From positions 6,260,236 to 6,324,235 of the forward strand of contig JAJEKV010000071.1 in the NCBI GenBank assembly GCA_021234155.1: a stretch of DNA of 64,000 bases, read 5' to 3'. Positions within the stretch are counted from its first letter, which is position 1. Every line of letters begins with the position of its first letter. A model generated the notes under the pieces. That model saw only the letters and a list, made by a program, of their open reading frames with translations, was not told the origin of the DNA and did no database searches. Below are positions 1-64,000 of the stretch, piece by piece. Source of the DNA: Isoetes taiwanensis (taxonomy: Eukaryota > Streptophyta > Lycopodiopsida > Isoetales > Isoetaceae). Made by a program: the position numbers and the translations under genes.

Positions 1-175
1 AAGCAGTAGAGCAAAGCACGAAACAGGGGATGGATTGATTGAGGAAGGGAGTCACGTGGGGCTGGCTCCTCCTCAATAAATGCAAAAATGCAAAAATGTT
101 CCCCCAAAAAAAAATTTGACATTTGGCGCGCATGCAATGGAGCATCAAGGAATCTTGAAGAATAGAATCAAAGTG

Positions 176-765
176 AATGCTTTATATATGTTTTGATAGT
201 GGTTTGGTGGTTAATTATGATAATTGTTTTTGGAGGCCTTATGAGTAATCACTATAGATAGCCAAGTCTCTTAGGCGAATATCTATGAGTAATTACCATG
301 ACAATTAACTTGGTATTGAAATTATGAAATAAACCACAACCATTTTATTATAACATACACCATGATAATAAAAAACTAGCATGAATAACCACCATGGCAT
401 TTAAGTTGGTATAAAAAAGCACGCCATAAAGTACTTCAACTTTGTGACAGTAGAAAACCAACATAAACAACCATTGCCACATTAAAGTTGTGTTGAAAAA
501 CCATGTTACACAACTCTGTCAATTTAATAAACCATGTGACATTAGAAAACCAACATGAATGACCACTGTTGGTGCTAGAAACTATGTAATAAAACAATAT
601 CGATTTTAATAAACCACGCTATAATAAAAAAGTAACATGAATAACCACGCTCTAGTTATGAAAACCACTATGTTATGTGGTTTTCATTAGGAATGAAAAT
701 TTTGATATAAAAAACCACATCTATAGTGGTTTTCTAGTGATTTATTATAGTGGTTAAATTTTTGG
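176..765. repeat. AT-rich degenerate repeat block with AACCAC/GTGGTT inverted repeats
   Basis: Non-coding stretch of loosely repeated 50-70 bp units that share AAACCA, CATGAATAACCAC and TTGGTATG-like words. Two clear inverted repeats near its right end have arms AAAACCAC/GTGGTTTT with 7-8 bp spacers (about 660-686 and 709-735). It abuts the point (about 765) where homology between the E0 methyltransferase-like gene and its relative at 44.5 kb stops, so it is probably the tip of another insertion. No gene is visible in bases 1-765. Confidence 0.5.
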
Positions 766-3206
766 GTGTCTTGTGTATGATGACACATTCCCTAAGCCTG
801 AAGTGCAATATCAGAGAAGCTTTCGGTGGCCTTCCTTAAGTCCTCGAATTGCTTGTACATAATGCCAATTTGATCGGAGATGAAGTGCGATTATCTCCTT
901 CTTCATATAAGCAAGAATTCTTAAGTTCTCAGGTTTTGTCTTGAAAAATTTTTCGCCTTTGTTTGTAACGAGGGTGACTTTGACGATATGTTCCCACTTA
1001 ATGTTTCTTGAGGACCTTTCGACAATCATCGTAGTTCAAGCCCCTCATGCATCTAAGGTAGTTGTCGCTAAAGTAATCTTTGTCTTTTGCCCAATTGATT
1101 ACTATCATTGGATCCAAGCAGAATTCCATGAATATGCCAAATAAAGGGCTGTGGAATTTCCACATCAGACCCACGTATAAGTTTGTGCACCCTATACAGC
1201 TGTTATACCTACATACATACATGATATACTTCAATCTATCTGGCGTAAAAATGCACGAACACCATTGCATTCACAAAAGAGAGATAAGAACAAAGGAGAT
1301 TGAAGAATAGATAAGAAAGAGAGATAAGAACAAAGGAGACCAAGAATGATAAGAATAATTTAGCACCGCAATTTCAAAAGACGAAGAGCTTTGCAACTCT
1401 CGCCAGATGCTCGAACAACGGAACTCAGCAAACTGGGTTCGCAAATTTGGTCGAAGAAGAACTACAACACAGAAGGCAGGCCTGGCTTACCACCCGAACA
1501 ACAAGATCCTCGCTTATCTTGTCTATGTAGAGTCATGTCTATCCCGAGGCCCGCCGCCAACAACAATCCTCGGAAACCATAGCCATAGCTGGAAACCGAA
1601 AGTAGCCATAGCTGGAGTAGCCAAAGCTAGGAAACCGAGTAGCCTATAGCCGGAGTAGGCATACCTAAAAACCAATCGCCACAATTCCGAGCAAAACCGG
1701 AAACAAGGGCACGTTGTTTTTATGCCCAAGCAAAATCGAAACCTCATACCGCACCTCCCCCAAAGCGAGAAACATGCTTCAAGGCCGACACGTGCATCAG
1801 ACGCCCACATCTGCATCATCGCTTACATCTCAGATCGCCTCATCGCCCATCATGCTCCTGGACGGGCCACGCCAATCGTAGAATTACCCAAGCTCCAAAA
1901 ACTACTAACAAAACCCTAACCCCCATTTTCCGCTACACCATTAACAAAAGCATTGTAAGAGATAATTTGCCAACCTTATAGCTTGACCCCTATTGTCCTT
2001 AAGCTCACCCTTCCTCCATTTATTCCACATTTGATTTAATAATGTATAAACATCATCGGCATGAAGAGCGAACCTATTTACGTGCCCTCGGAATCTTTCT
2101 CGCCATTTGAAGGTAATCTTTTGCAATAGAACTCACAATGTTAGAAGCGGGAGATGGCAAATGAAATAGCACAACGGCGCCATTTACCCACTAATATATG
2201 GCAAAACAGATATAAACATACCTTGTACTCGTCATTTCTTGACGCCCTTTTCAAATGGAGCCGGTCTTCCGCACCTCGATATTGCTTCCGCGATATGGTG
2301 GATCTGATCCGCATAAGGTTCCTTGAAGCAGTCTTGGCCACAATGTCATTGGCATCCACACTGAGCTAAAGAAGGTTCAGGTCACTAACTCTGCATATTC
2401 TAAAATTATAGATCTTCCTGAGCTCAACTCGCATCTTGTCCCCAACTTATCAGCATAAAGGCGAAAGCAGCAGGATCGAATGATTACCATTGATAATGTA
2501 GAAACGTTCCCTACGGATCAGATTCATGTGACCGGTCGGCAACACCTTTGTGTAATGGGATCAAAGGGCACCACATTTCTTCGGAGTGAACATCGGATGT
2601 GGACCTTCTCCAAAAATTTGCGTGAGCTTCCTTACATGCTCGGGATTAATAACCCTGGCGGTCATATTAGGTAGTGCCTCTTCTAGATCCCAAATGGATA
2701 TCCTCCTTGTGTATGTGACTCCAAGAGGAAATATGTGGTCCTGCTTCTGTATTTTTTTCAATGTTTCTTCTGCCATTTCCTCTTCGGCATTCCGGTCCAT
2801 CTTCAGTTCCTCGGGCACCTCAAGGTCTGCTATCTTTTGCAATTTCCTAGCCCGGTGCACTCTCTGCTGTGGAAGCTACCACTTTGTGTGTTTTGGAGCC
2901 TCCTTATTGTCACTAATAGTCCTCTTAGAATCATGCTTCCAAGTGGACTTCACAGGAGAATGATGTTGCTGCTCCTCTTGCTCATCCCTCTTCTCCTCTT
3001 GATGCTCGTCCCCCTTCGCTTCCTCCTGAGTCCGCTCTTGATCTGCCTGCCTTTGTCCTTCTTCTCCTCCTGCCTTCGTTCCTCGGGCTACTCTGGTGGC
3101 TGATTTGACCTTCACCCCCTTTCTAATCACCTCTCCCAGCATCCATCTGCTGTCCATTAGTGCTGGCATGTTGCCTGAGAGCTTCGCTCTAACAATGTAT
3201 GACATA
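766..3206 (-). pseudogene. 3' part of E0 ParB/methyltransferase-like gene (interrupted, truncated)
   Basis: Leftward coding remains, read from 3206 down. First comes a highly charged Glu/Lys/Gln linker (about 3110-2930). Next is a ParB-like region (about 2860-2465): an ISIWDLEEALPN segment, then RVINPEHVRKLTQIFGEG and, after a frame change, RFYIINGNHS, which corresponds to the ParB core box (VIAGxHR type). A segment ending in NDEYK (about 2359-2190) follows, then NQMWNKWRKGELKDN (about 2040), then KDKDYFSDNYLRCMRGL (about 1090-1030) down to about 765. From the NDEYK exon onward it is similar at nucleotide level to the rightward gene at 43.8-44.6 kb. Breaks: several frame changes, an in-frame TAG near 2367, a foreign block at about 1105-1976, and loss of everything 3' of 765. 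Its 5' part continues beyond element E1 at 20.0-21.1 kb. Function is inferred from motifs only. Confidence 0.72.
1105..1976. other. Non-coding insertion inside the E0 gene
   Basis: The coding similarity shared with 44.1-44.4 kb stops at GGTCAAGCTATA (near 1976) and resumes at about 1105, so about 0.87 kb here has no counterpart in the relative. It holds a short direct duplication (AGAGATAAGAACAAAGGAGA, about 1279-1298 and 1320-1339) but no recognisable ORF, TIR or poly-A tail. It could be a solo retroelement remnant or an unspliced intron. Confidence 0.5.
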
Positions 3207-3237
3207 TTTAGCAAATTTTAGACTTATTCAAGTCTAA
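3207..3237 (+). repeat. E1 left TIR, ending in a 20-bp palindrome
   Basis: The left terminal repeat is 3207-3231. Its inner part, extended to 3237, forms TTAGACTT-ATTC-AAGTCTAA (3218-3237). This is a perfect 8-4-8 palindrome with the same geometry as the internal palindromes of the element. The matching second arm is degenerate at the right end. Confidence 0.72.
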
Positions 3238-3608
3238 CAATAAGTGTTCGTGTAGTTTTTTAGCAAGAAATGTAATTGACAACTTTGCAAAATAAGTATT
3301 TTAGTAAATGACGAATTATAAACGCACAAAACAAATTGTCGTAGCATGAACTTATGATGGCTAGACAAGTTCTTAGTTTTGTTTTTGTTTTTTTTTTTTT
3401 TTCCTTTTTTTTCTCTTTGAAGAAAGGATGTAAAAAGGGAGGGCGGGAGTGTGGAAATGGAGTCAAACATAGATTTAAAAATAAAATAAAATGTTAGATC
3501 AATACTTAAAGAAAAGGATTGGATTGTGTTTTACTATATTGAGCATGTAAAACACAAATAACCTTGGAACTTAATAAGCATATGATAAAAGACAAATATT
3601 TCAATACT

Positions 3609-3967
3609 AACATTGATATATCATTTCCAAATAGGCATGTGAAATACGAACATTGATATATCATTTCCATATAGGGGAGGGAAAGGGAATGGAATCAAAC
3701 ACAAATAGAATGGAAGGGGAAGGACACTTTGGATGTTCATTACATACCAACTGGTCCATGAAACAACACAAGCCACTACTTTATGGGTCTTGCATCCATT
3801 TCTTGATCTTATACAAAACATATAATGCCTGAGTCCACCAAATATCTCTGTTTTATTATTACAGCAAACTGGATATCTCTATTACAATGAACAAAGTTTA
3901 CAACAAAGATAGTTTGATACATCTCCATATTACAATGAACAAAGTGTACAACAAAGATAGTTTGATA
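3609..3967. repeat. Two small tandem duplications in the E1 left end
   Basis: A 40-bp unit (AACATTGATATATCATTTCC...) is repeated at 3609 and 3649. A 48-bp-spaced unit (ATTACAATGAACAAAG...) is repeated at 3881 and 3929. Both lie between the left TIR and the 3' end of the fusion gene. No coding sense is seen. Confidence 0.7.
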
Positions 3968-3980
3968 ATAATCCAAACTA

Positions 3981-4549
3981 CTAACTATTGTTTTTTCCAT
4001 TTTTTGATTCCAAATATTGTCTTGCTAAGCTTGCACTGATGCGTCTACCTTGAAATCCTGAGTTTAAGGCCAATAACATTGTCGCCGCATTTGACATTCT
4101 AATGTGGCCATCTGTAATTCTACGCCTTTGGAGAGCAGGTCCAACGTGTGACCTCGTATGATGAGAGTTGCTTCCTTTACTATCACTATGGTCATTATAC
4201 GTAAAATTAGTCTTCGTTTCGGATCCGTGGAGTCGATCCAACATTTTCTCTAGGTGCCCAATACTCTTGAGCATAATATAAAGATCTTGAACATCGTTTT
4301 AATCTTCTTCCCATCTTTCATGGAAAAATTCCTTCTTAAAGTTCATGGTAGTAAAAATCTTGGGTGCTTGCCACTATTACATGCTTCTTGTAAATAAGGC
4401 AATAAAACTCCTAACAAAAAGTTATCTTCCTTACTTCCAGCATATTGAAAAGGATGCAAAACAACATGCTTTGGATTTCGAAATGATTTTCTGTGATCAT
4501 CATCAACCATGATAGTGTTATGCACACCATACTCTGGATATCGTCTCCA
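3981..4549 (-). pseudogene. FCP1/NIF-type phosphatase domain, C-terminal half
   Basis: Begins W-RRYPEYGVHNTIMVDDDHRK immediately outside the Helitron terminus and continues FRNPKHVVLHPFQY and LPYLQEACNSGKHP. These match the motif III/IV region (NTLLIDDSPYK..NPP..) and C-terminal helix of plant FCP1-like phosphatases. After a frame change near 4370 and an in-frame TAA near 4300 the frame continues FFHERWEED, then NDVQDLYIMLKSIGHLEKML, to a stop at 3981. Joined to 7357 across the Helitron it gives KDLNKV|WRRYPEYG without a break in frame. Confidence 0.7.
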
Positions 4550-7356
4550 TCCTATATTATAATGTTATGTCGTAATTCCTGGATTTGGATCCAGCCCTAG
4601 ATCGGACGGCCACAGATGGCCTAACCAGATCGAAGGGTCCAAACAAAGCCCCTTTTTTTTAAATATAATCTCTTTTTTCGATGGTCCAAATGCCCTTTAT
4701 TCTGCGAAGCCCTTCCGAGTCTGACGGCCATGACCACATCAGCCTGTAAACACGTTTTTTTTTCCTTGCCCTAGCTACCGCTGTGAGCACAGCAACCCAG
4801 GCCTTGATCGATTCATGAAGTTGCCCCATGGCCGTTTTTGCTTGCAGGATTTTCCGGAGGAGAAGCAAGCGACTTCATGCCTTTTTTTAGCTTGGCTTTT
4901 CAGGATTTCTCGCCAGAGAAGCAAGTTGCTTCATGCCTGTCATTGGCTTTGAGGTAGATATTCCGGAGGAGAGACAAACTGATAATGAGGGTTCATCTCT
5001 CAAAACCTCTGTTCATGGTTCTAGAAAGCAGGATTCTGGAATGCGTGGTTTCTGGCTTCTTATTATAAGTATAAAATGGCATGATGCCATGTCCAGCACT
5101 TGGCATGGATATATTCTGCCGAAGTCTTCTACAGTGCAAGGCCTTATATTTAGCGAGATCATGTAATACAGATTCATGGCTACTATCTCTGGAACCTCGA
5201 TTGGGTATCTTCTGAATCCAGACTCCTGATTTTCGTTTGGGTTTTGTTGAAGAAAACAGTGTCGTTTCTTAGTGGGGCATTGTCTGGATAAACTGGAGTT
5301 GGGGAAGTATATGCTCCTTCGTATCTCAGAATTGCCGCTGGTGGTATAGGCTCCCTGTCTCTCAAAGGCGGAAACCACTATGTAATATTGGCCTATTGGG
5401 GTTGATCTGCAGTGACTAAGAAAGTGTATGTCTGGCTTGGATGGATCTGAGATGAGGTATTTTTAATTTGCTTTGTGTAGGATGCATCAATTTCTACCAC
5501 TGTTAGACTGTAATTTGCTATCGTGATAAAGAGATTTGGAAGCTTTTTCTTTGTTAGGTTGAAGCAACTAACGCTGCATTTTCTTATAACAAAAGCAGCA
5601 AAACAAACCAAACCAGCAAACCACCAGGCCAGCAAATCACCAGGCCAGCAAATCACCAGCAAACGTGTAGAACAGCAGCATGTGCATAGTTTTTCTTCTG
5701 CTTCGTGTGAAGGTAAATACAATCTCTTCTGGCATTATAGCATGTCGATGTAAATATGCAAAAAGTGTAGGTTCAGGGATCTTATTTAGGAGATGGAAAC
5801 TGGCCATGGAATTGTCATTAGTGTTTGGTTGATTTGCAGGTCTGTCCATCCAAAAGTGCTACAAACCAGTTATGTTGTTTCAAGAGAAATTGACGTCTAC
5901 ATTTTGCTGAATAATCCATGTTTGAACTATAAATAAAGCTATCTGAATAATCCATGTTTGAACTATAAATAAAGCTATCGGAGTTTAACTATTGTGCGTT
6001 TGCTTTCCAATTGAAATAAGTTTCTGCCTGTTGTGCTACATCAATAATGCAAACATAATAATATGCATGTGTTTTTAGGATGCACATCATTAGTGTGGGT
6101 TGCTTTGCAGGTCTGTCCATCCAAAAGCGGTACAAACCAATTGTGTTGTTTCAAAAGAAATTGACGTCTACATTAAATTGACGCCTACATTTGCTGAGTA
6201 ATTCATGTTTGAACTGGAAAAAAAAGCTATTCTGAATCTAAATCCGAAGCTGCAAATTGGGGTAAGCTTTGCTTTGCTTTTTAATTTGTTTTTGAACAGC
6301 TAAGCTAGGGCTTGAATAGGACAATTTTCTCTACTGTTGTGGTACAACATTTAACCTCTAGACGTTTCTCTTTTCAGGATTGCATCATTTAGTCTGGTTG
6401 AATACCTCATAGAAATTGCACTATGATCTTCGAAAAATAGAAGTTTGTGCGTTTGGCACAAGCCAGTCTATGTCTACTGCCACATAAGTTCAATACAAAA
6501 GAAATTCCTACTTATATCATCCAGCAAAAGGTCATGGAAGTAAAAAATTTGAGATTCCTGTAACATTATGGATATTTATGCACATCCAATAGTATTTGAA
6601 TTGTACTCTTCATTCTTTATAATACATTCCATCTTGCAGTTATTGTTAGTTCTTACAAGGCAATATAACCATGCCCGGTGTGACTCAAATGTGGATCTGA
6701 TTGTTCAGTTGGTTGCATCACTTATTGTACAGGTACTTATTGGAAGCTTGATACACTTATTGTACTTTTGGAATTCTTTATTCGATTCGAATGTTGGCTG
6801 AATTGCCAATGCAAAACCAAATTTAAGAACATTGATGGTGTTATTTGAAATGCCATGGTGAAATGGCAAAATAGAAAAGCATTATCATAGATAATAAATA
6901 ATAACACCTTACAAAATACTTTGCATGCATAAGCAACATCTGAAGTCGTATATTTTTCTTGCATGCATAAGCAACATCTGAAGTCTTATCGATTATGTAC
7001 AAAGCTTACACAAACTAAAGCGGTACAAAAATACTAATGGACTAAATTATTGCCCAAAGCTACGTGAGAGCAAAGAACCCTTGCTATGTGAGAGCAAACA
7101 ACCCTTGACATTTTAAATGTTGGGTCAACTCTAATATTATAATTTTTTGCATTTAAAAGGACATTTAAAATGTACAAGCTTGAGATCATATACCTAGGCC
7201 ACAAGGTTACATAGGAAATTGTTTCTCCTTATGCCATTACGATTGGTAAGGGCTTGAAGAGTTTGTCATGGTCTGTAATGGTTCGCTTTTATCATTGCGG
7301 CCATAATATTTACATGCCCCCAACTTATGCCCAGCAACGCTGGGCACCTTTACTAG
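4550..7356 (+). mobile_element. Non-autonomous Helitron inserted in the phosphatase exon
   Basis: Starts with TC (4550, preceded by A) and ends CTAG (7353-7356, followed by T), the expected Helitron A|T insertion. Eight bases upstream of the CTAG is a hairpin with 7-bp stem GCCCAGC-AAC-GCTGGGC (7329-7345). Removal exactly restores adjacent codons GTA and TGG of the host FCP1-like exon. No Rep/helicase is seen in 2.8 kb, so it is non-autonomous. A related 3' end is at 57620. I recognise no captured gene in it, although short ORFs exist. Confidence 0.85.
5833..6985. repeat. Internal duplications within the Helitron
   Basis: A segment of about 110 bp beginning TTTGCAGGTCTGTCCATCC occurs at 5833 and again 271 bp later at 6104. 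Each copy is followed by a motif like GAATAATCCATGTTTGAACT, which is itself doubled in the first copy (about 5909-5975). A 38-bp unit starting TTGCATGCATAAGCAACATC is tandemly repeated at 6921 and 6959. All are non-coding. Confidence 0.75.
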
Positions 7357-7700
7357 TACTTTGTTAAGATCTTTGATAAGAAATGGCCTCTTATGAAAGA
7401 GATAATCATACCCTATGTTTGTGCATTTCCTTTGACACCATAAGAATTTGAAAACTTTATCATTGGGCACAATCTTCTCCAAACAAGTCAATAAACTTGT
7501 CTCTGACATTGTTGTCCAAATTGCAACCTCTGCAAACTTTAAAAGGTGTTCGATAAAAGCAAGACAGTTCGGTCTGACTATGATTTCATGTCTATTATCT
7601 TCCTTACGAACACATTTTAATAGAACCCCATTCATATCAAGAATAATAAGATTCCTCGAGGTCTCTTGAAATGGTGGTGTTGCTTGTACAACTTCAATAT
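7357..7700 (-). pseudogene. FCP1/NIF-type phosphatase domain, N-terminal half
   Basis: Leftward exon segment starting after an AATAG acceptor. It shows NLIILDMNGVLLKC, the HAD phosphatase motif I in the plant FCP1-like form (LDxNG rather than DxDGT). It continues with RPNCLAFIEHLLKFAEVAIWTT (motif II region, Thr) and RPFLIKDLNKV. The reading frame then runs into Helitron sequence at 7356. Plant relatives continue LxKLW, then a ...NTLLIDDSP motif; the equivalent here is found on the far side of the Helitron at 4549. The altered second Asp of motif I may mean weak or no catalysis, as in many plant members. Confidence 0.72.
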
Positions 7701-8015
7701 CTATTAACAAATTAAGAGTTAATTAGTTCATTACGCAAGAACTAATTCTACGGGATATGAAAAGAGCATTTTATGATTACATTGCACTGGAAACTATATA
7801 ACAAAAAACGGTCACATTCTTGCCTTCTCAATGGCAAGAAATCTACAAAACTTATTTATGCATGATAGAGTTTATGAACATTTGGATATAACAGCGTTTG
7901 AAAATTTGTAACGTCTCTTTAATCCTTCATTGAGCCATCATCATATTCCTACGCATGCAAAAAACAATCAGTTGAAACATCGAACATATGTTCGAAGTGA
8001 TACATCATGCTTCAC

Positions 8016-10040
8016 CTAAATCAAGGCTCAAGTATGAACCATATTCATCAAGCTGAAAATCATCTAGCATTTTTTTAACCTCACAATAAGTCGTAGAGTC
8101 ATGAGCTTGAAAAGGAATTGCATTTGGCTTATGGGTATAGAAAAGATTTTCACCTGTATTTTTGTTCTCTTCCTCTTGAGCTTGCTTTGGAGAGTGCAAA
8201 CCTTCCTCTTGCAACTGTACGTCACGCTCTTCTTCTTGTGCAAGCTTTGGGGAGCACAAACCTCCCTCTTGCAACTGTACCTCATGCTCTTCTTTATCAG
8301 TATGTTCTACCTCCCTTCTCTTCCTCATGGAGTTGTACGTGATGTGTTTCTAGTTCTATGTTTTGGTCTCCAGACTTTTCCTTTTCTACATCATGTGCAT
8401 CTGCATCCTCGTCTATATCTTCAATGTTCTGTACTTGTTCTTCCTCCCCTTCCTCTTCCTCTTCATCTACATCTTCATCTTCCTGACCAAGGGAGTCATT
8501 ATCAGAATGATCTTTTGGAGATGGTGTAGAGAGAACTTGTTGTGCAGTCTGAAAATCTGTAGATGTAGATCCTGGTTCTTGGACTACATTCAGTGCACCA
8601 GAATCTACCTGTACTTTTTTTTTTCAAAATATGAAATAATGGTAATTTTGAAAATCCAGATATAATAGCTTCAATTGCAGTTTTCTGAATAGAATTATCT
8701 GTCAAGACAATTGCTTGTCTACCCAAAAGCAATGCTTCCCGAGCAACATTGCCTCCACAATTAACCTCCATAATTGTTTGGTTTGGCCTAGAAAGAGAGT
8801 CAATAGACCTAAGTATACCGTTTCGCAATATCAAACCTTTGACAATTATTCCACGTTGCAGTCCACTGGCCATTGAATAACTCATCGGCTTCCTATATAA
8901 ATCCAATTATTTGGAGTCTTCACTTTGCAAGACCGGATCATAATCTAAATCTGGGTCATCTGTCCTAAAGTAAAGTGAGCAGTTCTTGTATAATAAGGAT
9001 TCCAGTGATCCTTTTACATCCTTTGAAACACGTGCAAGAATTACAAAGGTCTTTAGGGCATGAACACCTTTCTCTGTTGTGTTAGCTTCATGGTAGCCAA
9101 AAAGAATGTGCACTTTTCCCTCAATAGCTTCTAAGGTTTCTAAGCAAACATGTATCTCATACGGTGTCAAGAAAAAGAGATATGAATATGAGCTCTGCAA
9201 ATTCAAGAAACAACGCACTGACTATAAGCAATAACATGAAAGAATAATAGTATTAGAATTAAAAGCAAAATCACAAAGTACCTCTTTATTAATATCAGCA
9301 ACCAAACTGATGATGTCTTCAAAATCTTTTTTGTTCCACCCTTCTTGCGTGTGAACTACAATTAAATCTATAGCTCTATCTTTCTCAAAAATCCTGACAT
9401 CTTTCGTCTTAGTGACCTTTGGCCCTATGCTATACACAACAACAGCTTTATGGTGCATTATAACACGACCATGATCTGTATCCCACATAGCTTCAAGCTG
9501 ATCAGTGGCAAGGCTTGGCATATTGCCACTTTTACTTTTATCCAAAACCTTTTTACACCAACTTGAGCAATAACCTCTAAGTTGCTCCCATGATGAGGAT
9601 ATTGTAGGACTCTCTGCAAATAATCTTGATAAAGTCAGAGTTTGGTCACGGGTATAGTTTCTCATGTGAGTTAGCATGCCCTTTTTCAACACCCGACATT
9701 CTTTAATCCGATCAGCATAATCTGTCACATATTCTAACTTTTGTCCTTGTCCAGTCTTCCCTTTGCTCCAAGTAATTGAGCCTTTCAACAACGCATCAGC
9801 CACATCTTCTAACTCCTTAATGGTCAATTGTTGCGTGCAACGAAATAATGATAAGTTTATGTCTTTTCCACTTCTAGCACTTCCCATATTTCCCTGTGCA
9901 TCTGGCAACTCACCTTTGTTATAGAGATCAATTGCTCTACTCCACTTATCAAATATATGCCTCACTGTCGTTAGAAGATTGTAGATCACAGAAACTGTTG
10001 CCTTCCCCCCGAATGTGACTTTTGCAATTTGGTCAAACTC
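8016..10040 (-). pseudogene. Exons 2-3 of the fusion gene: methyltransferase-like domain and acidic C-terminal repeats
   Basis: Exon 2 (10040-9282, 253 codons) ends in a beta strand AIDLIVVHTQEGW, at the place where N4/N6 DNA methyltransferases have their (D/N/S)PP(Y/F) catalytic motif. That motif is absent here. Exon 3 (from 9194) carries TPYEIHVCLETL, an in-frame TAA at 8909-8907, and then TIMEVNCGGNVAREALLLGR with QAIVLTDN. This corresponds to the C-terminal SAM-binding motif of the N6/N4 family (VLDxFxGxG...GR..vgxE). After an A10 run that shifts frame comes a Glu/Asp-rich tail with two copies of an 11-residue unit VQLQEEGLHSP. The last codons before the GTGAAG donor read SYLSLDL. Fold assignment is reasonable; enzymatic activity is doubtful. 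Confidence 0.62.
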
Positions 10041-10132
10041 CTGTATTGTGAAGATTAAAAGCCACTAAGAAACCTCAAAACATGTGGGAAAATAAAAAAT
10101 AAATCAAGACGAAATAAAAAATTAATAATCAC

Positions 10133-11649
10133 CTTAAATTCTGCACTTGTTGCCTTTCCTTGAACAGACTTTGGAGGCCATTTCATTATCTCAAATTGCG
10201 CTCTCGCTTGCTCAAACTGATCTAGAGAAGGTGAGACAAACTTATTTTTTTCATTTTTCTTGTTCGCCTCAGATGAGATTTCCATTAGCTTTAGCATTGG
10301 AGTGTCATGTGCAATGATCCTGGCCGCACGCATGCCCCACCTTTGCCTATATTCTGAGCTTTCTCCTGAAAGCAACTGCATTGCCCTCATTGAATGTTGA
10401 CCAGCAATTACTACAAACCTCGTATCTTTACTGCAAGCTTCACTCAAATTCTTTATGGAACGAGGTTGCAAAGTAATAGGATCTATAGGCAATAGATCAG
10501 CTGTCTCAGGAGTGCTAGTAGGATGTCGTAACATTTCATTCCTTAGCCATTGCATGTGACTTGGATTATACTTCCTATAGTTCCATTGGGCAAATTCCTT
10601 CGATATACTAAGGTCGGGAATGATGCAGTTATCGACATTAATCATAATAGGAAGTGGAAAACCAAATATAAAGTAATCTGAGCCCCTTTGGACTGCATCT
10701 TCAATGTTAAGCTGTTGTTTGTTCTTCTTACTCTTCGAACTCCCTGTCTCAATAACTTGCTTCCCTTTAGATGCCACATCCACAACCCTTACATCATCAT
10801 CTAACTTCTCAATAATAGCAGATCCTTCGTTTATAGAACTGGCATCAATACGTCTTCTTTTTGTTAAAGGTTTCTCCTTCCCCTCTTCTTGAGATTTCCT
10901 TTTTTTATTCACTGCATCCTCTTTGTCATTTGAGGTTTTTTCCTTCTCTGCTTCTTGAGACCTTCTTTTCTTCTTTTGTACATCATCTGTACCCTTCTCC
11001 TTCTCTCCGTCCTGTGACTTTCTAACCTTCCTTTGTGCATCATTTGTACCTTTTTCCTTTTCCCCTTCTCGAGACTTTTTATTTTTCTTTTCATCATCTT
11101 CCTTCTCTCCTTTTGAAGCATCTTTTTTCTTCTTCAATAATTTCGAACAGTTTTGAATACCGTTAGGCTTCTTATTTGCAAATTTTGCATAAACTTGAGA
11201 ACCTGTATCCTCTCTCGATAATTTGACACAAACCATACGTAGCCCATCCTTAAGATCATCATGGGAAGACAAACCAGCTGCTTTTAAATTGTTATAGCTA
11301 GACAACTTCCAACCATAACGTCTACAACTGACCTTAATTTCTTCGGTCTGTGCCATCTTAGTGATATCAAAATTTTCAAAGGACAAAGTATAACCATAGA
11401 CTTTATTATCTGTCGTATCTTCCACCAAGGCTTCAAGGACACAATTGCCATCTTCTCCGGGCACATCTTCAAGTTTTAACAATATTCCATAGATGTGTCT
11501 ATCTTCATCCAACAAGCAGACCTCATTACATGTTGTATACCCTTCTATGACTTCAAAAAACCATTTCTTCTGTAATAGATCTTGCTTCATATCATACCCT
11601 TCAAAACTAACATCTTCCAATGAGATTGCTCTGAATTTTGCATTCATAT
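10133..11649 (-). pseudogene. Exon 1 of the fusion gene: N-terminal region, basic repeats, ParB-like domain
   Basis: 505 codons, open throughout. Residues about 1-165 are a globular N-terminal region I do not recognise. Residues about 170-265 are four imperfect 20-22 residue Lys/Glu repeats around the phrase GEKEKGTDDVQKKKR, probably a nuclear-localising or nucleic-acid-contacting linker. Residues about 310-505 look ParB-like: a FPLPIMINVDNCIIPDLSI lead-in, a long alpha-rich stretch, then RFVVIAGQHSMRAMQLL, where bacterial ParB has its (V/I)xxGxHR box, followed by RWGMRAARII. The exon ends AEFK with a GTGATT donor and the next exon begins EFDQIAK, restoring frame. ParB-family boxes bind or hydrolyse CTP, or act as nucleases; activity here is not shown by the sequence. 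Confidence 0.65.
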
Positions 11650-11720
11650 CTGTAAGGAAAAAACATAGGGACAAATATTAATAAAAATTGATGCCACAAC
11701 TTAATTTTAGAAAAACGAAA

Positions 11721-13563
11721 CTTCCAACTTGTGTTGGAAGTCAATTCAACCATAAGATTACAAAACCAACTTGTGTTGGAAGTTCTACGAACATTCAAAA
11801 CCTCCAATTAAACATCAAACAAAAAATGACCTTTTAGACAATCCACCTACAATCTGGAAGATCCGTCTCAAAAATTAACTAGAGCTCTCACTAAGAAGTG
11901 TTGCACCCAACTTGTCTTGGAAGAACAAATATTAATTTTAGGAAAACGAAACTTCCAACTTGTGTTGGAAGTTCTATAAGATTCCAGTTCAACCATAAGA
12001 TTACAAAACCAACTTGTGTTGGAAGTTCTAGGAACATTCAAAACCTCCAATTCAACATCAAACAAAAAATGACCTTTTAGACAATCCACCTACAATCTGG
12101 AAGATCCTTCTCAAAAATTAACTAGAGCTCTCACTAAGAAGTGTTGCACCCAACTTGCCTTGGAAGAACTTCAAAACTCCAGTTCAACCAAAAAACTAGA
12201 AAATCAAACCTCCAACACATGTTGGAAGAAAGCAAACCTCAATTTTGTATACCTATGAACTCAACCCTAAACCTTCACAAAGATAAGGACCTCTATACAA
12301 AAAAACTTCGGATGTTGAAAAACAAGCAAAACCTCCATTTTGTATACCTAGCAACTCCATTCATAATTCATTCTAGAAGTTAATATGACCATGACTCAAA
12401 GACTTCCAACTTGTGTTGGAAGCAAACCCCAAATTTTATTCTTTGAAACCCTAACCAAATTTAAGAAGACAAAACCCAAGTTTCTAGGAACATTCAAAAC
12501 CTTCAAACAAAAGATGACCTTTTAGACAATCCAGCTATAATCTAGAAGACCTATCTCAAAAATTAGCTAGAGCTCTAGTTCAACCAGAAAGCTACAGTAC
12601 CAAACTTCCAACACATGTTGGAAGCAAGCAAACCTCAATTTTGTATACCTATCAACAAACTTCAAAAGGTTGGCCACAACAAATATATGGAAAAAAAAAA
12701 AGGGTTCAAAGTAGGTGGTGCTTCATTAAATGAACCTCACTTGGTATGAGAAGCTTACTTCCAACTTGCGTTGGAAGTTCTTTGCAACTCCAATTCAACA
12801 TCAAAAAAATGTTGGGAGGTGGTTGCTAGTTTATTAAAGTTAAGCATGACTATAAAGCTATGAAACCAAACTTCCAGCACATGTTTGAAGCTAGGTTAGA
12901 GAATCTAGTTTTAACTTCCAACTTGCGTTGGAAGTTCTTTGCAAATCCTACTCAAACCCAACAAATGTTGGTTGCTAGTTATTAAAACTATGCATAACTA
13001 TAAAGTTACAAAACCAAACTTCCAACACATGTTGGAAGCTAGCTAAGAGAATCTAATTGTTCTAACTTCATGTTGGAAGTTAGCAACAACTAAGATCTTA
13101 GAAATATTCATTTCCAAGCACATAGTGCTTCACTTGGATCTCACTTGGAATTAAAAGCTTACTTCCAACTTGTGTTGGAAGTTCTTTCCAAATCCTACTC
13201 AACCCCAACAAATGTTGGTTGCTAGTTATTAAAACTATGCATAACTATAAAGTTACAAAACCAAACTTCCAACATGTGTTGGAAGCTAGCTAAGAGAATC
13301 TAGTTTTAAACCTCAAGACATTATAATATGTAACTTCCAACTCATGTTGGAAGTTAGCAACAACTACAAAACCAAACTTCCAACACATGTTGGAAGCTAG
13401 CTAAGAGAATCTAGGTTTAAACCTCAGACATTATAATATGTAACTTCCAACTCATGTTGGAAGTTAGCAACAACTAAGATCTTAAAAATCCATTTTCAAG
13501 CACATAGTGCTTCACTTGGATCTCACTTGGAATTAAAAGTTTACTTCCAACTTGTGTTGGAAG
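11721..13563. repeat. Array of 20-bp palindromes CTTCCAAC-N4-GTTGGAAG between the divergent E1 genes
   Basis: Thirteen copies with perfect 8-bp arms start at 11721, 11952, 12403, 12605, 12758, 12915, 13019, 13162, 13266, 13334, 13377, 13444 and 13544. About six degenerate or half copies are interspersed (11766, 11906, 12009, 12149, 12211, 12871). The 4-bp spacer varies: TTGT five times, ACAT three, TTGC two, TCAT two, ATGT one. Some copies lie in longer tandem units (243-bp unit at 11828 and 12071; related units in 12750-13600), but their spacing is irregular. They lie upstream of the fusion gene, probably in its 5' intron or promoter. Arm conservation with spacer drift is what protein-binding sites show. 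Confidence 0.9.
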
Positions 13564-15701
13564 TTCTTTCTAAATCCTACTCAACCCCAACAAATGTTGT
13601 TATGTTGGTTACTAGTTTATTAAAACCATGCATGACTATAAAGCTACAAAACCTAACTCAATAAATTATAAATCTAGGCAAAAACTAAACCTCAATGACT
13701 AAGACCTTAAAAAAGACATAGCAGGAAGCAATGCTTTATTGTCTAAAGCAAGAAATCTCATTTATTCATAAACTCAGCAAAATATAATGCACAGAATTCT
13801 TAAATTATTATTGTCATGCTACATAGTTTTGTGAAAGAAAGAAAACACACCTCTTTTAGTTGCCATCAATATGCAATAGCCTCAATATCCAATAGCCACA
13901 AATGATCTGTCATAATTTTAGGTGAAGATTGTCATTGGGTATAAAGAAATTGTAATCTCTTACGGTTCTATAGAATAGAACCGATGTTAATTCTTTATTG
14001 TGTATCTGAGAAAACATATGTGTTTATTGTGTGTCTAAGAAAACATAATGAAAATTGATGAGGATACCTGGGAAGAAATCTTGCAGTTATCACTACTCTG
14101 GACCTGTTTAGTATTTCTTTGCAACAGTTTAAGCACTGATTTGCACGAGATTAATGCTTCTTTGCACCAACTAAACCAGGATTACGCTTCACAAACACTT
14201 AAGAAGCTGATGTTTTGCAACAATTTTGAGAGACAGAAACGTATTTTTATGCTGTATTGCAGTAATCCTTCAGCCACAGTACTTAAGCCACAGTAAAAAG
14301 ATACATACTTCTCCACCTTTCTTGCAGTAATCCTTCTGTTACAGTAAACCTTCCTTCTGATACAATAATCACTCCGACACAGTAGCCATAGTAGAAAGCA
14401 ACATGTGCACTCCGCCCTTAGCCAAAACACGGCCGCCAAACACAATGGCAGAGCAAAAACGAATCGGAACAAAAAGGAGGAAAAAAAAAAAAAAAAAAAA
14501 GAACGAAAAAATCGGCATGTAATTCAAACTTTGATACACGTGGCATATAACCGAAAGAAATAATGGCATTAAAAATATATTAACGTTAATAAAACACACA
14601 TGGAATTAAAAACGTTTGTGGCAACGAATCTTGTAATTCAAAATTTCTTTTCCCGCATTCGAAGATCAAGGCCCAAGGCTGAAAGCATCTGAATCCTACA
14701 GCACTTCCACGATCATGGATCTGCAAGAGGTAAATCATAGCAAACTAATAAAATAAACACATTCAAAGTATGATTTGAATACTCCAAACCATTTCTTGAT
14801 TCGCAATATTCAATTTTATACTTTCTTGGGGCCGATCTCATGTTTAGACCAGCCCTATCCAAAGATTTACAGTTAAGAAATGCAACCAGGAATCTTGATC
14901 TGTGCGCGCTGATGCATGGTCGAATCTCCATTATCTGTTACCTGCAATGTTGTCCCCAAAGATCAGAGCGCTGAGAAACAAATGGTGTGACAAACTCGGC
15001 ATACAAAATGGAAGATTGAAGCAATCAAAAAGCAAACCAAACTTAGCTTACAGATCTTAGAACAGATGGCATGGCTTCGGCAAACGATTTGGCAAACAGC
15101 AGCAGTTCTGCCATGATAATGCACCCATACCAATCCCGTCACATTTTACAACAGATAGCAAGGCTTCGGCACAAATTTTAGAATAGATGGCATGGCTTTG
15201 GCAAACAATCTGGCTTCAGCACGATTTGGAGCAAAGGATTTGGCTTCAGCACGATTTGGGTGCTCCAACTGAAGCGCAATCTCTGGATGTTGAGCCCTCC
15301 AATTCAACATCAAAAAAATTCACTCCGCCCCATCATAAAGATCAAGCAATTTCTGAGATGATTTGCTTCAAGAAATCCAAGAAACAAACCCTCGCCGTGA
15401 GGAAAGATTCGAAAAACAGAAGATTCAGGTGTAAGAGAAGACATAGAACGGAGGTGGAGAAGAAGGGACTGGATCAAGGGCAAAATCGATGGAAAGAAGG
15501 GCAAAAAAGGGTAGAATAAGGTAAACGATTTGGCTTCGGCCGCGATTTGACCCATGATTACGCCATGACCTAATGGTTGACCCATGCCAGACCTCACCCT
15601 AGTTTTAGAATGCATAGAGTTTAGAGTTTTTCCAACCCTAACCCTAAATCCGAAAAGTCCCATTCATGCAGTTTGTTGTGATTTTTTTTTTTCCCTTATA
15701 A
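13564..15701. other. Non-coding part of the E1 intergenic region
   Basis: No supported gene. It holds an A-run of about 20 at 14479-14499 and short repeated phrases such as ATTTGGCTTCAGCACGATTTGG near 15205-15265. A 110-codon rightward ORF at 15187-15519 has no recognisable feature. Promoters or 5' exons of the two divergent E1 genes are expected here but cannot be fixed by eye. Confidence 0.5.
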
Positions 15702-16626
15702 CCAACGTATGTTGGATGCAGCTTTGGTGTTGGGTTTTTTTTTTTTTTTGTCTTATAACCAACATATGCTGGATTTGCACCTTAAATTTCATTTCATTTC
15801 GACTCCTCATTTAGTTAGGCCTAGGCTTTAAATTGTTTTTTTTAATTACCTAACCAATATATATTCTACGCAATTTAAAAGCGGGTCCTAATTTTATTAT
15901 TATTATTATTTATCCAGCCCATGTTGGAACGTTGCGTTTTTTGAAATATTCAAGACATCAACATTGCACCCTAAATTTCATTTCGACTCCTTATTCACCC
16001 ACATGCTTTAGATTGTTTTTTTTCTTAATTATCTAACTAATATCGTGCCATGCTATTTAAGGCTATTAGTTTCAGTTTTCTTACTATTCCTGTTGTATGT
16101 TTCAGTTTTCTTACTATTCATCCAACGTGTGTTGGAAGTTTGTTCATGTGTTTCTTGAGTACTTTCTATAAACTAACCATTTTCACTAATTCTCGTCACT
16201 TTGGTATTTGCATAGGTTGGAGCTAAGAGAAGCGAGCCATGTCATTGTGGTCTTTAAGGTGCATATAACTACTTATTTTCATTAAGTAGGTCATGCAAAT
16301 TGACTTAGCTTTAGAGTAATATTTGCATTTTCTTTGACACCTTTGAGCAACGCCTTTTGATATCAATGTGTGTCAATGGGGGCATGGTCTAAAGAGTAAC
16401 ATTAGTTGGACATAAGTAGCCTCAATAATGCAAGAAAATGTATTATTTTTCTTCCTTTGTGGCTAGTAACAATTTGATAGTCTAAGGCAGCCGACAAGAT
16501 TTTGGAAAACTTAACCTCTTTTGTCAAATGTAAGCAAAAGAACCTAAGACTTAATGAGGTGTCTTATGTAGTGCTTTGTTATATATGGTTCTGATGGATT
16601 GGCCTTGTAACATTCAACATGTGTTG
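15702..16626. repeat. Scattered palindromes of the CTTCCAAC family upstream of the DUF7869 gene
   Basis: Degenerate members at 15702 (CCAACGTATGTTGG), 15759 (CCAACATATGCTGG), about 15914 (half), 16121 (TCCAACGTGTGTTGGAAG) and about 16613 (CAACATGTGTTGGAA). The last lies in the first intron of the DUF7869 gene. With the 11.7-13.6 kb array, the family flanks both divergent transcription units and is not seen in their coding exons. Confidence 0.75.
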
Positions 16627-19600
16627 GAACTCTTTTACTATAGGTTCAAGAAGCTTGAAACAAATACATATTGGCATACCTATACAAAAATCAAGGCCAC
16701 TATGGCATCTCAGGTGTGTACGCCAGTAACCACTCAAAATAGGATATGTAATGTTTTATTATGACCATCATAACCGAACAGAAGTGCTACTTATACAGAG
16801 CGAGAAAGTAGAAGAAGGAATGCATGTTATGCTGGTGGCAAATGGTGCAAACATAGCCGAAGGAACAATATTCACCATGGACCCAAATAGATATTGCCAC
16901 AACCAAATATTAGGCGATGGATATGCCAGCATTTCTCTAAAGGTTGTCTATGAAAATCCGATTACTCCATCACATGATTATCTACTAGAGCACATTGGTT
17001 CTTTTGTGAGATGGAAGCAGAGCAATTTGAGACCACATTTTGGAGAAGCATCGGTGATTGAAGTTCATGCTTCTAGTTCCAAAGATACAGCATTTCCTAT
17101 AGAACATAGTCAGAAGTTCGATCGAGGTAACAGATCTACATGGCCAGGGCATACGGTCGTCGTCCTCGACAAGGAGAAAAATAAGTTGGGATTTGCTTTT
17201 ATTGTTGTGGCTTTTACAAATGAAGTTGTTGATGGTGCCTATTTAGGAGAAGATGACCTCGGGATTACGGTGTTTGAGATCGTAGTTGGTGTTAAGCCAT
17301 TCGAGATTGGAAAACTGATACGGTGGCCAATCAATAATTTAGCATTGCTCAATGGAGAATCATTGCTTAGACCAGTTCATGCAATTGATGAAAAAGATAA
17401 TAGCAACATGAATAAATACAAGCGTCCTTACCGTTTTATAAAGAGGAAGAAGGCTAAATCAATAGTGAAAGAAGTCAAGAACGATCCTTGTGATATGGAG
17501 AATATTGCTAGCGTGGCATCTATTGATTGTTGTCCAGATCATTGTTGCCAATATGCTGATAGAAAGAAAATTTTCATTGCACGAAGTGAGTATCATTCTT
17601 TAAAATTTGAAGACCAAACAACTTTTACCTATGATAGTTTGGCAGCAAGTGTGAAAGACGAAGATGGAAAATACAAGGGCATGTTATTTGATGGAAACAT
17701 TGTGTGTTGTAAAGGATGGTATACAATCTACGGAATTTGTAAGGCCACTTTTTATAATAGGAGAAATAAGTGGCTTAATGGAGCAAAAAAGGGCGTGCAT
17801 GGAAACAAACTTGTAATGCGATGTACAGAAAGGATGGAGGCTGCAAAGGTGGCACTTACACAATTGGTAGATGTTACAGCTAATCAAATGCCACACCGAA
17901 GCAGAATTACATGTGATGGAGAGAGAGATTATCAAAAGGTGATGCCGCCGACTTATAATATGAAGTCCATGTTAAAGGAAGTGAATGAATCTCTAAGCAT
18001 GCAAGGGCTACCCCACATCTCCCAATCTAGTTTTAGTCGAATGTGGAATAAGGATTTTAATGATGTCCTTGTTTCAAGAGAAAATAGCAGCTTCTCAAAA
18101 TGCGAAACATGTACAGATTTGAAGAACAAACTGGACAGCACAAAAAATCCACAAGAGAGGGAGATACTTCTTCATAAAATTGACAGACACAACATGGAGC
18201 AAAAAAGTTGTCGTAATGTTTACTATTCGTGGAGATATTTGTCTTTTGGCAGTCCACAAGAATATCTGTGTTTGATACATGATAAGATGGATCAAAAGAA
18301 GACATGCATTCCGAGACTAAGACCAAATCCAAACACTACAAAGAATGCTATGCAATTGCCTATGGCTTTAACAGGAATTCTCACTCATGGGCATGGCCCT
18401 TCTGCTTATGGCCATTTTGCCACATGGAATTGGTCATTTGACCCAAACTTTACAATAGGTTCTATTGCAAAATGTTTGTGGAGTTTAGAGGGTTTTAATG
18501 ATGGAGATAGAGGGGATTTGACTCCAACTTTTACTTCAGCAACGCAACCCCTTCATAAAGCATTGTTGACAAGAACAGATGGTAAGCAATTAGCGAGAGA
18601 AGAACATGGTGATTTTAAGCCCCTGCCAAAAGTTCTACTTTTACAGGTGGACAATTGTGTCTCTGAGAATAAAAATAGATATGTCTTGGCATACTTGGCG
18701 TTGTTAGTAGCAAGGGGACATTTCAAAGAAATATTGATGGCATTTCTTATGGTTGGGCATACACACGAAGATATTGATGCTTTCTTTAGCAGAGTTGGAG
18801 AAAGCTTAAGAATGCGACATGCTCACACTTTGCCTCAATTATTTGAAGTGTTTGAAACATGTGTATCTGCTAAAAATGTTCCATATCTCATACAAGAAGT
18901 TCCTGACTTTAAGAAATTTGTGGATGGCTATATAGAAGATGGACGCAATAAGTTGGTAGGGCATACCAAGCCATTACACTTTCGTTTTTATCTAGATGAT
19001 AAAGGAGCTCCAAAAATGCAGTATAAGGTGCACCCTAAGCAGGCATTATGGGAACCCGAAGCCGGTGTTGAACTTTTTAAAAAAGATGGAGATGTACAAA
19101 TATTACCTGAAGGTGAACCTGAGCCAGTGCCACTTACTGAACATATGAGAGAGGAGGAAAATATTATATCAGGTATTTCAAAATATATAGATTTTTGGAA
19201 AATAGGCTTGGAACGTCGTTATGGACAATCTTCCAATTATCATGAGGTAGTGAGACCAATTATTGCCTATTGGGAAAATGTTATAAAAGAGATAAAGGCA
19301 TCTCCAATAAAAAATACCAAGTTACAAGACGGATTTTGGCCCCGCTCACAATGGATGCTCCATCATGAGGCACATTTAGCTCCTACAATGATTGAATACG
19401 ACGAAGAACAGCATGAAGTGGTATATTGTGGCCCTGCAAGTGGTAAACCAAAAGAGGAATTTAAACCCGAAAAAGACATCATGGAGGGTATGTTTGTCAT
19501 TGTGAGGCCTAATGACGTGAAAGAGACTCCTTTTTGGCTAGGGGCTGCATTTACTAAACCGACTAAACACAATGACGGACAAAAAGATTGTCTTCGGATT

Positions 19601-19843
19601 CACGTTCAATGGTGGAAGCCACTCAGTAGAGGTAGCAAAACTTTGAAAGCTCAATACAAAGATTGTTGGACAAAAAAGTGGAAACCAAATCCAAGTGAAC
19701 AACGACAATGGGTAGACGTCCAATCAGTAATCTATAGTTGGAAAGCAAAATCCTCTGCTGTTTCTATGAAATGTCTTCAAGCGATACCTGAAGATGTTGT
19801 TGCAATTGTTCAAAATCATTTGGAATTATGTACTGCTGAGTGA
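16239..19843 (+). CDS. DUF8039-like + DUF7869 protein, probable transposase of E1
   Basis: Proposed exons 16239-16258, 16644-16713 and 16799-19843 (GT-AG introns, phases consistent) give 1,044 residues; a start at 16751 in the large exon would give 1,030. Residues about 37-105 and 145-215 are two modules of the DUF8039 type (ANGANIAEGTIF...LGDGYASISLKV...IGSFVRWK; then LGEDDLG...IGKLIRWP). From about 274 comes a Cys-rich start (CCPDHCC), GWYTIYGICKATFYNRRNKW, and a CETC knuckle near 465. Then follows the DUF7869 domain: D525/D528 in HDKMDQKK, LTHGHGPSAYGHF near 558, D648 in LQVDNCVSENKNRY, and GHTHEDID at 683-690. These acidic positions fit an RNase H-like transposase core; that is family inference. 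A short 5' exon beginning at an acceptor at 16216 precedes the ATG. Unlike every other large gene here, the main exon has no stop or frameshift, so this copy could be recent or active. Confidence 0.85.
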
Positions 19844-20000
19844 TTTATATGAATTCAAAAGTCTTTTGCATTTATTCATTTTGTTATATATATGTATCTT
19901 TATATAGTTTTTTTCCTTGAATATTTAAATAAATATTGAGATGTGATGAAGATCAAGCAATCAAAGTTTCAATTTGAAAATATAGATATGTCTAAAAACT

Positions 20001-20025
20001 TTGAATAAGTCTAATTTTTCCTAAA
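20001..20025 (-). repeat. E1 right TIR
   Basis: Reverse complement starts TTTAGG, A/T-rich, then TTAGACTTATTCAA, matching 3207-3231 with three mismatches. It is followed by TA (20026-20027), the duplicated target also found at 3205-3206. Confidence 0.72.
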
Positions 20026-21131
20026 TAAGTGGGACACAGAGTTTTTGACATGTCCATAGCTGCTCACAGAAGAATACCAAATCCCCAGGGATCTCTACCG
20101 TGCCTTTGATATCTGCTTGCTTCTTGGGACTCATATGATGGCAGCGGCCACCCTTTTTTTTTTTGGCCGACAAAGGCACGGTTCTTTATGTTGGACTCCC
20201 ATCATTGTCGGTCGTAAGCTTCGCCATTCCATACAATAGAGATCAATGCTAGCATTGACGGGGATCCTCCATGTGCGACCAAGAAAGTCAAGTCTTCCCC
20301 GCTTCTCGACTTCCCTCATGTTTACTATGATGCCCATCCGGGGCCATAAATTCCTCTCTCACCTCACCAAAGACGGGACTTGACAACAAGGCAAAGCTCT
20401 CGCCTTTTGTCGCCCTTTGTTGGGTCCACCGACTTCCCCAAAGGTATGGCTATAACAATCTCCATGAACCAAGACACGCCGACCGGGACGAGGGGTCTTT
20501 GATGTAACTACATTTTGTGCCTTGGTAGCAACTGGCTTCTAAGATAAACATGGTAAGAAAATGGCATGTATCCACTTAGCACGATGATTAACGTGATATA
20601 TGAAATGGGCAAGTCGCCATTTGAAGAAAATAAAAGACGTCGCCATTTGAAAATGCCTCTCTAATCTTAATGAGGTGCATGAGTTGCGCCATTTCCTATT
20701 CATGCACCTCATTAAGACCGAGAGGAGACTTCGTAGGCATCCTCGAGATGGCACACAAGCCATTTACATGAAATGGTGCACCTCGCCATCTCGAGGATGC
20801 CTTCATCAGTCTCCTTGTCTAATGAGTGCATGGAGGAAATAAGCCAATATGCACCTCATTAGACCAAAGGGAGATTTCGTAGGCATCCTCGAAATGGCAC
20901 AGATGCGTCATTTCATATAGCTACGGCTACTTAAGTTAAACCTCCTAAATACCGAGGTCACGCTATTTCTATATGGAAGGGGTGGCCACGGCTTGACCAC
21001 GCACTCCATGATATAGAAATGGCGTGTCCAAGCACCATTATAGTAGCCTATGCTAGTCTAAAAAGATAAGAATCAAACAAGAGAGAGACTAACCCGAGCG
21101 GCTCACGGATTTTCAGCGAAGATTGCGCCAT
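20026..21131 (-). pseudogene. 5' part of the E0 ParB/methyltransferase-like gene
   Basis: Leftward. Exon 1 (21131-21094) reads MAQSSLKIREPLG with a GTTAGT donor and is nearly identical to the first exon of the E2 gene at 43585. After a region with hairpins and frame changes (including an A11 run near 20155-20165), an open segment runs IKGTVEIPGDLVFFCEQLW...KLCVPL straight into E1. It continues in frame at 3206 as MSYIVRAKLSGNMPALMDSRW. The gene is therefore split by E1 into pieces 17 kb apart. The N-terminal sequence has no domain I recognise. Confidence 0.62.
20669..20801. repeat. Two perfect hairpins in the E0 5' intron
   Basis: Arms AATGAGGTGCATGA (20669-20682) and its complement (20700-20713), with the loop containing TTGCGCCATTT. 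Then 17-bp arms GGCATCCTCGAGATGGC (20736-20752) and complement (20785-20801). Similar sequence recurs unpaired near 20855-20900. Degenerate AATRGCGC-type palindromes are also nearby (20948-20967; 21018-21039). Confidence 0.75.
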
Positions 21132-21189
21132 TGTATTTGTATGTCATATAAATACACGTCCATATAATTATTACTCCAACTTTTTTTGG

Positions 21190-21600
21190 CCGCTCCCGGA
21201 TCAAAAGCTAGAGAGAGAAGGCAATTGAATAGGAGAGAGAGAATGTTGCGCTAGGCGTTGAAGGGGGCGAGGAGAGGCAAAAAAGAAATGAAATGAAATG
21301 AAAAGTGGCACAAAAGAAAAAAGATAAGTCCCTAAAAAGGAAATGAACCCGCGAAAAGAATTGTTTTCCCGCTTGGCGTGGTCGCCTCTCAAATTTTTCA
21401 AATTTGAATTTGCCTTGATCCGCCTCTCCAAATTTTTTCAAATTTGAATTTGCCGTCTGCCTCTCCAAATTTTTTCAAATGTGAATTTGAATTTGCTTGT
21501 CCGCCTCTCCCAAGTTTGAAATTTGAATTTCCCGCCTGCTCATCTATCAATTTTAAAAAGTGCCCGCCCGTATTTTGAAGTTTGAATTTTCCCGTCTGTA
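21190..21600. promoter_or_regulatory. Putative 5' region of the E0 ParB/MTase gene, with AT-rich minisatellite
   Basis: On the minus strand this precedes exon 1 and matches the region before the E2 gene (about 43130-43560): repeated AAATTCAAATTTGAAAAAAT units separated by GGCGG, then CTCTCTCTAGC runs. On the plus strand about three units of 45-50 bp lie at 21385-21500. Sharing in two copies suggests an element-specific promoter; no TATA position is assigned. Confidence 0.5.
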
Positions 21601-21633
21601 GACTTGCCTTCATAATGAGGGCCTTTCATTGTC

Positions 21634-24600
21634 TTGTGTCAGAAGTCAAACATAGTGAATAGAAGGCGCTTCCGTCCTCGACTCCCTAGGTTGCGATTTT
21701 ATGCTCCACGTCCTCGCTTCAATATTCGGGTGCTTTTTTTTTTACCTACTCAATTTCTCGATGCTCCAGCACTGGCTCAGCACCTATTTTCAGCATTTGC
21801 TCGTGACGTGAAGGACGCCTTCATCATTTTTGAAGGATGCCCTTCATCATTTTTGCAGGGTGTGCAGGCCTGCGCGCAAAAACTTTTCGCAGGCAGAATT
21901 GATTAGGTGTAGGGTGCTAGGGATTCTCGATTCCTGATCATTTCGATTTTGAAGCTTGATTGAAAGTGTAATTGGGAAGTTCGGTTTATTCCGCTACTCT
22001 TACGAGTTCCAGCATCTAGCTATGGCGCTCAAGTAAACGAGGTAAAATCCCTCTATTTCTCATGCGTTTTCTTTATCTCTTCGATATTGAACTAAAAAAC
22101 ACTGTTTGATGTTATAAAGGGAACTACTTTTGGCAAGAACAGAAGCGAGTTAATTTCATACAAACAGAGGGTTTGTGTAATGAAGGGAAGAAGCCAAAGG
22201 ATTTGAAGGCCAAGGATGTTTCCGACCGTGATTTTCTTGATGTCCGGCGTGCCCCGCCGGAAAGGAAAGATAAGCGAAAATTTGTTAGGCCCGGTTCGCC
22301 ATCGTGGCCATATGACCCTCTTTGGAAAGAATCATCGAGAAAAGCAAGCCTACCAACAATGAGGTTAGGGTAACCTTTGCTCGAGCTTTTGCACGGAGTA
22401 ATACCCAATGAGCTTTGTCAAACCACGGGCAATTCAAAGTAAACCGGGCTAGTTTTCTTTCTGAAGCTTATCGAACATCTGAAAATGATTTCTAAGGGGA
22501 GACCAGCAGCCTCTTGTTTGAATAGCAATGCTTTTTTTGGATCACTTGGGTAAGCTTCTTTGAAATGAAGAGAGATGAGAGGAGTTGCTATTATCAAAAC
22601 AAAAGTCTTTATTGAGGAAAGAAGGTGTTGTTGCTGGAGCGCATACGGCTTGCAAAGCTATATATGAAAATATCTGGAGTTCAAGCAAAAGTCCGAGAAG
22701 ACCTTGAGCGTGATTTTCGAGGAAAGAAGTTCTTTGCTATTGCAAAACTAAAGAATGATGAAGAAGTTATCGAGCTTTTGGAGCGACATACGCAAATAGA
22801 TTCTAAAGGGGAAGAACACATTCGTGCTGAAATTTCTGTGTTAAAGGATGAAATAGCATCCTATGAGGCATCAATGGCGAAGTGGCATGCAAGATAGTGA
22901 AAGTACCAAAACTCGGATGGAGTTGGGTATGGGTGTCTATTCTTTGCCTTTGCTAACTAGTGATGTATGTCGGACATGTGGCCTTTGTTTTCCTCAAGAA
23001 TATGACCTAATTTGTTAAAATAAACCAATGTGAACATAAATACCATGTCTTTTGCTTTTCCCATTTGTCTTTGAAAACTATGCTTTGTGTGGTTCCCTGT
23101 TTTGGAGAGGAAGTCCCAAGCAATTATTTTGTGGGAACCGGGATTCAAAAGAATTGATCTTGTTATTGAAGAGGACTCTAACTATGAAGATGAAGAAGAA
23201 AAACTGAACTAATAGCAGTGCTGAAGATAAGAAGCGAGAAGGATGAAGTTGATCGCAAACACCACTTTGTACAATAAGCGTGCAAGTATTGATTTAAAGC
23301 GTAAAGAATTTGGAAAAATTAAGAAAAGGAAGACAAGGGCCAAGCAAAAAAGACTTCGAAACTTGTTTCAAGTAAGTATTCTTGTTCATTGTATCTTCTA
23401 ATGTTTTTGTTTTGTGCTAACTTCAATTCTATTTGGCGGTTATAGATATTGACAAGGCGAGTCATGTTAAATTTGCTCACATATCTCCCATAAAAGGTAC
23501 ACATTTAGTTTTAGTATTATAACTTCTCTTTAACACTAGACACATCCCACGATGGACCATTAAAGGGGCATTTGAAGGTTTACAAAAAAATCATATAAAA
23601 TCAAAGGGCACAAAAGCGGCCAAAGCCTTTCTAAAAGTTTATATATGGCAGTTATGGTTCACATAAAAATACACAAAAATATATCAGCTCTCGTTCTTGT
23701 GAGTTATGCACTAGCAAACCCAAGGGGTCAAGTACCAAAAAGCTTCATGTTCACACAAAGTAAAATTGTCTTAATGAAAAGATTTTTTGATTTTTTGGCT
23801 ATAATGTGATTTTTCTACACGAGATATAGAGCAAGACACAAAAAGCGCATCTCAATCGAAGTCCGTGAAGGAAGATATAGCCATTCAAACATGGCGAGGT
23901 CGGAGCGTTTTACGCTTTACGAGAACCGAAGATTGGTTCCTTAAAGCAGTTGTGGTATAAAAACAACAACTTTTGGAAGGAGATAAATTTTGAGCTCAAA
24001 TTTGGCATATAAGTAGTTCACGAGGTCCTCCATCCTAGAAAAATGTTTGTTGAGTTTTGAATTTGATGTTTTGACTTTTTACTTCTAATTTTAATTTTAG
24101 GGAATTTATACAAATGGGTAACATTGATACATATGACTCTAGGTTGTCCTCCAAAAAATCACATTATGAAAGTTTATAAGAATATGAAACCAATGCAAAA
24201 ACAAGCTCGTGAAAAGAGTAAAAGACATGGTAAATAAAAATCAAAAACGATTTCTGTACCTGCCCATTACTGGTCCATAGTCCATTTAAAAATCAATAAT
24301 ATACTTATGTTAGTCCATCTCACGTTGAGTTTTGGGACATGAGTAGCTCCTGAACCACTTTGTTCAAAAAAATATATGTTGGTCATTATCTTGAAGATTG
24401 TATTAAAATAAATAGCATCAATTATATTATGTCTTCCATGTTTATTCTAGATTTGTGCCTTAAAAGGTGTGACTTTACAAAATCACATCTCGAAGTATCT
24501 CATATCAAGAAACAAATGCAAAAGAACCAAGGAAAAATATGAAAAAACTTTTTCTATAAAACATCAAGATGGTACGCTATCTGCTAGTCGATTCTGAACT

Positions 24601-26710
24601 CATCATTGGTCCAAATGATTGAAAGTTTAAAAAATCAATAATGGCATCACTTTAATCAATTTTGATCTCAACTTTGTGCATATAGTTTACTTGTATGATT
24701 CTCGTGGGGAGAAAATTAGTTGACTATGTGAGCTGCGTAATTTAAGGGGTAAGATTGAAGCACAAAGAATTGAGAATTTATGAGGTACTTATGACCAATT
24801 GAACCTCCATGGACCTCCACTTACACCTTTCAAAAAATCATGTGATCGAAGCTAAAAAGCCATAGTATTATTCTATGGGGCAAAATGGATAAGGCTAGTG
24901 AGAGATATATGCTCTATACAATTGGTCTCATGGACCATAAATGGTGATGCATGCTTATATAAATTAAAACCTTAGAAATAACATGTTACTTTAACATGCA
25001 ACTAGAGATTTATATTGCCAAGAAAGGTATGCATCCATGAAAATATAATATACATGAAAGATAACCTACATGTAACATTATTCTACTTAGATGACAATGC
25101 TTTATAGCAGCAACACAGATATAAAGTTTATGCTAGTAAGAAATAAACAGATTTCTTTGTATTTTTTTTCAATAAGGACATGCAACCTATATAAGAGATC
25201 TCCATATAAGTCAATGTTCACATTTTCAACTATTTTATAGGCTTATATGGGGAAAGGTAGTGTCTCTTCCATGAACTAAAGAACCATACATATAATGTCA
25301 TATGGTCTAATTACATATTGTCATGGCTAAACTTCACAACATTCACTTAATTCATCAATAAACATCACTAAGTATGACCATTGTGGAGTTTTGGAGCTAT
25401 AATTGTGGAGTTAACTCAACTTTTATACTCTAATGTGTTACTGCAGCTGTACATCATGTTTTAATCCCAAAAATTGCATGGTTACACTCTAGTTACCCTA
25501 TATGTAAGTTGATAAGAGTTATATTCTATGTAGATATAAGTAGGCGCATCACTTATTACCCTCATGGTATTATGGATGGTTGTTATTTGAGCATTTTAAC
25601 ATATACTTGTGTCCTAAATTGCGTATCGTGAGATTCTTTTAGTAAATTGTGAGGTTAACATGACTTATGAACACTCCAAAAAATCATGAGACTATAGCTC
25701 GTATAGTTATCAACTCATGGCCACAAGAATTAAGTTAAAACTTGTTATAATAAGAGAGAAATAATTCTCAAACCTCAAGCGACTTTTTGACCAAAATAGG
25801 GTTTGGCGACTTCCACCAATGTCAGGATGATAGCAAGAAAACATGGGAACATAAAACTCAATGTGGTCTATGATAAACAGGGCAAATACCTCCACCTTTA
25901 GCAAGGTTTAGGTCACTTTATGCTAGAAAAATTGAAGAAGGCGGAGTTACGGGCAAAAGTGAAACTGCCAAATTCTCTAATGTTTGAGCAATCACCACAA
26001 GGTAGAGGTGACCCCATTGGTCTTGAAATTCTCAGAGGTCATCAAGAAACAAGTGAAGACTCAAATGGTGGCGGTATAGTTCAAAATCGAAATTTCTGTT
26101 ATGAGTTACATGGGTTTAAGTGGCAGAGGTCATGTGGGCCAGTTCAGGTCCATGGATCAGGAATGGTTCTAGAGACAGGTCTAGTGTTAAGTTACATTAA
26201 TTTTAAATTAATCTGCGGACAAGAAGACCCCCGGCAACACCTTGGACCGCGACAAGAAGACAAGAAGACCCCTGCAAGAAACAAGCATTGTTAAGCAAAA
26301 AAAATGGTAAGTCTAAGCGAAAATTTGAATAGTAGTCCATGTTCAATTTAATTGTAGTTAATATTGAATTCTTATTGCAGGAAATTTGTCTAAGATTGCT
26401 GCAAAAGCTTCTACTGAAGATGCAAGGATGGAGCATATAGAAGATCAAGATCTTTGAGAAGTAGATTTGGAGATGTAGAATAAAAAGGATCTTTGAAGAG
26501 GTGCTGAACTTTGAGAGTTAACGGTTACCAAATTGGTGAAGTTCTAGCGGCGGGTGTATCGAGGAGGATTATGGAGTAGATTCTCAAGAAGAAATCCTTC
26601 CAGTGGTACACGAGGAGAAAATTATCTTGCTTTTTAAAAAGGCAAGACTTTCGAATTTAGATCTCTTCGAAGCAGCTTGTCTCAATGCAGAACTAGCATC
26701 TTAACAGAAC
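21634..26710 (+). other. Rightward degenerate coding-like segments opposite the E0 gene; otherwise AT-rich non-coding
   Basis: Position and direction match the divergent partner gene of an E0-type element, but I see no DUF7869 motifs. Segments that read as protein: 22173-22370 (PPERKDKRKF...SWPYDPLW), 22625-22897 (a 90-residue, charged, probably helical stretch with KNDEEVIELLERH), 23140-23212 (IDLVIEEDSNYEDEEE) and 26550-26703 (EEDYGVDSQEEILPVV...LDLFEAACLNAE, with a stop). They could be exons of one gene with large introns. From 23.2 to 25.9 kb I see nothing but AT-rich sequence. I cannot assign a function. Confidence 0.3.
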
Positions 26711-27126
26711 CAAAGATCTTATCAAAGATCTACCGTGCTTGTTTTCTTTTAAAATATTCCGAGGATCTTGTATACATACAACACAATTATGTTCCATAGT
26801 GTTGACATGTTTTTGTATATTTCGTGATAGCAATATGATTGCTCAAACATTCCAAGTGATATGAATACAAGTTTTGTTTGGGTACTTAAGTTAAATTTGT
26901 TCCTCTTTTTTCAAGCATCTACATCATGTTTTCAAACTAAAACAATCATGTTTCATTCATGTTTACATATTTCATTATGACAACTAATTTGATCAACAAA
27001 TTTGAGATAAAAATGTGATCAATTGTGACAACTTCAATATGATCCTACATGATCATACATGTTTCATTCAATATGACAATGTTCTGCCCAATATTTCAAT
27101 ATTCCATTCATTCATATTTCATATTT

Positions 27127-27447
27127 GGGTAAAAGCATGTTAGGGTGTACCACTTTTGGAACCTGCAAAAGTACATACACTAGGTACTTCAGAACTGGGT
27201 ACTTTCTCATTTTTATTTTCATTAAAACTAGTACAAAGGTCCAAAATAAAAGTCAAGGACGCATTAATATTCAAAGTTAAGATAAAGATAATGCTACCGG
27301 AGACCAAAATATATATAAAAGTTCTAAAATGTAACTTTTATTGAGATATTACACGGGTACCCAGTACCCAGTCCTGGGTACCTTTTTAGGTACTTTTTTG
27401 GTCACTAAATAATACTTTTTAAGGGACACCCTAACATGCTTTTACCC
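27127..27447. mobile_element. 321-bp MITE with perfect 22-bp TIRs
   Basis: Left TIR begins GGGTAAAAGCATGTTAGGG (27127-27148) and is the exact reverse complement of 27426-27447. ATTT occurs just outside both ends, a possible short target duplication. The interior is AT-rich with several GGTAC-containing repeats (GGTACTT, GGGTACC), and has no ORF. Confidence 0.88.
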
Positions 27448-27608
27448 ATTTCATGTTTCATTCAATGTAACATATTTTGTATCCATACCAATATGACAAC
27501 AAATGTTTACCAATTCATAATGTTTCACATGATTCGAATACATATTCACAATGTTTAAAAAGAATCACACCATTTACATTATTTACAATTTACAATTTAT
27601 AGTTTGAA

Positions 27609-28942
27609 TCATAAAGCATCTTTGCCTTTTGCTGCTTTTTCTTTTGATTTCTTCTTTCCTTTCAGCTCATTTCCTTTAGACTCTAAAACTTCCCGAAAGC
27701 ATAAATGGATGTCCTTTGATGCAAAGTCCATAATATGAACTTGCACAATGTGGGGGAGCTCAAACAGGTTGTTCTCAATCGGTCATATCAAAATTAACAC
27801 CAAAACCAAATGGTTGTATACAACACCTCTAGCTCATGTTCTAGCAATTCATACAAGTTACCATTAATTAACTTGTAATATTTTCCAGTAACAACTACTT
27901 CATTCCTACCAAACTTTTGCCCCCAAGGATCCTTGTATGCTTTCTCTATAACATGCTTTGTTCTAGTGCATTTTAAAATATAAAAGTCTACTTTTCTTTG
28001 TTGTTAGGCTCGGCATTGACAAAGAAAGTTATCTCCAACAAACAATGATATCTCGATTTCCACTCATGATCTCCTTCAAAAGCAGGGCCTTCAACAACTT
28101 CCTCAACATAGCCAAGACACATAGGTTTCAATTCAGAGTATGACCACGTGCCTATTCTAGCAATGTAGGGACACTTTGCATATTTCCCTAACCAACAATT
28201 ATGACAGAAACATGTGAAGTTCATATGTGCCACTTGAATCGGGTCAGTTCTTTGAGTAGGCCTGATGGAGTGAAATTTGCTAGAGCCAGATAGAGTTGCA
28301 CAATCATACCTTTCACTTCTATCAATATCTCCTATGCCAACTTCCCAAAAATATCTGTCAAACACAAGCATTCAACAACACACCTGTATCTGTCCTTGCC
28401 TTCCATTGTCATGTTGTCACTGAAATGTTTTTTGCAAAAAACCACTACATCATGTGCATTTCTAAGTGGCACAGAATTTCGTTTTAACATCTAATGAGTT
28501 CCAGCACAGAATTTCGTTTTAACATCTCACAGAATGACAGCTCCAGCACCATCATGTTCACCTGTTTCTCTATCAGATTAGTGCTGGAAATGAACATTAA
28601 CTCTAATTAAATGACAATATGAAAGTTACCTTTCCCATGATAATAAGCAAAATAATTCCAAGTTATTGGGATGCCACTAGCTTGATAATTTCTTCCTAGA
28701 AAGTAAAATGTTCTACTTCCTTTCCACTGGCTAGAACATCCATCAGACCAAACAATATGTCTGTTGTACTTAATTTGTTTCTTTGGACAAAAATCTTTGC
28801 ATGATTTGTTCAAACAATGTTGCATAAACAAAGTGTCATGTTCCCTATCATCTGAAATGTAGAAATGAGTTTCTTTGATGATTCTTCTCTCATCTTCATC
28901 CAATTTAGGGTCATCACTTTTGGTGGCATGTCTGTATAAGAC
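27609..28942 (-). pseudogene. C-terminal half of a transposase-like gene (SDGC...QWK family)
   Basis: Leftward, from a TTGCATAG acceptor at 28943: VLYRHATKSDDPKLDEDERR, HFYISDDREHDTLF, RHIVWSDGCSSQWKGSRTFYFLGRNY, FAYYHGKG. Then, in other frames, comes a Cys cluster (FTCFCHNCW...), AYKDPWGQKFGRNEVVV and a basic tail KGKKKSKEKAAKGKD with a stop at 27609. Members of this repeat family in plants and animals share SDG-x-QxK and HGKG motifs with RNase H-like flavour; I know no reliable domain name for it. Several frame changes show decay. Its missing N-terminal half matches the gene at 53.5-55.8 kb in order and strand. Confidence 0.6.
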
Positions 28943-29861
28943 CTATGCAATTAAATTGAGAGATATGACATGTTTTTGCAAGTAAGAACTATATAAATCT
29001 CTATAGTTACACAAGTTAGTTTCCATAGTGTCCTCCAAAAGTTAGCTTAAATATAAGTAAAAAATAAGTGCACTTCGAATAACTCTCAAGTCATCCCAAT
29101 AATCTTCTCAATATTCTTCACAAACCTCACATCTGATAATATCTTGCCAATGTTCATTTTCGTCTTAAATCAATATTGCAAGCTTACTAGAAATAACGAA
29201 TCTAGGTTTCATGTCTTATCGTTGCACTCTAGTAGTACCAACAATCATTACAATTGCCACACCAGGATTTTGGACATGACATGTTGACATCAAATTGCTT
29301 ACTGAGTTTTGCACTTACAACATACGACTCAGCTTCTTCCAATATCTTCTCCTATCTACAAGGAAATGCTCATGTAATACCCAACATATTAAATGTTCTC
29401 CATATACAAACTTTGCAAATTGAAAAATGGCTCCGAGTTCCCTGTCCAAAATAATATTTTCTAGAGCATTACGTCCCATCCAATATCTTCCTTAGTCATC
29501 TATCTTGCAATTTGATCATGCCTTTGTGCACCTAATTGCGTCGAATCATTTTCAACTATCAACTATCAAGTGCTCAATTGCATCCTGCAAAGCACTTGCA
29601 AATACTCATGATTGATACAATTGCAGATATTTTCAACTAAACATTAAGACCAACTTGTTTATCCATTTCGAGTCTTTGAAAGAAGGCATTGCATCTCGCT
29701 CAACGTATGTTGCCGCAATTGCTCATTCACCTACATCAAATGCATGTTATATCAGTTGGTGTATCCGAAATGCCTGAAGTTTCCTAAATAAAATCAAAGC
29801 AAATAAAAATCTACCATAAGGATGTATATGTATAACTTTTCATAGTAATTTATGTTAAATA
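28943..29861. other. Intron-like AT-rich sequence left of E2
   Basis: No gene supported. It probably belongs to the intron that separates the two halves of the SDGC-type gene and into which E2 inserted. Confidence 0.4.
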
Positions 29862-29885
29862 AGCAGAGTTTCGTTAAATTTGGAA
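29862..29885 (+). repeat. E2 left TIR
   Basis: 24 bp starting AGCAGAGTTTC; partner at 46134-46157. TA duplication outside. Confidence 0.75.
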
Positions 29886-30017
29886 TTCTGAAGACAAGTT
29901 GGAATAATTTTTATATAGTATACCTTGGAGGGTTATGTATACCTCAATACTTATAGTATGGTTATGTGTATTACAAAAGGTTATGTATACCTGTTGCATA
30001 CTAGTATACCTCAATAC

Positions 30018-30117
30018 ATATAGTATGGTTATGTGTATTACAAAAGGTTATGTATACCTGTTGTATACTAAGACAACCAGATTACAATAAGATAACAAGT
30101 ACTATTATTCTTCTACT
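30018..30117 (+). repeat. Direct repeat flanking the LINE (left copy)
   Basis: About 100 bp beginning TATAGTATGGTTATGTGTAT and ending CTATTATTCTTCTACT, repeated with some divergence at 36916-37015 directly after the LINE tail. An additional partial copy precedes it at 29949-30000. Either a very long target-site duplication or a pre-existing local repeat. Confidence 0.72.
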
Positions 30118-33100
30118 ATTATTATGTCGATTGTGTCTAGGTCGGGGCCGCCATCTTGCATTAGGCTAGCGGGCGGAGTGCCTTGTTTATCTGACGACAA
30201 TCCACCATGCTCAAGATATCGCGGGATAATGGTTACACTTAGGGCTGTTGGAGGTGCTTGGGGTGCTAGGCGACAAAAGCGACTCGATAAAGGCGCCGAG
30301 GATTTGGGACGAGAACCATGCGATTGCTTTTAATCGTCTGTGATTCACTCGACAATTCAGCGGCCGCCAAGATATCAGCATAATCTCACAATATGCGATC
30401 TCGGTAAGGTCTGTATATATTGTTGTGAGAAGAACCCAGTGGATTTCGTGTGCCGAGCATATGTTGGAAGAAACTTGGAAAAGGTCAGAAAGATCGGAGA
30501 GCCGTCGGAAGGGAAAAGCCCCAATAATTGAATTGAACGTGCAGGATAGGGAAGGAGGATGGGCGGCATGTAATCTCCTTTTGCATGATTTCTGTTTTTA
30601 ACTCTTTACTTTTTACTTTTACTCTCCTCGTTTTCTGTCATGAATCCAGTCTGTCAAATAGGTAAGTTGTATCAGCAGAATGTTCTATCAGCAGAATGTT
30701 CTATGAAAAATAGTTGAATGACGCGGGGGAAGCCCAGACATAGTAGAGACAAGTTAAGCCGGACAGAAGTGTCTTTTTGTAGCTGAATGCATAGCAGAAT
30801 TATGCAGAAATAGACATAGCCGAATACCTGAACATGTTTAAAGGATACAGGTTTAAATATGCTTTAATATGTAATATCTCTGTATGGAGAAAATTTTTGA
30901 AAATTTTTGAGAATTTTTGAATGAAGGAAATATATGGTAATAGTTGTCTCAATAGAATCTGAAGTGATATCTGTTACTGATAAAGTAGCTCCTTTATGTA
31001 TTCTAAACACCGCCCCGATGATGAAACGATCCCGATCCATAGGATTATACTCCACGGGGGCAATGCACGAACACATGGGAAATTATAGAAATTATGGACT
31101 CTAGTAATTTAGAGCATGAATGAGGACTACTGAAGACCTACTGAAGGAGCATAATGCGGCTGTTAAGCGACACCAGAAGACAGAAGATAGAAGATAGAAG
31201 ATATAAACATAGGGAAGGAAAATATTACAGGCGTAGCAGGGCGATATTGGGGCATGGAGCAGGAAATACACCATGCAAAAATAGACAAAAAGAACTATAT
31301 CGCGGGAGATATCGTTTCGGGAGGAGAAGGGTGACTAAAAACACTCAAAATAAAGGGAAATACAAAATAATGGGTGGCCACAGTAAGTGATGATAGAAAA
31401 GGAACAAGAATAATTTGACTGAGAGATAATAAGCCCCAGTAAAAAGATGGCGAGGGCCCGATGAAAGGGACACGAAATACCTTAACGCAGAACAAAAATG
31501 ATTTGCAAAAAAGCGGCCGGGGGGCAAGATCACGGAACCAGAGGCTATGCCTCCGTAGGTGACACCGAGGATAGCGAGGGCTAGACCCACCAACCGGTAA
31601 CGGACCACCAAAACTCATCAACACATGGGAGAACGGCATATGACTTGTGCAGTGAGGGGTATGAAGAATACCTCAACCGGAATTCTTGATGTATGGCACC
31701 ACAGAGTAAAAGGTGGGACGGGAACAAGATACGGGACAGTGAGGCCAAGCCTCCGCCGTACACCGAGGATAGCGAGGGCAAGACCCACCAACCTGGTAAA
31801 CCCGGACCACTAAAACTCAATATAACTAACGGTACAATATATGTATGAAGAATACCCGGAAGGATCTAAACTGGACACCGGGGATCGGGGAAAAGTATGG
31901 ACAAGGGGGAGCAAAAAAAGACAAACGAGCGATACATGCCGCAAATACAGAAACACGGAGAACCACAAAAATACTAGCGCCAATCAATACAGACAAGCAT
32001 CTACCCAACCACTTGCGGACTTCGAAAACCGAGAGGATCAACCTTGGGCAACGGACGAAAAGAATCGAAAGTGACAATAAAAGGGACGGGCAAAACTAAT
32101 TAGGGCCTTTTTGAATTTTGAATTTTAAAATTTGAAATTCAAATCAGAGAACGGTAATCGCCAATAAAAATACCGTTTAGAAGCGAAAGAAATATATATA
32201 GCCTTAGGGGAAACGACGGTTATTCCACAAGCAAGAGTCTATACGAACGCTTTGCATGGGAGTCTTTACGCAGCGGTGATTCTCTTGCAAAGCGAGGGCG
32301 ATGGTGATAGCATCAACCGCAGCCGAGAGGAGATTGGAGGCGGCAAGAGCCCGGTGAGCCAACAAGACCTTAGGGACTTTTTGGCACAAATGGATAAACG
32401 GCTAGAGGCAAAGATCCGAACCTGGATGCACTCAACGATTGGCCGAGACTTGTAACAAAGAACAAAGCAGCCATCACTAGCATGGGCGTGAGAGTAGGAG
32501 GGGTGAAGATGAACGAGGAAATGCACGGCCAGAATGGACGAGATCGAAGAGGAGAAAGCAAAGATCCCGCAAAGGTTGGTTGAATTAGAGAAATCAAATG
32601 TTGATTTGGATGCATGGGAGTCATATGATAGGATAAAACCACATTTATTGGAATATGAGGAGCGAGAATAAGATTAAACATGATGTTAGGCTAATTGGGA
32701 TAGCAGAGGCCTAATGAGGATATATATCGAGCCACTGCAGAAGTGATAGAGGCGGTGTTCAAGGAAACAGGGGCGGCGTCATCGTCAAAGCCCTCCGTCG
32801 GGCCAATGGAGGGGAGATCGGAGACATAAACTTGACATTGAGGGACATGGCAACCAAGGAGAGGATCTTACGAGGATGGGATCCGGGGATTGAGGAATGG
32901 AATCAAAAATCACGGGAGGCATTAACGCGGTGATGCGAGGCGGGGGCTACACGGGGGAATTGGCCAAAGCCGTGGAACCGGAACAGCTGTGGATACAAGC
33001 GAGGGTCAAGAATGGCAAGGTATACATACACAAAAGGGTAAGAGAGCAAGGGACTCAACCGAGGGAGCGAGGCGGAAGGGTTGCGGGGGGTAGCAAAACC

Positions 33101-36100
33101 AACGGGAGCGAGAGAAGGAAAATTCACATCTCGTGAAACCCATGCAGCAGATGCAGGGGAGAACGTAATGCGAGAGAGGCACTAAGATGGGAGCGAGAAC
33201 AGAAAGCAATAGGAGGAAGCGAAACGGGGAAACGAAGAGCCGAACAAATCAAGCGGGGGTTTCGAAGGGCCAACCCCGACAATGAAAACCGTGGGGAGGC
33301 CAAGGAGAATGGGGAATGGCACGGAAACATGGAGACCGGAAGGAGCAACCTCGGGGAAAAAGAGCCGATATTATGGTCTTTGGAACTGTACAGGGTACCC
33401 ATGGGATGATGGAGAAAAGACTGGAAGGTGCCTACCACTGTGACATAATATGTTTGGCGGAGACATGGGAGCATAACACTAAAAAAGGTTACGAGAGGAG
33501 GAAGGGTACCAATTTGTTTACATGTTGGAAAGACAGGGATTTCAAGAAAGGGAGAGGGAGTGCAGGTCTGGCTTGTTATATAAAGAATAGTGCGACTCAC
33601 AATGCATGTATGTTACATTAGGATATCAATAAAAGATATATGGTTTTGAATATTCAATTGAAAAACAAACAAGAGGTAGTTCGATAATTGCATATTACCC
33701 GGCGAAACAAAATATGTTGGAATTGCTGGAACTGGGAGAGAACATAACGAAATGGAAGGGACAAGGACCAATGATTATAGTAGGAGATCTAAATGCCAGA
33801 ACCAGACAGGAACAAGCACAAATTACGACGCGGATGAGGCGGATGGTCGATAGTGTACACGGCGAGGACCACGAGGAATGGCGAGGGATCGAGAAGATAA
33901 GGCTGAGGTCAACGCGCTAGGGGTGAGCTATTCTTTGGAAGTCTGCGCGGCAATGAGGGTGATCATAGCTAATGGCACGAAAAGATGGAGGGGATCGGGA
34001 GGTTTTCACGAGCCAAAACTCACATGGTAAGAGCATAATGGATTATATAATTTTGAGCGACCAAGCAGAGAAAAGGTAGAAGGGCTAATGCTACTGGGAA
34101 TGGCCGGGGGAAAAGGGAAAGCCATAGACCGATCAAACTAACATTTAGATTGGATGAGGCGCCACAAAAGGATGGCAAAATAAAGAAGGATAACAAAGGC
34201 GAGGGTAAGAATTCAATTCGGGAAAGGTGCGTAAACCTTTACCCAAATGATCAAGGATGAAATGGGAAAATGGGACTGGGGAACACAATGCAATTGGCGA
34301 TGGGAATACCCTCAATGACATAATGATAAGGGTAGCGGCCGGATGTGTTTGGGAGAAGGATCAAAATTAGGAAGAAGCGGGGCATTGAGCTTGTATGGTA
34401 TGATGACGAGTCGCGAGGAGAACACAAGAGGAAATTAAGAAAGCATAAGGGGAGGGGAGACATGCAGAAGAGAAGGCAGCATACATAAGGTTACTAAAGA
34501 AGAAAAGATACAATAACCTGCTACAACACCAATGGTACATGGGGGCCGAGAAAAAACAGCCAGAAGATTCTGGAAAGGATTCAAAAAACAAAGGAGGGGG
34601 TAGCAATGTAAAAGCAAGGGGCGAACAAGATGACATTGGAACCGAGGATGGGAGACATATCCCGGACAAATTATATAAGGCGTATGCCGGTTTTTAATAC
34701 CAATCTGACATGACCGGACAAACCATGCTTCAATATGTTGGAAGTAATGTTAGCCCTAAACAAAATGGCTAATCACAAAGCACAGATTTTATACGGCGGA
34801 CAGGTGGAATTGCTGAAAATCTTGTAGAGGCGAGAAATAAAGCAGGCATGTGCAATGAGACATTTTAACGGCATCATACATCACGGGGGCTCAGACGGAT
34901 GGACGCCACCGCGAGAGTCATACCCCTACATAAGGCGAGGGAATAGAAAAGATCGAGGGAACTATAGGGCGATAATGGTAAGCTTTCGATTTTAGCAAAA
35001 TGGTTTTGGAAAGGTGCTTGGATAACAAACTAAAGAAATGGGCGAGGAAGGAAATGTGAAAACACAAGGGCAAAGGCTGGGTTCGAACGGAAGCACTCAA
35101 CCACGTGAATCATCTCGTGACCCTTCGGATACTAATAGAGCGAGAACAAAGCGCATGGAAAGAAAAAATAATTCGCTTTGTAGATTCCGAGAAAAAGCGT
35201 TCGATCTGATCGAGAGAAAATTTGCTAAAAGACTAATGGATATACAAGCCAGAAGCATGGTAGGATCGTCGCAAAGCTGTACCACAAAGGTGTATGCAAA
35301 GATGGAGCAGGGAAGGGCGTACCGATAATATGTGACGAGGTGTAAGCGGGGATGCCCGTTATCCCCAACTCTGTTTTGGAATATACATAGATGCACTACA
35401 GGGGATACATAACAGTCGGCAAAAGGGGCGAGTATGCCCCAACACTGGGAGACACTAAGGTACCAATAATGCTATATGCGGACGATCTTGGTATGATGGC
35501 AACAAAAAACAAAGGAATGCACAGATTGCTCAAAATTCTGGAACAATTTTGTGAAGATACAGGGCTAACAGTGAACCTAGCAAAAACAAAGATAGTGATC
35601 TTTGGACACAGGAACAGGCATAAACCTTTCAGATATAAAGAGAAGGAGATAGAGGAAGCAACAGAATACAGATATCTAGGTTATGATGCACATGGCGAGG
35701 GAAGTGGGCCAAAAGGAGCTAACATGATTGTCGGCTATAGGAAGTTACTTTAACATGAAAACTTACGTAATGTAAGTCGAATAACTGATTGGGACATCAA
35801 ATGCTACCTATTTAGTGCAGCGATAGCCACCACCCAGTTGTACGGAGCAGAAGCATGGGGGCCAGGCTTAACAGAAAGAAACTGGGAAAAGCAGGAAGGA
35901 ATTTTTAGACAATGGCACAGACAGGAATTCAGGGTAAGGACAAACACGCCACTGACAGTCATGGTCCTCGAAACAGGGCAAAGGCCGATGGAAGTGAGAG
36001 CATGGGAGAGAACCATAAGATACCGCTTTCGGAGACAATATTTGGAGACATCAGTGAAAACCGCCCGGCATTGCAATCACCGAACCAGCAAAATCACACA

Positions 36101-36915
36101 TCCTTGAAGGCAATTGGATGGTTGGAGAGGTGGCAACATGGACCAGGAAGATGGGACTAAACCCTGAAAGTAACCCGATAGAAGAAGAGCGTGGAATGAG
36201 GATTGGACGGACATAGCGACAAAGCATGGCTCGGTGAGACATCTGAGACCCAAGACGGGCGGCTCGCATTACAAGTTTTTAATCAGACCAACAGATGGGA
36301 CACCGGGGTACCGGGATAACATATTGGGGAAGAACGAAGGGACATACGGGTCGGTCGGGATGGGAAGCCACGACCTAAGAATCGAAAAGGACGGATGGAG
36401 AGGGATAGACAAGGAGGATAGGATATGCGGGAATATGTGACGGGGGGAATAGAGGATGAAAACCATATGATTAACGAACGCCCGATCTATGGGGACATCG
36501 GGGTGATGATATAGAAATATAAAGTGGGGAACCAATCCACGTGATGATGAAGATGACGGAAGATAGACGGACGGGATGCAGCGAATCATCCAAAGAATGA
36601 TGACCCATAATGAGACGCATTACACGATTGAAAGAGGGCTTGTAATATGATGCATACCACTGGGTCATATAGCCCCACACAAATTGCTCAGCTAAAAGCT
36701 GATTGATAACGACGCGATCACCGCACCCGCCAAGAAGCCGAGGTAAAGCGGGGTCTTTGGTATAAAGGAAAAAGTCGCCTTCCGAAAAGGCTACATTAAA
36801 ACAAATGTGATGTGCTAGTAGCACCCTTGTAGGGAGCTTTCGCCCATGCTACACAAGTCCGGGGGCCTTACGGCACAAAGGACATAAATGTATTCTATTC
36901 TATTCTATTCTATTA
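30118..36915 (+). mobile_element. Decayed LINE retrotransposon with (TTCTA)n tail
   Basis: Rightward. ORF1-like region about 32240-33200 (a helical segment FLAQMDKRLEAKIRTW, then charged sequence with an IKHDVRLIGIAEA-type fold). Endonuclease at about 33400-33900: CDIICLAETWEHN and IIVGDLNARTRQ. Reverse transcriptase at about 34900-35750: YRAI, EKAFDLIERK, CKRGCPLSPTL, MLYADDLGMMA, GLTVNLAKTKIVIFG. The C-terminal domain contains ENHMINERPIYGD. It ends in TATTCTATTC repeats at 36891-36914. Many stops and frameshifts; GC is higher than in the surroundings. Clade not determined. Confidence 0.85.
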
Positions 36916-37015
36916 CTTATAGTATGGTTATGTGTATTACAAAAGGTTATATATACATTTGTATACTAACACAACCAGATTACAACAAGATGATAAGTAC
37001 TATTATTCTTCTACT
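36916..37015 (+). repeat. Direct repeat flanking the LINE (right copy)
   Basis: Starts immediately after the LINE tail and matches 30018-30117. See the left copy. Confidence 0.72.
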
Positions 37016-37310
37016 CTTACTATTCTGAATCATCGGAACCAGCCAGAATATGCGTTCCAGAGATCCTTTCGATCATGAACATTTGATACTCTCTATTCCA
37101 TAGGAGATGGATGATAACATCGGCGGGATGGGATAATGGCGAGGGATTGAGAGCAACAAGCAGGAGCCAGTCTTCAAGCGGTACATCTGGCGGCGGCACC
37201 GCTTTGAAGTCCTCATGATTCATCTTGCAAGTGATAGAATCACATTCAAGACCGAATCGTTATAGCTAGGCGGAGGCCAATGTTGTTTGCACTTTCGGCA
37301 ATTTGATGTA

Positions 37311-37405
37311 TATTTATACCCACCAAAATTATTGATGGTATATACCCACCAAAATTATTGATGGTATATACTCACCAAAATTATTGATAGTATATACATA
37401 GAAAT
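37311..37405. repeat. 29-bp tandem repeat
   Basis: Three to four units of TATACCCACCAAAATTATTGATGG with slight decay. Non-coding. Confidence 0.85.
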
Positions 37406-37450
37406 TATTGGATCATATACATGTATGGTAATTTCGTATAATGGCAATGA

Positions 37451-38170
37451 ACACCAATAATTCACATCAATAATTTTACTTCACTATAAAAGCGGCTCCA
37501 TCGGGTGGTAGAGGTCATTCATCTCCCATTCTTTCCTTCGATCGTCAGGAGAACATCCAGAACCATCAAGTGCTACATGAGCTATAATGATCCGTATGAT
37601 TGCGCAATAAAGGGTGTCAAGATGGATCCATGGCTGCAATCCAAAAGCGAGATGGTCCTGCGGTGCTTTGCGGGAAGCTCACTCGTGTTGTGATCCACCT
37701 ATATTGGCTTCACGATCGAGATCTATGAGTTGAATGCCATCACCTCAAGGTGTTGATGATGAGTGAATCGATGATGATCTGTATACACGTTAAGGATATA
37801 ATAATATATAACATTATGATTTGTGTATCCGTTAATGTATAGAAATGCGAGTAATTAAATATTTCATACTTTAATGCGAGTACATGATACGTGTACACGC
37901 TTCAATGATGGCCACGGTCTACCCCAATAATTCACATCAATAATTTTACTTCACTATAAAAACGGCTCCATTAGGGGCTAGAGCTCATTCATCTCCCATG
38001 GATTATTTGCCTTCTTAATTTCACCACATCGGCGATCAAGTGCTCAATGAGCTACATCGATCTTGTGGGTTGCGCTTGATAGGGGTATTCTTCTTGATCC
38101 CTACCGCAATCCAAAGCCAATGGTGTTGAGATTCGTTGCCGGGCTGATTCGTGTTATGATCCACCTCATT
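37451..38170 (+). repeat. Tandem duplication with CACTATAAAA box and short ORF
   Basis: A segment starting CAATAATTCACATCAATAAT occurs at about 37456 and 37924. Each copy has a TATA-like CTTCACTATAAAA followed by CATTCATCTCCCAT, then a reading MSYNDPYDCAIKG.. or MSYIDLVGCA... in which the second copy is broken. The first copy can encode about 60 residues (37505-37693) of no known family. A leftward 67-codon ORF (37020-37223) just upstream is also unassigned. Confidence 0.6.
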
Positions 38171-38171
38171 T

Positions 38172-38768
38172 GGCTTCCCGGCCAATGTTGTCCGTCTGGC
38201 CGCATCGATTCAAATGCGTTTGGACGTATTTTTTGAAAAAATAACGTATTTTATACAATCACGTGCTTTAAAGTGCTTAAAATACGTTTTTTAAAAAAAT
38301 TGAGAAAAAGCTTAAATATAACAAATTATGCAATATAAACACAAACAGACTATTGGAAAGTTGGTTAGCATGTTTGTTTGCCATCTGGGAGGCCCAGGTT
38401 CGAATCTTAGTGGGTGCAAATTGAGTCTGTTTTGAGAAAACTGTATTTGTTTTTTTGAAAAAAGCATTAAGCATATTTTTTAAAAAATACGTGTACATGC
38501 GGTACGGTATGTATGGATTATAAAAAATACGCGTATTAGTACAACACTGTCCCCAGCGCAATAGCTATGAGATAAGTGGGATCACCACAGTAGATAATGA
38601 TGATGAGTGAATCACCATATAAGCACTTCTGACCATCTTATCTATGAATCATGTATGCATTTATATATTAAAGATGTAAGCAGTTATATATGATCACAAA
38701 TATAGTAATGTACAAGATCTTATGTATTAAGATGAAAGATATGTATTACAAGTACAAGATCTCATGTA
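38172..38768. other. Non-coding, AT-rich
   Basis: I see runs such as TTTTTTAAAAAA and a repeated phrase ACAAGATCT(C/T)ATGTATTAAGATGAA (about 38711 and 38755). No gene. Confidence 0.5.
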
Positions 38769-41700
38769 TTAAGATGAACAATGTGCTATGTCTTTCCACA
38801 TGTCTACAATATATTTCGGAATTTGGATTGTTTTCGGCCTCTTGCCATTGGCATCCCAAGCATAATGAATAGCATCTAAATTCTCGTACCTTGAAGGATC
38901 GGAAGGATTAGGCCGCCAACGCTTAGTTAAGGTCCTTGTAGTCCCCTCCAAAGGCTTCCACCGGGATACAAAAATATGGCCAAAATATGTAGATTCGGAT
39001 CAAAAACGGCATTCTCCCTGCATATCCTAACCAAGTGGCGGTGTTATCATCTCAGGTCGACTAGAACAAACATGCCCTTTGTCACATATGCGTGAGGATC
39101 AAACTCTTCAAGAGGCAACACTGGGCGGCCATCGGCGGGCCACAATATGATGGTAAAGGTCGGCGTGACCAAAGGCGAATCGCCGACCTCGGAACAAATC
39201 TTTGTTTGTTCTAGAGGAGCTTGTCTTGTTTGTGGCCAAAATGCATCATTTTGAGGGCGTCCCGAGCAACATCCTCCAAAGAGATAAGAAGTCTGGTTCC
39301 AATACTCAACACTTGCCGGTGTATTGCCTTGCAAACAAGCTACTTTCTTGATTCTTACATATGTCCTTCCATAGGGGAGATGTATTTGTTGATGCTATCC
39401 TTCAACCCCGGAAGATCCTTCAATGTTGGTCTAGGAGGAATATTTTGTGGCACACCACTTGGTAGCATTGGCTGACCATGTTCATCCTCTTTCCACATTC
39501 TAACTCACGGAGAATCTGGCTGGAAGCCACTCTTTATGTGTAGGACGATGTTGTATTGCATAACGGGCCAATCTCCGCCATCTTAAATTTGAAGAGCAAT
39601 GGTTCAAGTATGTCCAACTAGCGTTGGCCCTTATCGGGGATGAATCCCTTCACAAAAGCCTTCCAATTTGGAACTTCATCAATAAAGTATGGAATTGGAG
39701 ATTTTGCATTGCACTTATTTGAACAAGTAAAGTAGCTCGGTAGTGTCAAAGCATCCAGATGAACTCATCAAGGTTGAAAAATTTCCAAATAAAGCATCAA
39801 TATCATCATGGGTGTGGCCGACCATCATAAAGCCCACTTGGATCTCATCAAAGACCTTAAGCCAAGTCAAATAAGATAAGTATGAAAAGACATACCTATT
39901 TTTGTTTTGCCTTACGATGCATTATCAAGTTGCAAGTAGAGATTGGGGGAGAGGGTTGAACACCTCGGGATTCGTTGTAGTTGAAGCATTTGGCAATACT
40001 TACGCCATAGAAGCATGTTTGTTCTTCAAAGGATTGGTATCCTTGATTTGCTTGCATCCATTTGCAATCTGCGGGCTTACTTCCACATAAGTCACCTATC
40101 TTGTCCTCTTGTACCAATTCCAAGTTATGCAATATCCTAGAAAGTGAACCAATGTGGAAGTTTGAATCATCTTTCCATAAATCAAGTGAGAAATGACCAT
40201 AGGCACGACCACCATGCCCATGAGTGAGCTCTGTCAAAACGCTCTTCAAGCGATCACCTCTCCATACAGATTTTGCTAGATGATGACTTTCTAGGCACTA
40301 AAGTCTTAACCCGATCCATCTTATCATGTATTATACATAGATGATTTTCGGACACCGATGTGACAATGCTCTCAATGCCAATATTGACTTCTGCAAGAGC
40401 GTTGCTCTAGCATATGAGCCCGGCGTTGAATTGCAAGATTTCGATCTCTCTCTTGTATCTTTTGTTTTTCCAGCTTTTGCTTAATTACCACTTGCCAGAT
40501 GTTGCATTTAGAGAAGGCTGTATTTTTGCAATGCTAACATCACGGAAATTCTCTTTTCCATATACTATAAAAAGAGTTCAAGGCTACAGATGTTCCTGTA
40601 AGCTCTTCAACCACAGCACCAACTTCTTTATATATAAGCTTCTTATTAAGAATGGAAGGAAGCTTGCGTACATTTTCTCTCACATCATCTCTACCTCTTT
40701 TGCTCCTATGGGGAATATTTTCAGCATTCTCTGAATGAATGAATCCTTCTAGCACACATTCGGTGTGGCCAATGTAGAAGATCTAGGCTAAGAGCCAGTA
40801 TTACCATGTTCAGCTACCTTTCCACCTGCTTCAAATCTATTTCTCCAATTGTAAAATGTTGTTGGTGATACCTAAAGCCATGCGCCAACCAGCCAGACAG
40901 AATTCCATCCCCTTGAGCACTATCCTGTCCTCTCCTTCTCCTGTGTAAGTCACACTCAGCACGTCAAAAAAATATGTAACCCTTGCATTGTATGGTTGGG
41001 ATAAAAATTCTTTTCTTAATTCACATACTTGATGCTTGGTAAGTTTCTTGTTGCAAGTATTTTTGCAGCAGCTTGACTTCATAAACTTGTTGATGGAACT
41101 TGTGGAGCATAGCCTTTCATCTTTGGTCTTTCCCTTGGGCTCTCTTGGAATTCTTTTTGTGTAAGTATACTTCCTTTTTCGTTTGAATTGAGCCTGAATG
41201 TTATCCTCGAATGATTCTAGCTCTATATCCTCATTTTCTTTAGCTTCTCGAGCTTGCAGATGTTGTGAGACAGTCCTTCCATCCTGCAGCACCACATCGC
41301 TATTTTCCCATTGTACAAGTGCATTTTCTGCTGGCCTTTCTGCACAAGCATGACATTTGAGATCCTCTGTAATTAGTGCAGGAAAGACCTTTCCCACACA
41401 GAGGCCCACCTTTGAGTCTCCTAAAAATTCATCGTCAACAGCATCCTGGGGATCACTAAAGAGAATTATGGCCTCTGCATATTTACTTCTGTCACATGCA
41501 TGAAGAATGTGGCAATGCTTATCCAAGAGATCTGTTCTTGAGAAACTAGCTGGTGGTTCATCATCATCTGATGCTATTCTGCGAGGAAATCGAGTAGCTA
41601 GATCCACTGTAGGATCAATTTCTTCATCTGCATCTTACACTGCCTCTACAGATTCTATATTCGAGGTCAGTGGTGGAGTAGCTAAATCAATGGCATTCCA

Positions 41701-41919
41701 TCTTATATCCTGCCGAGGCCATTCGATATACGTCCCCACAGCCTCTTCAATGTTGTCCGCACTAGCACATGGAATCGGAAGGATGTGGGTAGGCACTACA
41801 GCCTCGGTAACTTGCACTGCTACGTTGAGTGCGTCAACATTCTTCCCATGGATGGAAGTTCTATTCACCCAGACACCCTTACCAACCACAGTATTATTAC
41901 TGACAAGGTTCACCACCAT
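38769..41919 (-). pseudogene. DUF8039-like + DUF7869 transposase-like pseudogene of E2
   Basis: Leftward and collinear with the E1 protein. NNTVVGKGVWVNRTSIHG...VGTYIEWPRQDI (41919-41635) is DUF8039-like. After one in-frame TAA the frame continues to LKGMEFCLAGWRMALGI and a Cys cluster CCKNTCNKKLTKHQVC (to 40837). A 1-nt shift then gives TFYNWRNRFEAGGK, and another frame KLPSILNKKLIYKEVG...YSIWKREFP (40755-40540). Then LTHGHGGRAYGHFSLDLW (40249-39896). Finally WNQTSYLFGG...AFWPQTR and the C-terminus WRPNPSDPSRYENLDAIHYAWDA (38951-38769). At least one nonsense codon and several frameshifts; dead. Protein-level similarity to E1 is clear, nucleotide similarity is low, so the two elements are old relatives. 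Confidence 0.75.
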
Positions 41920-42417
41920 ATTCTACGTCTTTAGCGTCTTTGTTTGAAGGAGCGGGCGTCGAATCGAAGTCGATGATGTTGTGGAGGGACTACTAGGCAA
42001 GTTGGGGGTTTCGATTATCGAGGCGTTCCGATGACACGGGTGAGGCGGTTTCCACAGTATTTTACTTGATTTGAGGCCATTCGATAAATGTCCCCACGGC
42101 TTGGCAATGTTATCGCTCCCTCACTGCGGAATGGGAAGCACATGGGTGGGCACTATGGCTTCGGTGACCTCCGACCACATTGCACCATGGAATGTTCTGC
42201 GCCATGCGAGATGGCCTCTATGCAATTCATGTCCCCCCGGCAGCTACCACATCCCCATCGACAAGCCACGCGGGGCCTTTTCTGTAAGAATCAATACACA
42301 TACATACTTGTTAAAGACATGCAACCCTCCATGACATATGCATAGTAAAAATAGTTGAAAATTTGAAAGAAATTAGGCGACATGGGACAAATGGCGCGGT
42401 ATTTGCTCCATTTTTTA

Positions 42418-42600
42418 AATGGCTAGTCGGCGCCATTTACCTTTAAATAAGCGCGCAGGTAGCGCCATTTAATTTTACAACAAATGGGCCATTTTCCTTT
42501 GCCGGGTAAAGTGGGGGGCTTGCATTTTTATCGAACGCGGAAAATTTGCGCCATTTAAAGCAAAATGGCCATTTACCTGGCAAAGGAAAATGGCCCGTTT
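42418..42600. repeat. Palindromes and inverted repeat in the E2 intergenic region
   Basis: AATGGCTA-GTCG-GCGCCATT (42418-42437) is a degenerate 8-4-8 palindrome. A 22-bp inverted repeat pairs 42482-42503 (AAATGGGCCATTTTCCTTTG...) with 42579-42600, one mismatch. Several GCGCCATTT half-sites lie between. Confidence 0.75.
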
Positions 42601-42963
42601 ACACGTACATGGCATCTTTAATCTAAATGCTATATCTAATGTTATGGTATCTTATTACTACAAGATTCAGCAATCAAAGAAAATGTACCCTTTAAGACAT
42701 CAATTGTTGAGAACTTATCTACTGACGCAAAATAGAGAAGATGTACCCTTCAAAAACTTAATCTGTTTAGAATTATGGTCAACGAGCAACACACTGAAAA
42801 GAATTCTCAGTAAATACACAACATTAACCTATACAATCTACCATCTCCAGATCCATCCTACATCAACTACAGTGGGAGTACATATTTAACATACTAAAAC
42901 TGCATAGCCTCTAACCTGGAGGTCATTGAGGATTCCGGATCTGCCATCAAGATTGAATGCGCC

Positions 42964-43110
42964 TCAAGATTGAAGACGAGCGCCTGAAGAATGAGGACGA
43001 GCGCCTGAAGAAGGAAGACGAGCGCCTGAAGAAGGAAGAATGCGCCTGAAGAAGGAAGACAAGCGGCCAAGTGAGAAAGCAAGCGGCCAAGTGGGAAAGA
43101 CAAGCGGCTA
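42964..43110 (+). repeat. 21-24 bp minisatellite, readable as DERLKKE heptads
   Basis: About four units of GAAGACGAGCGCCTGAAGAAG followed by three units of AAGCGGCCAAGTGGGAAAG. In one rightward frame the first part reads (EDERLKK)n, a coiled-coil-like heptad repeat, then TGA. It may be a decayed coding repeat or a simple minisatellite; position is 0.5 kb upstream of the MTase-like gene. Confidence 0.8.
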
Positions 43111-43584
43111 AGTGAGCGGGAAATTCAAATTGCAAATTCAAAAGTCAAAAGGGCTGGGGGGCCGGGAAATTTGAAGAGACGACGGGCAAGCGGATTTATG
43201 AGGGGGAAAATTCAAATTTTGAAATTTGAATTTGATTTGACGGCGGGGAGGGGGGGCGGGAAAATTTAAATTTTACGAAATTTGGAGCCTGATTTGGCGG
43301 GGCGGAGGGGGCGGGCAAATTCCGGCGGCGGGTGAAAGTGAAAGCCCGTGGAGTTTATCTTTTTCTTTTCCCTCCACTTTTCATTTCATTACTTTTGCGC
43401 CAGCGCCTCTGCCTCCCACCTTCGCCTTCCTCCAGCGCCCAGCGCCTTCCGCCTGTTCTCTCTCTAGCGCCTGTTTGATTCAAACATTTTCTCTCTCTAG
43501 CGCCTGTTGATCGGGGGCGTTAGGAAAAAAAAAGTGGGTGACTTTTATCACGGTCCAGTACTTTTATCTTTGTCTACGAATACA
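43111..43584 (+). promoter_or_regulatory. Putative 5' region of the E2 MTase-like gene
   Basis: Shares AAATTCAAATTTTGAAATTTG blocks, GGCGG spacers and CTCTCTCTAGCGCCTG runs with the minus strand at 21600-21190, upstream of the E0 gene. The shared block ends in the identical start TACAATGGCGCAATCTTCGCT. Promoter function is inferred from position and conservation only. Confidence 0.5.
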
Positions 43585-45639
43585 ATGGCGCAATCTTCGC
43601 TCAAAATCCAAGAGCCAGGATCAGGTTAGTTTCTGATGTTTCTATTCTTAGCTAGTTTGAGTAGCGTTAGATAAACTATAATGGCGCGTCCGCGCCATTT
43701 CTATAGGAGAGGCCGGGGTTGTGACCACTCAGGAAGATCTATACTATCAGAATATGCAGAGTTTTATCTGGACAGATCAGTGACCTGGACCTACTTCAGC
43801 TCAGTGTCGATGTCAATGATATTGTTGCCAAGACAGTTTTCAAGGAACCCTATGTAGACCAGATTCATCATCTGCGAAAGCAGTATCAGGAGTGCGGAAG
43901 ACCAGCTCCTGCCGGAAAAGGCCAGTCTAGAAGTGACGAGTACAAGGTACGTTCACGTGTGGTACAGTTTTACGTTTACATTTACTATTAGTGGTAAATA
44001 GCGCAGCGCGCCATTTACCACTAATAGCGCAGCTGCGCTATTTGTAGTTAATGGCGCAGCTGCGCTATTTGATTTGCCATCGCTAATTCTAACGTCGCCA
44101 ATTATATTGCAGCACTACCTTGAAATGGCTGAGAAGATTCTCAGAGGCAAACACCCGAAGGACGTCAATAGGTTTGTCTTTATGCCAGATGATGTTTATG
44201 CACTTTTCCGTCAGATGTAGAACAAATGGAGGAAGGGAGAACTTAAGGACAATAAGGGTCAAGCTATAGTAGTCAACTTTGCAAAAGACAAAGACTACTT
44301 TAGTGACAACTATCTTAGATGCATGAGGGGCTTGGACTACGATGATTATCGAAAGGTTCTCGAAGAAACATTGAATGGGGACATATACGTCAAAGTCACC
44401 TCATATTACAAAGGAGAGAATTTCTTCAAGACGAGAGCGCAGAACTTAAGAACTCTAGCATATATGAAGAAGGAGATTCTGCATTTCATATCAGATGAAC
44501 TAGGCACTAAGTACAAGAAGTTCGAGGATCTAAGGAAGGCCACCGACCATTTTTCAGATATGACACTTCTGGCTTGGGGAGTATGCCACCATAAGTGGGT
44601 ATCGGAAGGAATACTCAAAGAGGGAGTTCATGGTAACATGCCATTCTCCTTGGCCAGATCTATTAGAAAAATCCTTAAGCCCGAAACAGAAAAGGACTTG
44701 CCAAGATACTTTGTTGAACATGTCACTGCCGGGGGGATTCCGCTGGAAAAGGCAACGCTGCCTGCAAGCATGATATGTTTAGATGCAAGGCAACTTACTC
44801 CTGTTTGGAATAGTGAGACTGTAACAGCATTCTTCGACAGCGTCTCACAGATGACAGATGTAGAGACTTACTGGATTCTATGTTTCGTCAAGCCGGAGCA
44901 AAACTTTCTATTCGCCACTGCGCTTGAACGACTAGAATCCAGGTCAAGAGTTTTTGTGGGAATGTATGAAGAGGAGGCTGGAGCTACAGGTGCCACAAGC
45001 TCTCGTTCTTGCTACGAGGATTTCTGCACACACGGGAGAGCCTGATGAAGACCTGGATCTCAGGCTGTATGGTAATCATCCTCGGAATCTCCCGGCAATT
45101 CCTCCTATTCCTAAAGAAGCCATCGGAAGTGAGGGAGATGTTATGGCTAAAACTCACCGCAAGGCGGGTTTAAATTCGGTTGGCAAGGTATGGAAGGAGA
45201 ATACCTGGTTCATAAGCAGATTGGTCCTGCAACTGCGTTCTACCTTGTTGATAAGCTCTGCCCTCCAGGTAACATCGTACTAGATTTCTTCTCTGCTGGA
45301 GCCTTCTCTAGGGCATCACTTCATGTAGGAAGAATCAGTGCGACATATGAGCATGACTTCGGAAAGATCAAATGCATAATGGGCATTCTGGGTAGGGTCG
45401 AGAACGTCATATACCCCTTGCTTGACCCAAAGGCCATTGGCGCACGCGAAGTTCTGACTATCAAAGATGGTGGAGCAGCCGGGGCAGAAAATGAGGGGGA
45501 CGAATCAGGTGCTCATGCAGAGAAGGGTGAGACATCCGGCCAAGGTGGACCTGAGGGGGAGGAGCAAATTGACCGCAGTAAGATTAACATTGAAGACTAC
45601 GAGAAAGTCAATGATGAGCACTTTGCCCACGACTACTAA
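43585..45639 (+). pseudogene. Methyltransferase-like gene of E2 (ParB part missing, broken)
   Basis: Exon 1 MAQSSLKIQEPGS (43585-43624, GTTAGT donor). An exon ending SRSDEYK (donor 43947). An exon from 44113 (HYLEMAEKILRGKHP) with TAG at 44218-44220, where the E0 relative has TGG (Trp). Then an open stretch KWRKGELKDN...FEDLRKATDHFSDM...PASMICLDARQLTP (to 45045), a frame change, and GEYLVHKQIGPATAFYLVDKLCPPG followed by NIVLDFFSAGAFSRASLHVGR with TYEHD (45200-45370). This last part fits the SAM-binding C-terminal motif of N4/N6 DNA methyltransferases. It ends with an acidic tail at 45639. No DPPY-type catalytic motif is visible, and the charged linker plus ParB-like region present in E0 are absent between exon 1 and the SVDVND segment. 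No FCP1 domain follows. Confidence 0.7.
43680..44069. repeat. AATRGCGC-N4-GCGCYATT palindromes in introns of the E2 MTase-like gene
   Basis: AATGGCGC-GTCC-GCGCCATT (43680-43699) lies in intron 1. In the next intron are a long inverted repeat around GTGGTAAATRGCGC (43987-44026), the perfect palindrome AATAGCGC-AGCT-GCGCTATT (44023-44042) and a one-mismatch copy (44050-44069). The equivalent intron of E0 carries AATAGCAC-AACG-GCGCCATT (2165-2184). Confidence 0.88.
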
Positions 45640-45735
45640 AAAAATTGTATCTCCATATGAAAAATTGTATACAAATTGTATTTTTGTTAATATATAACTA
45701 CATGGACTTGTGTATAAAATGTGTTCTCTATAGGG

Positions 45736-45990
45736 AAATAGCGCGAGCGCACTTTTTGCTTATTCTTTTCGTGATAGCAAATAGCGCGCCTGCACCATTT
45801 GTTTGGTTTCACGTTAAAGCAAATACCGCGTCCGCGCTATTTGCTTCGTCATTAATATCGCGGTCAAGGCCATTTTGTTGCCGTTCACCGGACTTTTTTT
45901 CGCATTTCAATGTATACGCTTTTGAGGTTTTCGGGGCGCTATTCCTTACATTTTCCTAGTAAATCGCGCCATGGTTCTCTTCTAAAAATC
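45736..45990. repeat. AATRGCGC-family palindromes downstream of the E2 MTase-like gene
   Basis: AATACCGC-GTCC-GCGCTATT (45822-45841) plus degenerate relatives near 45737 and 45779, and half-sites to about 45990. They lie just inside the right TIR of E2. Confidence 0.75.
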
Positions 45991-46133
45991 TAAAACCGCG
46001 CTGTTTTATATCAAATGTAGCGGTTTTGGCATGATAACCAGTTTCTTCTTAAGTAAATAGTGCCATATCTATCGATAAGTCTGTGATAAAACAGGGAAGA
46101 AACTGATTTCGCAAGAAATTGGAATCACGAAAT

Positions 46134-46157
46134 TTCCAAATTTAATGAAACTCTGCT
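46134..46157 (-). repeat. E2 right TIR
   Basis: Reverse complement starts AGCAGAGTTTCATTAAATTTGG; partner of 29862-29885. TA follows at 46158-46159. Confidence 0.75.
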
Positions 46158-46159
46158 TA

Positions 46160-48480
46160 AATTGTTCATAATAGAAGAACGCTAGAGGGATCCACAACCT
46201 CTCATATTGCTAATCCATCATAATGTCATAATAGAGCAATGGACTCACGTCCGTGATCTAACCATCCAATCCAACAAGATTCAGTGCCTTAGACTTGAGT
46301 CCGTGAAATACACACAAAAAGAAGAAGAGAATAATCGAGGTGTATGAAATGGTGCAATGCAAAAACTCAATAAGGAAATACGAATCAGTGCCCGAGCAGT
46401 CAGATCATGATTAAAATCAAAGGTGAGTTGGCCTATTTATATCCGATTACATTCCCAGGTTATGTACACAACCTGCTGGCATTAAAATCCCTAAATCACA
46501 AGAAAATAAAATTTATCCTCCCTGATGTAGATGCTCCCTGGTTGTTCTTTAAGATTGCGTAAAACTCTGATGTGATCATGTGATGACAGTTTAAGACAGT
46601 CATTAAAAAGACCTGGTTTGGTACATACTTGGAGATGAAACGAAGTAGCCATCTTAGTTCAATTTTGTGTAACTCTTGGAGCTCTGCAATGATGATTCAA
46701 ATCTCTCAACGCATTTCTTAAAACCAAGAAAAGGAACTGCCAAGAACATGTCCTTCAAAAATTTACTATTTTTGGTAATAAAAGGCATTAATGATAGAGC
46801 ACAAAAATACAGCTTTGAAATTGAGCGCGATGAAAAACCTAATCGGATTCTTTGAGATAGGTAAGAGGCTCTGTGTGATTCTTCCTTCTTGCTTCTGGTA
46901 ATCTGCATGACACACTCTCTCGAAAATCCAAGGGCTCAAACACCAAACAAAAGTCGGTTCTATCAAAACCGAATCAATCCTGGATGCTGCAGCCCCATCT
47001 ATCCTCCTATTTTCTAATGTCATCGCCTCATCTCGCATGATCTTGCCGCCACTATTTGTGAAGCACCGAACCGGGAACCTTAGGGCAAGCGCCAGAATTC
47101 AAAAGCGCCCACGAAGTCGATGTTAACTGGGAATAGAATTTTGGGGCTGCCACGTGGCACTGCCCAATAATTCGGAATAGAAATCAGGGGCTTGATTCCG
47201 CTGATCCCGTCGAGCACATGCCATTTTGTTCAAACATCAGGTAATTTTTCTCTCCCCCTCTTCAGCAGATCCTCCCTCTTCCGCCGGTTGTGGGGCCTTT
47301 GCTGCCGATTGTAGGGCCTCTGGCGAGCTCCATTCCCCTGCACATCATATACTTTGCATCATTGCAATAATGGTCTAGGTTGGTGCCAATTATTGGTCAA
47401 TTCATGTGTAAATTATCCCTCACACACACAGACAGAGACTCAAAAGTAGAGAGTCTTAAATAGTTAAGCTTTGAGTTAACCAATGGAGTGGGCATAGTTC
47501 ACAAACTTGAGCTTGTGTTTCAAGTTTTAGGCATACAGAACTCATAGAATTGTATCCATTATCTAAGATTTGGATAGAATTCACGGACTTCAGTCCGTTA
47601 TCTTAGATTTGGATAGGCCTATCCAAATCTAAAATTGACTGTAGCATAATTCCATTATTGTTGCTTGAGATTGTGTCGATTATCTAAGATTTGGATAAAA
47701 TTCACGGACTTGAGTCCGTTATCTAAGATTTGGATAGACTTGACTGTAGTATTATTCAATTATTGTTGCTTGGGTTTGTCACTTTCTACTCTTATATAAT
47801 TTATTCACACCAAGATTCGATTCCTTGATGCCTTAGATTCCCGAGTGAGGGAAAAAATCGCGAGGGAAAAATATTTAGGGAAAAATAGCAGATGAAGCCA
47901 CGTTCTTATCCTTATCCGCTTCAACTAGCATCTACTTCAGCACGCGTTTAGGCGTGGTAGTCCGATCTGAGGTTTGAAGCCCCAGGTGGCGAAATCCATG
48001 AGGAAGGATTCACCGGCGTAGCCATAGCTTGCTGCCTATATAAGCCGAATCTTCCTTATTTTGTTTGTTCGAAGGCTTTATTGGATGAAAAGTATGTCTT
48101 TATTCCATTGCTTCTTGAATCTTCTACAATATGGTCTGAATAGCGATTATTTTGCCCGCATTACAGTAAAATACGATTCAGACGGAAACCAAGGTGATTT
48201 ATTTATTTGTATAATCCGCTACGGTTAAATTATGGGTTCTTTTCTTCTACTATTCAACCGTTTTGTGATAAAAGGGCTTGATTATGAAAGCCCGATCTTT
48301 GGACAATCGCCGAGAAAAATTGGTGAGAATATACTTTGTTAGTTGAAATGTACGGATTGTTTCTAACGGAGCAAGAACATCTTACACGAATTGCAGGTAA
48401 TGATTTGTTAACTAAATGCTTACTCTACATCTTTGAATGGTCATATTTACAGAGCTTACTCCGCAATATGGTTGGGTTCG
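46160..48480. other. Gene-poor stretch with ACGGACT palindromes and a tandem duplication
   Basis: No supported gene. It contains half-sites ACGTCCGTGA/GAGTCCGTGA near 46250 and 46295. A tandem duplication of about 130 bp (about 47551-47665 and 47682-47785) shares ATCTAAGATTTGGATA, an ACGGACT palindrome and ATTATTGTTGCTTG. Confidence 0.5.
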
Positions 48481-48483
48481 TAG

Positions 48484-49180
48484 ATGATAGTTTTGTGGAA
48501 GTTTTAGTTGAACAGACTCTAGAAAACCAATTTTGGTTTCGTGTTAGATGGCAATGTTCTTCCCCCAAATGGTTGAGTCGTCCAAATTGTGTGCATCAAA
48601 AGTCAAAAGATTGATGTTAACTTAGTGTTCAACCCAAAAATACAAAAAGTGTTAATACAAAAGTGTTAAGATTCGATCCAAGTTGATGTAGGCATGAGAA
48701 GTACAAATCCCCATTCTTATGTATGAATCATTTGAGAATGCTCGCATTTTATTTGAACTACATGAGAGAAGAGCTTTTCTCATTTTCATAGTTAGTCTTT
48801 GAAATCTAAGTAATGTTTAAATTTGCCTAATATTTTATTGAATGCTAGTTTACTCACGTTACCCATGCGGTGCTATGGCGATGAGTGGCGGATCTGGATA
48901 AGAAGGTAATATTTGTGGCTTTTTGAGGATCCAACTGTTAAGGAATTTTTTATTTTAAGTGGGATCACCTCTATAGAATGGATTATCAAGTGTTTATCAA
49001 GCATCATCGTAGATCAAAGGCCGATATTATCATGGCGGGTACTGTGTGCTCAGATTCGAAGACAAGGCAACTTCCTTGGTCTAATGAAAATAAATCCTGA
49101 AGGAGATATTATTTAGTTTGCAGAAAAACCAGAAGGAAGTGCGTTAAAAGCAATGAAGGTAAAGCGTGAAGACCATAGGT
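48484..49180 (+). pseudogene. ADP-glucose pyrophosphorylase small-subunit fragment
   Basis: Rightward, collinear pieces of the plant starch-synthesis enzyme (glucose-1-phosphate adenylyltransferase small subunit). 48484-48543: DDSFVEVLVEQTLENQFWF (family ..GFVEVLAAQQxPENPxWF). 48900-48965: YLWLFEDPTVKEFFILSG (family YLWLFEExxVxEFLxLAG). After a 1-nt shift, DHLYRMDYQVFIKHHRRSKADI, with the substrate-site motif DHLYRMDY preserved. Then GLMKINPEGDII, an in-frame TAG, and FAEKPEGSALKAMKV (49080-49165). The 350-bp gap between the first two pieces looks like a retained intron, so this is a genomic rather than mRNA-derived copy. No further exons found. Confidence 0.82.
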
Positions 49181-50052
49181 TTTAATCTCAGCATTTCATG
49201 AACAATAAAGAAGACATTATTATGCATTCTTGAGCTTCATAGATTTGGCAATCTGGTCAGCAAAGAGGCCATGGTGAATTTACTCATGAAAAAGTTTCCA
49301 ATGAAGCCTCTGATGATCAGAAATTTGTGATCGGTTTCTTTCCAAGAAGGACCAGCTTGATTTTAAGCTGGGTAAAATTAGCTAACGTTAAATTTGCTTT
49401 TACAATTCTCATGCGCCATGACCGTTTATCAGCCTACTCTAGAAACTTCTGAGCTATCATGGGTATAAGGAGCCAGATTCATTTCAATATCTTAAATAAG
49501 AAGGATTGTCAGACCAAATGGGCAAGAAAAGGACCGTTTATTTTGTTTTCGCATATGATTCTCTTAATGCTTTTTTAACAGAAGTAACCTTACTTATTTT
49601 TCATAGATACGCTGATGAAATTGGCTGAAGGGGTTTTGGAAAGAAAGAGGCTAAAGCAAAAGTCGATGCTATACAATAGACCTGTCCGATTACAAAAGTA
49701 TTAATGGAGCATTTGAAGCAAATGGATTTATTTGGGTCTGTGGAAGTGTTGGCCAGTTTTCTCAGTACATGATTTCTAGTCTATTATCCACATGAAATCA
49801 CCATTTGTTTAACATTGCATCTTGGGAGGTGTAACATTGGTGCTCCATTAACCCGGCCGCCCGAAATTTATGGAAACTAGTGTTGAGATGTTCAGTGAGG
49901 GTCTTCTTTATACCTTCGATGGGGGCTTTATGGTCATTTGCACAATCATAATATGGCAGCTTCATACCGGGTTTTTATCGAGTCATAGTGCCTTGCAAAG
50001 CGGTCTAATGCAACATGTTTGAAATATGAACGTCCAAGGTCCTTTGGATGCC

Positions 50053-50478
50053 TAATGATTTGGGCAAGATGCAGCTTATTTGTAAACATATAAAGTGGTG
50101 TTACCAACATAAATTCGATGTTGCAACAATGCAACTCTTATTTCCTTTCCAAGCAAAAAAATTAGTGTTTGTGCGTATGAAGTGAGCTTTTAGTGATGGT
50201 TATTGTTTTATGATGTAAACTACTTGGGCAATGCATGCCATTTTGCGACTTCCACTTCCGATGTGTAATGATTTGGGCAAGATGCAGCTTATTTGTAACA
50301 TATAAAGTGGTGTTACCAACATAAATTCTGATGTTGCAACAATGCAACTCTTATTTCCTTTTCCAAGCAAAAAATTAGTGTTTGTTTGTATGAAGTGAGC
50401 TTTTAGTGATGGTTATTGTTTTATGATGTAAACTACTTGGGCAATGCATGCCATTTGCGACTTCCACTTAGATGTGTA
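50053..50478 (+). repeat. 213-bp tandem duplication
   Basis: Unit beginning TAATGATTTGGGCAAGATGC at 50053 and 50266, nearly identical over the full length. Non-coding; shadow ORFs on the minus strand merely repeat. Confidence 0.9.
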
Positions 50479-50861
50479 ATGTCTTCCAACCGTCAATTGG
50501 AATTGTTTGACAATGACATGCTTTTGGGCCCCTGCAAGGGTGTCCTGACATGAAGACTTGCAGTAAGACATAACAGGTTATTCTCCTTTTAACTTCTGGA
50601 TTTAATTAGAACAAATGGGAATTTAAACATTAGTAATAAAACATTTATCATTTAAAACACGTTTTGTATAATACTTAAGCCAAACAATGAATATCAGTGG
50701 AAACTGTTGGTCCTATCGAAAGCGATTCATCGTGTAACCGGTCTATTAAAAGGGAGAACCATGCATCTATTGCCTCAGATTTGTAAGTCCGCCATATCTT
50801 TGAGGATTTGGGCATGAAAGCAAGTGTCGAGAATTTTTGGGAGACATGGGGCTGGTCATGT

Positions 50862-51225
50862 GCCAGATGATCTTGCAAGTGGCTTGGTAAAAGTTGCATC
50901 AAATTATGAAGCCATGAATGAAAGAGAGCAGGCCTTATGCTTATGCACCTTCGTATAGGCACTTGATATTCTCAAAGTTGCTGGAGAATAGAGTGTACCG
51001 CAGTGTAGAAGCTTCGAGATGGGAGTCGTGCTTTATATGTTAGGAAAGTATTCTAAAACTTATGTCGCCTTCAAGAATTCCAAAAAGCGAAAGTGAGGCG
51101 AGAAAACAACCCTGTTAGGGATCCTCCTAAATGAGATGGGACTGGCAAGCATAGAATTATATCAAATTCCAAACGTTGTTGCATTCTTTGAAGAAGCAAG
51201 AAGCATTCTGGAAGAGATCATCTAG
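50862..51225 (+). pseudogene. Kinesin-light-chain-related (TPR) protein fragment
   Basis: Rightward PDDLASGLVKVASNYEAMNE and REQALCLCTF, then ALDILKVAGE, and in another frame EMGVVLYMLGKYSKTYVAFKNS. Finally ILLNEMGLASIELYQI with VVAFFEEARSILEE (51120-51222). Plant kinesin-light-chain-related proteins read E(E)IAGGLxEISAIYESxxE..EALKLL...MGVMYYMVGRYxxAxxSF...LNQMGLACVQ...AAELFEEARxILE, so the order is preserved. Several stops and shifts; a dead fragment. Confidence 0.72.
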
Positions 51226-52914
51226 ATGAAGGCCTTAACACAAAGGTGAAGACCTTTGTACAACCTTATCTTTGTATAGGTTAAATATTGACATGTGCAG
51301 TATAGCTTCTCGAAATGCTCATGTTCCATGTCTATCAAGCAAAAATCTAGTTTAAAATACTAGCAGTGTATGTTATATTATTTGATGTTATATTTGTGTG
51401 GTTAATTCAAGCAGGCATTGCATTGTCAAATGTTAGACATTATGATTTCATACAGAAAGATTTTTGTATACTGATGCCCAAAGGGAAGATAAATGTTCGG
51501 TTTGAGATCCAATTGGAGATGGTTTTCACGCCAATTCCAAGTTGACACAAACTCCCTCATAGTGCATTTAGGAAAGAGAACGTCGCTGGCCTTGGCCGCC
51601 GCGATAAGTTTCTTGTAGAAATAAAATACATAGAGTCATATGGTTCATGGAATTTCATCCATTTCTAAATATATGGCTCGTCCCATAGTTTAACATAAAG
51701 TTCAAGCTATCTTCACGGACTTAAGTCCGTGATTGAGCTGCTTGCTCATAGGAATTTTCACAATATTGAGCTCGTAGTTCATAGATTTGAGTCTATAACT
51801 TGGGGCTCAAAATGTAGGACTTAACATTAGCATGTAATTGTTGGTTTGGGATTTGCTTGTTGTGTACTATAACTTCTCAACTTGATTGTTGGCTATGTTC
51901 ATCGTTACTTGTTGGTTGGGGCTCTTCTTATATTGCATATACTATTGTCTGTACATGATTGATTTTAGAGAATTTATGACTATAATTCGCAGGAACATTA
52001 TTGTAGCTTACATCGATGTTGTTGGATTTAGATTGGGAAAACATTGTAGATAGCTCCGTAATATTAACCTAGCCAGAATATCCCAACCCTAATCCTTATC
52101 ATTCTCCTCACCTTGACCCTAAAACCTGACATGCAAAGAGAGGCTTATATTACAATCTCTTGGGGTCATGCCTAGGATTACATTTAGGGGGTTATCATTT
52201 TCATGCTCTCTATATAAAATAGGTTTTTAAGTTAGGTTTTTTATCATGTTAAACTCGAAATTTGCAAGCTCACTTTGTCACCCATATGGATTAGGATTAG
52301 GGCCAAGGCATATAAGGGATAGGATTATGCTAGACGTTATTAGGTTTAGATACACATTAGGACTATCTACAACCCTTTTTTTGTATGCCAATGCCATTAC
52401 TTAGATTTAGGCATGTAGCCATTCATATTGTTTTTTTGTGGCATTTTTATGAGGGATTAGCGTCCTAGAAAGAAGATGTAAAATTTTTGCAAAGCAATCG
52501 CACAACAAAACCTGCATTTTAGCCCCTCTTTTTCTTATCTGCAATCAAAGCATTCACAGATCCTTTTTTAACTGCAGTCAAGCATTTGTAGAAATATAAA
52601 ATGGTCTTCTTGCCACTTGTGCCATAACATGTAACATTTCTTGTTGTAGACATATAAATTATTTTTAGGTTCACGGAATTAAATATGCAGCTTTGACTTC
52701 TTTTTTATCGTGGTACTATACAAATCATGTTATATATAAATATGTCTAAAATGGTAGACATCCATCTGAAATGTAGTGTCCAATGGACGATCAATGATAT
52801 TCATGGTGCACTTGAAGAATAAGAGTCACTGAAGACTTTGTTTGAAACATAGGGAAAAACTCTGAAATACCCTTATGTTTTGCTAAAATTAACAAAACGC
52901 CCCTAGTTTTGGGG
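51226..52914. other. AT-rich non-coding
   Basis: I see no gene. The only recognised element is the palindrome at 51713-51732. Confidence 0.5.
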
Positions 52915-52915
52915 G

Positions 52916-53234
52916 TATTTTTATGGAAATGATCATAACTTTTTTGTGATGATCCAAATAAGAATAAATTTTCCAGATATATTGTAGAAGAGGTTGAGAT
53001 CTTTCCATGAAAGTTAACATATCCTGAATCGGATTCCGAAACCTCAAATTTAAATCCCTCTGAAATTTCTACAATTTTCTTGTGTATTAAAAATAGCATA
53101 ACTTGTGATTTAAGACTCCGATTTATATGATCTTACATTTGATAGAAAGATCTCATCCTCCTTTACAATAGTTCTGAAAGGGTCATTCTCATTTGGATCA
53201 TCACAAAAAAAGTTATGATCATTTCCATAAAAAT
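52916..53234. repeat. Foldback element with 50-bp near-perfect inverted arms
   Basis: 52916-52965 (TATTTTTATGGAAATGATCA...) is the reverse complement of 53184-53234 with very few mismatches. Pairing continues imperfectly inward (ATATTGTAGAAGAGG against CCTCCTTTACAATAG), giving a hairpin about 150 bp per arm. It lies in the presumed intron just 3' of the SDGC-type N-terminal half. Confidence 0.85.
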
Positions 53235-53471
53235 CCCTTGAACATAATGTGACGAGGCTTGTGGAGAGGGATGGCTAAAAAGAGTCTCTGTTTTATGAGA
53301 TCAACCTAGTTTAGCATGTCCGAGAATCATGGTAGCAGTGCATCAAATTATTAACTGCAACTATCAAAATGCAGACTAGATTGTAAGATAAAACATGTAT
53401 CAAACTTGATGCAGACTTGTTTCAACATTTTATATCGTTGCTAAATAACATTAAATACTAACCAAATGAAG

Positions 53472-55791
53472 TTAAAATGGGAAGTGGGATTCTCTCAATT
53501 TAATTGCATAAGGCTTGTATGTTATATGCACTAAAATTGTGCACTGATCATTGCTCCAATGCAGACTTTGAATTTCTTGCTGAATCTTAAAGCTGTAATT
53601 TTCAGCAAAATCAATCATTGAAACTATTGCATCCTTTAGAAATGTTTCCAAACACTCCTTGAATTGCCTGGCCTGCCATCTACCCTCATAGTTGTGTGGA
53701 ATGAATTCCTTCAAAGACTTTTTCGACATTCGGAAAATATCAAACACTTGTGGTCTTGTAAACCAGTTTAGTGACTGGTTTTTTTCCCAGCTTATAACCT
53801 CTTTTGTCAATAGGTTCTTCTACAGATTCATATATCTACAACAAATACCGAAATTAAAAATAAAGCTACACGATAATGAAGCATAACAAACAGCAACAAT
53901 CTTAGTACCTTGTGATATGTCTTCCACTCCACACGCACACCGGTTTTGAAATTCTCTTCTTTTTTGGACATGTTGGGTCCTTGCTAGGTCCACACTTATT
54001 ACACTTGAGAGTTAGGTAGTGATGTGCATACCATTCTTCACTTTCATCTCTTGGACAAACAAGAGACCTCCAAAGCTCACTTGTTGAAGCATAGGTGCTC
54101 TTCCTTGCCATGCATGTTGGTCCAGGACCACAAACTTCACACGTGCATTTACAATTTGGACCATGATTTTTTTCATCATGTCTTACTTTGTTAATTGCAA
54201 GTCGAATAAAATCTGCTCTCATATGATAGACACAACATCATGTCTCTCGTCTCTTTACTTTCCTAACATAAGGGGTTTCAAGGCATGAAAAAGGAAAGAA
54301 ACCTCAAACTTAGGATACTCCCTTCAAACACCGGGTAAAATGAAACCGCAATAACGGACACCCGAAGCGTGAATTACAAAGAATTGTAACAACATCCAAA
54401 GATGTGCAATCAAACTAACCTCGAGTCTCCTCCGAGGGAAGTGTAATGGATGCATGATCTTGAATCCTTTAGCCAATCTAATCCTTATAACATGTTTCTT
54501 GCATGGAGACACTCGTGTGTTATCTCTCCAAAAGTCAACTACTAGTTTCCTCTCATCACAAGAGAGTCATCACATCTAGTATTCTTCTTGAACATGGACC
54601 ATGGTCCACTACCATGCTCTGCGACCAATCTTCTATTGAGAACCGGACTAATCTTCCTATTCAGATTCATTTGCTTGGCAAAAGCAAACTTGTTAGTTTC
54701 ACCATTGACTGTAAAAGTCATTGCAGCACTTCTTGCTCTCCACACATCTATAGTTTTTGAATACTTATGAGCTGCAAAAGACTCCCTCAAATTGTTAATG
54801 ATTGTTTTCATTGTGTTTAATTCTTTCTTTGTTTGAGAGATCTAGTTTGGTATCCACTTTCTAGCACCCCCTAGAATTTCCCACTCATTCTTGGGATGTA
54901 GCATTCTCACACAATTCGTTCACAAGCTTGCCTAATTCTTTTGACAACTTTCTTTTTTTCCAACTGCTGAATGAACCTTTCTTACCAACAGTAGCATCAT
55001 TTGCAACTGCATCTTTGTTGCCAGTTGCAGCATCCATTTCTCTTTTCTTCTTTCTTTGAATCCTCCTGGCCCCGCCTGTCTTTTTTTTGAAAGAGGCTTC
55101 ATATTTCTTTTGGTTTGCAAGCCCCGTGATGGTTCATAGCACCTACATTGATGAAACAATTCTACCTACGGTCGAGCGAAATTTATCAATGCAAATACCT
55201 CTATTATAGCAAGTATCTGTATTATGAGAGTCAAATCCAAGCTCTACAGCATCCTCAAATGAGATTCCACCATATTCTCCTGTAATTTTAGCATGTCAGT
55301 TTAGTTTTTATAAACCAAGTAACAAATTTAAATTGCATACTCGATATGTTGAAATCGTGTTCAAAGTCCATAAATTCAAAGACCCATCTTTGAAGCAAAC
55401 ACCATTGATGGAATTCTGTTCCACTGAAAGCAGTACATTACATCAGTCAGCAATTTAGAACAAAAAAATTCAGCAATTTAATAGCATAAGCATTTAACAA
55501 GGACTACCTTATCTTTCATCTTCATGATGGAATTCTTGATCTGAATTTTAGACTTCATATGTAGTTTCTTCATTCCTTGTGAAATCCACGTTTTCGAGAT
55601 GAAATGTGAGTGTCGCCCGATTTGTATAGGTGATTCTTCGAGGTAATTTTACGCAAATTGTGAACAACACTCCAGAATCGTTTGGAATTGTTGACGAACT
55701 CTTGCATGGCTGCCAGCATTCTCCAGACATCAAATTGCGCACAATGCTTGGACACAGAAGCAAGGAATTCATCTTTCAACTCAAGAACCAT
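53472..55791 (-). pseudogene. N-terminal half of the SDGC...QWK-family transposase-like gene
   Basis: Leftward from ATG 55791: MVLELKDEFLASVSKHCAQF... (to about 55570), with further exon-like pieces. 54811-54542: RKISPVLNRRLVAEHG. 54222-53902: a Cys-rich segment CKCTCEVCGPGPTCMAR, LWRSLVCPRDESEEWYAHHYL and LKCNKCG. 53810-53472: WFTRPQVFDIFRMSKKSLKEF, then MIDFAENYSFKIQQEIQSLHW. In this repeat family the IDFAENY..EIQxxHW block is followed by a HFYISDD..HDTLF block, which here lies at 28.9 kb on the same strand. I infer one gene whose intron swelled with E2 and other insertions. Function presumed transposase; no intact ORF. Confidence 0.6.
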
Positions 55792-55849
55792 AGCTGTGCT
55801 TCAAGAAACGTTGAAAACCATGATAATTACGAAGGTGCAAACATTTGAA

Positions 55850-57619
55850 TTGGGCAGGGAAATTCCAATTCGAATTGGAGATTGCAAACTAAAATTTTGG
55901 GATCGGTGACTTGGCCAAAAATAGCGATTCGATGGATCTTGACTCCGCTCAAATCGGCTATGGCGGTGAAGTGCCCGGATTTAAACGTGAAGGGCCCTCG
56001 AAAAAATTTGATGGCTGTATCGACACCTTACCAAAGACCAATGTCGTGACCCTGATTTTTTGAGTAGGTAAAAAAAAAAAAAAAAAAAGGCACCCATTCA
56101 TAGGTACTTGCGCACGAGATCACTTGGAAGAGAAAGCAGGGCGCTCTTCCGGACGTCTATTCCGCCTTAGACGTTGATTTTTAGACGAAAAAAACGAAAA
56201 AGCTTAGTTTTAGGGCGGAACAATATTACCCTATCTGCTATCAAGAGGAAGGCAGTGAGAGATGGTTAGAGAAGGGGATAATTCCTCAAAATACACATCC
56301 AAACCAATTTAGTACATCCAACCCATGAGCAAAACGTTTCTAACCAACCATTATGCAACATACATATACAATTGGAGATGAGCACATATGCACATGGTTT
56401 TCTTAGCAGTGCAAGGAACATAGGTTGGAGGATCCCAAGCATGTTTGCAAGTACCCTCCGAGTCATGTGTGCGCCATCACAAGCCATAAGAGCAGGAAGA
56501 GGGGTCTTGCTCGGAAGGGAGGGAGAGTGCACGATCTAGTGATGATTTCGTCAAGCCTTGGCAAACCCAAAAGGCTAGAAGGACAGAGAGGTCAAAAGTT
56601 GAAGATGGAGCAACGTAGGCTCGAAATATCGAGGTGCAAGGAGGAGGAGTCATCGAGAAACACCCCCTATGATGGATCGGATGCGACAACACGGTAGTCC
56701 TTTATAGAGCCCTATTATGGGTGACGGGCCAAACAAGATGATGAAGATGTGCAAGTCATATGCAGCCATAAAGACACACACACATTTACTTATTATGCTC
56801 GAAAGTGGTGGCAGTTGTAGGCATTGAGGGATACTTACCTATGGTTAGACATGTGCCAAACTCAATCAACACACTTAGGTCACCAATTAAGAGATAGAAC
56901 TTGGCCGACAAGGAGGTAGAACCCCAACAAAATGCTGACATTGGCCATGGCAATTCCATGAGCTAGACACACAGGGGGTTAGGTGAATTATCTTTAGCTA
57001 ACGATTGGAACCCAAATACGACGTGATAGGGCCGTGGATAAGGCAAGGATTATAAAAGGAGATGGTGAAAATTAGAGTGCACTCAGATCCCGGGGGTATG
57101 ATTCCGGAGGATCGATCCACAAGTAAGCATGCCTTATTGCGCATGAATCAGGCAAAAATCTTTGCAAAATCAAGGTAAAGTTAGATGGGTTTCACCGATC
57201 CTCCGCGAATCGGATGGGATACGTTCATGGGTGGTCGGAATCAGTTGGAGGAGAGGATTTCGAAATGGCGGAGGAGGAAGCGATGCAGAGCTGCCGCAAT
57301 GGAGCAGCTCAAAACTGGGCAAAATATCCCAAAACCGCGCAGTGAACCCATTAATCGCGGCGGTTGATAGTGGGATCCCGAGGAGGGGATCCCATTTAGT
57401 GATCCCCGAGGGCGGGATCAGCCCAAACCAAGGTACATTTATCTTCACCCTCTATAGCTCCGTAGCTTCATCCGTATACCTTAGACAATTGCACCCTAGC
57501 ATTCGAAAGCCATAGATCCGTTCTAAATAATCAAAGAACTAAGCAATATGATGCATTGGTTTCCGTTTATTCATGTAAACATGTATAGATAGATACCTTT
57601 AAAAGCAATTTTAACCGTA
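55850..57619. other. No recognisable gene
   Basis: A phrase TTGAGTAGGTAAAAAA...GCACCC (about 56059-56095, with an A18 run) recurs on the minus strand near 21730-21765, so it is part of some repeat. Rightward ORFs at 56425-56697 and 57162-57515 have no recognisable features. Confidence 0.4.
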
Positions 57620-60600
57620 CTAGTAACGGGTGCCCGGCGTTGCCGGGCATACTTATGGGTCTATCGTAGGCAATGAAGTTGTAGTTATGTGGAGCAAACA
57701 TCTTGATGCTATGTATATTGAATTGCTCTGGTGTAAAATTTGTGAAATTTAGAGATAATGGTGTCATCTAGAGATAATGGAGATGAACCGTAGTTGATGG
57801 ACAATCGTGAGTATTCTTGTACTATTTCTTGTTGGTCGCAAGGATAGAGGAGCCTAGGTTAGGCAGAATATGGTTGCCGGGCTTTAGCTCGAGGTTTTGT
57901 AATATTGTCTTATCTTGGTATTAGAGTGTAGATGTTGTGGAAGCGCTACATGGAACACTATTTCAAATATATGCAATGGAATTTTGGTTTGCCATGGTTG
58001 ATCAGGTGTCGTATATATGTTTAGCTTTGAAATTTGAATGGTTGTGATTAGAACCTATTAACTTTTGCATGTAGTGGATGGAGCATAAGGGAATGATTAA
58101 TAATTAAGTTATTCAAGACTTACCATTGGGTTGCTAAAATGTATAGAAAATCCAATTAATATAGACACCTTGAGAAGGAACAACGTCTATGTATTTGCAA
58201 ACCCATATGATATGCATAGCATGCATAATAAACAAATGATTTGCTCTTGTTGGATCAAGAATTTGATATGCATGACATAAATAATAAGCAAACGATTTTT
58301 TCTTGTTGGATCAAAGAAATCATTATGAGCTATGAGGTGATCTAGTAATTATGATTTGGATGCAAACTTGCTTATCACATAGATTGATAAAAAAAAACAT
58401 TTATAAAATATATAAGTGGCAATATGCTATTTCACAATGATAATTACAACAGTGCATGAGACAACAATGATCTCGCAGACTATGTCTATTAGCCAAAAAA
58501 TGGACAACTACTTCTAAAAAGATGTGATCAAGAGAGCTTTGATGGAGCATGTATGCTACAATCCAATATAACGAAATAGACTTACAACTCAGGATTTGGC
58601 TTTTGCCATCACTTAGCAATTTCATGCAGAAAGGCAAAATCTATTTAAATGAGTCTACAACTCAGAGCATGACTCCTGTGTGTACCAGGCCCTGGTTTCT
58701 AACAGCATCTACAAACTGACCAACTGTTTCATAGAATTGTTCAAGTGCAAAAACTGGCAAAATAATAGCCGATCGATCATTTCCTATTACCTAAATCAAG
58801 TTGCAAGTAATGCAAGGATCGTTAAGTCTATAGAGGTAATAAAAAAGCATCAAAGCCATAAGAACAAAAATCCACGCCCGATATAATGCAAGTATTGGCC
58901 ACATGTGTTACTATCAAGGTCAAAGAAGAATTTTTTTGTGGTCTACACGAAGAACACCTTCGCATTCCATTGCTCCATCAGCTCCCAGATTCACCGCCCA
59001 TTTTCCAAAGAATCAGATTTTGATTCGACCAAGCTTGTAAGGTATCCATAGAAACAGATTCTCGGAGCTTTCGATGTGATTCTGATGTACTTGATATATG
59101 TCTGTAAAATATAAGCAAATTGTTCATTTGAACAGATTGAGATATTATTCTCTTCCTAAAAATCATTATACTTTTGCAACTATAGTGACAACATCCGAAC
59201 ATCTCCAATGACTACGTAAAAGCCATAAGAACGCCGAGAAAACCTAGTGTTGGAGAAACTTTCAGATCTAACCTGGGGAAGAGACTCCATCTTCTCGAGG
59301 GAGGATGTCAGCTTGAGATGCCTCACATGCACTTCAGCCTAATATGTTTCTAAATGTCGTCTAGCCTTCATGCTTAGTGTCCGCTGAACTATAATTGTAT
59401 CAGGAATAGAACTTATGGATGCCTCGGATACACGAAAGCACTCCAAATAAGCTTTGATTAACAAAGGACAAAAGCATGATCTATTTATTACAATATATAG
59501 AAAAATGATCCATTAACATAGCATATGAACATGATTAAGAGAGTTTTTAAAAATAAAGCCATAGATCTGAAATGCTTGTTCAAGAATATCTATATAGTCT
59601 CGCTTGATTATGAAATATGTACTTCTAAAGCAAGAAACCAAATCCTCCCCGATAAGTATATGGAGATGGAATGTGATACTTACTTTTAAGAAGACGCAGT
59701 TTTGGTTTTCTCCAATATCAAAATAAAAGGTTTGCATATTAAACGTAAATCGTGGTCAATTACCATAAACGTTATTTTGTTTCCACTCAATAAGGAATTG
59801 AAATTGTAGCTTGCCTTAGTATCCAAATTTAATTCCTTACTATCTGTTCATCGTTATTAGCATAAGAATTGAAACTTTTCAATAACAAAGCAAAAGAGGT
59901 ACCGTAAGGCTACCGTATAGTATATAGTGGTATGAGAAATGTGAAGACATTGCTTAGCTTCATCATAATCCTGCAAGGTATATATGGAGTAACACATCTA
60001 TTAACCACATACGTTGCAGGATTACAATGAAGCTAAGAAGTATCTTCAAACAAACTGTCTTCAAGATTTATATGTTATAGTTCAGAAACGGTTATGCACA
60101 ACTCTGCAACCCAAAGCATCAAAAGCGGATCAAAAGCTTCAAAAGCGGATCAAAATAACAAAAAGGATATCTTACCAAAGAAACATTAAAGAAGTCTGTG
60201 CAATGAAGAAGCCGTTCAGTCGTAGAAGCATGCGTCAAGCACAACTGTTACACGTCTTAACATTGAAGATTGAAGTCTTTTATGCCTATGACATGAAGCA
60301 AAGGTTGCTTGATCTGTACATAGCATTTACAGCATGAATAAAACAACTTCAATAAAATTGTAAGCTACATAATATTCTCAACTAAGCAAATGGCACACCA
60401 CCTTTTATAAGAGAATTGATCTTCTGGTTGAACATACCTTCGTCTGAATATCTATTGTTTAAATTTGAATATACGCATCAAAATCAAACTCCAGAAAATA
60501 TCTAAAGCATACAAATATTTCTTATCTTGAAACTCTGTTTCCATAAAATAATCTGCTTTTATTGAGACCATCAACTGAAGGGAAAAAATGGTAGCCTCAG

Positions 60601-61949
60601 ACACAATTTCTATGCTCACAAAAAACATCATGCTGGGACATACCGGAGAAATAGAAAATGCAAATATTGCCTCTTTAAGGAACTAATTCATGTCTTCAGA
60701 TATTCCATCTGCTCCCACATGTACCTACATTGAGATGATGACTACTTAATTAGACTATGAATAAAGTAAACAGTTCGAAGAACTGTTCCATTCAAGGAAT
60801 ATCAAAGACAAAAAATCATATGGGTAAAAGAAATGATTCTATCGATGGCAAGGATAACCTTCTTCTAGTGCTCAAATAGACCCGTAAAACAGTTTTTGTC
60901 ACGAAAGTTAGAGCCATTCCTGAATAGCTAACTTATACACAGAATTTATACCCAGAAGAAAATATCTTCTACGACACCACTTTCAGCAAGACTTCATGAA
61001 CGACATCAAGGTAAGGGATGATGTAATTGCACCAAAATCAACGAAGCAAAGCTCGATTTGAACCATATTGGCAAAGAGCATGCAATACCAAGCCTACCAA
61101 CCATTTCTTTACCTGGGAAAGACCTACCTGCAAAGAACTTTATTTGCAATCGCGTATGCATTTTATGAAATGAGTGAGTACCTCAAAGCTTAAAGCAATG
61201 ACTGTTGCCTGTTATTATCACAAATTTTCAGAACTAATGGAGTAACACCGATACGCAAACTTGTGCATCAAATCCACATCTTATTGTTCTGTGGCTACCA
61301 AAGAAAATTTATGTTGCAAAAGAAAGACAGAGTTATGAAGACGGGCATAAGCTAATATCAAACCCAAAAATGGAGCAAGCACTGACCTTCCTTCTGCTCC
61401 AACCTATGATAATGCAAACACAAATATACGAAGATCCCTAAACCCAAATACTTCGAAGCACTAATCTTCCTTCTGCTCCAAGCTATGATAATGCAAGCAC
61501 AAATATACGGAGATCCCTAAACCCAAATATTTCAAAAACATGAAGGCAGCTGGGAAAAATCCTGATCAACCCTGCAAGAATCAACAGGTAGCTTTGATGC
61601 CTTCAATGTATCCGGCATCATCTGGGCAGAGCTTTAGGTTCAAACGATCTCAAACGATCAGAAAAGGGATGAGGTCGTACTAAGAATAATCGAAGATGTT
61701 CTTCTTATAGCTCCAGAATCTGCATGTGCCGAATTTGCATGTAGCTCCACCCTGCCAGCATCCCTATCGATCTCTCGACAGACGTGAACCCCTAATTTTT
61801 AGTTTGGTCTCTGTTTTTTTCCTTCATCTCATTTTTGGTTCACCTGAAAAAACTTCCGGCAACCAAAAAACCCCAAACCATAGGAAATCAAGTTAAAACA
61901 AAAATCTAAAAGTTTTTTAAAAGTCGGAAAACCAAATTTAAACAATAGA
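57620..61949 (-). mobile_element. Helitron with well-formed 3' end; proposed 4.3-kb body
   Basis: On the minus strand the 3' end is hairpin GCCCGGC-AAC-GCCGGGC (57648-57632), 12 bases ending CTAG (57623-57620), then T. It is closely similar to the 3' end of the Helitron at 7356. The proposed 5' end is TCTATTG at 61949, directly abutting a second CTAG. No Rep/helicase is recognised. Inside, GATTAYRATGAAGCTAAG occurs in opposite orientations near 59966 and 60024, reading (Q)DYDEAK/(Q)DYNEAK. A 107-codon rightward ORF (60014-60337) is unassigned. Confidence 0.5.
61379..61536. repeat. 79-bp tandem duplication
   Basis: GCACTGACCTTCCTTCTGCT... at 61379 and GCACTAATCTTCCTTCTGCT... at 61458, about 90% alike. 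Non-coding. Confidence 0.88.
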
Positions 61950-61980
61950 CTAGTATCAGTGCCATGCTGGGCATAAATAT
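61950..61980 (-). mobile_element. Second, weaker Helitron-like 3' terminus
   Basis: Minus-strand ATGCCCAGCATGGCACTGATACTAG resembles the other two termini, but the stem is shortened to TGCC/GGCA. CTAG (61953-61950) is followed by T and, read on, by the TC that could start the 57620-61949 element. Its body would extend to higher coordinates, where I see no gene. Confidence 0.4.
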
Positions 61981-64000
61981 TTTTTGTGTTTGTTGCCGGG
62001 GATAAGTATGATTGTGTTTGTACTGGGCGGGACGATGAAGTAATTGATGTTGTTTACAAATATAGGGAAAACGTTGATGCTAGGGTTGTTCGAGCTTGCG
62101 TAAGACACGTGAGAGCATGTGTTTAAGTCAATTTATGCAAAGTACTTGGGAAGCTTCAAAATTGTTTTTGCTCGTAGCAATCCTTTATGGACTTGTAACC
62201 TAATAGTCAAAGGTCCAATCAAATTACTTTGTGTTGGAAATTTGAAAAGATGACTTGAATTTGAAGGATGTATTTTAAGGGGGTGGGGTTTTTTTTTCCT
62301 TTTGGAGTGGTAGACTTATGTATGTATGTTGATGATAAGTACTTTTGAAAGTTGCAATTTGTTTCATTTTTAGAATGATGGAATGATCTTGAAAGGTTTG
62401 TGTAGATATGAAGGTACATCACTACAGAAGTAAGAATATTTACCCTCGATATAATGAAAATCATCAAAATCATAGATAACAAAGAGAAAAAAAAAGAGAA
62501 AGAAGGCAAGCAACATCAAAATCTATAGGTAGCAAAAAGAGAAATGGGTAGTCCTCTACGTGTGTTAGAATGGAGGAGTTGTATTTGCTAAACAACATTG
62601 AACTCCCAAGTTAATTGTGCATATGTGTGCTTTCGAGGTTCATTTCGTTGGTTGGCTGTATTTAAATTTCATAACTATGATATATGTTATTTTCTGTCTT
62701 TAAGTATCATTGACTACTACTAATACGACTTGTCATTTATGCATTCTTGGCCTCACAAAGGCCTGAAGTACTGAATAACATGAATAACTTTGCATGATTC
62801 CCATCCTTGCAAATTGCATGAGCTCCTTGATCTATCAGTATATTTGATCAAGGTGTGTAGTTCAGGAGTATGCATGTACAACTTAGATACATCATCATCC
62901 TTAGGTTCAGTTGTTTGTCTCTTCAGTTATTCTTTCTCAAAACGTAATTCGAAGGAAGTGAGTCTTTAGAGAGCTTTGATAAATCATTAGAGGAACTCAT
63001 TGTTCTTGGTCTGTGTTGTGTTGTTGACTTTAAGAATGATGCATCCTATTTTGTAAAAGTTGAAATGCATGTTAGGAAGCATATAACTATACCTTCCTGT
63101 TGCGGTGTTGGTCCAGTGGAAGTTTGAAACATGTGATTGTCTATCATGCTGGTGGTCATCGGAATAATAGACAAAAATGTAAATTGACCTCTCGGGTGTC
63201 ATTGATGTGCTGCCTCATAATTATAAGTACATGCTGGATTTGCTTACTGTACAAAAACATTAAGGTTAGGTTCTGGAATTCAAAATGTGGGAATATATAT
63301 TTATATTTGAAGAAAGAGCTTACATGCAATGTCAACGATGAAATTGACAATGTTGCAAGTGATATTCATTGCCATAATAATATGGTTGTACGTCATCAGT
63401 AGTAGGGATAAGGATTCCATGGCATCCATGAAAACTGCTTTCCGTGCTTCTGAATTGGCAAAATATACAGATCTCTCCTTTCTTGCTTCGAAAGACCTTC
63501 TACAGAGGAAAGTCTGATTTTTTCAGCAAACATAGCATGGGAAAACAATGAATTGTGTACATTAGAAGAAGAGAGACATGAACATGCCAAATTCAAAGTA
63601 TACATAGAGAATAGGCATGAAGCATACCTAGTATTAATCTAATTTATTAAGAATGAAGAATGGTATTGATGACTATGTAGAGTGAAATGCCTGTATATGC
63701 ATTTCCATGAGTCTACTTACTGGATGAAAAAGGGAGGGTGCAATAACTCATGCTCATATTGCAATTAATATTGTGTCTTCTTGATCCTTGGATGCCATCT
63801 CCATCTAACGGGCAATTTTTCCTTCTCCTAGAATCCAGCAAAACAACGGCATGTGGTGACATTGAACATGCAGATGCAGGAACTTATTGTAGATATTACG
63901 AAAGGAATGGAGCTTAAAAAAATAGCGTTGAAACTTTCAAGGACTCTTTTACAAACTTGTCACTGTAAGAAAGGTTTTTAAGCAAAGACTGGACTGGAAG
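61981..64000. other. AT-rich sequence without supported genes
   Basis: Short ORFs on both strands have no recognisable features. A rightward open stretch near 63835-63960 reads NPAKQRHVVTLNMQMQELIV, then ITKGMELKKIALKL, and could be an exon running off the window; unassigned. Confidence 0.35.

Follow-up and report, generated by a model that had tools for sequence, protein, structure and literature searches.

A candidate accessory gene with ParB-like, methyltransferase-like and FCP1/NIF-type parts on a DNA transposon of Isoetes taiwanensis

Element A and its neighbours

The window, a stretch of 64,000 nucleotides from Isoetes taiwanensis, holds a leftward accessory gene and a divergent DUF7869 gene, both within one transposon (element A), together with a second, diverged element (B) and the remnant of a third (C) (Table 1). 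The original prediction had placed the leftward gene and its plant transposon at 3981..11649; the transposon context stood, but these limits did not, since element A runs from 3199 to ~20027. Its terminal inverted repeat (TIR) had 542 genome-wide matches at ≤3 mismatches, with 0 for the control, and an 8-4-8 palindrome, TTAGACTT-ATTC-AAGTCTAA at 3218-3237, overlaps the left TIR. Target-site duplications of 4 bp were found in all four element copies in which both ends were readable. A 9-bp duplication (6/9 matching) was dropped for element A because in the copies the TIR begins at ATGACR, six bases more to the outside, and the duplications are of 4 bp. For element B, termini at 38682/45699 were not accepted (E=0.79).

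Table 1 Features of the window (positions in the window; NIF, FCP1/NIF phosphatase domain)
Feature	Position	Strand	Remarks
Element C, B-type, remnant of a third element left of A	776..3204	-	remaining part at 20028-21219
Element A left TIR, ATGACA+TATTTAG...	3199..3231	+	24/27 match to right arm, E=3e-4; same terminus in copies
C-terminal extension	3984..4298	-	within same open frame as NIF in m family
FCP1/NIF exon, second part (MVDDD motif)	4346..4550	-	PF03031 E=5e-4
2.8-kb insertion dividing FCP1 exon, window copy	4551..7356	-	edges ±3 bases; missing from c1, c3, c7
FCP1/NIF exon, first part (DMNG motif)	7357..7700	-	PF03031 E=4e-11
Segment read only with last intron retained	8005..8153	-	ends at conserved stop (8/8 copies); dN/dS 0.62
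Accessory exon 3 to conserved donor: remaining methyltransferase-like domain, acidic tail	8154..9194	-	donor CAG/GTGAAAAT
Accessory exon 2: conserved middle domain, then expected motif IV region	9282..10040	-	157 own-genome matches reported; dN/dS 0.18
Accessory exon 1: N-terminus (conserved), region of basic repeats, ParB-like domain carrying VIAGQHS	10133..11647	-	dN/dS 0.13-0.15
19 palindromes CTTCCAAC-N4-GTTGGAAG between the two genes	11721..13563	.	further sites at 7978, 16119, 16611
Divergent DUF7869 (PF25273) gene, presumed transposase	16730..19840	+	E=7e-49
Element A right TIR	20001..20027	-	outermost bases and duplication lost in window copy
Element B, second and diverged, termini unassigned	38790..45841	.	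DUF7869-like gene, ParB/MTase-like gene and own palindromes
Element B DUF7869-like gene	41952-38790	-	
Element B ParB/MTase-like gene	43585-45639	+	

The DUF7869 gene matched PF25273 at 166 bits (cut-off 26) and had a median dN/dS of 0.14. Its A-type form lay divergently upstream of the accessory gene in 5 of the 7 copies retaining the FCP1 exon. A literature search for DUF7869 returned 0 papers. VANDAL elements are flanked by 9-bp duplications, and the Sola superfamily, which makes 4-bp duplications, was weighed as a home for this gene. Membership of element A in VANDAL/VANC was rejected on the 4-bp duplications (4/4) and on a domain search that gave no DUF1985 match at E≤1; KDZ/Zisupton was likewise rejected, since Zisupton duplications are 8 bp long (PMC12730594).

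The accessory gene and its copies

Exons 11647-10133, 10040-9282 and 9194-8910, all leftward, are linked in phase 0 through GT..AG sites, which bears out the predicted leftward gene with VIAGQHS in exon 1. The window copy is broken: in addition to the 2.8-kb insertion, exon 3 is interrupted by an in-frame stop (TAA, 8907-8909) and its frame breaks twice. A Rossmann-like MEVNCGGNVAREALLLGR, predicted as a SAM-binding-type motif, does lie in the same frame, but behind this TAA. The donor first proposed for the junction to the FCP1 exon, TTAG/GTGAAG, was present in only 3/8 aligned copies, and the stop just past it was kept in 8/8. A donor 138 bases upstream of it, CAG/GTGAAAAT (between 8154 and 8153), was intact in 6/8 copies, and its m family version, CAG/GTGATAAT, was found in 2/2 copies; in both the A and m families the last intron retained its two splice sites in compatible phase. 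Judged from sequence comparison, what the window holds is a damaged copy of a DNA-transposon accessory gene.

The accessory gene was compared with 10 close copies and 4 copies of the distant families m (~41% identity) and d (28-31%) in the same 1.66-Gb genome. One order recurred in these copies, namely N-terminus, ParB-like domain, middle domain, methyltransferase-like domain, acidic tail and FCP1/NIF exon; because it recurs, the order is not chance, and the predicted ParB, methyltransferase and FCP1 order on a transposon is supported. FCP1 was reached in 7/10 close copies and in 4/4 copies of the m and d families; c2 and c4 end before the acidic tail finishes, and c6 is interrupted, its remainder lying past the stretch covered. 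The ParB box was readable in m2 and d1, its core was lost in m1, and exon 1 of d2 was frame-broken there. Homologues consistently ending before the FCP1 exon would have spoken against the predicted architecture; this was not the case, since FCP1 follows in each of the 11 relatives extending that far; for family B, however, no FCP1 was found within the window. On these comparisons, the original prediction appears partly confirmed and stronger than first put.

Median dN/dS values were 0.13 for ParB, 0.18 for exon 2, 0.13 for A3 and 0.12 for MT, and that of the NIF first part was 0.26 (0.08-0.14 against m). The NIF second part (0.55) and the C-terminus (0.51) were less constrained, and the value of the retained-intron segment was that of relaxed sequence. 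Searches of a large protein collection (one search: 7,996 candidates sharing most words), viral contigs and GTDB contigs gave no homologue outside this genome, a result that bears little on other plants. A PDB sequence search gave no NIF, DUF7869 or ParB match and a few weak unrelated ones, single-sequence AlphaFold models were uninformative (pLDDT 31.7 and 32.8), and literature searches found no published account of a ParB/MTase/FCP1 transposon architecture.

The three domain assignments

The predicted ParB-like domain was recovered by HMM-HMM comparison, but not by curated models: against a phage ParB profile the hhalign score was 31.3, in register with the VIAG box and reached by 0/200 column shuffles, while the element's own domain had no ParB match in Pfam, NCBIfam or PDB sequences. 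Against a methylase profile, 64/200 shuffles reached the score of the ParB-like domain. With A/m rows alone its score against the ParB profile was 20.3, still the top of ten domain sets. Pfam identifies the phage profile as ParB: 10/10 members tested matched PF02195 (E 0.074 to 6.5e-8; 3 above cut-off). No real signal was obtained when the phage ParB profile was run by hmmsearch against A, B and C with 2,000 shuffles each, the score of the A region being reached by 17/209 of its reported shuffles and that of C by 101/169. ParB alone gave a clear signal, through HMM-HMM comparison only. The box of a ParB CTPase holds a GxxR-type CTP-binding arginine; this arginine was absent from the box in A, m2 and d1 (GQHS) and in C (GNHS), and changed boxes were seen in c7 (DQHS) and c9 (GQYS).

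The methyltransferase-like domain is the weakest assignment. Its profile-profile score was reached by 5/500 and 3/200 shuffles, A/m rows alone gave no specific signal (10.3, below NIF2 at 19.0), and there was no Pfam match. Weak matches of family B (E 1 to 10) fell in phage DNA methylases at 9/12 places (reversed control 0), and hmmsearch with a phage methylase profile and 2,000 shuffles gave no real signal (B3 reached by 0/125, B_mt by 7/220, A region unreported). A DPPY-type motif IV was absent from the aligned A, m, d and B rows, and motif I was degenerate. The domain appears catalytically degenerate; the proposal that it modifies adenine or cytosine was unsupported because DPPY is lacking in the four families looked at, Pfam gave no match and the profile signal was the weaker one.

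PF03031 was matched at 7722-7240 (E=4e-11) and at 4564-4346 (E=5e-4; 20.2 bits, cut-off 21.8). Both predicted FCP1 halves were thus present, not as two separate halves but as one exon split by the 2.8-kb insertion; they were contiguous in the three relatives aligned (c1, c3 and c7). In relatives PF03031 reached E=4e-21 and 1.6e-17, and near full-length matches above the cut-off of 21.8 were obtained in m2 (75.8 bits) and d1 (64.1 bits). FCP1/NIF phosphatases have DXDX(T/V) with both aspartates. The element domain resembles them (PF03031) in being near-complete and in retaining the first Asp, T/S, K and DD motifs; it differs in having DXNG for DXDX (D-M/L-N-G in 6/6 aligned rows, the second FCP1 aspartate being Asn) and in that its exon lies behind a transposon gene, to which it may be spliced.

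Palindrome arrays, proposed function and known systems

The palindrome CTTCCAAC-N4-GTTGGAAG had 22 window matches at ≤3 mismatches versus 0.25 expected by chance, and its arms carried 1.75 bits versus 0.57 in the flanks. In six A-type copies, 0/151 sites lay in exons; the arrays sit inside the element, in promoter and introns, rather than at subterminal positions. The palindromes are 20-21 bp long and family-specific: all 10 matches of the B motif AATRGCGC-N4-GCGCYATT lie within B or C, and a third motif, AAATCGCGCC-W-GGCGCGATTT, lies in introns of the d family. Given these arrays, it is plausible that the accessory protein recognises its own DNA.

The best explanation, to which we give a probability of about 0.5, is a self-targeting, palindrome-binding regulator, VANC-like in working and built from other parts. 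Its full-length product would comprise the ParB-like domain, the middle domain, a catalytically degenerate N6/N4-type methyltransferase, the acidic tail and, once splicing takes out the short last intron, a phosphatase domain of FCP1/NIF type; splicing would thus give two forms, without and with FCP1. The ParB/pseudo-methylase part, probably dimeric, would bind the palindromes of its own family in promoter and introns and mark the element. There, the acidic tail and the FCP1 module would act on the local transcription machinery or chromatin, letting the element escape silencing or regulate itself.

Second proteins of CACTA and Harbinger elements act as transposition factors, and the accessory protein is possibly, if on the unlikely side, a factor of this kind that binds the palindromes and the TIR and assembles the transposase complex. 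The palindrome of like geometry at the left TIR and the occurrence of both genes together in 5/7 copies agree with this, whereas the internal position of the arrays and the dissimilarity of the TIR palindrome arms to the array motif do not. A ParB-parS-like transposon system seems distinctly doubtful; here a ParB-derived protein would load at the element-specific palindromes, spread along the element and deliver a phosphatase of FCP1 type to RNA polymerase II or to chromatin, sustaining expression, with protein and palindrome co-evolving by family. Marking of the element by an active DNA N6-adenine or N4-cytosine methyltransferase would fit the phage methylase matches of family B but, given the missing DPPY and degenerate motif I, is very unlikely.

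The ParB/MTase and FCP1 parts may also be two separate element proteins, from two cistrons or transcripts, with no fusion. The stop after the tail is kept in 8/8 copies, and a separate NIF cistron is possible because an ATG stands right at the NIF exon start in 6/8 copies; we consider this unlikely, as the parts lie only ~290-310 bases apart, both splice sites of the last intron are kept, with phases that fit, in the A and m families, and the NIF frame of d1 has no ATG ahead of the catalytic motif. Although gene capture is common among plant transposons, a chance capture of a host FCP1 fragment in a single copy is scarcely credible, with FCP1 at the same place in 11 copies of three families and its first part under purifying selection. 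Several points tell against the palindrome-binding regulator itself: the palindromes could be bound by the DUF7869 protein instead; the ATG at the NIF exon start leaves room for a separate cistron; family B is without FCP1 in the window; constraint is looser on the second part of NIF and on the C-terminus; the ParB domain of the element has no match among Pfam, NCBIfam or PDB profiles; the boxes of c7 and c9 are changed; and the methyltransferase signal lacks specificity with A/m rows alone.

Phage ParB-methyltransferase proteins (Gordonia phage Nubi gp84 and relatives) resemble the accessory protein in having ParB_N then N6_N4_Mtase in one protein, in the same order, with the ParB region aligning in register; the element differs in its eukaryotic introns, long middle domain, GQHS box, added FCP1 exon and lack of DPPY. 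tblastn of the element ParB part in phages gave no match at E≤10, and the accessory protein without the methylase motif I part had no phage homologue. The data suggest that a mobile element keeps a pseudo-methyltransferase under strong purifying selection. DNMT-carrying retrotransposons reportedly bear epigenetic-enzyme genes. TET/JBP-carrying fungal transposons also carry such genes (PMC12730594). In both cases the enzymes are other ones, and the enzyme-like domain of the present element appears dead and adjoins a DNA-site array.

For the VANC anti-silencing proteins of the Arabidopsis VANDAL elements, the family motifs are dense in non-coding tandem repeats (PMC5735166). The likeness to VANC/VANDAL lies in a DNA transposon with an accessory protein, in family-specific short motifs dense in non-coding repeats and in the repeat-rich variable regions of the protein (PMC5735166); the element described here differs in its 20-21-bp palindromes, ParB/MTase/FCP1 domains, DUF7869 gene and 4-bp duplications, and its binding and anti-silencing are putative. 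Since every family would bring both a palindrome and a protein of its own, specificity could be swapped and measured. If the palindrome-binding regulator is real, plant transposons would have a second route, of independent make, to recognising and managing their own DNA, with a phosphatase and parts of phage type as its building blocks.

Element A, its relatives and its copies

The accessory gene under study and a DUF7869 gene, the presumed transposase, lie divergently in the DNA transposon element A. The style of the sequence suggests a plant host, as the original prediction also held. In the window, an in-frame TAA at 8907-8909 of the accessory gene is followed by two frame breaks and then by a stop at 8005. 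The accessory proteins of A and of its diverged relative, element B, were homologous in a shuffling test (z=8.3, 0/300), and so were the ParB regions of A and of element C (z=7.9, 0/2000; C was read across frame breaks, with some freedom of choice). No FCP1 was found beside element B within the window. Since the C remnant flanks A on both sides in the same orientation, A probably sits inside C.

Features of the window and their positions
Feature	Position	Strand	Remarks
Element A	about 3199-20027		accessory gene (-) and DUF7869 gene (+), divergent
Accessory gene	starts 11647	-
Accessory exons 1-3	11647-10133, 10040-9282, 9194-8910	-	GT..AG joins, phase 0
FCP1/NIF pieces	7700-7357 and 4550-4346	-	behind accessory exon 3, possibly spliced to it
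Imperfect tandem duplication	5815-5948 and 6087-6237		within the 2.8-kb insertion splitting the FCP1 exon
DUF7869 gene	16730-19840	+	PF25273, E=7e-49
Element B	38790-45841		both genes of A in diverged form, divergently arranged, own palindrome; DUF7869-like gene E=1.6e-46
Element C	776-3204 and 20028-21219		B-type remnant, flanks A on both sides, same orientation
ORF with WSDGCSSQWK	28610-28942		no Pfam match; presumably resembles another plant transposon-type protein
ORF with YADD	35391-35750		presumably resembles a LINE-type reverse transcriptase
Tandem duplication	50047-50481		ca. 220 bases, 95% identical

For exon 2, which encodes the middle domain, 157 matches were reported in the 1.66-Gb own-genome assembly. 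Ten close copies of 20 kb each (c1 to c10) were taken. Leaving aside the window itself, nine of these are the highest-ranking matches; the tenth, c10, follows a match on C1110 that was left out. Four distant copies were added, a pair from the m family (about 41-43% exon 2 identity to A) and a pair from the d family (28-31%). The original prediction placed an FCP1 phosphatase domain in this gene, and the copies support the place of FCP1 in that order: the order through to the FCP1 exon was kept in seven of the ten close copies (c1, c3, c5, c7, c8, c9 and c10), and FCP1 was at the same place in all four distant ones. Since c2 ends within the methylase-like part, c4 ends early in the tail and c6 is interrupted past exon 2, with its remainder outside the stretch taken, no fetched copy is known that keeps the gene's end but lacks FCP1. 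The predicted domain order likewise recurred in the own-genome copies, with the ParB box readable in m2 and d1, but m1 has lost the ParB core, and d2, whose exon 1 is homologous to that of d1, is frame-broken at the box. Of the seven close copies keeping FCP1, five had an A-type DUF7869 gene divergently upstream; c9 had no DUF7869 gene within 9.9 kb upstream, and c8 had distant DUF7869 matches only.

The element termini begin ATGACRTATTTAG, and genome-wide matches to them at up to 3 mismatches numbered 254 and 288 (backward control, 0 and 0). All four copies read at both ends showed perfect 4-bp duplications (c1 AATT, c3 TTTT, c5 GCAT, c10 TAGA). Because 542 matching termini stand in the own genome (C1029, C1026 and others) against the reported exon 2 matches, short non-autonomous relatives are likely to be present.

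Constraint and the link to the FCP1 exon

In comparisons between close copies, which covered 5 to 11 sequences and 6 to 54 pairs for each domain and passed over stops, median dN/dS values were 0.15 for the N-terminus, 0.13 for ParB, 0.18 for exon 2, 0.13 for A3 (in exon 3) and 0.12 for the methyltransferase-like MT. On the FCP1 side they were 0.26 and 0.55 for the first and second parts of NIF and 0.51 for the C-terminus; against the m family, NIF gave 0.08-0.14 and its second part 0.15-0.22. DUF7869 gave 0.14, in a set that takes in a c4 match with eight stops. Many single copies contain stops, as expected of old transposons; of eight copies tested, c3 and c10 had no stop in exon 3 between A3 and the end of the tail.

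The splice donor originally proposed (TTAG/GTGAAG) did not hold up, being found in only three of eight copies, while the stop just past it was conserved in all eight. Another donor, CAG/GTGAAAAT, which in the window lies 138 bases upstream of the first, was intact in six of eight copies (c1 and c5 differ just before GT). Its phase agrees with that of the conserved acceptor TAG/AT, and its counterpart in m1 and m2 is CAG/GTGATAAT. In the d family, GTATCG and CTTACAG may form a phase-2 pair. From these sequences we infer that the last intron may be alternatively retained, which would give two products, a shorter one and one that includes FCP1; the retained-intron segment had a median dN/dS of 0.62. 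The NIF exon may instead be a separate cistron, as an in-frame ATG at its start in six of eight A-type copies would allow, although the d1 NIF frame has no ATG ahead of the catalytic motif.

The ParB-like and methyltransferase-like domains

Sequence searches of Pfam, PHROGs, NCBIfam and PDB with the predicted ParB-like domain gave nothing significant, but HMM-HMM comparison set its VIAGQHS onto the VIAG box of a phage profile (59 regions, taken from Gordonia phage Nubi gp84 and its relatives in IMG/VR). The phage regions are called ParB domains because all ten members tested matched PF02195 (E 0.074 to 6.5e-8; three exceeded the curated cut-off). For Nubi gp84, there was no PF02195 match at E<=0.01. 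The score was 30.1 for A and C rows (0/500 column shuffles) and 31.3 for A-type rows with m2, d1 and C (0/200 shuffles), and A/m rows alone ranked top of ten domain sets (20.3; next 16.6). In cross-controls, ParB rows against the methylase profile were at chance level (64/200 shuffles) and MT rows against the ParB profile near chance (15/200). G-Q-H-S was invariant across the aligned A, c3, m2 and d1 rows; variants were DQHS in c7, GQYS in c9 and GNHS in C.

The methyltransferase-like assignment is the weaker one. When the B motif I region was compared with phages (E<=10), nine of 12 places were methylase genes (they represent five distinct genes, every match had an E of at least 1, and EmiRose was counted because one of two records for it shows PF01555), and the others were two replication initiators and one unannotated; the reversed sequence had no phage match. 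The A motif region matched one phage place, an unrelated one. The HMM-HMM score was reached by 5/500 and 3/200 shuffles, and A/m rows alone gave no signal; A-B-d homology (z=8.3, 13.4, 5.1) carries the inference. The catalytic motif IV, DPPY, was absent from every aligned A, m, d and B row. The domain may be a different Rossmann-like fold; a pseudo-methyltransferase is the best reading of the sequences.

Palindrome arrays and possible function

The A motif, CTTCCAAC-N4-GTTGGAAG, occurs 22 times in the window when up to 3 mismatches are allowed, against 0.25 expected; its sites are not independent, because many lie in duplicated blocks. A spacer of 4 predominates, and conservation was 1.75 bits in the arms against 1.10 in the spacer and 0.57 in the flanks (the sites were selected on their arms). 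None of 151 sites was exonic over six A-type copies, a count that omits c2, c4, c5, c6 and c8, in each of which the number of sites is between 0 and 5. The B motif, AATRGCGC-N4-GCGCYATT, had ten matches where 0.39 would be expected; seven lie within B and the other three within C, and none was in a recognised coding stretch (the B introns are our reading), and two C sites, 20893 and 20948, are in sequence of uncertain coding status. The m family uses the A motif; in the d family the motif is AAATCGCGCC-W-GGCGCGATTT, mainly in presumed introns. At 3218-3237 an 8-4-8 palindrome overlaps the left TIR; this palindrome shares the array geometry and differs in sequence.

By its anatomy, this would be a self-recognising accessory system, in which a DNA-binding-type protein and palindromes particular to each family, placed in introns and regulatory DNA, would provide self-recognition, and the acidic tail and phosphatase module would be further parts. 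The main rival is that the accessory protein is a transposition cofactor. Anti-silencing or self-regulation is favoured by analogy, since fungal transposons carry TET/JBP genes (PMC12730594), dinoflagellate and charophyte retrotransposons carry DNMTs (PMC5890265), and VANC, the anti-silencing protein of VANDAL elements, likewise relies on self-recognition, although it is built from other parts than those of element A (PMC5735166).

What the first reader, a model, noticed from the sequence alone, without database searches (positions are those of the whole stretch)
11721..51732. Element-private families of 20-bp palindromes with a common 8-4-8 geometry
E1: CTTCCAAC-N4-GTTGGAAG, 13 perfect-arm copies. 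E0/E2: AATRGCGC-N4-GCGCYATT. 46-52 kb: TCACGGAC-N4-GTCCGTGA. Each arm set is confined to one element lineage, yet arm length and 4-bp spacer are the same. Copies lie in intergenic and intronic DNA and none was seen in coding exons. Bacterial ParB binds short palindromic parS sites, so these may be the cognate sites of the ParB-like or DUF8039 proteins, with arm sequence co-evolving like a self-recognition code.
Basis: partly seen in the sequence, partly recalled or inferred. Interest (0 to 1): 0.92.

Follow-up and report, generated by a model that had tools for sequence, protein, structure and literature searches.

The report
Transposon-specific palindromes beside ParB-like genes
Several families of large jumping genes in this genome each carry their own repeated 16-30 base palindrome in the control region between their transposase-like gene and a bacterial-looking ParB/DNA-methyltransferase-like gene, which looks like a self-recognition signal by which each family finds its own DNA.

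Summary
In the window CTTCCAAC-N4-GTTGGAAG occurs 13 times perfectly (shuffles 0.02). In the 1.66-Gb genome the three motifs have 731, 3253 and 81 perfect-arm sites; reversed-motif controls have none. All 20 loci chosen only for a ParB-like or DUF7869 match carry such palindromes (six families); four readable random loci carry none. They avoid coding matches (24 of 351, 127 expected) and lie mainly between divergent transposase-like and ParB/methyltransferase-like genes. E1 arms stay 94-98% identical where flanks are 65-74%. Motifs follow the protein tree. E1 is a 16.8-kb TIR transposon; relatives show 4-bp target duplications, as in Sola elements.

Corrections: 8-4-8 is not universal (16-30 bp, often no spacer); no DUF8039 was found; the E1 motif also sits in a LINE-type context (441 places), so it is not strictly private. 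Best reading: parS-like sites for the element's own ParB-like protein at its two promoters, regulating or un-silencing them, as VANC and VirB do elsewhere. Binding, methylation and anti-silencing are inferred, not shown. ParB homology is weak by sequence. The methyltransferase is fully intact in one locus read and degenerate in E1/E2.

The parts
3202..20030 (.). E1: TIR DNA transposon, about 16.8 kb
   Evidence: Homology to the C279 copy ends at or within about 10 bases of these borders; 30-bp inverted repeats 3202-3231/20001-20030; inserted in an E2-lineage gene whose two halves abut in L003
3202..3231 (+). E1 left terminal inverted repeat (runs into an 8-4-8 palindrome at 3218)
20001..20030 (-). 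E1 right terminal inverted repeat
8505..11677 (-). E1 ParB-like gene with degenerate methyltransferase-like tail (ORFs 10058-11677, 9225-10064, 8910-9221, 8505-8906)
   Evidence: ORFs; 112 matches in the genome from 80 scored candidates; hhalign to the E2 family 99.5%
11721..13563 (.). E1 palindrome array CTTCCAAC-N4-GTTGGAAG: 13 perfect copies, 15 with up to 2 mismatches
16119..16138 (.). outlying E1 palindrome (1 mismatch) on the transposase side
16730..19840 (+). E1 DUF7869 (transposase-like) ORF, 1037 aa
   Evidence: PF25273 E=7e-49
3984..7722 (-). E1 third gene region: NLI-interacting-factor (FCP1-like) phosphatase pieces
   Evidence: PF03031 E=4e-11 for 7240-7722; 4005-4226 and 4436-4549 match the query set that includes the L006 phosphatase, assigned by eye
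774..3201 (-). E0 left part: E2-lineage ParB/methyltransferase-like gene fragment, with E2-type palindrome at 2165 (1 mismatch)
20031..20523 (-). E0 right part: 5' piece of the same E2-lineage gene, split by E1; E2-type site at 20893 (2 mismatches)
38749..42219 (-). E2 DUF7869-like gene, broken
43680..44069 (.). E2 palindromes AATRGCGC-N4-GCGCYATT at 43680, 44023, 44050 (plus 42418 with 2 mismatches)
43728..45636 (+). E2 ParB/methyltransferase-like gene pieces
45737..45841 (.). E2-type palindromes with 1-2 mismatches just after the gene
47581..47721 (.). two 1-mismatch TCACGGAC-type palindromes in a repeat with 121-bp spacing
51713..51732 (.). perfect TCACGGACTTAAGTCCGTGA palindrome; no ParB/DUF7869 match nearby in the window

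Best explanation
The palindromes are lineage-specific, parS-like recognition sites of the transposon's own ParB-like (ParB-methyltransferase) protein. Each element carries a DUF7869 transposase-like gene and a divergently transcribed ParB/methyltransferase-like gene; 16-30 bp palindromes fill the gap between them and some introns. A homodimer of the element's protein would bind the two half-sites, load at many copies, and control both promoters of its own family only. I think the likeliest effect is keeping the element transcribable against host silencing, with autoregulation as the alternative. Shown: palindrome families, gene architecture, element borders, site conservation, co-segregation with protein lineage. 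Inferred: which protein binds, dimer binding, spreading, anti-silencing. In lineage B, and perhaps A and C, the methyltransferase motifs look intact and it may also methylate the sites; in E1 and E2 the catalytic motif is lost and binding alone must suffice.
For: 20 of 20 loci picked only for ParB-like or DUF7869 matches hold their lineage's palindrome (2 to 26 sites with up to 2 mismatches); 0 of 4 readable random loci do. De novo test without motif knowledge: 16 of 20 reach a family of at least 3 copies, 4 reach 2; shuffles never exceed 2; 8 of 9 control stretches reach 1, one reaches 2. Both genes seen in 18 of 27 element loci, divergent in all 18. In the 13 of these with clear starts, 112 of 130 sites (up to 3 mismatches) lie in the gap. 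24 of 351 sites in coding matches, 126.7 expected. In ten E2-lineage gaps 6 of 89 sites lie in the middle third. E1 arms 0.945/0.984 identical where flanks are 0.645/0.736. E2 and T arm CpGs mismatch 0.05/0.02, flank CpGs 0.26/0.65. Four motifs on the protein tree need 3 changes, the minimum; shuffles 10.7. Precedents, passages read: Sola1-1_Ec32, VANC, VirB.
Against: No binding data. ParB homology is weak: TIGR03764 E=0.0021 in lineage A, DUF6551 E=0.02-0.03 in A and B; E1 and E2 proteins hit no ParB model and no relevant PDB chain; lineage A/B aligns with E1 at only 18.7%. The E1 motif sits in 441 LINE-type contexts, so a shared host factor is possible. Two of six singleton E2/T sites had no element match within 2.1 kb. 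In L012 and L027 the best de novo family is not the lineage motif. T and B sites do not cluster at gene starts. Arms are not better kept than flanks for T and B/C at low flank identity, nor for seven E2 pairs with near-identical flanks. The DUF7869 protein has a weak HTH (E=0.0014) and could be the binder. Co-variation rests on few independent changes.
Confidence: 0.6

Rival explanations
1. The palindromes are binding sites of the DUF7869 transposase itself, used to bring the ends together or to repress its own gene, like TnpA sites of En/Spm.
For: The transposase-like gene lies beside them in 18 of 18 loci where both genes are seen and shows a weak HTH in L008 (E=0.0014). TnpA-type subterminal arrays are known (recalled; a search listing only).
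Against: In E1 the array sits 8.5-10.4 kb from the left and 6.5-8.3 kb from the right TIR, not at the ends; one TIR end type has a different palindrome; introns of the ParB-like gene also hold sites.
Confidence: 0.17
2. A host transcription or silencing factor binds the palindromes; elements and a LINE have separately recruited it.
For: The E1 motif is shared with a LINE-type context (441 places), and its consensus centre CACGTG resembles a host G-box (recalled).
Against: Seven different palindromes follow element lineages, which a host factor would not predict; in E1 the centre is the least conserved part.
Confidence: 0.12
3. The sites work as RNA hairpins or DNA cruciforms, by shape and not by sequence.
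For: All are inverted repeats; 8-4-8 could fold as a stem with a 4-base loop (sequence).
Against: Arm letters are nearly fixed within a lineage, mostly 1.0-2.0 bits per position, rather than co-varying; lineages B and C have no loop. No folding was run.
Confidence: 0.05
4. They are neutral by-products of tandem duplication in the promoter region.
For: Many copies lie in repeats, for example units of about 49, 59 and 148 bp.
Against: In E1, E1p, most E2 bins and A the arms stay more alike than the flanks of the same repeat units; duplication does not explain palindromic symmetry in every lineage.
Confidence: 0.04

Closest known systems
Sola1-1_Ec32 and related algal transposons with ParB-methyltransferase genes (PMC12477816; passages and parts of the reference list read; it cites Iyer 2011 and the Bostrychia genome, neither read)
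   Same: Giant DNA transposon; ParB-like plus N6/N4 methyltransferase gene on the strand opposite the transposase; the authors suggest binding and marking of its own sequence
   Different: The passages read name no binding sites; here seven palindrome families supply candidates, and E1 and E2 have a degenerate methyltransferase
VANDAL transposons and VANC anti-silencing proteins of Arabidopsis (PMC5735166 passages; PMC10398659 abstract and outline)
   Same: Short motifs in noncoding repeats, specific to element families, changing with the protein; VANC6 motifs also occur in the unrelated AT9TSD1, as E1's does in a LINE
   Different: VANC21's motif YAGTATTAY is 9 bases, oriented and not palindromic; other protein family; MULE-type element (recalled)
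Bacterial ParB/parS and VirB (PMC10653881, passages read)
   Same: ParB-family protein with palindromic sites; VirB offsets silencing of promoters
   Different: Site arrays here are lineage-coded and the proteins carry methyltransferase-like domains; CTP binding untested; ParB homology weak
En/Spm TnpA subterminal repeats (recalled; listing only)
   Same: Element protein with many short sites in element DNA
   Different: Sites here are palindromic and internal, not subterminal

Membership tests
Sola superfamily DNA transposon | 4-bp AT-rich target site duplication (stated for Sola2 in PMC3627910, passages) | tested here: met
   3 of 3 end pairs read by eye: AATT (C279), TAGA (C1038), AAAA (C1043), taking ATG as the TIR start; AAAA lies in A-rich DNA; the window's own copy shows no matching pair
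Sola superfamily DNA transposon | terminal inverted repeats | tested here: met
   30 bp, 926 genome hits with up to 3 mismatches, reversed control 0
Sola superfamily DNA transposon | Sola-type transposase | not testable with these tools
   Only PF25273 DUF7869 is matched; no Sola profile on hand; no paper in the library holds the word DUF7869
ParB family | ParB N-terminal domain with its G-x-x-R-x-x-A-type box (box recalled) | tested here: inconclusive
   Box-like GNHSVxAAQ, GQHSMRAMQ, GGNHSFKAR seen; TIGR03764 E=0.0021 in L026, far below its cut-off
ParB family | cognate palindromic sites near the gene | tested here: inconclusive
   Palindromes are there, but that they are cognate is not shown
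ParB family | CTP binding and spreading | not testable with these tools
   biochemical
N6/N4 DNA methyltransferase (PF01555) | domain match, SAM motif and D-x-P-Y motif in lineages A, B, C | tested here: met
   Lineage B (L022): PF01555 E=5e-15 over cut-off, DIPYG and DAFSGSGT read, MboIIA chain E=2e-7. In A (L026) and C (L024) only DIPY was read; L027 reads DIPC
N6/N4 DNA methyltransferase (PF01555) | same motifs in E1 and E2 | tested here: not met
   E2 lineage: PF01555 E=0.11 only, L003; E2 reads LDARQLTPVW; E1 shows no DPPY (by eye)
VANDAL/VANC | family-specific motifs in noncoding repeats | tested here: met
VANDAL/VANC | VANC protein and MULE-type element with its long target duplication (recalled) | tested here: not met
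   4-bp duplications, DUF7869; no VANC model hit in the Pfam scans

The most novel reading that the evidence does not exclude
A eukaryotic transposon has its own parS-like code: private palindromes load a ParB-type clamp made by the element, which coats and marks its own DNA (with N6A or N4C methylation where the enzyme is intact) and so keeps it from host silencing, while a LINE family copies the E1 code to ride on the same protection.
Probability: 0.22. Interest if true: 0.93.

Novelty: new variant of a known kind. Interest (0 to 1): 0.76.

Why it matters
ParB-methyltransferase genes in eukaryotic transposons have been noted and suspected of marking their own DNA (PMC12477816, passages), but the passages I read name no recognition site. 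This supplies candidate sites in seven lineage-specific versions, with natural specificity changes (for instance CTTCC against CCTCC on both arms in the E1 clade), so binding and self-recognition become directly testable. It would be a second case, besides VANC, of transposons using private motif arrays to manage silencing, with a possible cheater (the LINE).

Tried and rejected
Single-sequence structure prediction of the E1 ParB-like part gave pLDDT 34 and was dropped; no fold search was made. PDB profile searches with A1, A2 and A3 found no relevant relative. Phage tblastn with L027 found nothing, and an IMG/VR scan with A3 confirmed none of 190 pattern matches. Host G-box binding was considered because of CACGTG in E1 and set aside because the centre is the least kept part. 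Marking by methylation in every lineage was rejected because E1/E2 lack the catalytic motif.

Rows and controls: two random controls (L032, L033) read all N and were dropped. Of the nine control stretches, five are window chunks; one of them (36001-43000) covers the E2 DUF7869 region and two overlap by 2 kb. In L012 and L027 the two-copy de novo family is not the lineage motif; one of 100 shuffles also reached 2 for L012. L020 holds two palindrome sets, E1 and C. The 'coding' sites of L025-L027 are in stop-to-stop ORF tails, probably introns; they stay in the count of 24. In L022, L023, L025, L026 and L027 the transposase side is an ORF upstream of the DUF7869 hit, not itself a Pfam match; in L004 it was assigned by eye. 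In the tree one row (L001, 52 aa) was dropped, seven rows have long branches and the output warns that some joins may be false; lineages A, B and C are not in it. In one search starts and sites were typed in, and 13 of 27 loci were used (those with both starts clear; E1-type loci and L025-L027 left out).
Full report
OBSERVATION. The E1 palindrome is present as described: 13 perfect copies, 16 with up to two mismatches, expected 0.02. The E2-type pattern has three exact matches and six weaker ones; the third motif has one perfect copy plus two near copies in a repeat with 121-bp spacing. The window belongs to a 1.66-Gb genome in which the three motifs have 731, 3253 and 81 perfect-arm sites while their reversed controls have none.

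WHAT THE ELEMENTS ARE. E1 runs from 3202 to 20030. Homology with a second copy on contig C279 ends at 20030 and at 3193, about 9 bases outside the left TIR. The ends are 30-bp inverted repeats found 926 times in the genome with up to three mismatches, none in the reversed control. Three of three end pairs read elsewhere show 4-bp target duplications (AATT, TAGA, AAAA), if the TIR starts at ATG; the window copy shows no matching pair. E1 was inserted into an older E2-lineage gene (E0), whose two halves abut in a relative (L003 positions 5410 and 5407). So E1 and E0 are nested, yet each side of the border has its own motif. E1 carries a DUF7869 transposase-like gene (E=7e-49), a divergent ParB-like gene with a methyltransferase-like tail, and an FCP1-type phosphatase gene.

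BLIND TEST. I fetched 20 loci chosen only for ParB-like matches (14, at 38-68% identity over the matched pieces) or DUF7869 matches (6), without looking at palindromes. All 20 hold the palindrome of their lineage, from 2 sites (L027) to 26 with up to two mismatches. Cross-matches occur only between motifs one base per arm apart (E1/E1p, B/C), and L020 holds two sets. Four readable random loci hold none; two more read N. A de novo search for repeated palindromes, ignorant of the motifs, finds three or more copies in 16 of 20 and two in four (in L012 and L027 of another sequence); nine control stretches reach one in eight and two in one; shuffles never exceed two. Copies of one family are not independent: the 20 loci represent six palindrome families (E1, E1p, E2, A, B, C); T is known from loci fetched because of the motif.

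GEOMETRY. Logos: E1 AACTTCCAAC-acgt-GTTGGAAGTT; E1p ACCTCCAAC-ATAT-GTTGGAGGT; E2 AAATGGCGC-N4-GCGCCATTT; T TCACGGAC-TTAA-GTCCGTGA; A GCCAAAGTGTATTCCGGAATACACTTTGGC (13 sites); B GGTATGAATTCATACC; C CGGTATAAATTTATACCG. The shared feature is a near-perfect palindrome of 16-30 bp; the N4 spacer is a weakly constrained centre in some lineages. A, B and C share GTAT-N6-ATAC.

POSITION AND CONSTRAINT. Both genes are seen and divergent in 18 of 27 element loci (seven of the 27 were fetched because of their palindromes); the other nine show only the ParB-like gene. In five of the 18 (L022, L023, L025-L027) the transposase side is inferred from an ORF next to the DUF7869 hit. Only 24 of 351 sites fall in coding matches (126.7 expected). 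In 13 loci with both starts clear, 112 of 130 sites with up to three mismatches lie in the gap. In ten E2-lineage gaps 6 of 89 sites lie in the middle third; T and B do not cluster so (11 of 23 in the middle third). Compared without regard to the core, repeat copies whose flanks are 0.645 and 0.736 identical have E1 arms 0.945 and 0.984 identical; E2 gives 0.841 and 0.944 at like flank identity, A gives 1.0. Exceptions: T at 0.640 (arms 0.648), B/C below 0.8 (arms 0.425 and 0.661), perhaps chance alignments, and seven E2 pairs with flanks 0.912 (arms 0.875). CpGs in E2 and T arms mismatch 0.05 and 0.02, in flanks 0.26 and 0.65; in E2 flanks CpGs decay no faster than other bases (0.24).

PROTEIN LINKAGE. 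E1 and E2 ParB-like proteins are homologous (hhalign 99.5%, E=1e-22, 15% identity); lineage A/B matches E2 at 90.8% but E1 only at 18.7%. On a tree of the N-terminal domain (22 rows: E1, E1p, E2, T) the four motifs need three changes, the fewest possible (shuffled mean 10.7); E1p falls within E1 with modest support (85/70), and seven long branches call for caution. The methyltransferase is canonical in lineage B (PF01555 E=5e-15; MboIIA), partly read in A and C and degenerate in E1 and E2. ParB identity is weakly supported.

AGAINST STRICT PRIVACY. Four loci with ACGT-centred E1 sites (L036-L039) are copies of one repeat, 82-86% alike, in which L037 has an endonuclease domain (PF03372) typical of LINEs; the palindrome lies in a 68-70 bp repeat before that ORF, inside another open frame in L037. 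A 31-base version of this context occurs 441 times with up to three mismatches, against 731 perfect-arm E1 sites in all; that every one of the 441 is this LINE is inferred. Of six singleton E2/T sites, four lie in element DNA and two are unresolved within 2.1 kb.

MECHANISM. I favour recognition sites for the element's own ParB-like protein at its two promoters. VANC in Arabidopsis works through family-specific noncoding motif arrays, one of which also occurs in an unrelated transposon (PMC5735166, passages), and VirB shows that a ParB-family protein can offset silencing (PMC10653881, passages). A transposon with a ParB-methyltransferase gene opposite the transposase is on record in Ectocarpus (PMC12477816, passages). 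In ten paper searches I saw no listing that reports palindromic sites for these transposon proteins; I read few of the listed papers, and the library lacks most subscription papers.

Noticed in passing
L036-L039; LINE-type repeat in G000: A repeat with a LINE-type endonuclease domain (seen in L037) carries one or two copies of the exact E1 palindrome CTTCCAACACGTGTTGGAAG in a 68-70 bp unit before the endonuclease ORF; this context occurs 441 times in the genome.
   Followed up: partly
window 3984-7722 and L006 7336-8103: E1-lineage elements carry an NLI-interacting-factor (FCP1-like) phosphatase gene (PF03031), reading DMNG where DxDG is usual (recalled).
   Followed up: partly
window 774-3201 and 20031-20523: E1 is inserted inside an older E2-lineage ParB-like gene.
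   Followed up: yes
window 3218-3237: One end type of the E1 TIR region holds its own 8-4-8 palindrome TTAGACTT-ATTC-AAGTCTAA; the other end type lacks it.
   Followed up: partly
window 33286-36104: ORFs with a YADD motif suggest a LINE reverse transcriptase (by eye).
   Followed up: no
window 52914-53237: Long inverted repeat (32-nt arms 97% complementary, inner arms 111 nt 76%), possibly a small hairpin element.
   Followed up: no
window 50053-50481: 213-bp tandem duplication, 95% matches.
   Followed up: no
L022-L026: Lineages A, B and C share the outer half-sites GTAT-N6-ATAC with lineage-specific centres.
   Followed up: partly
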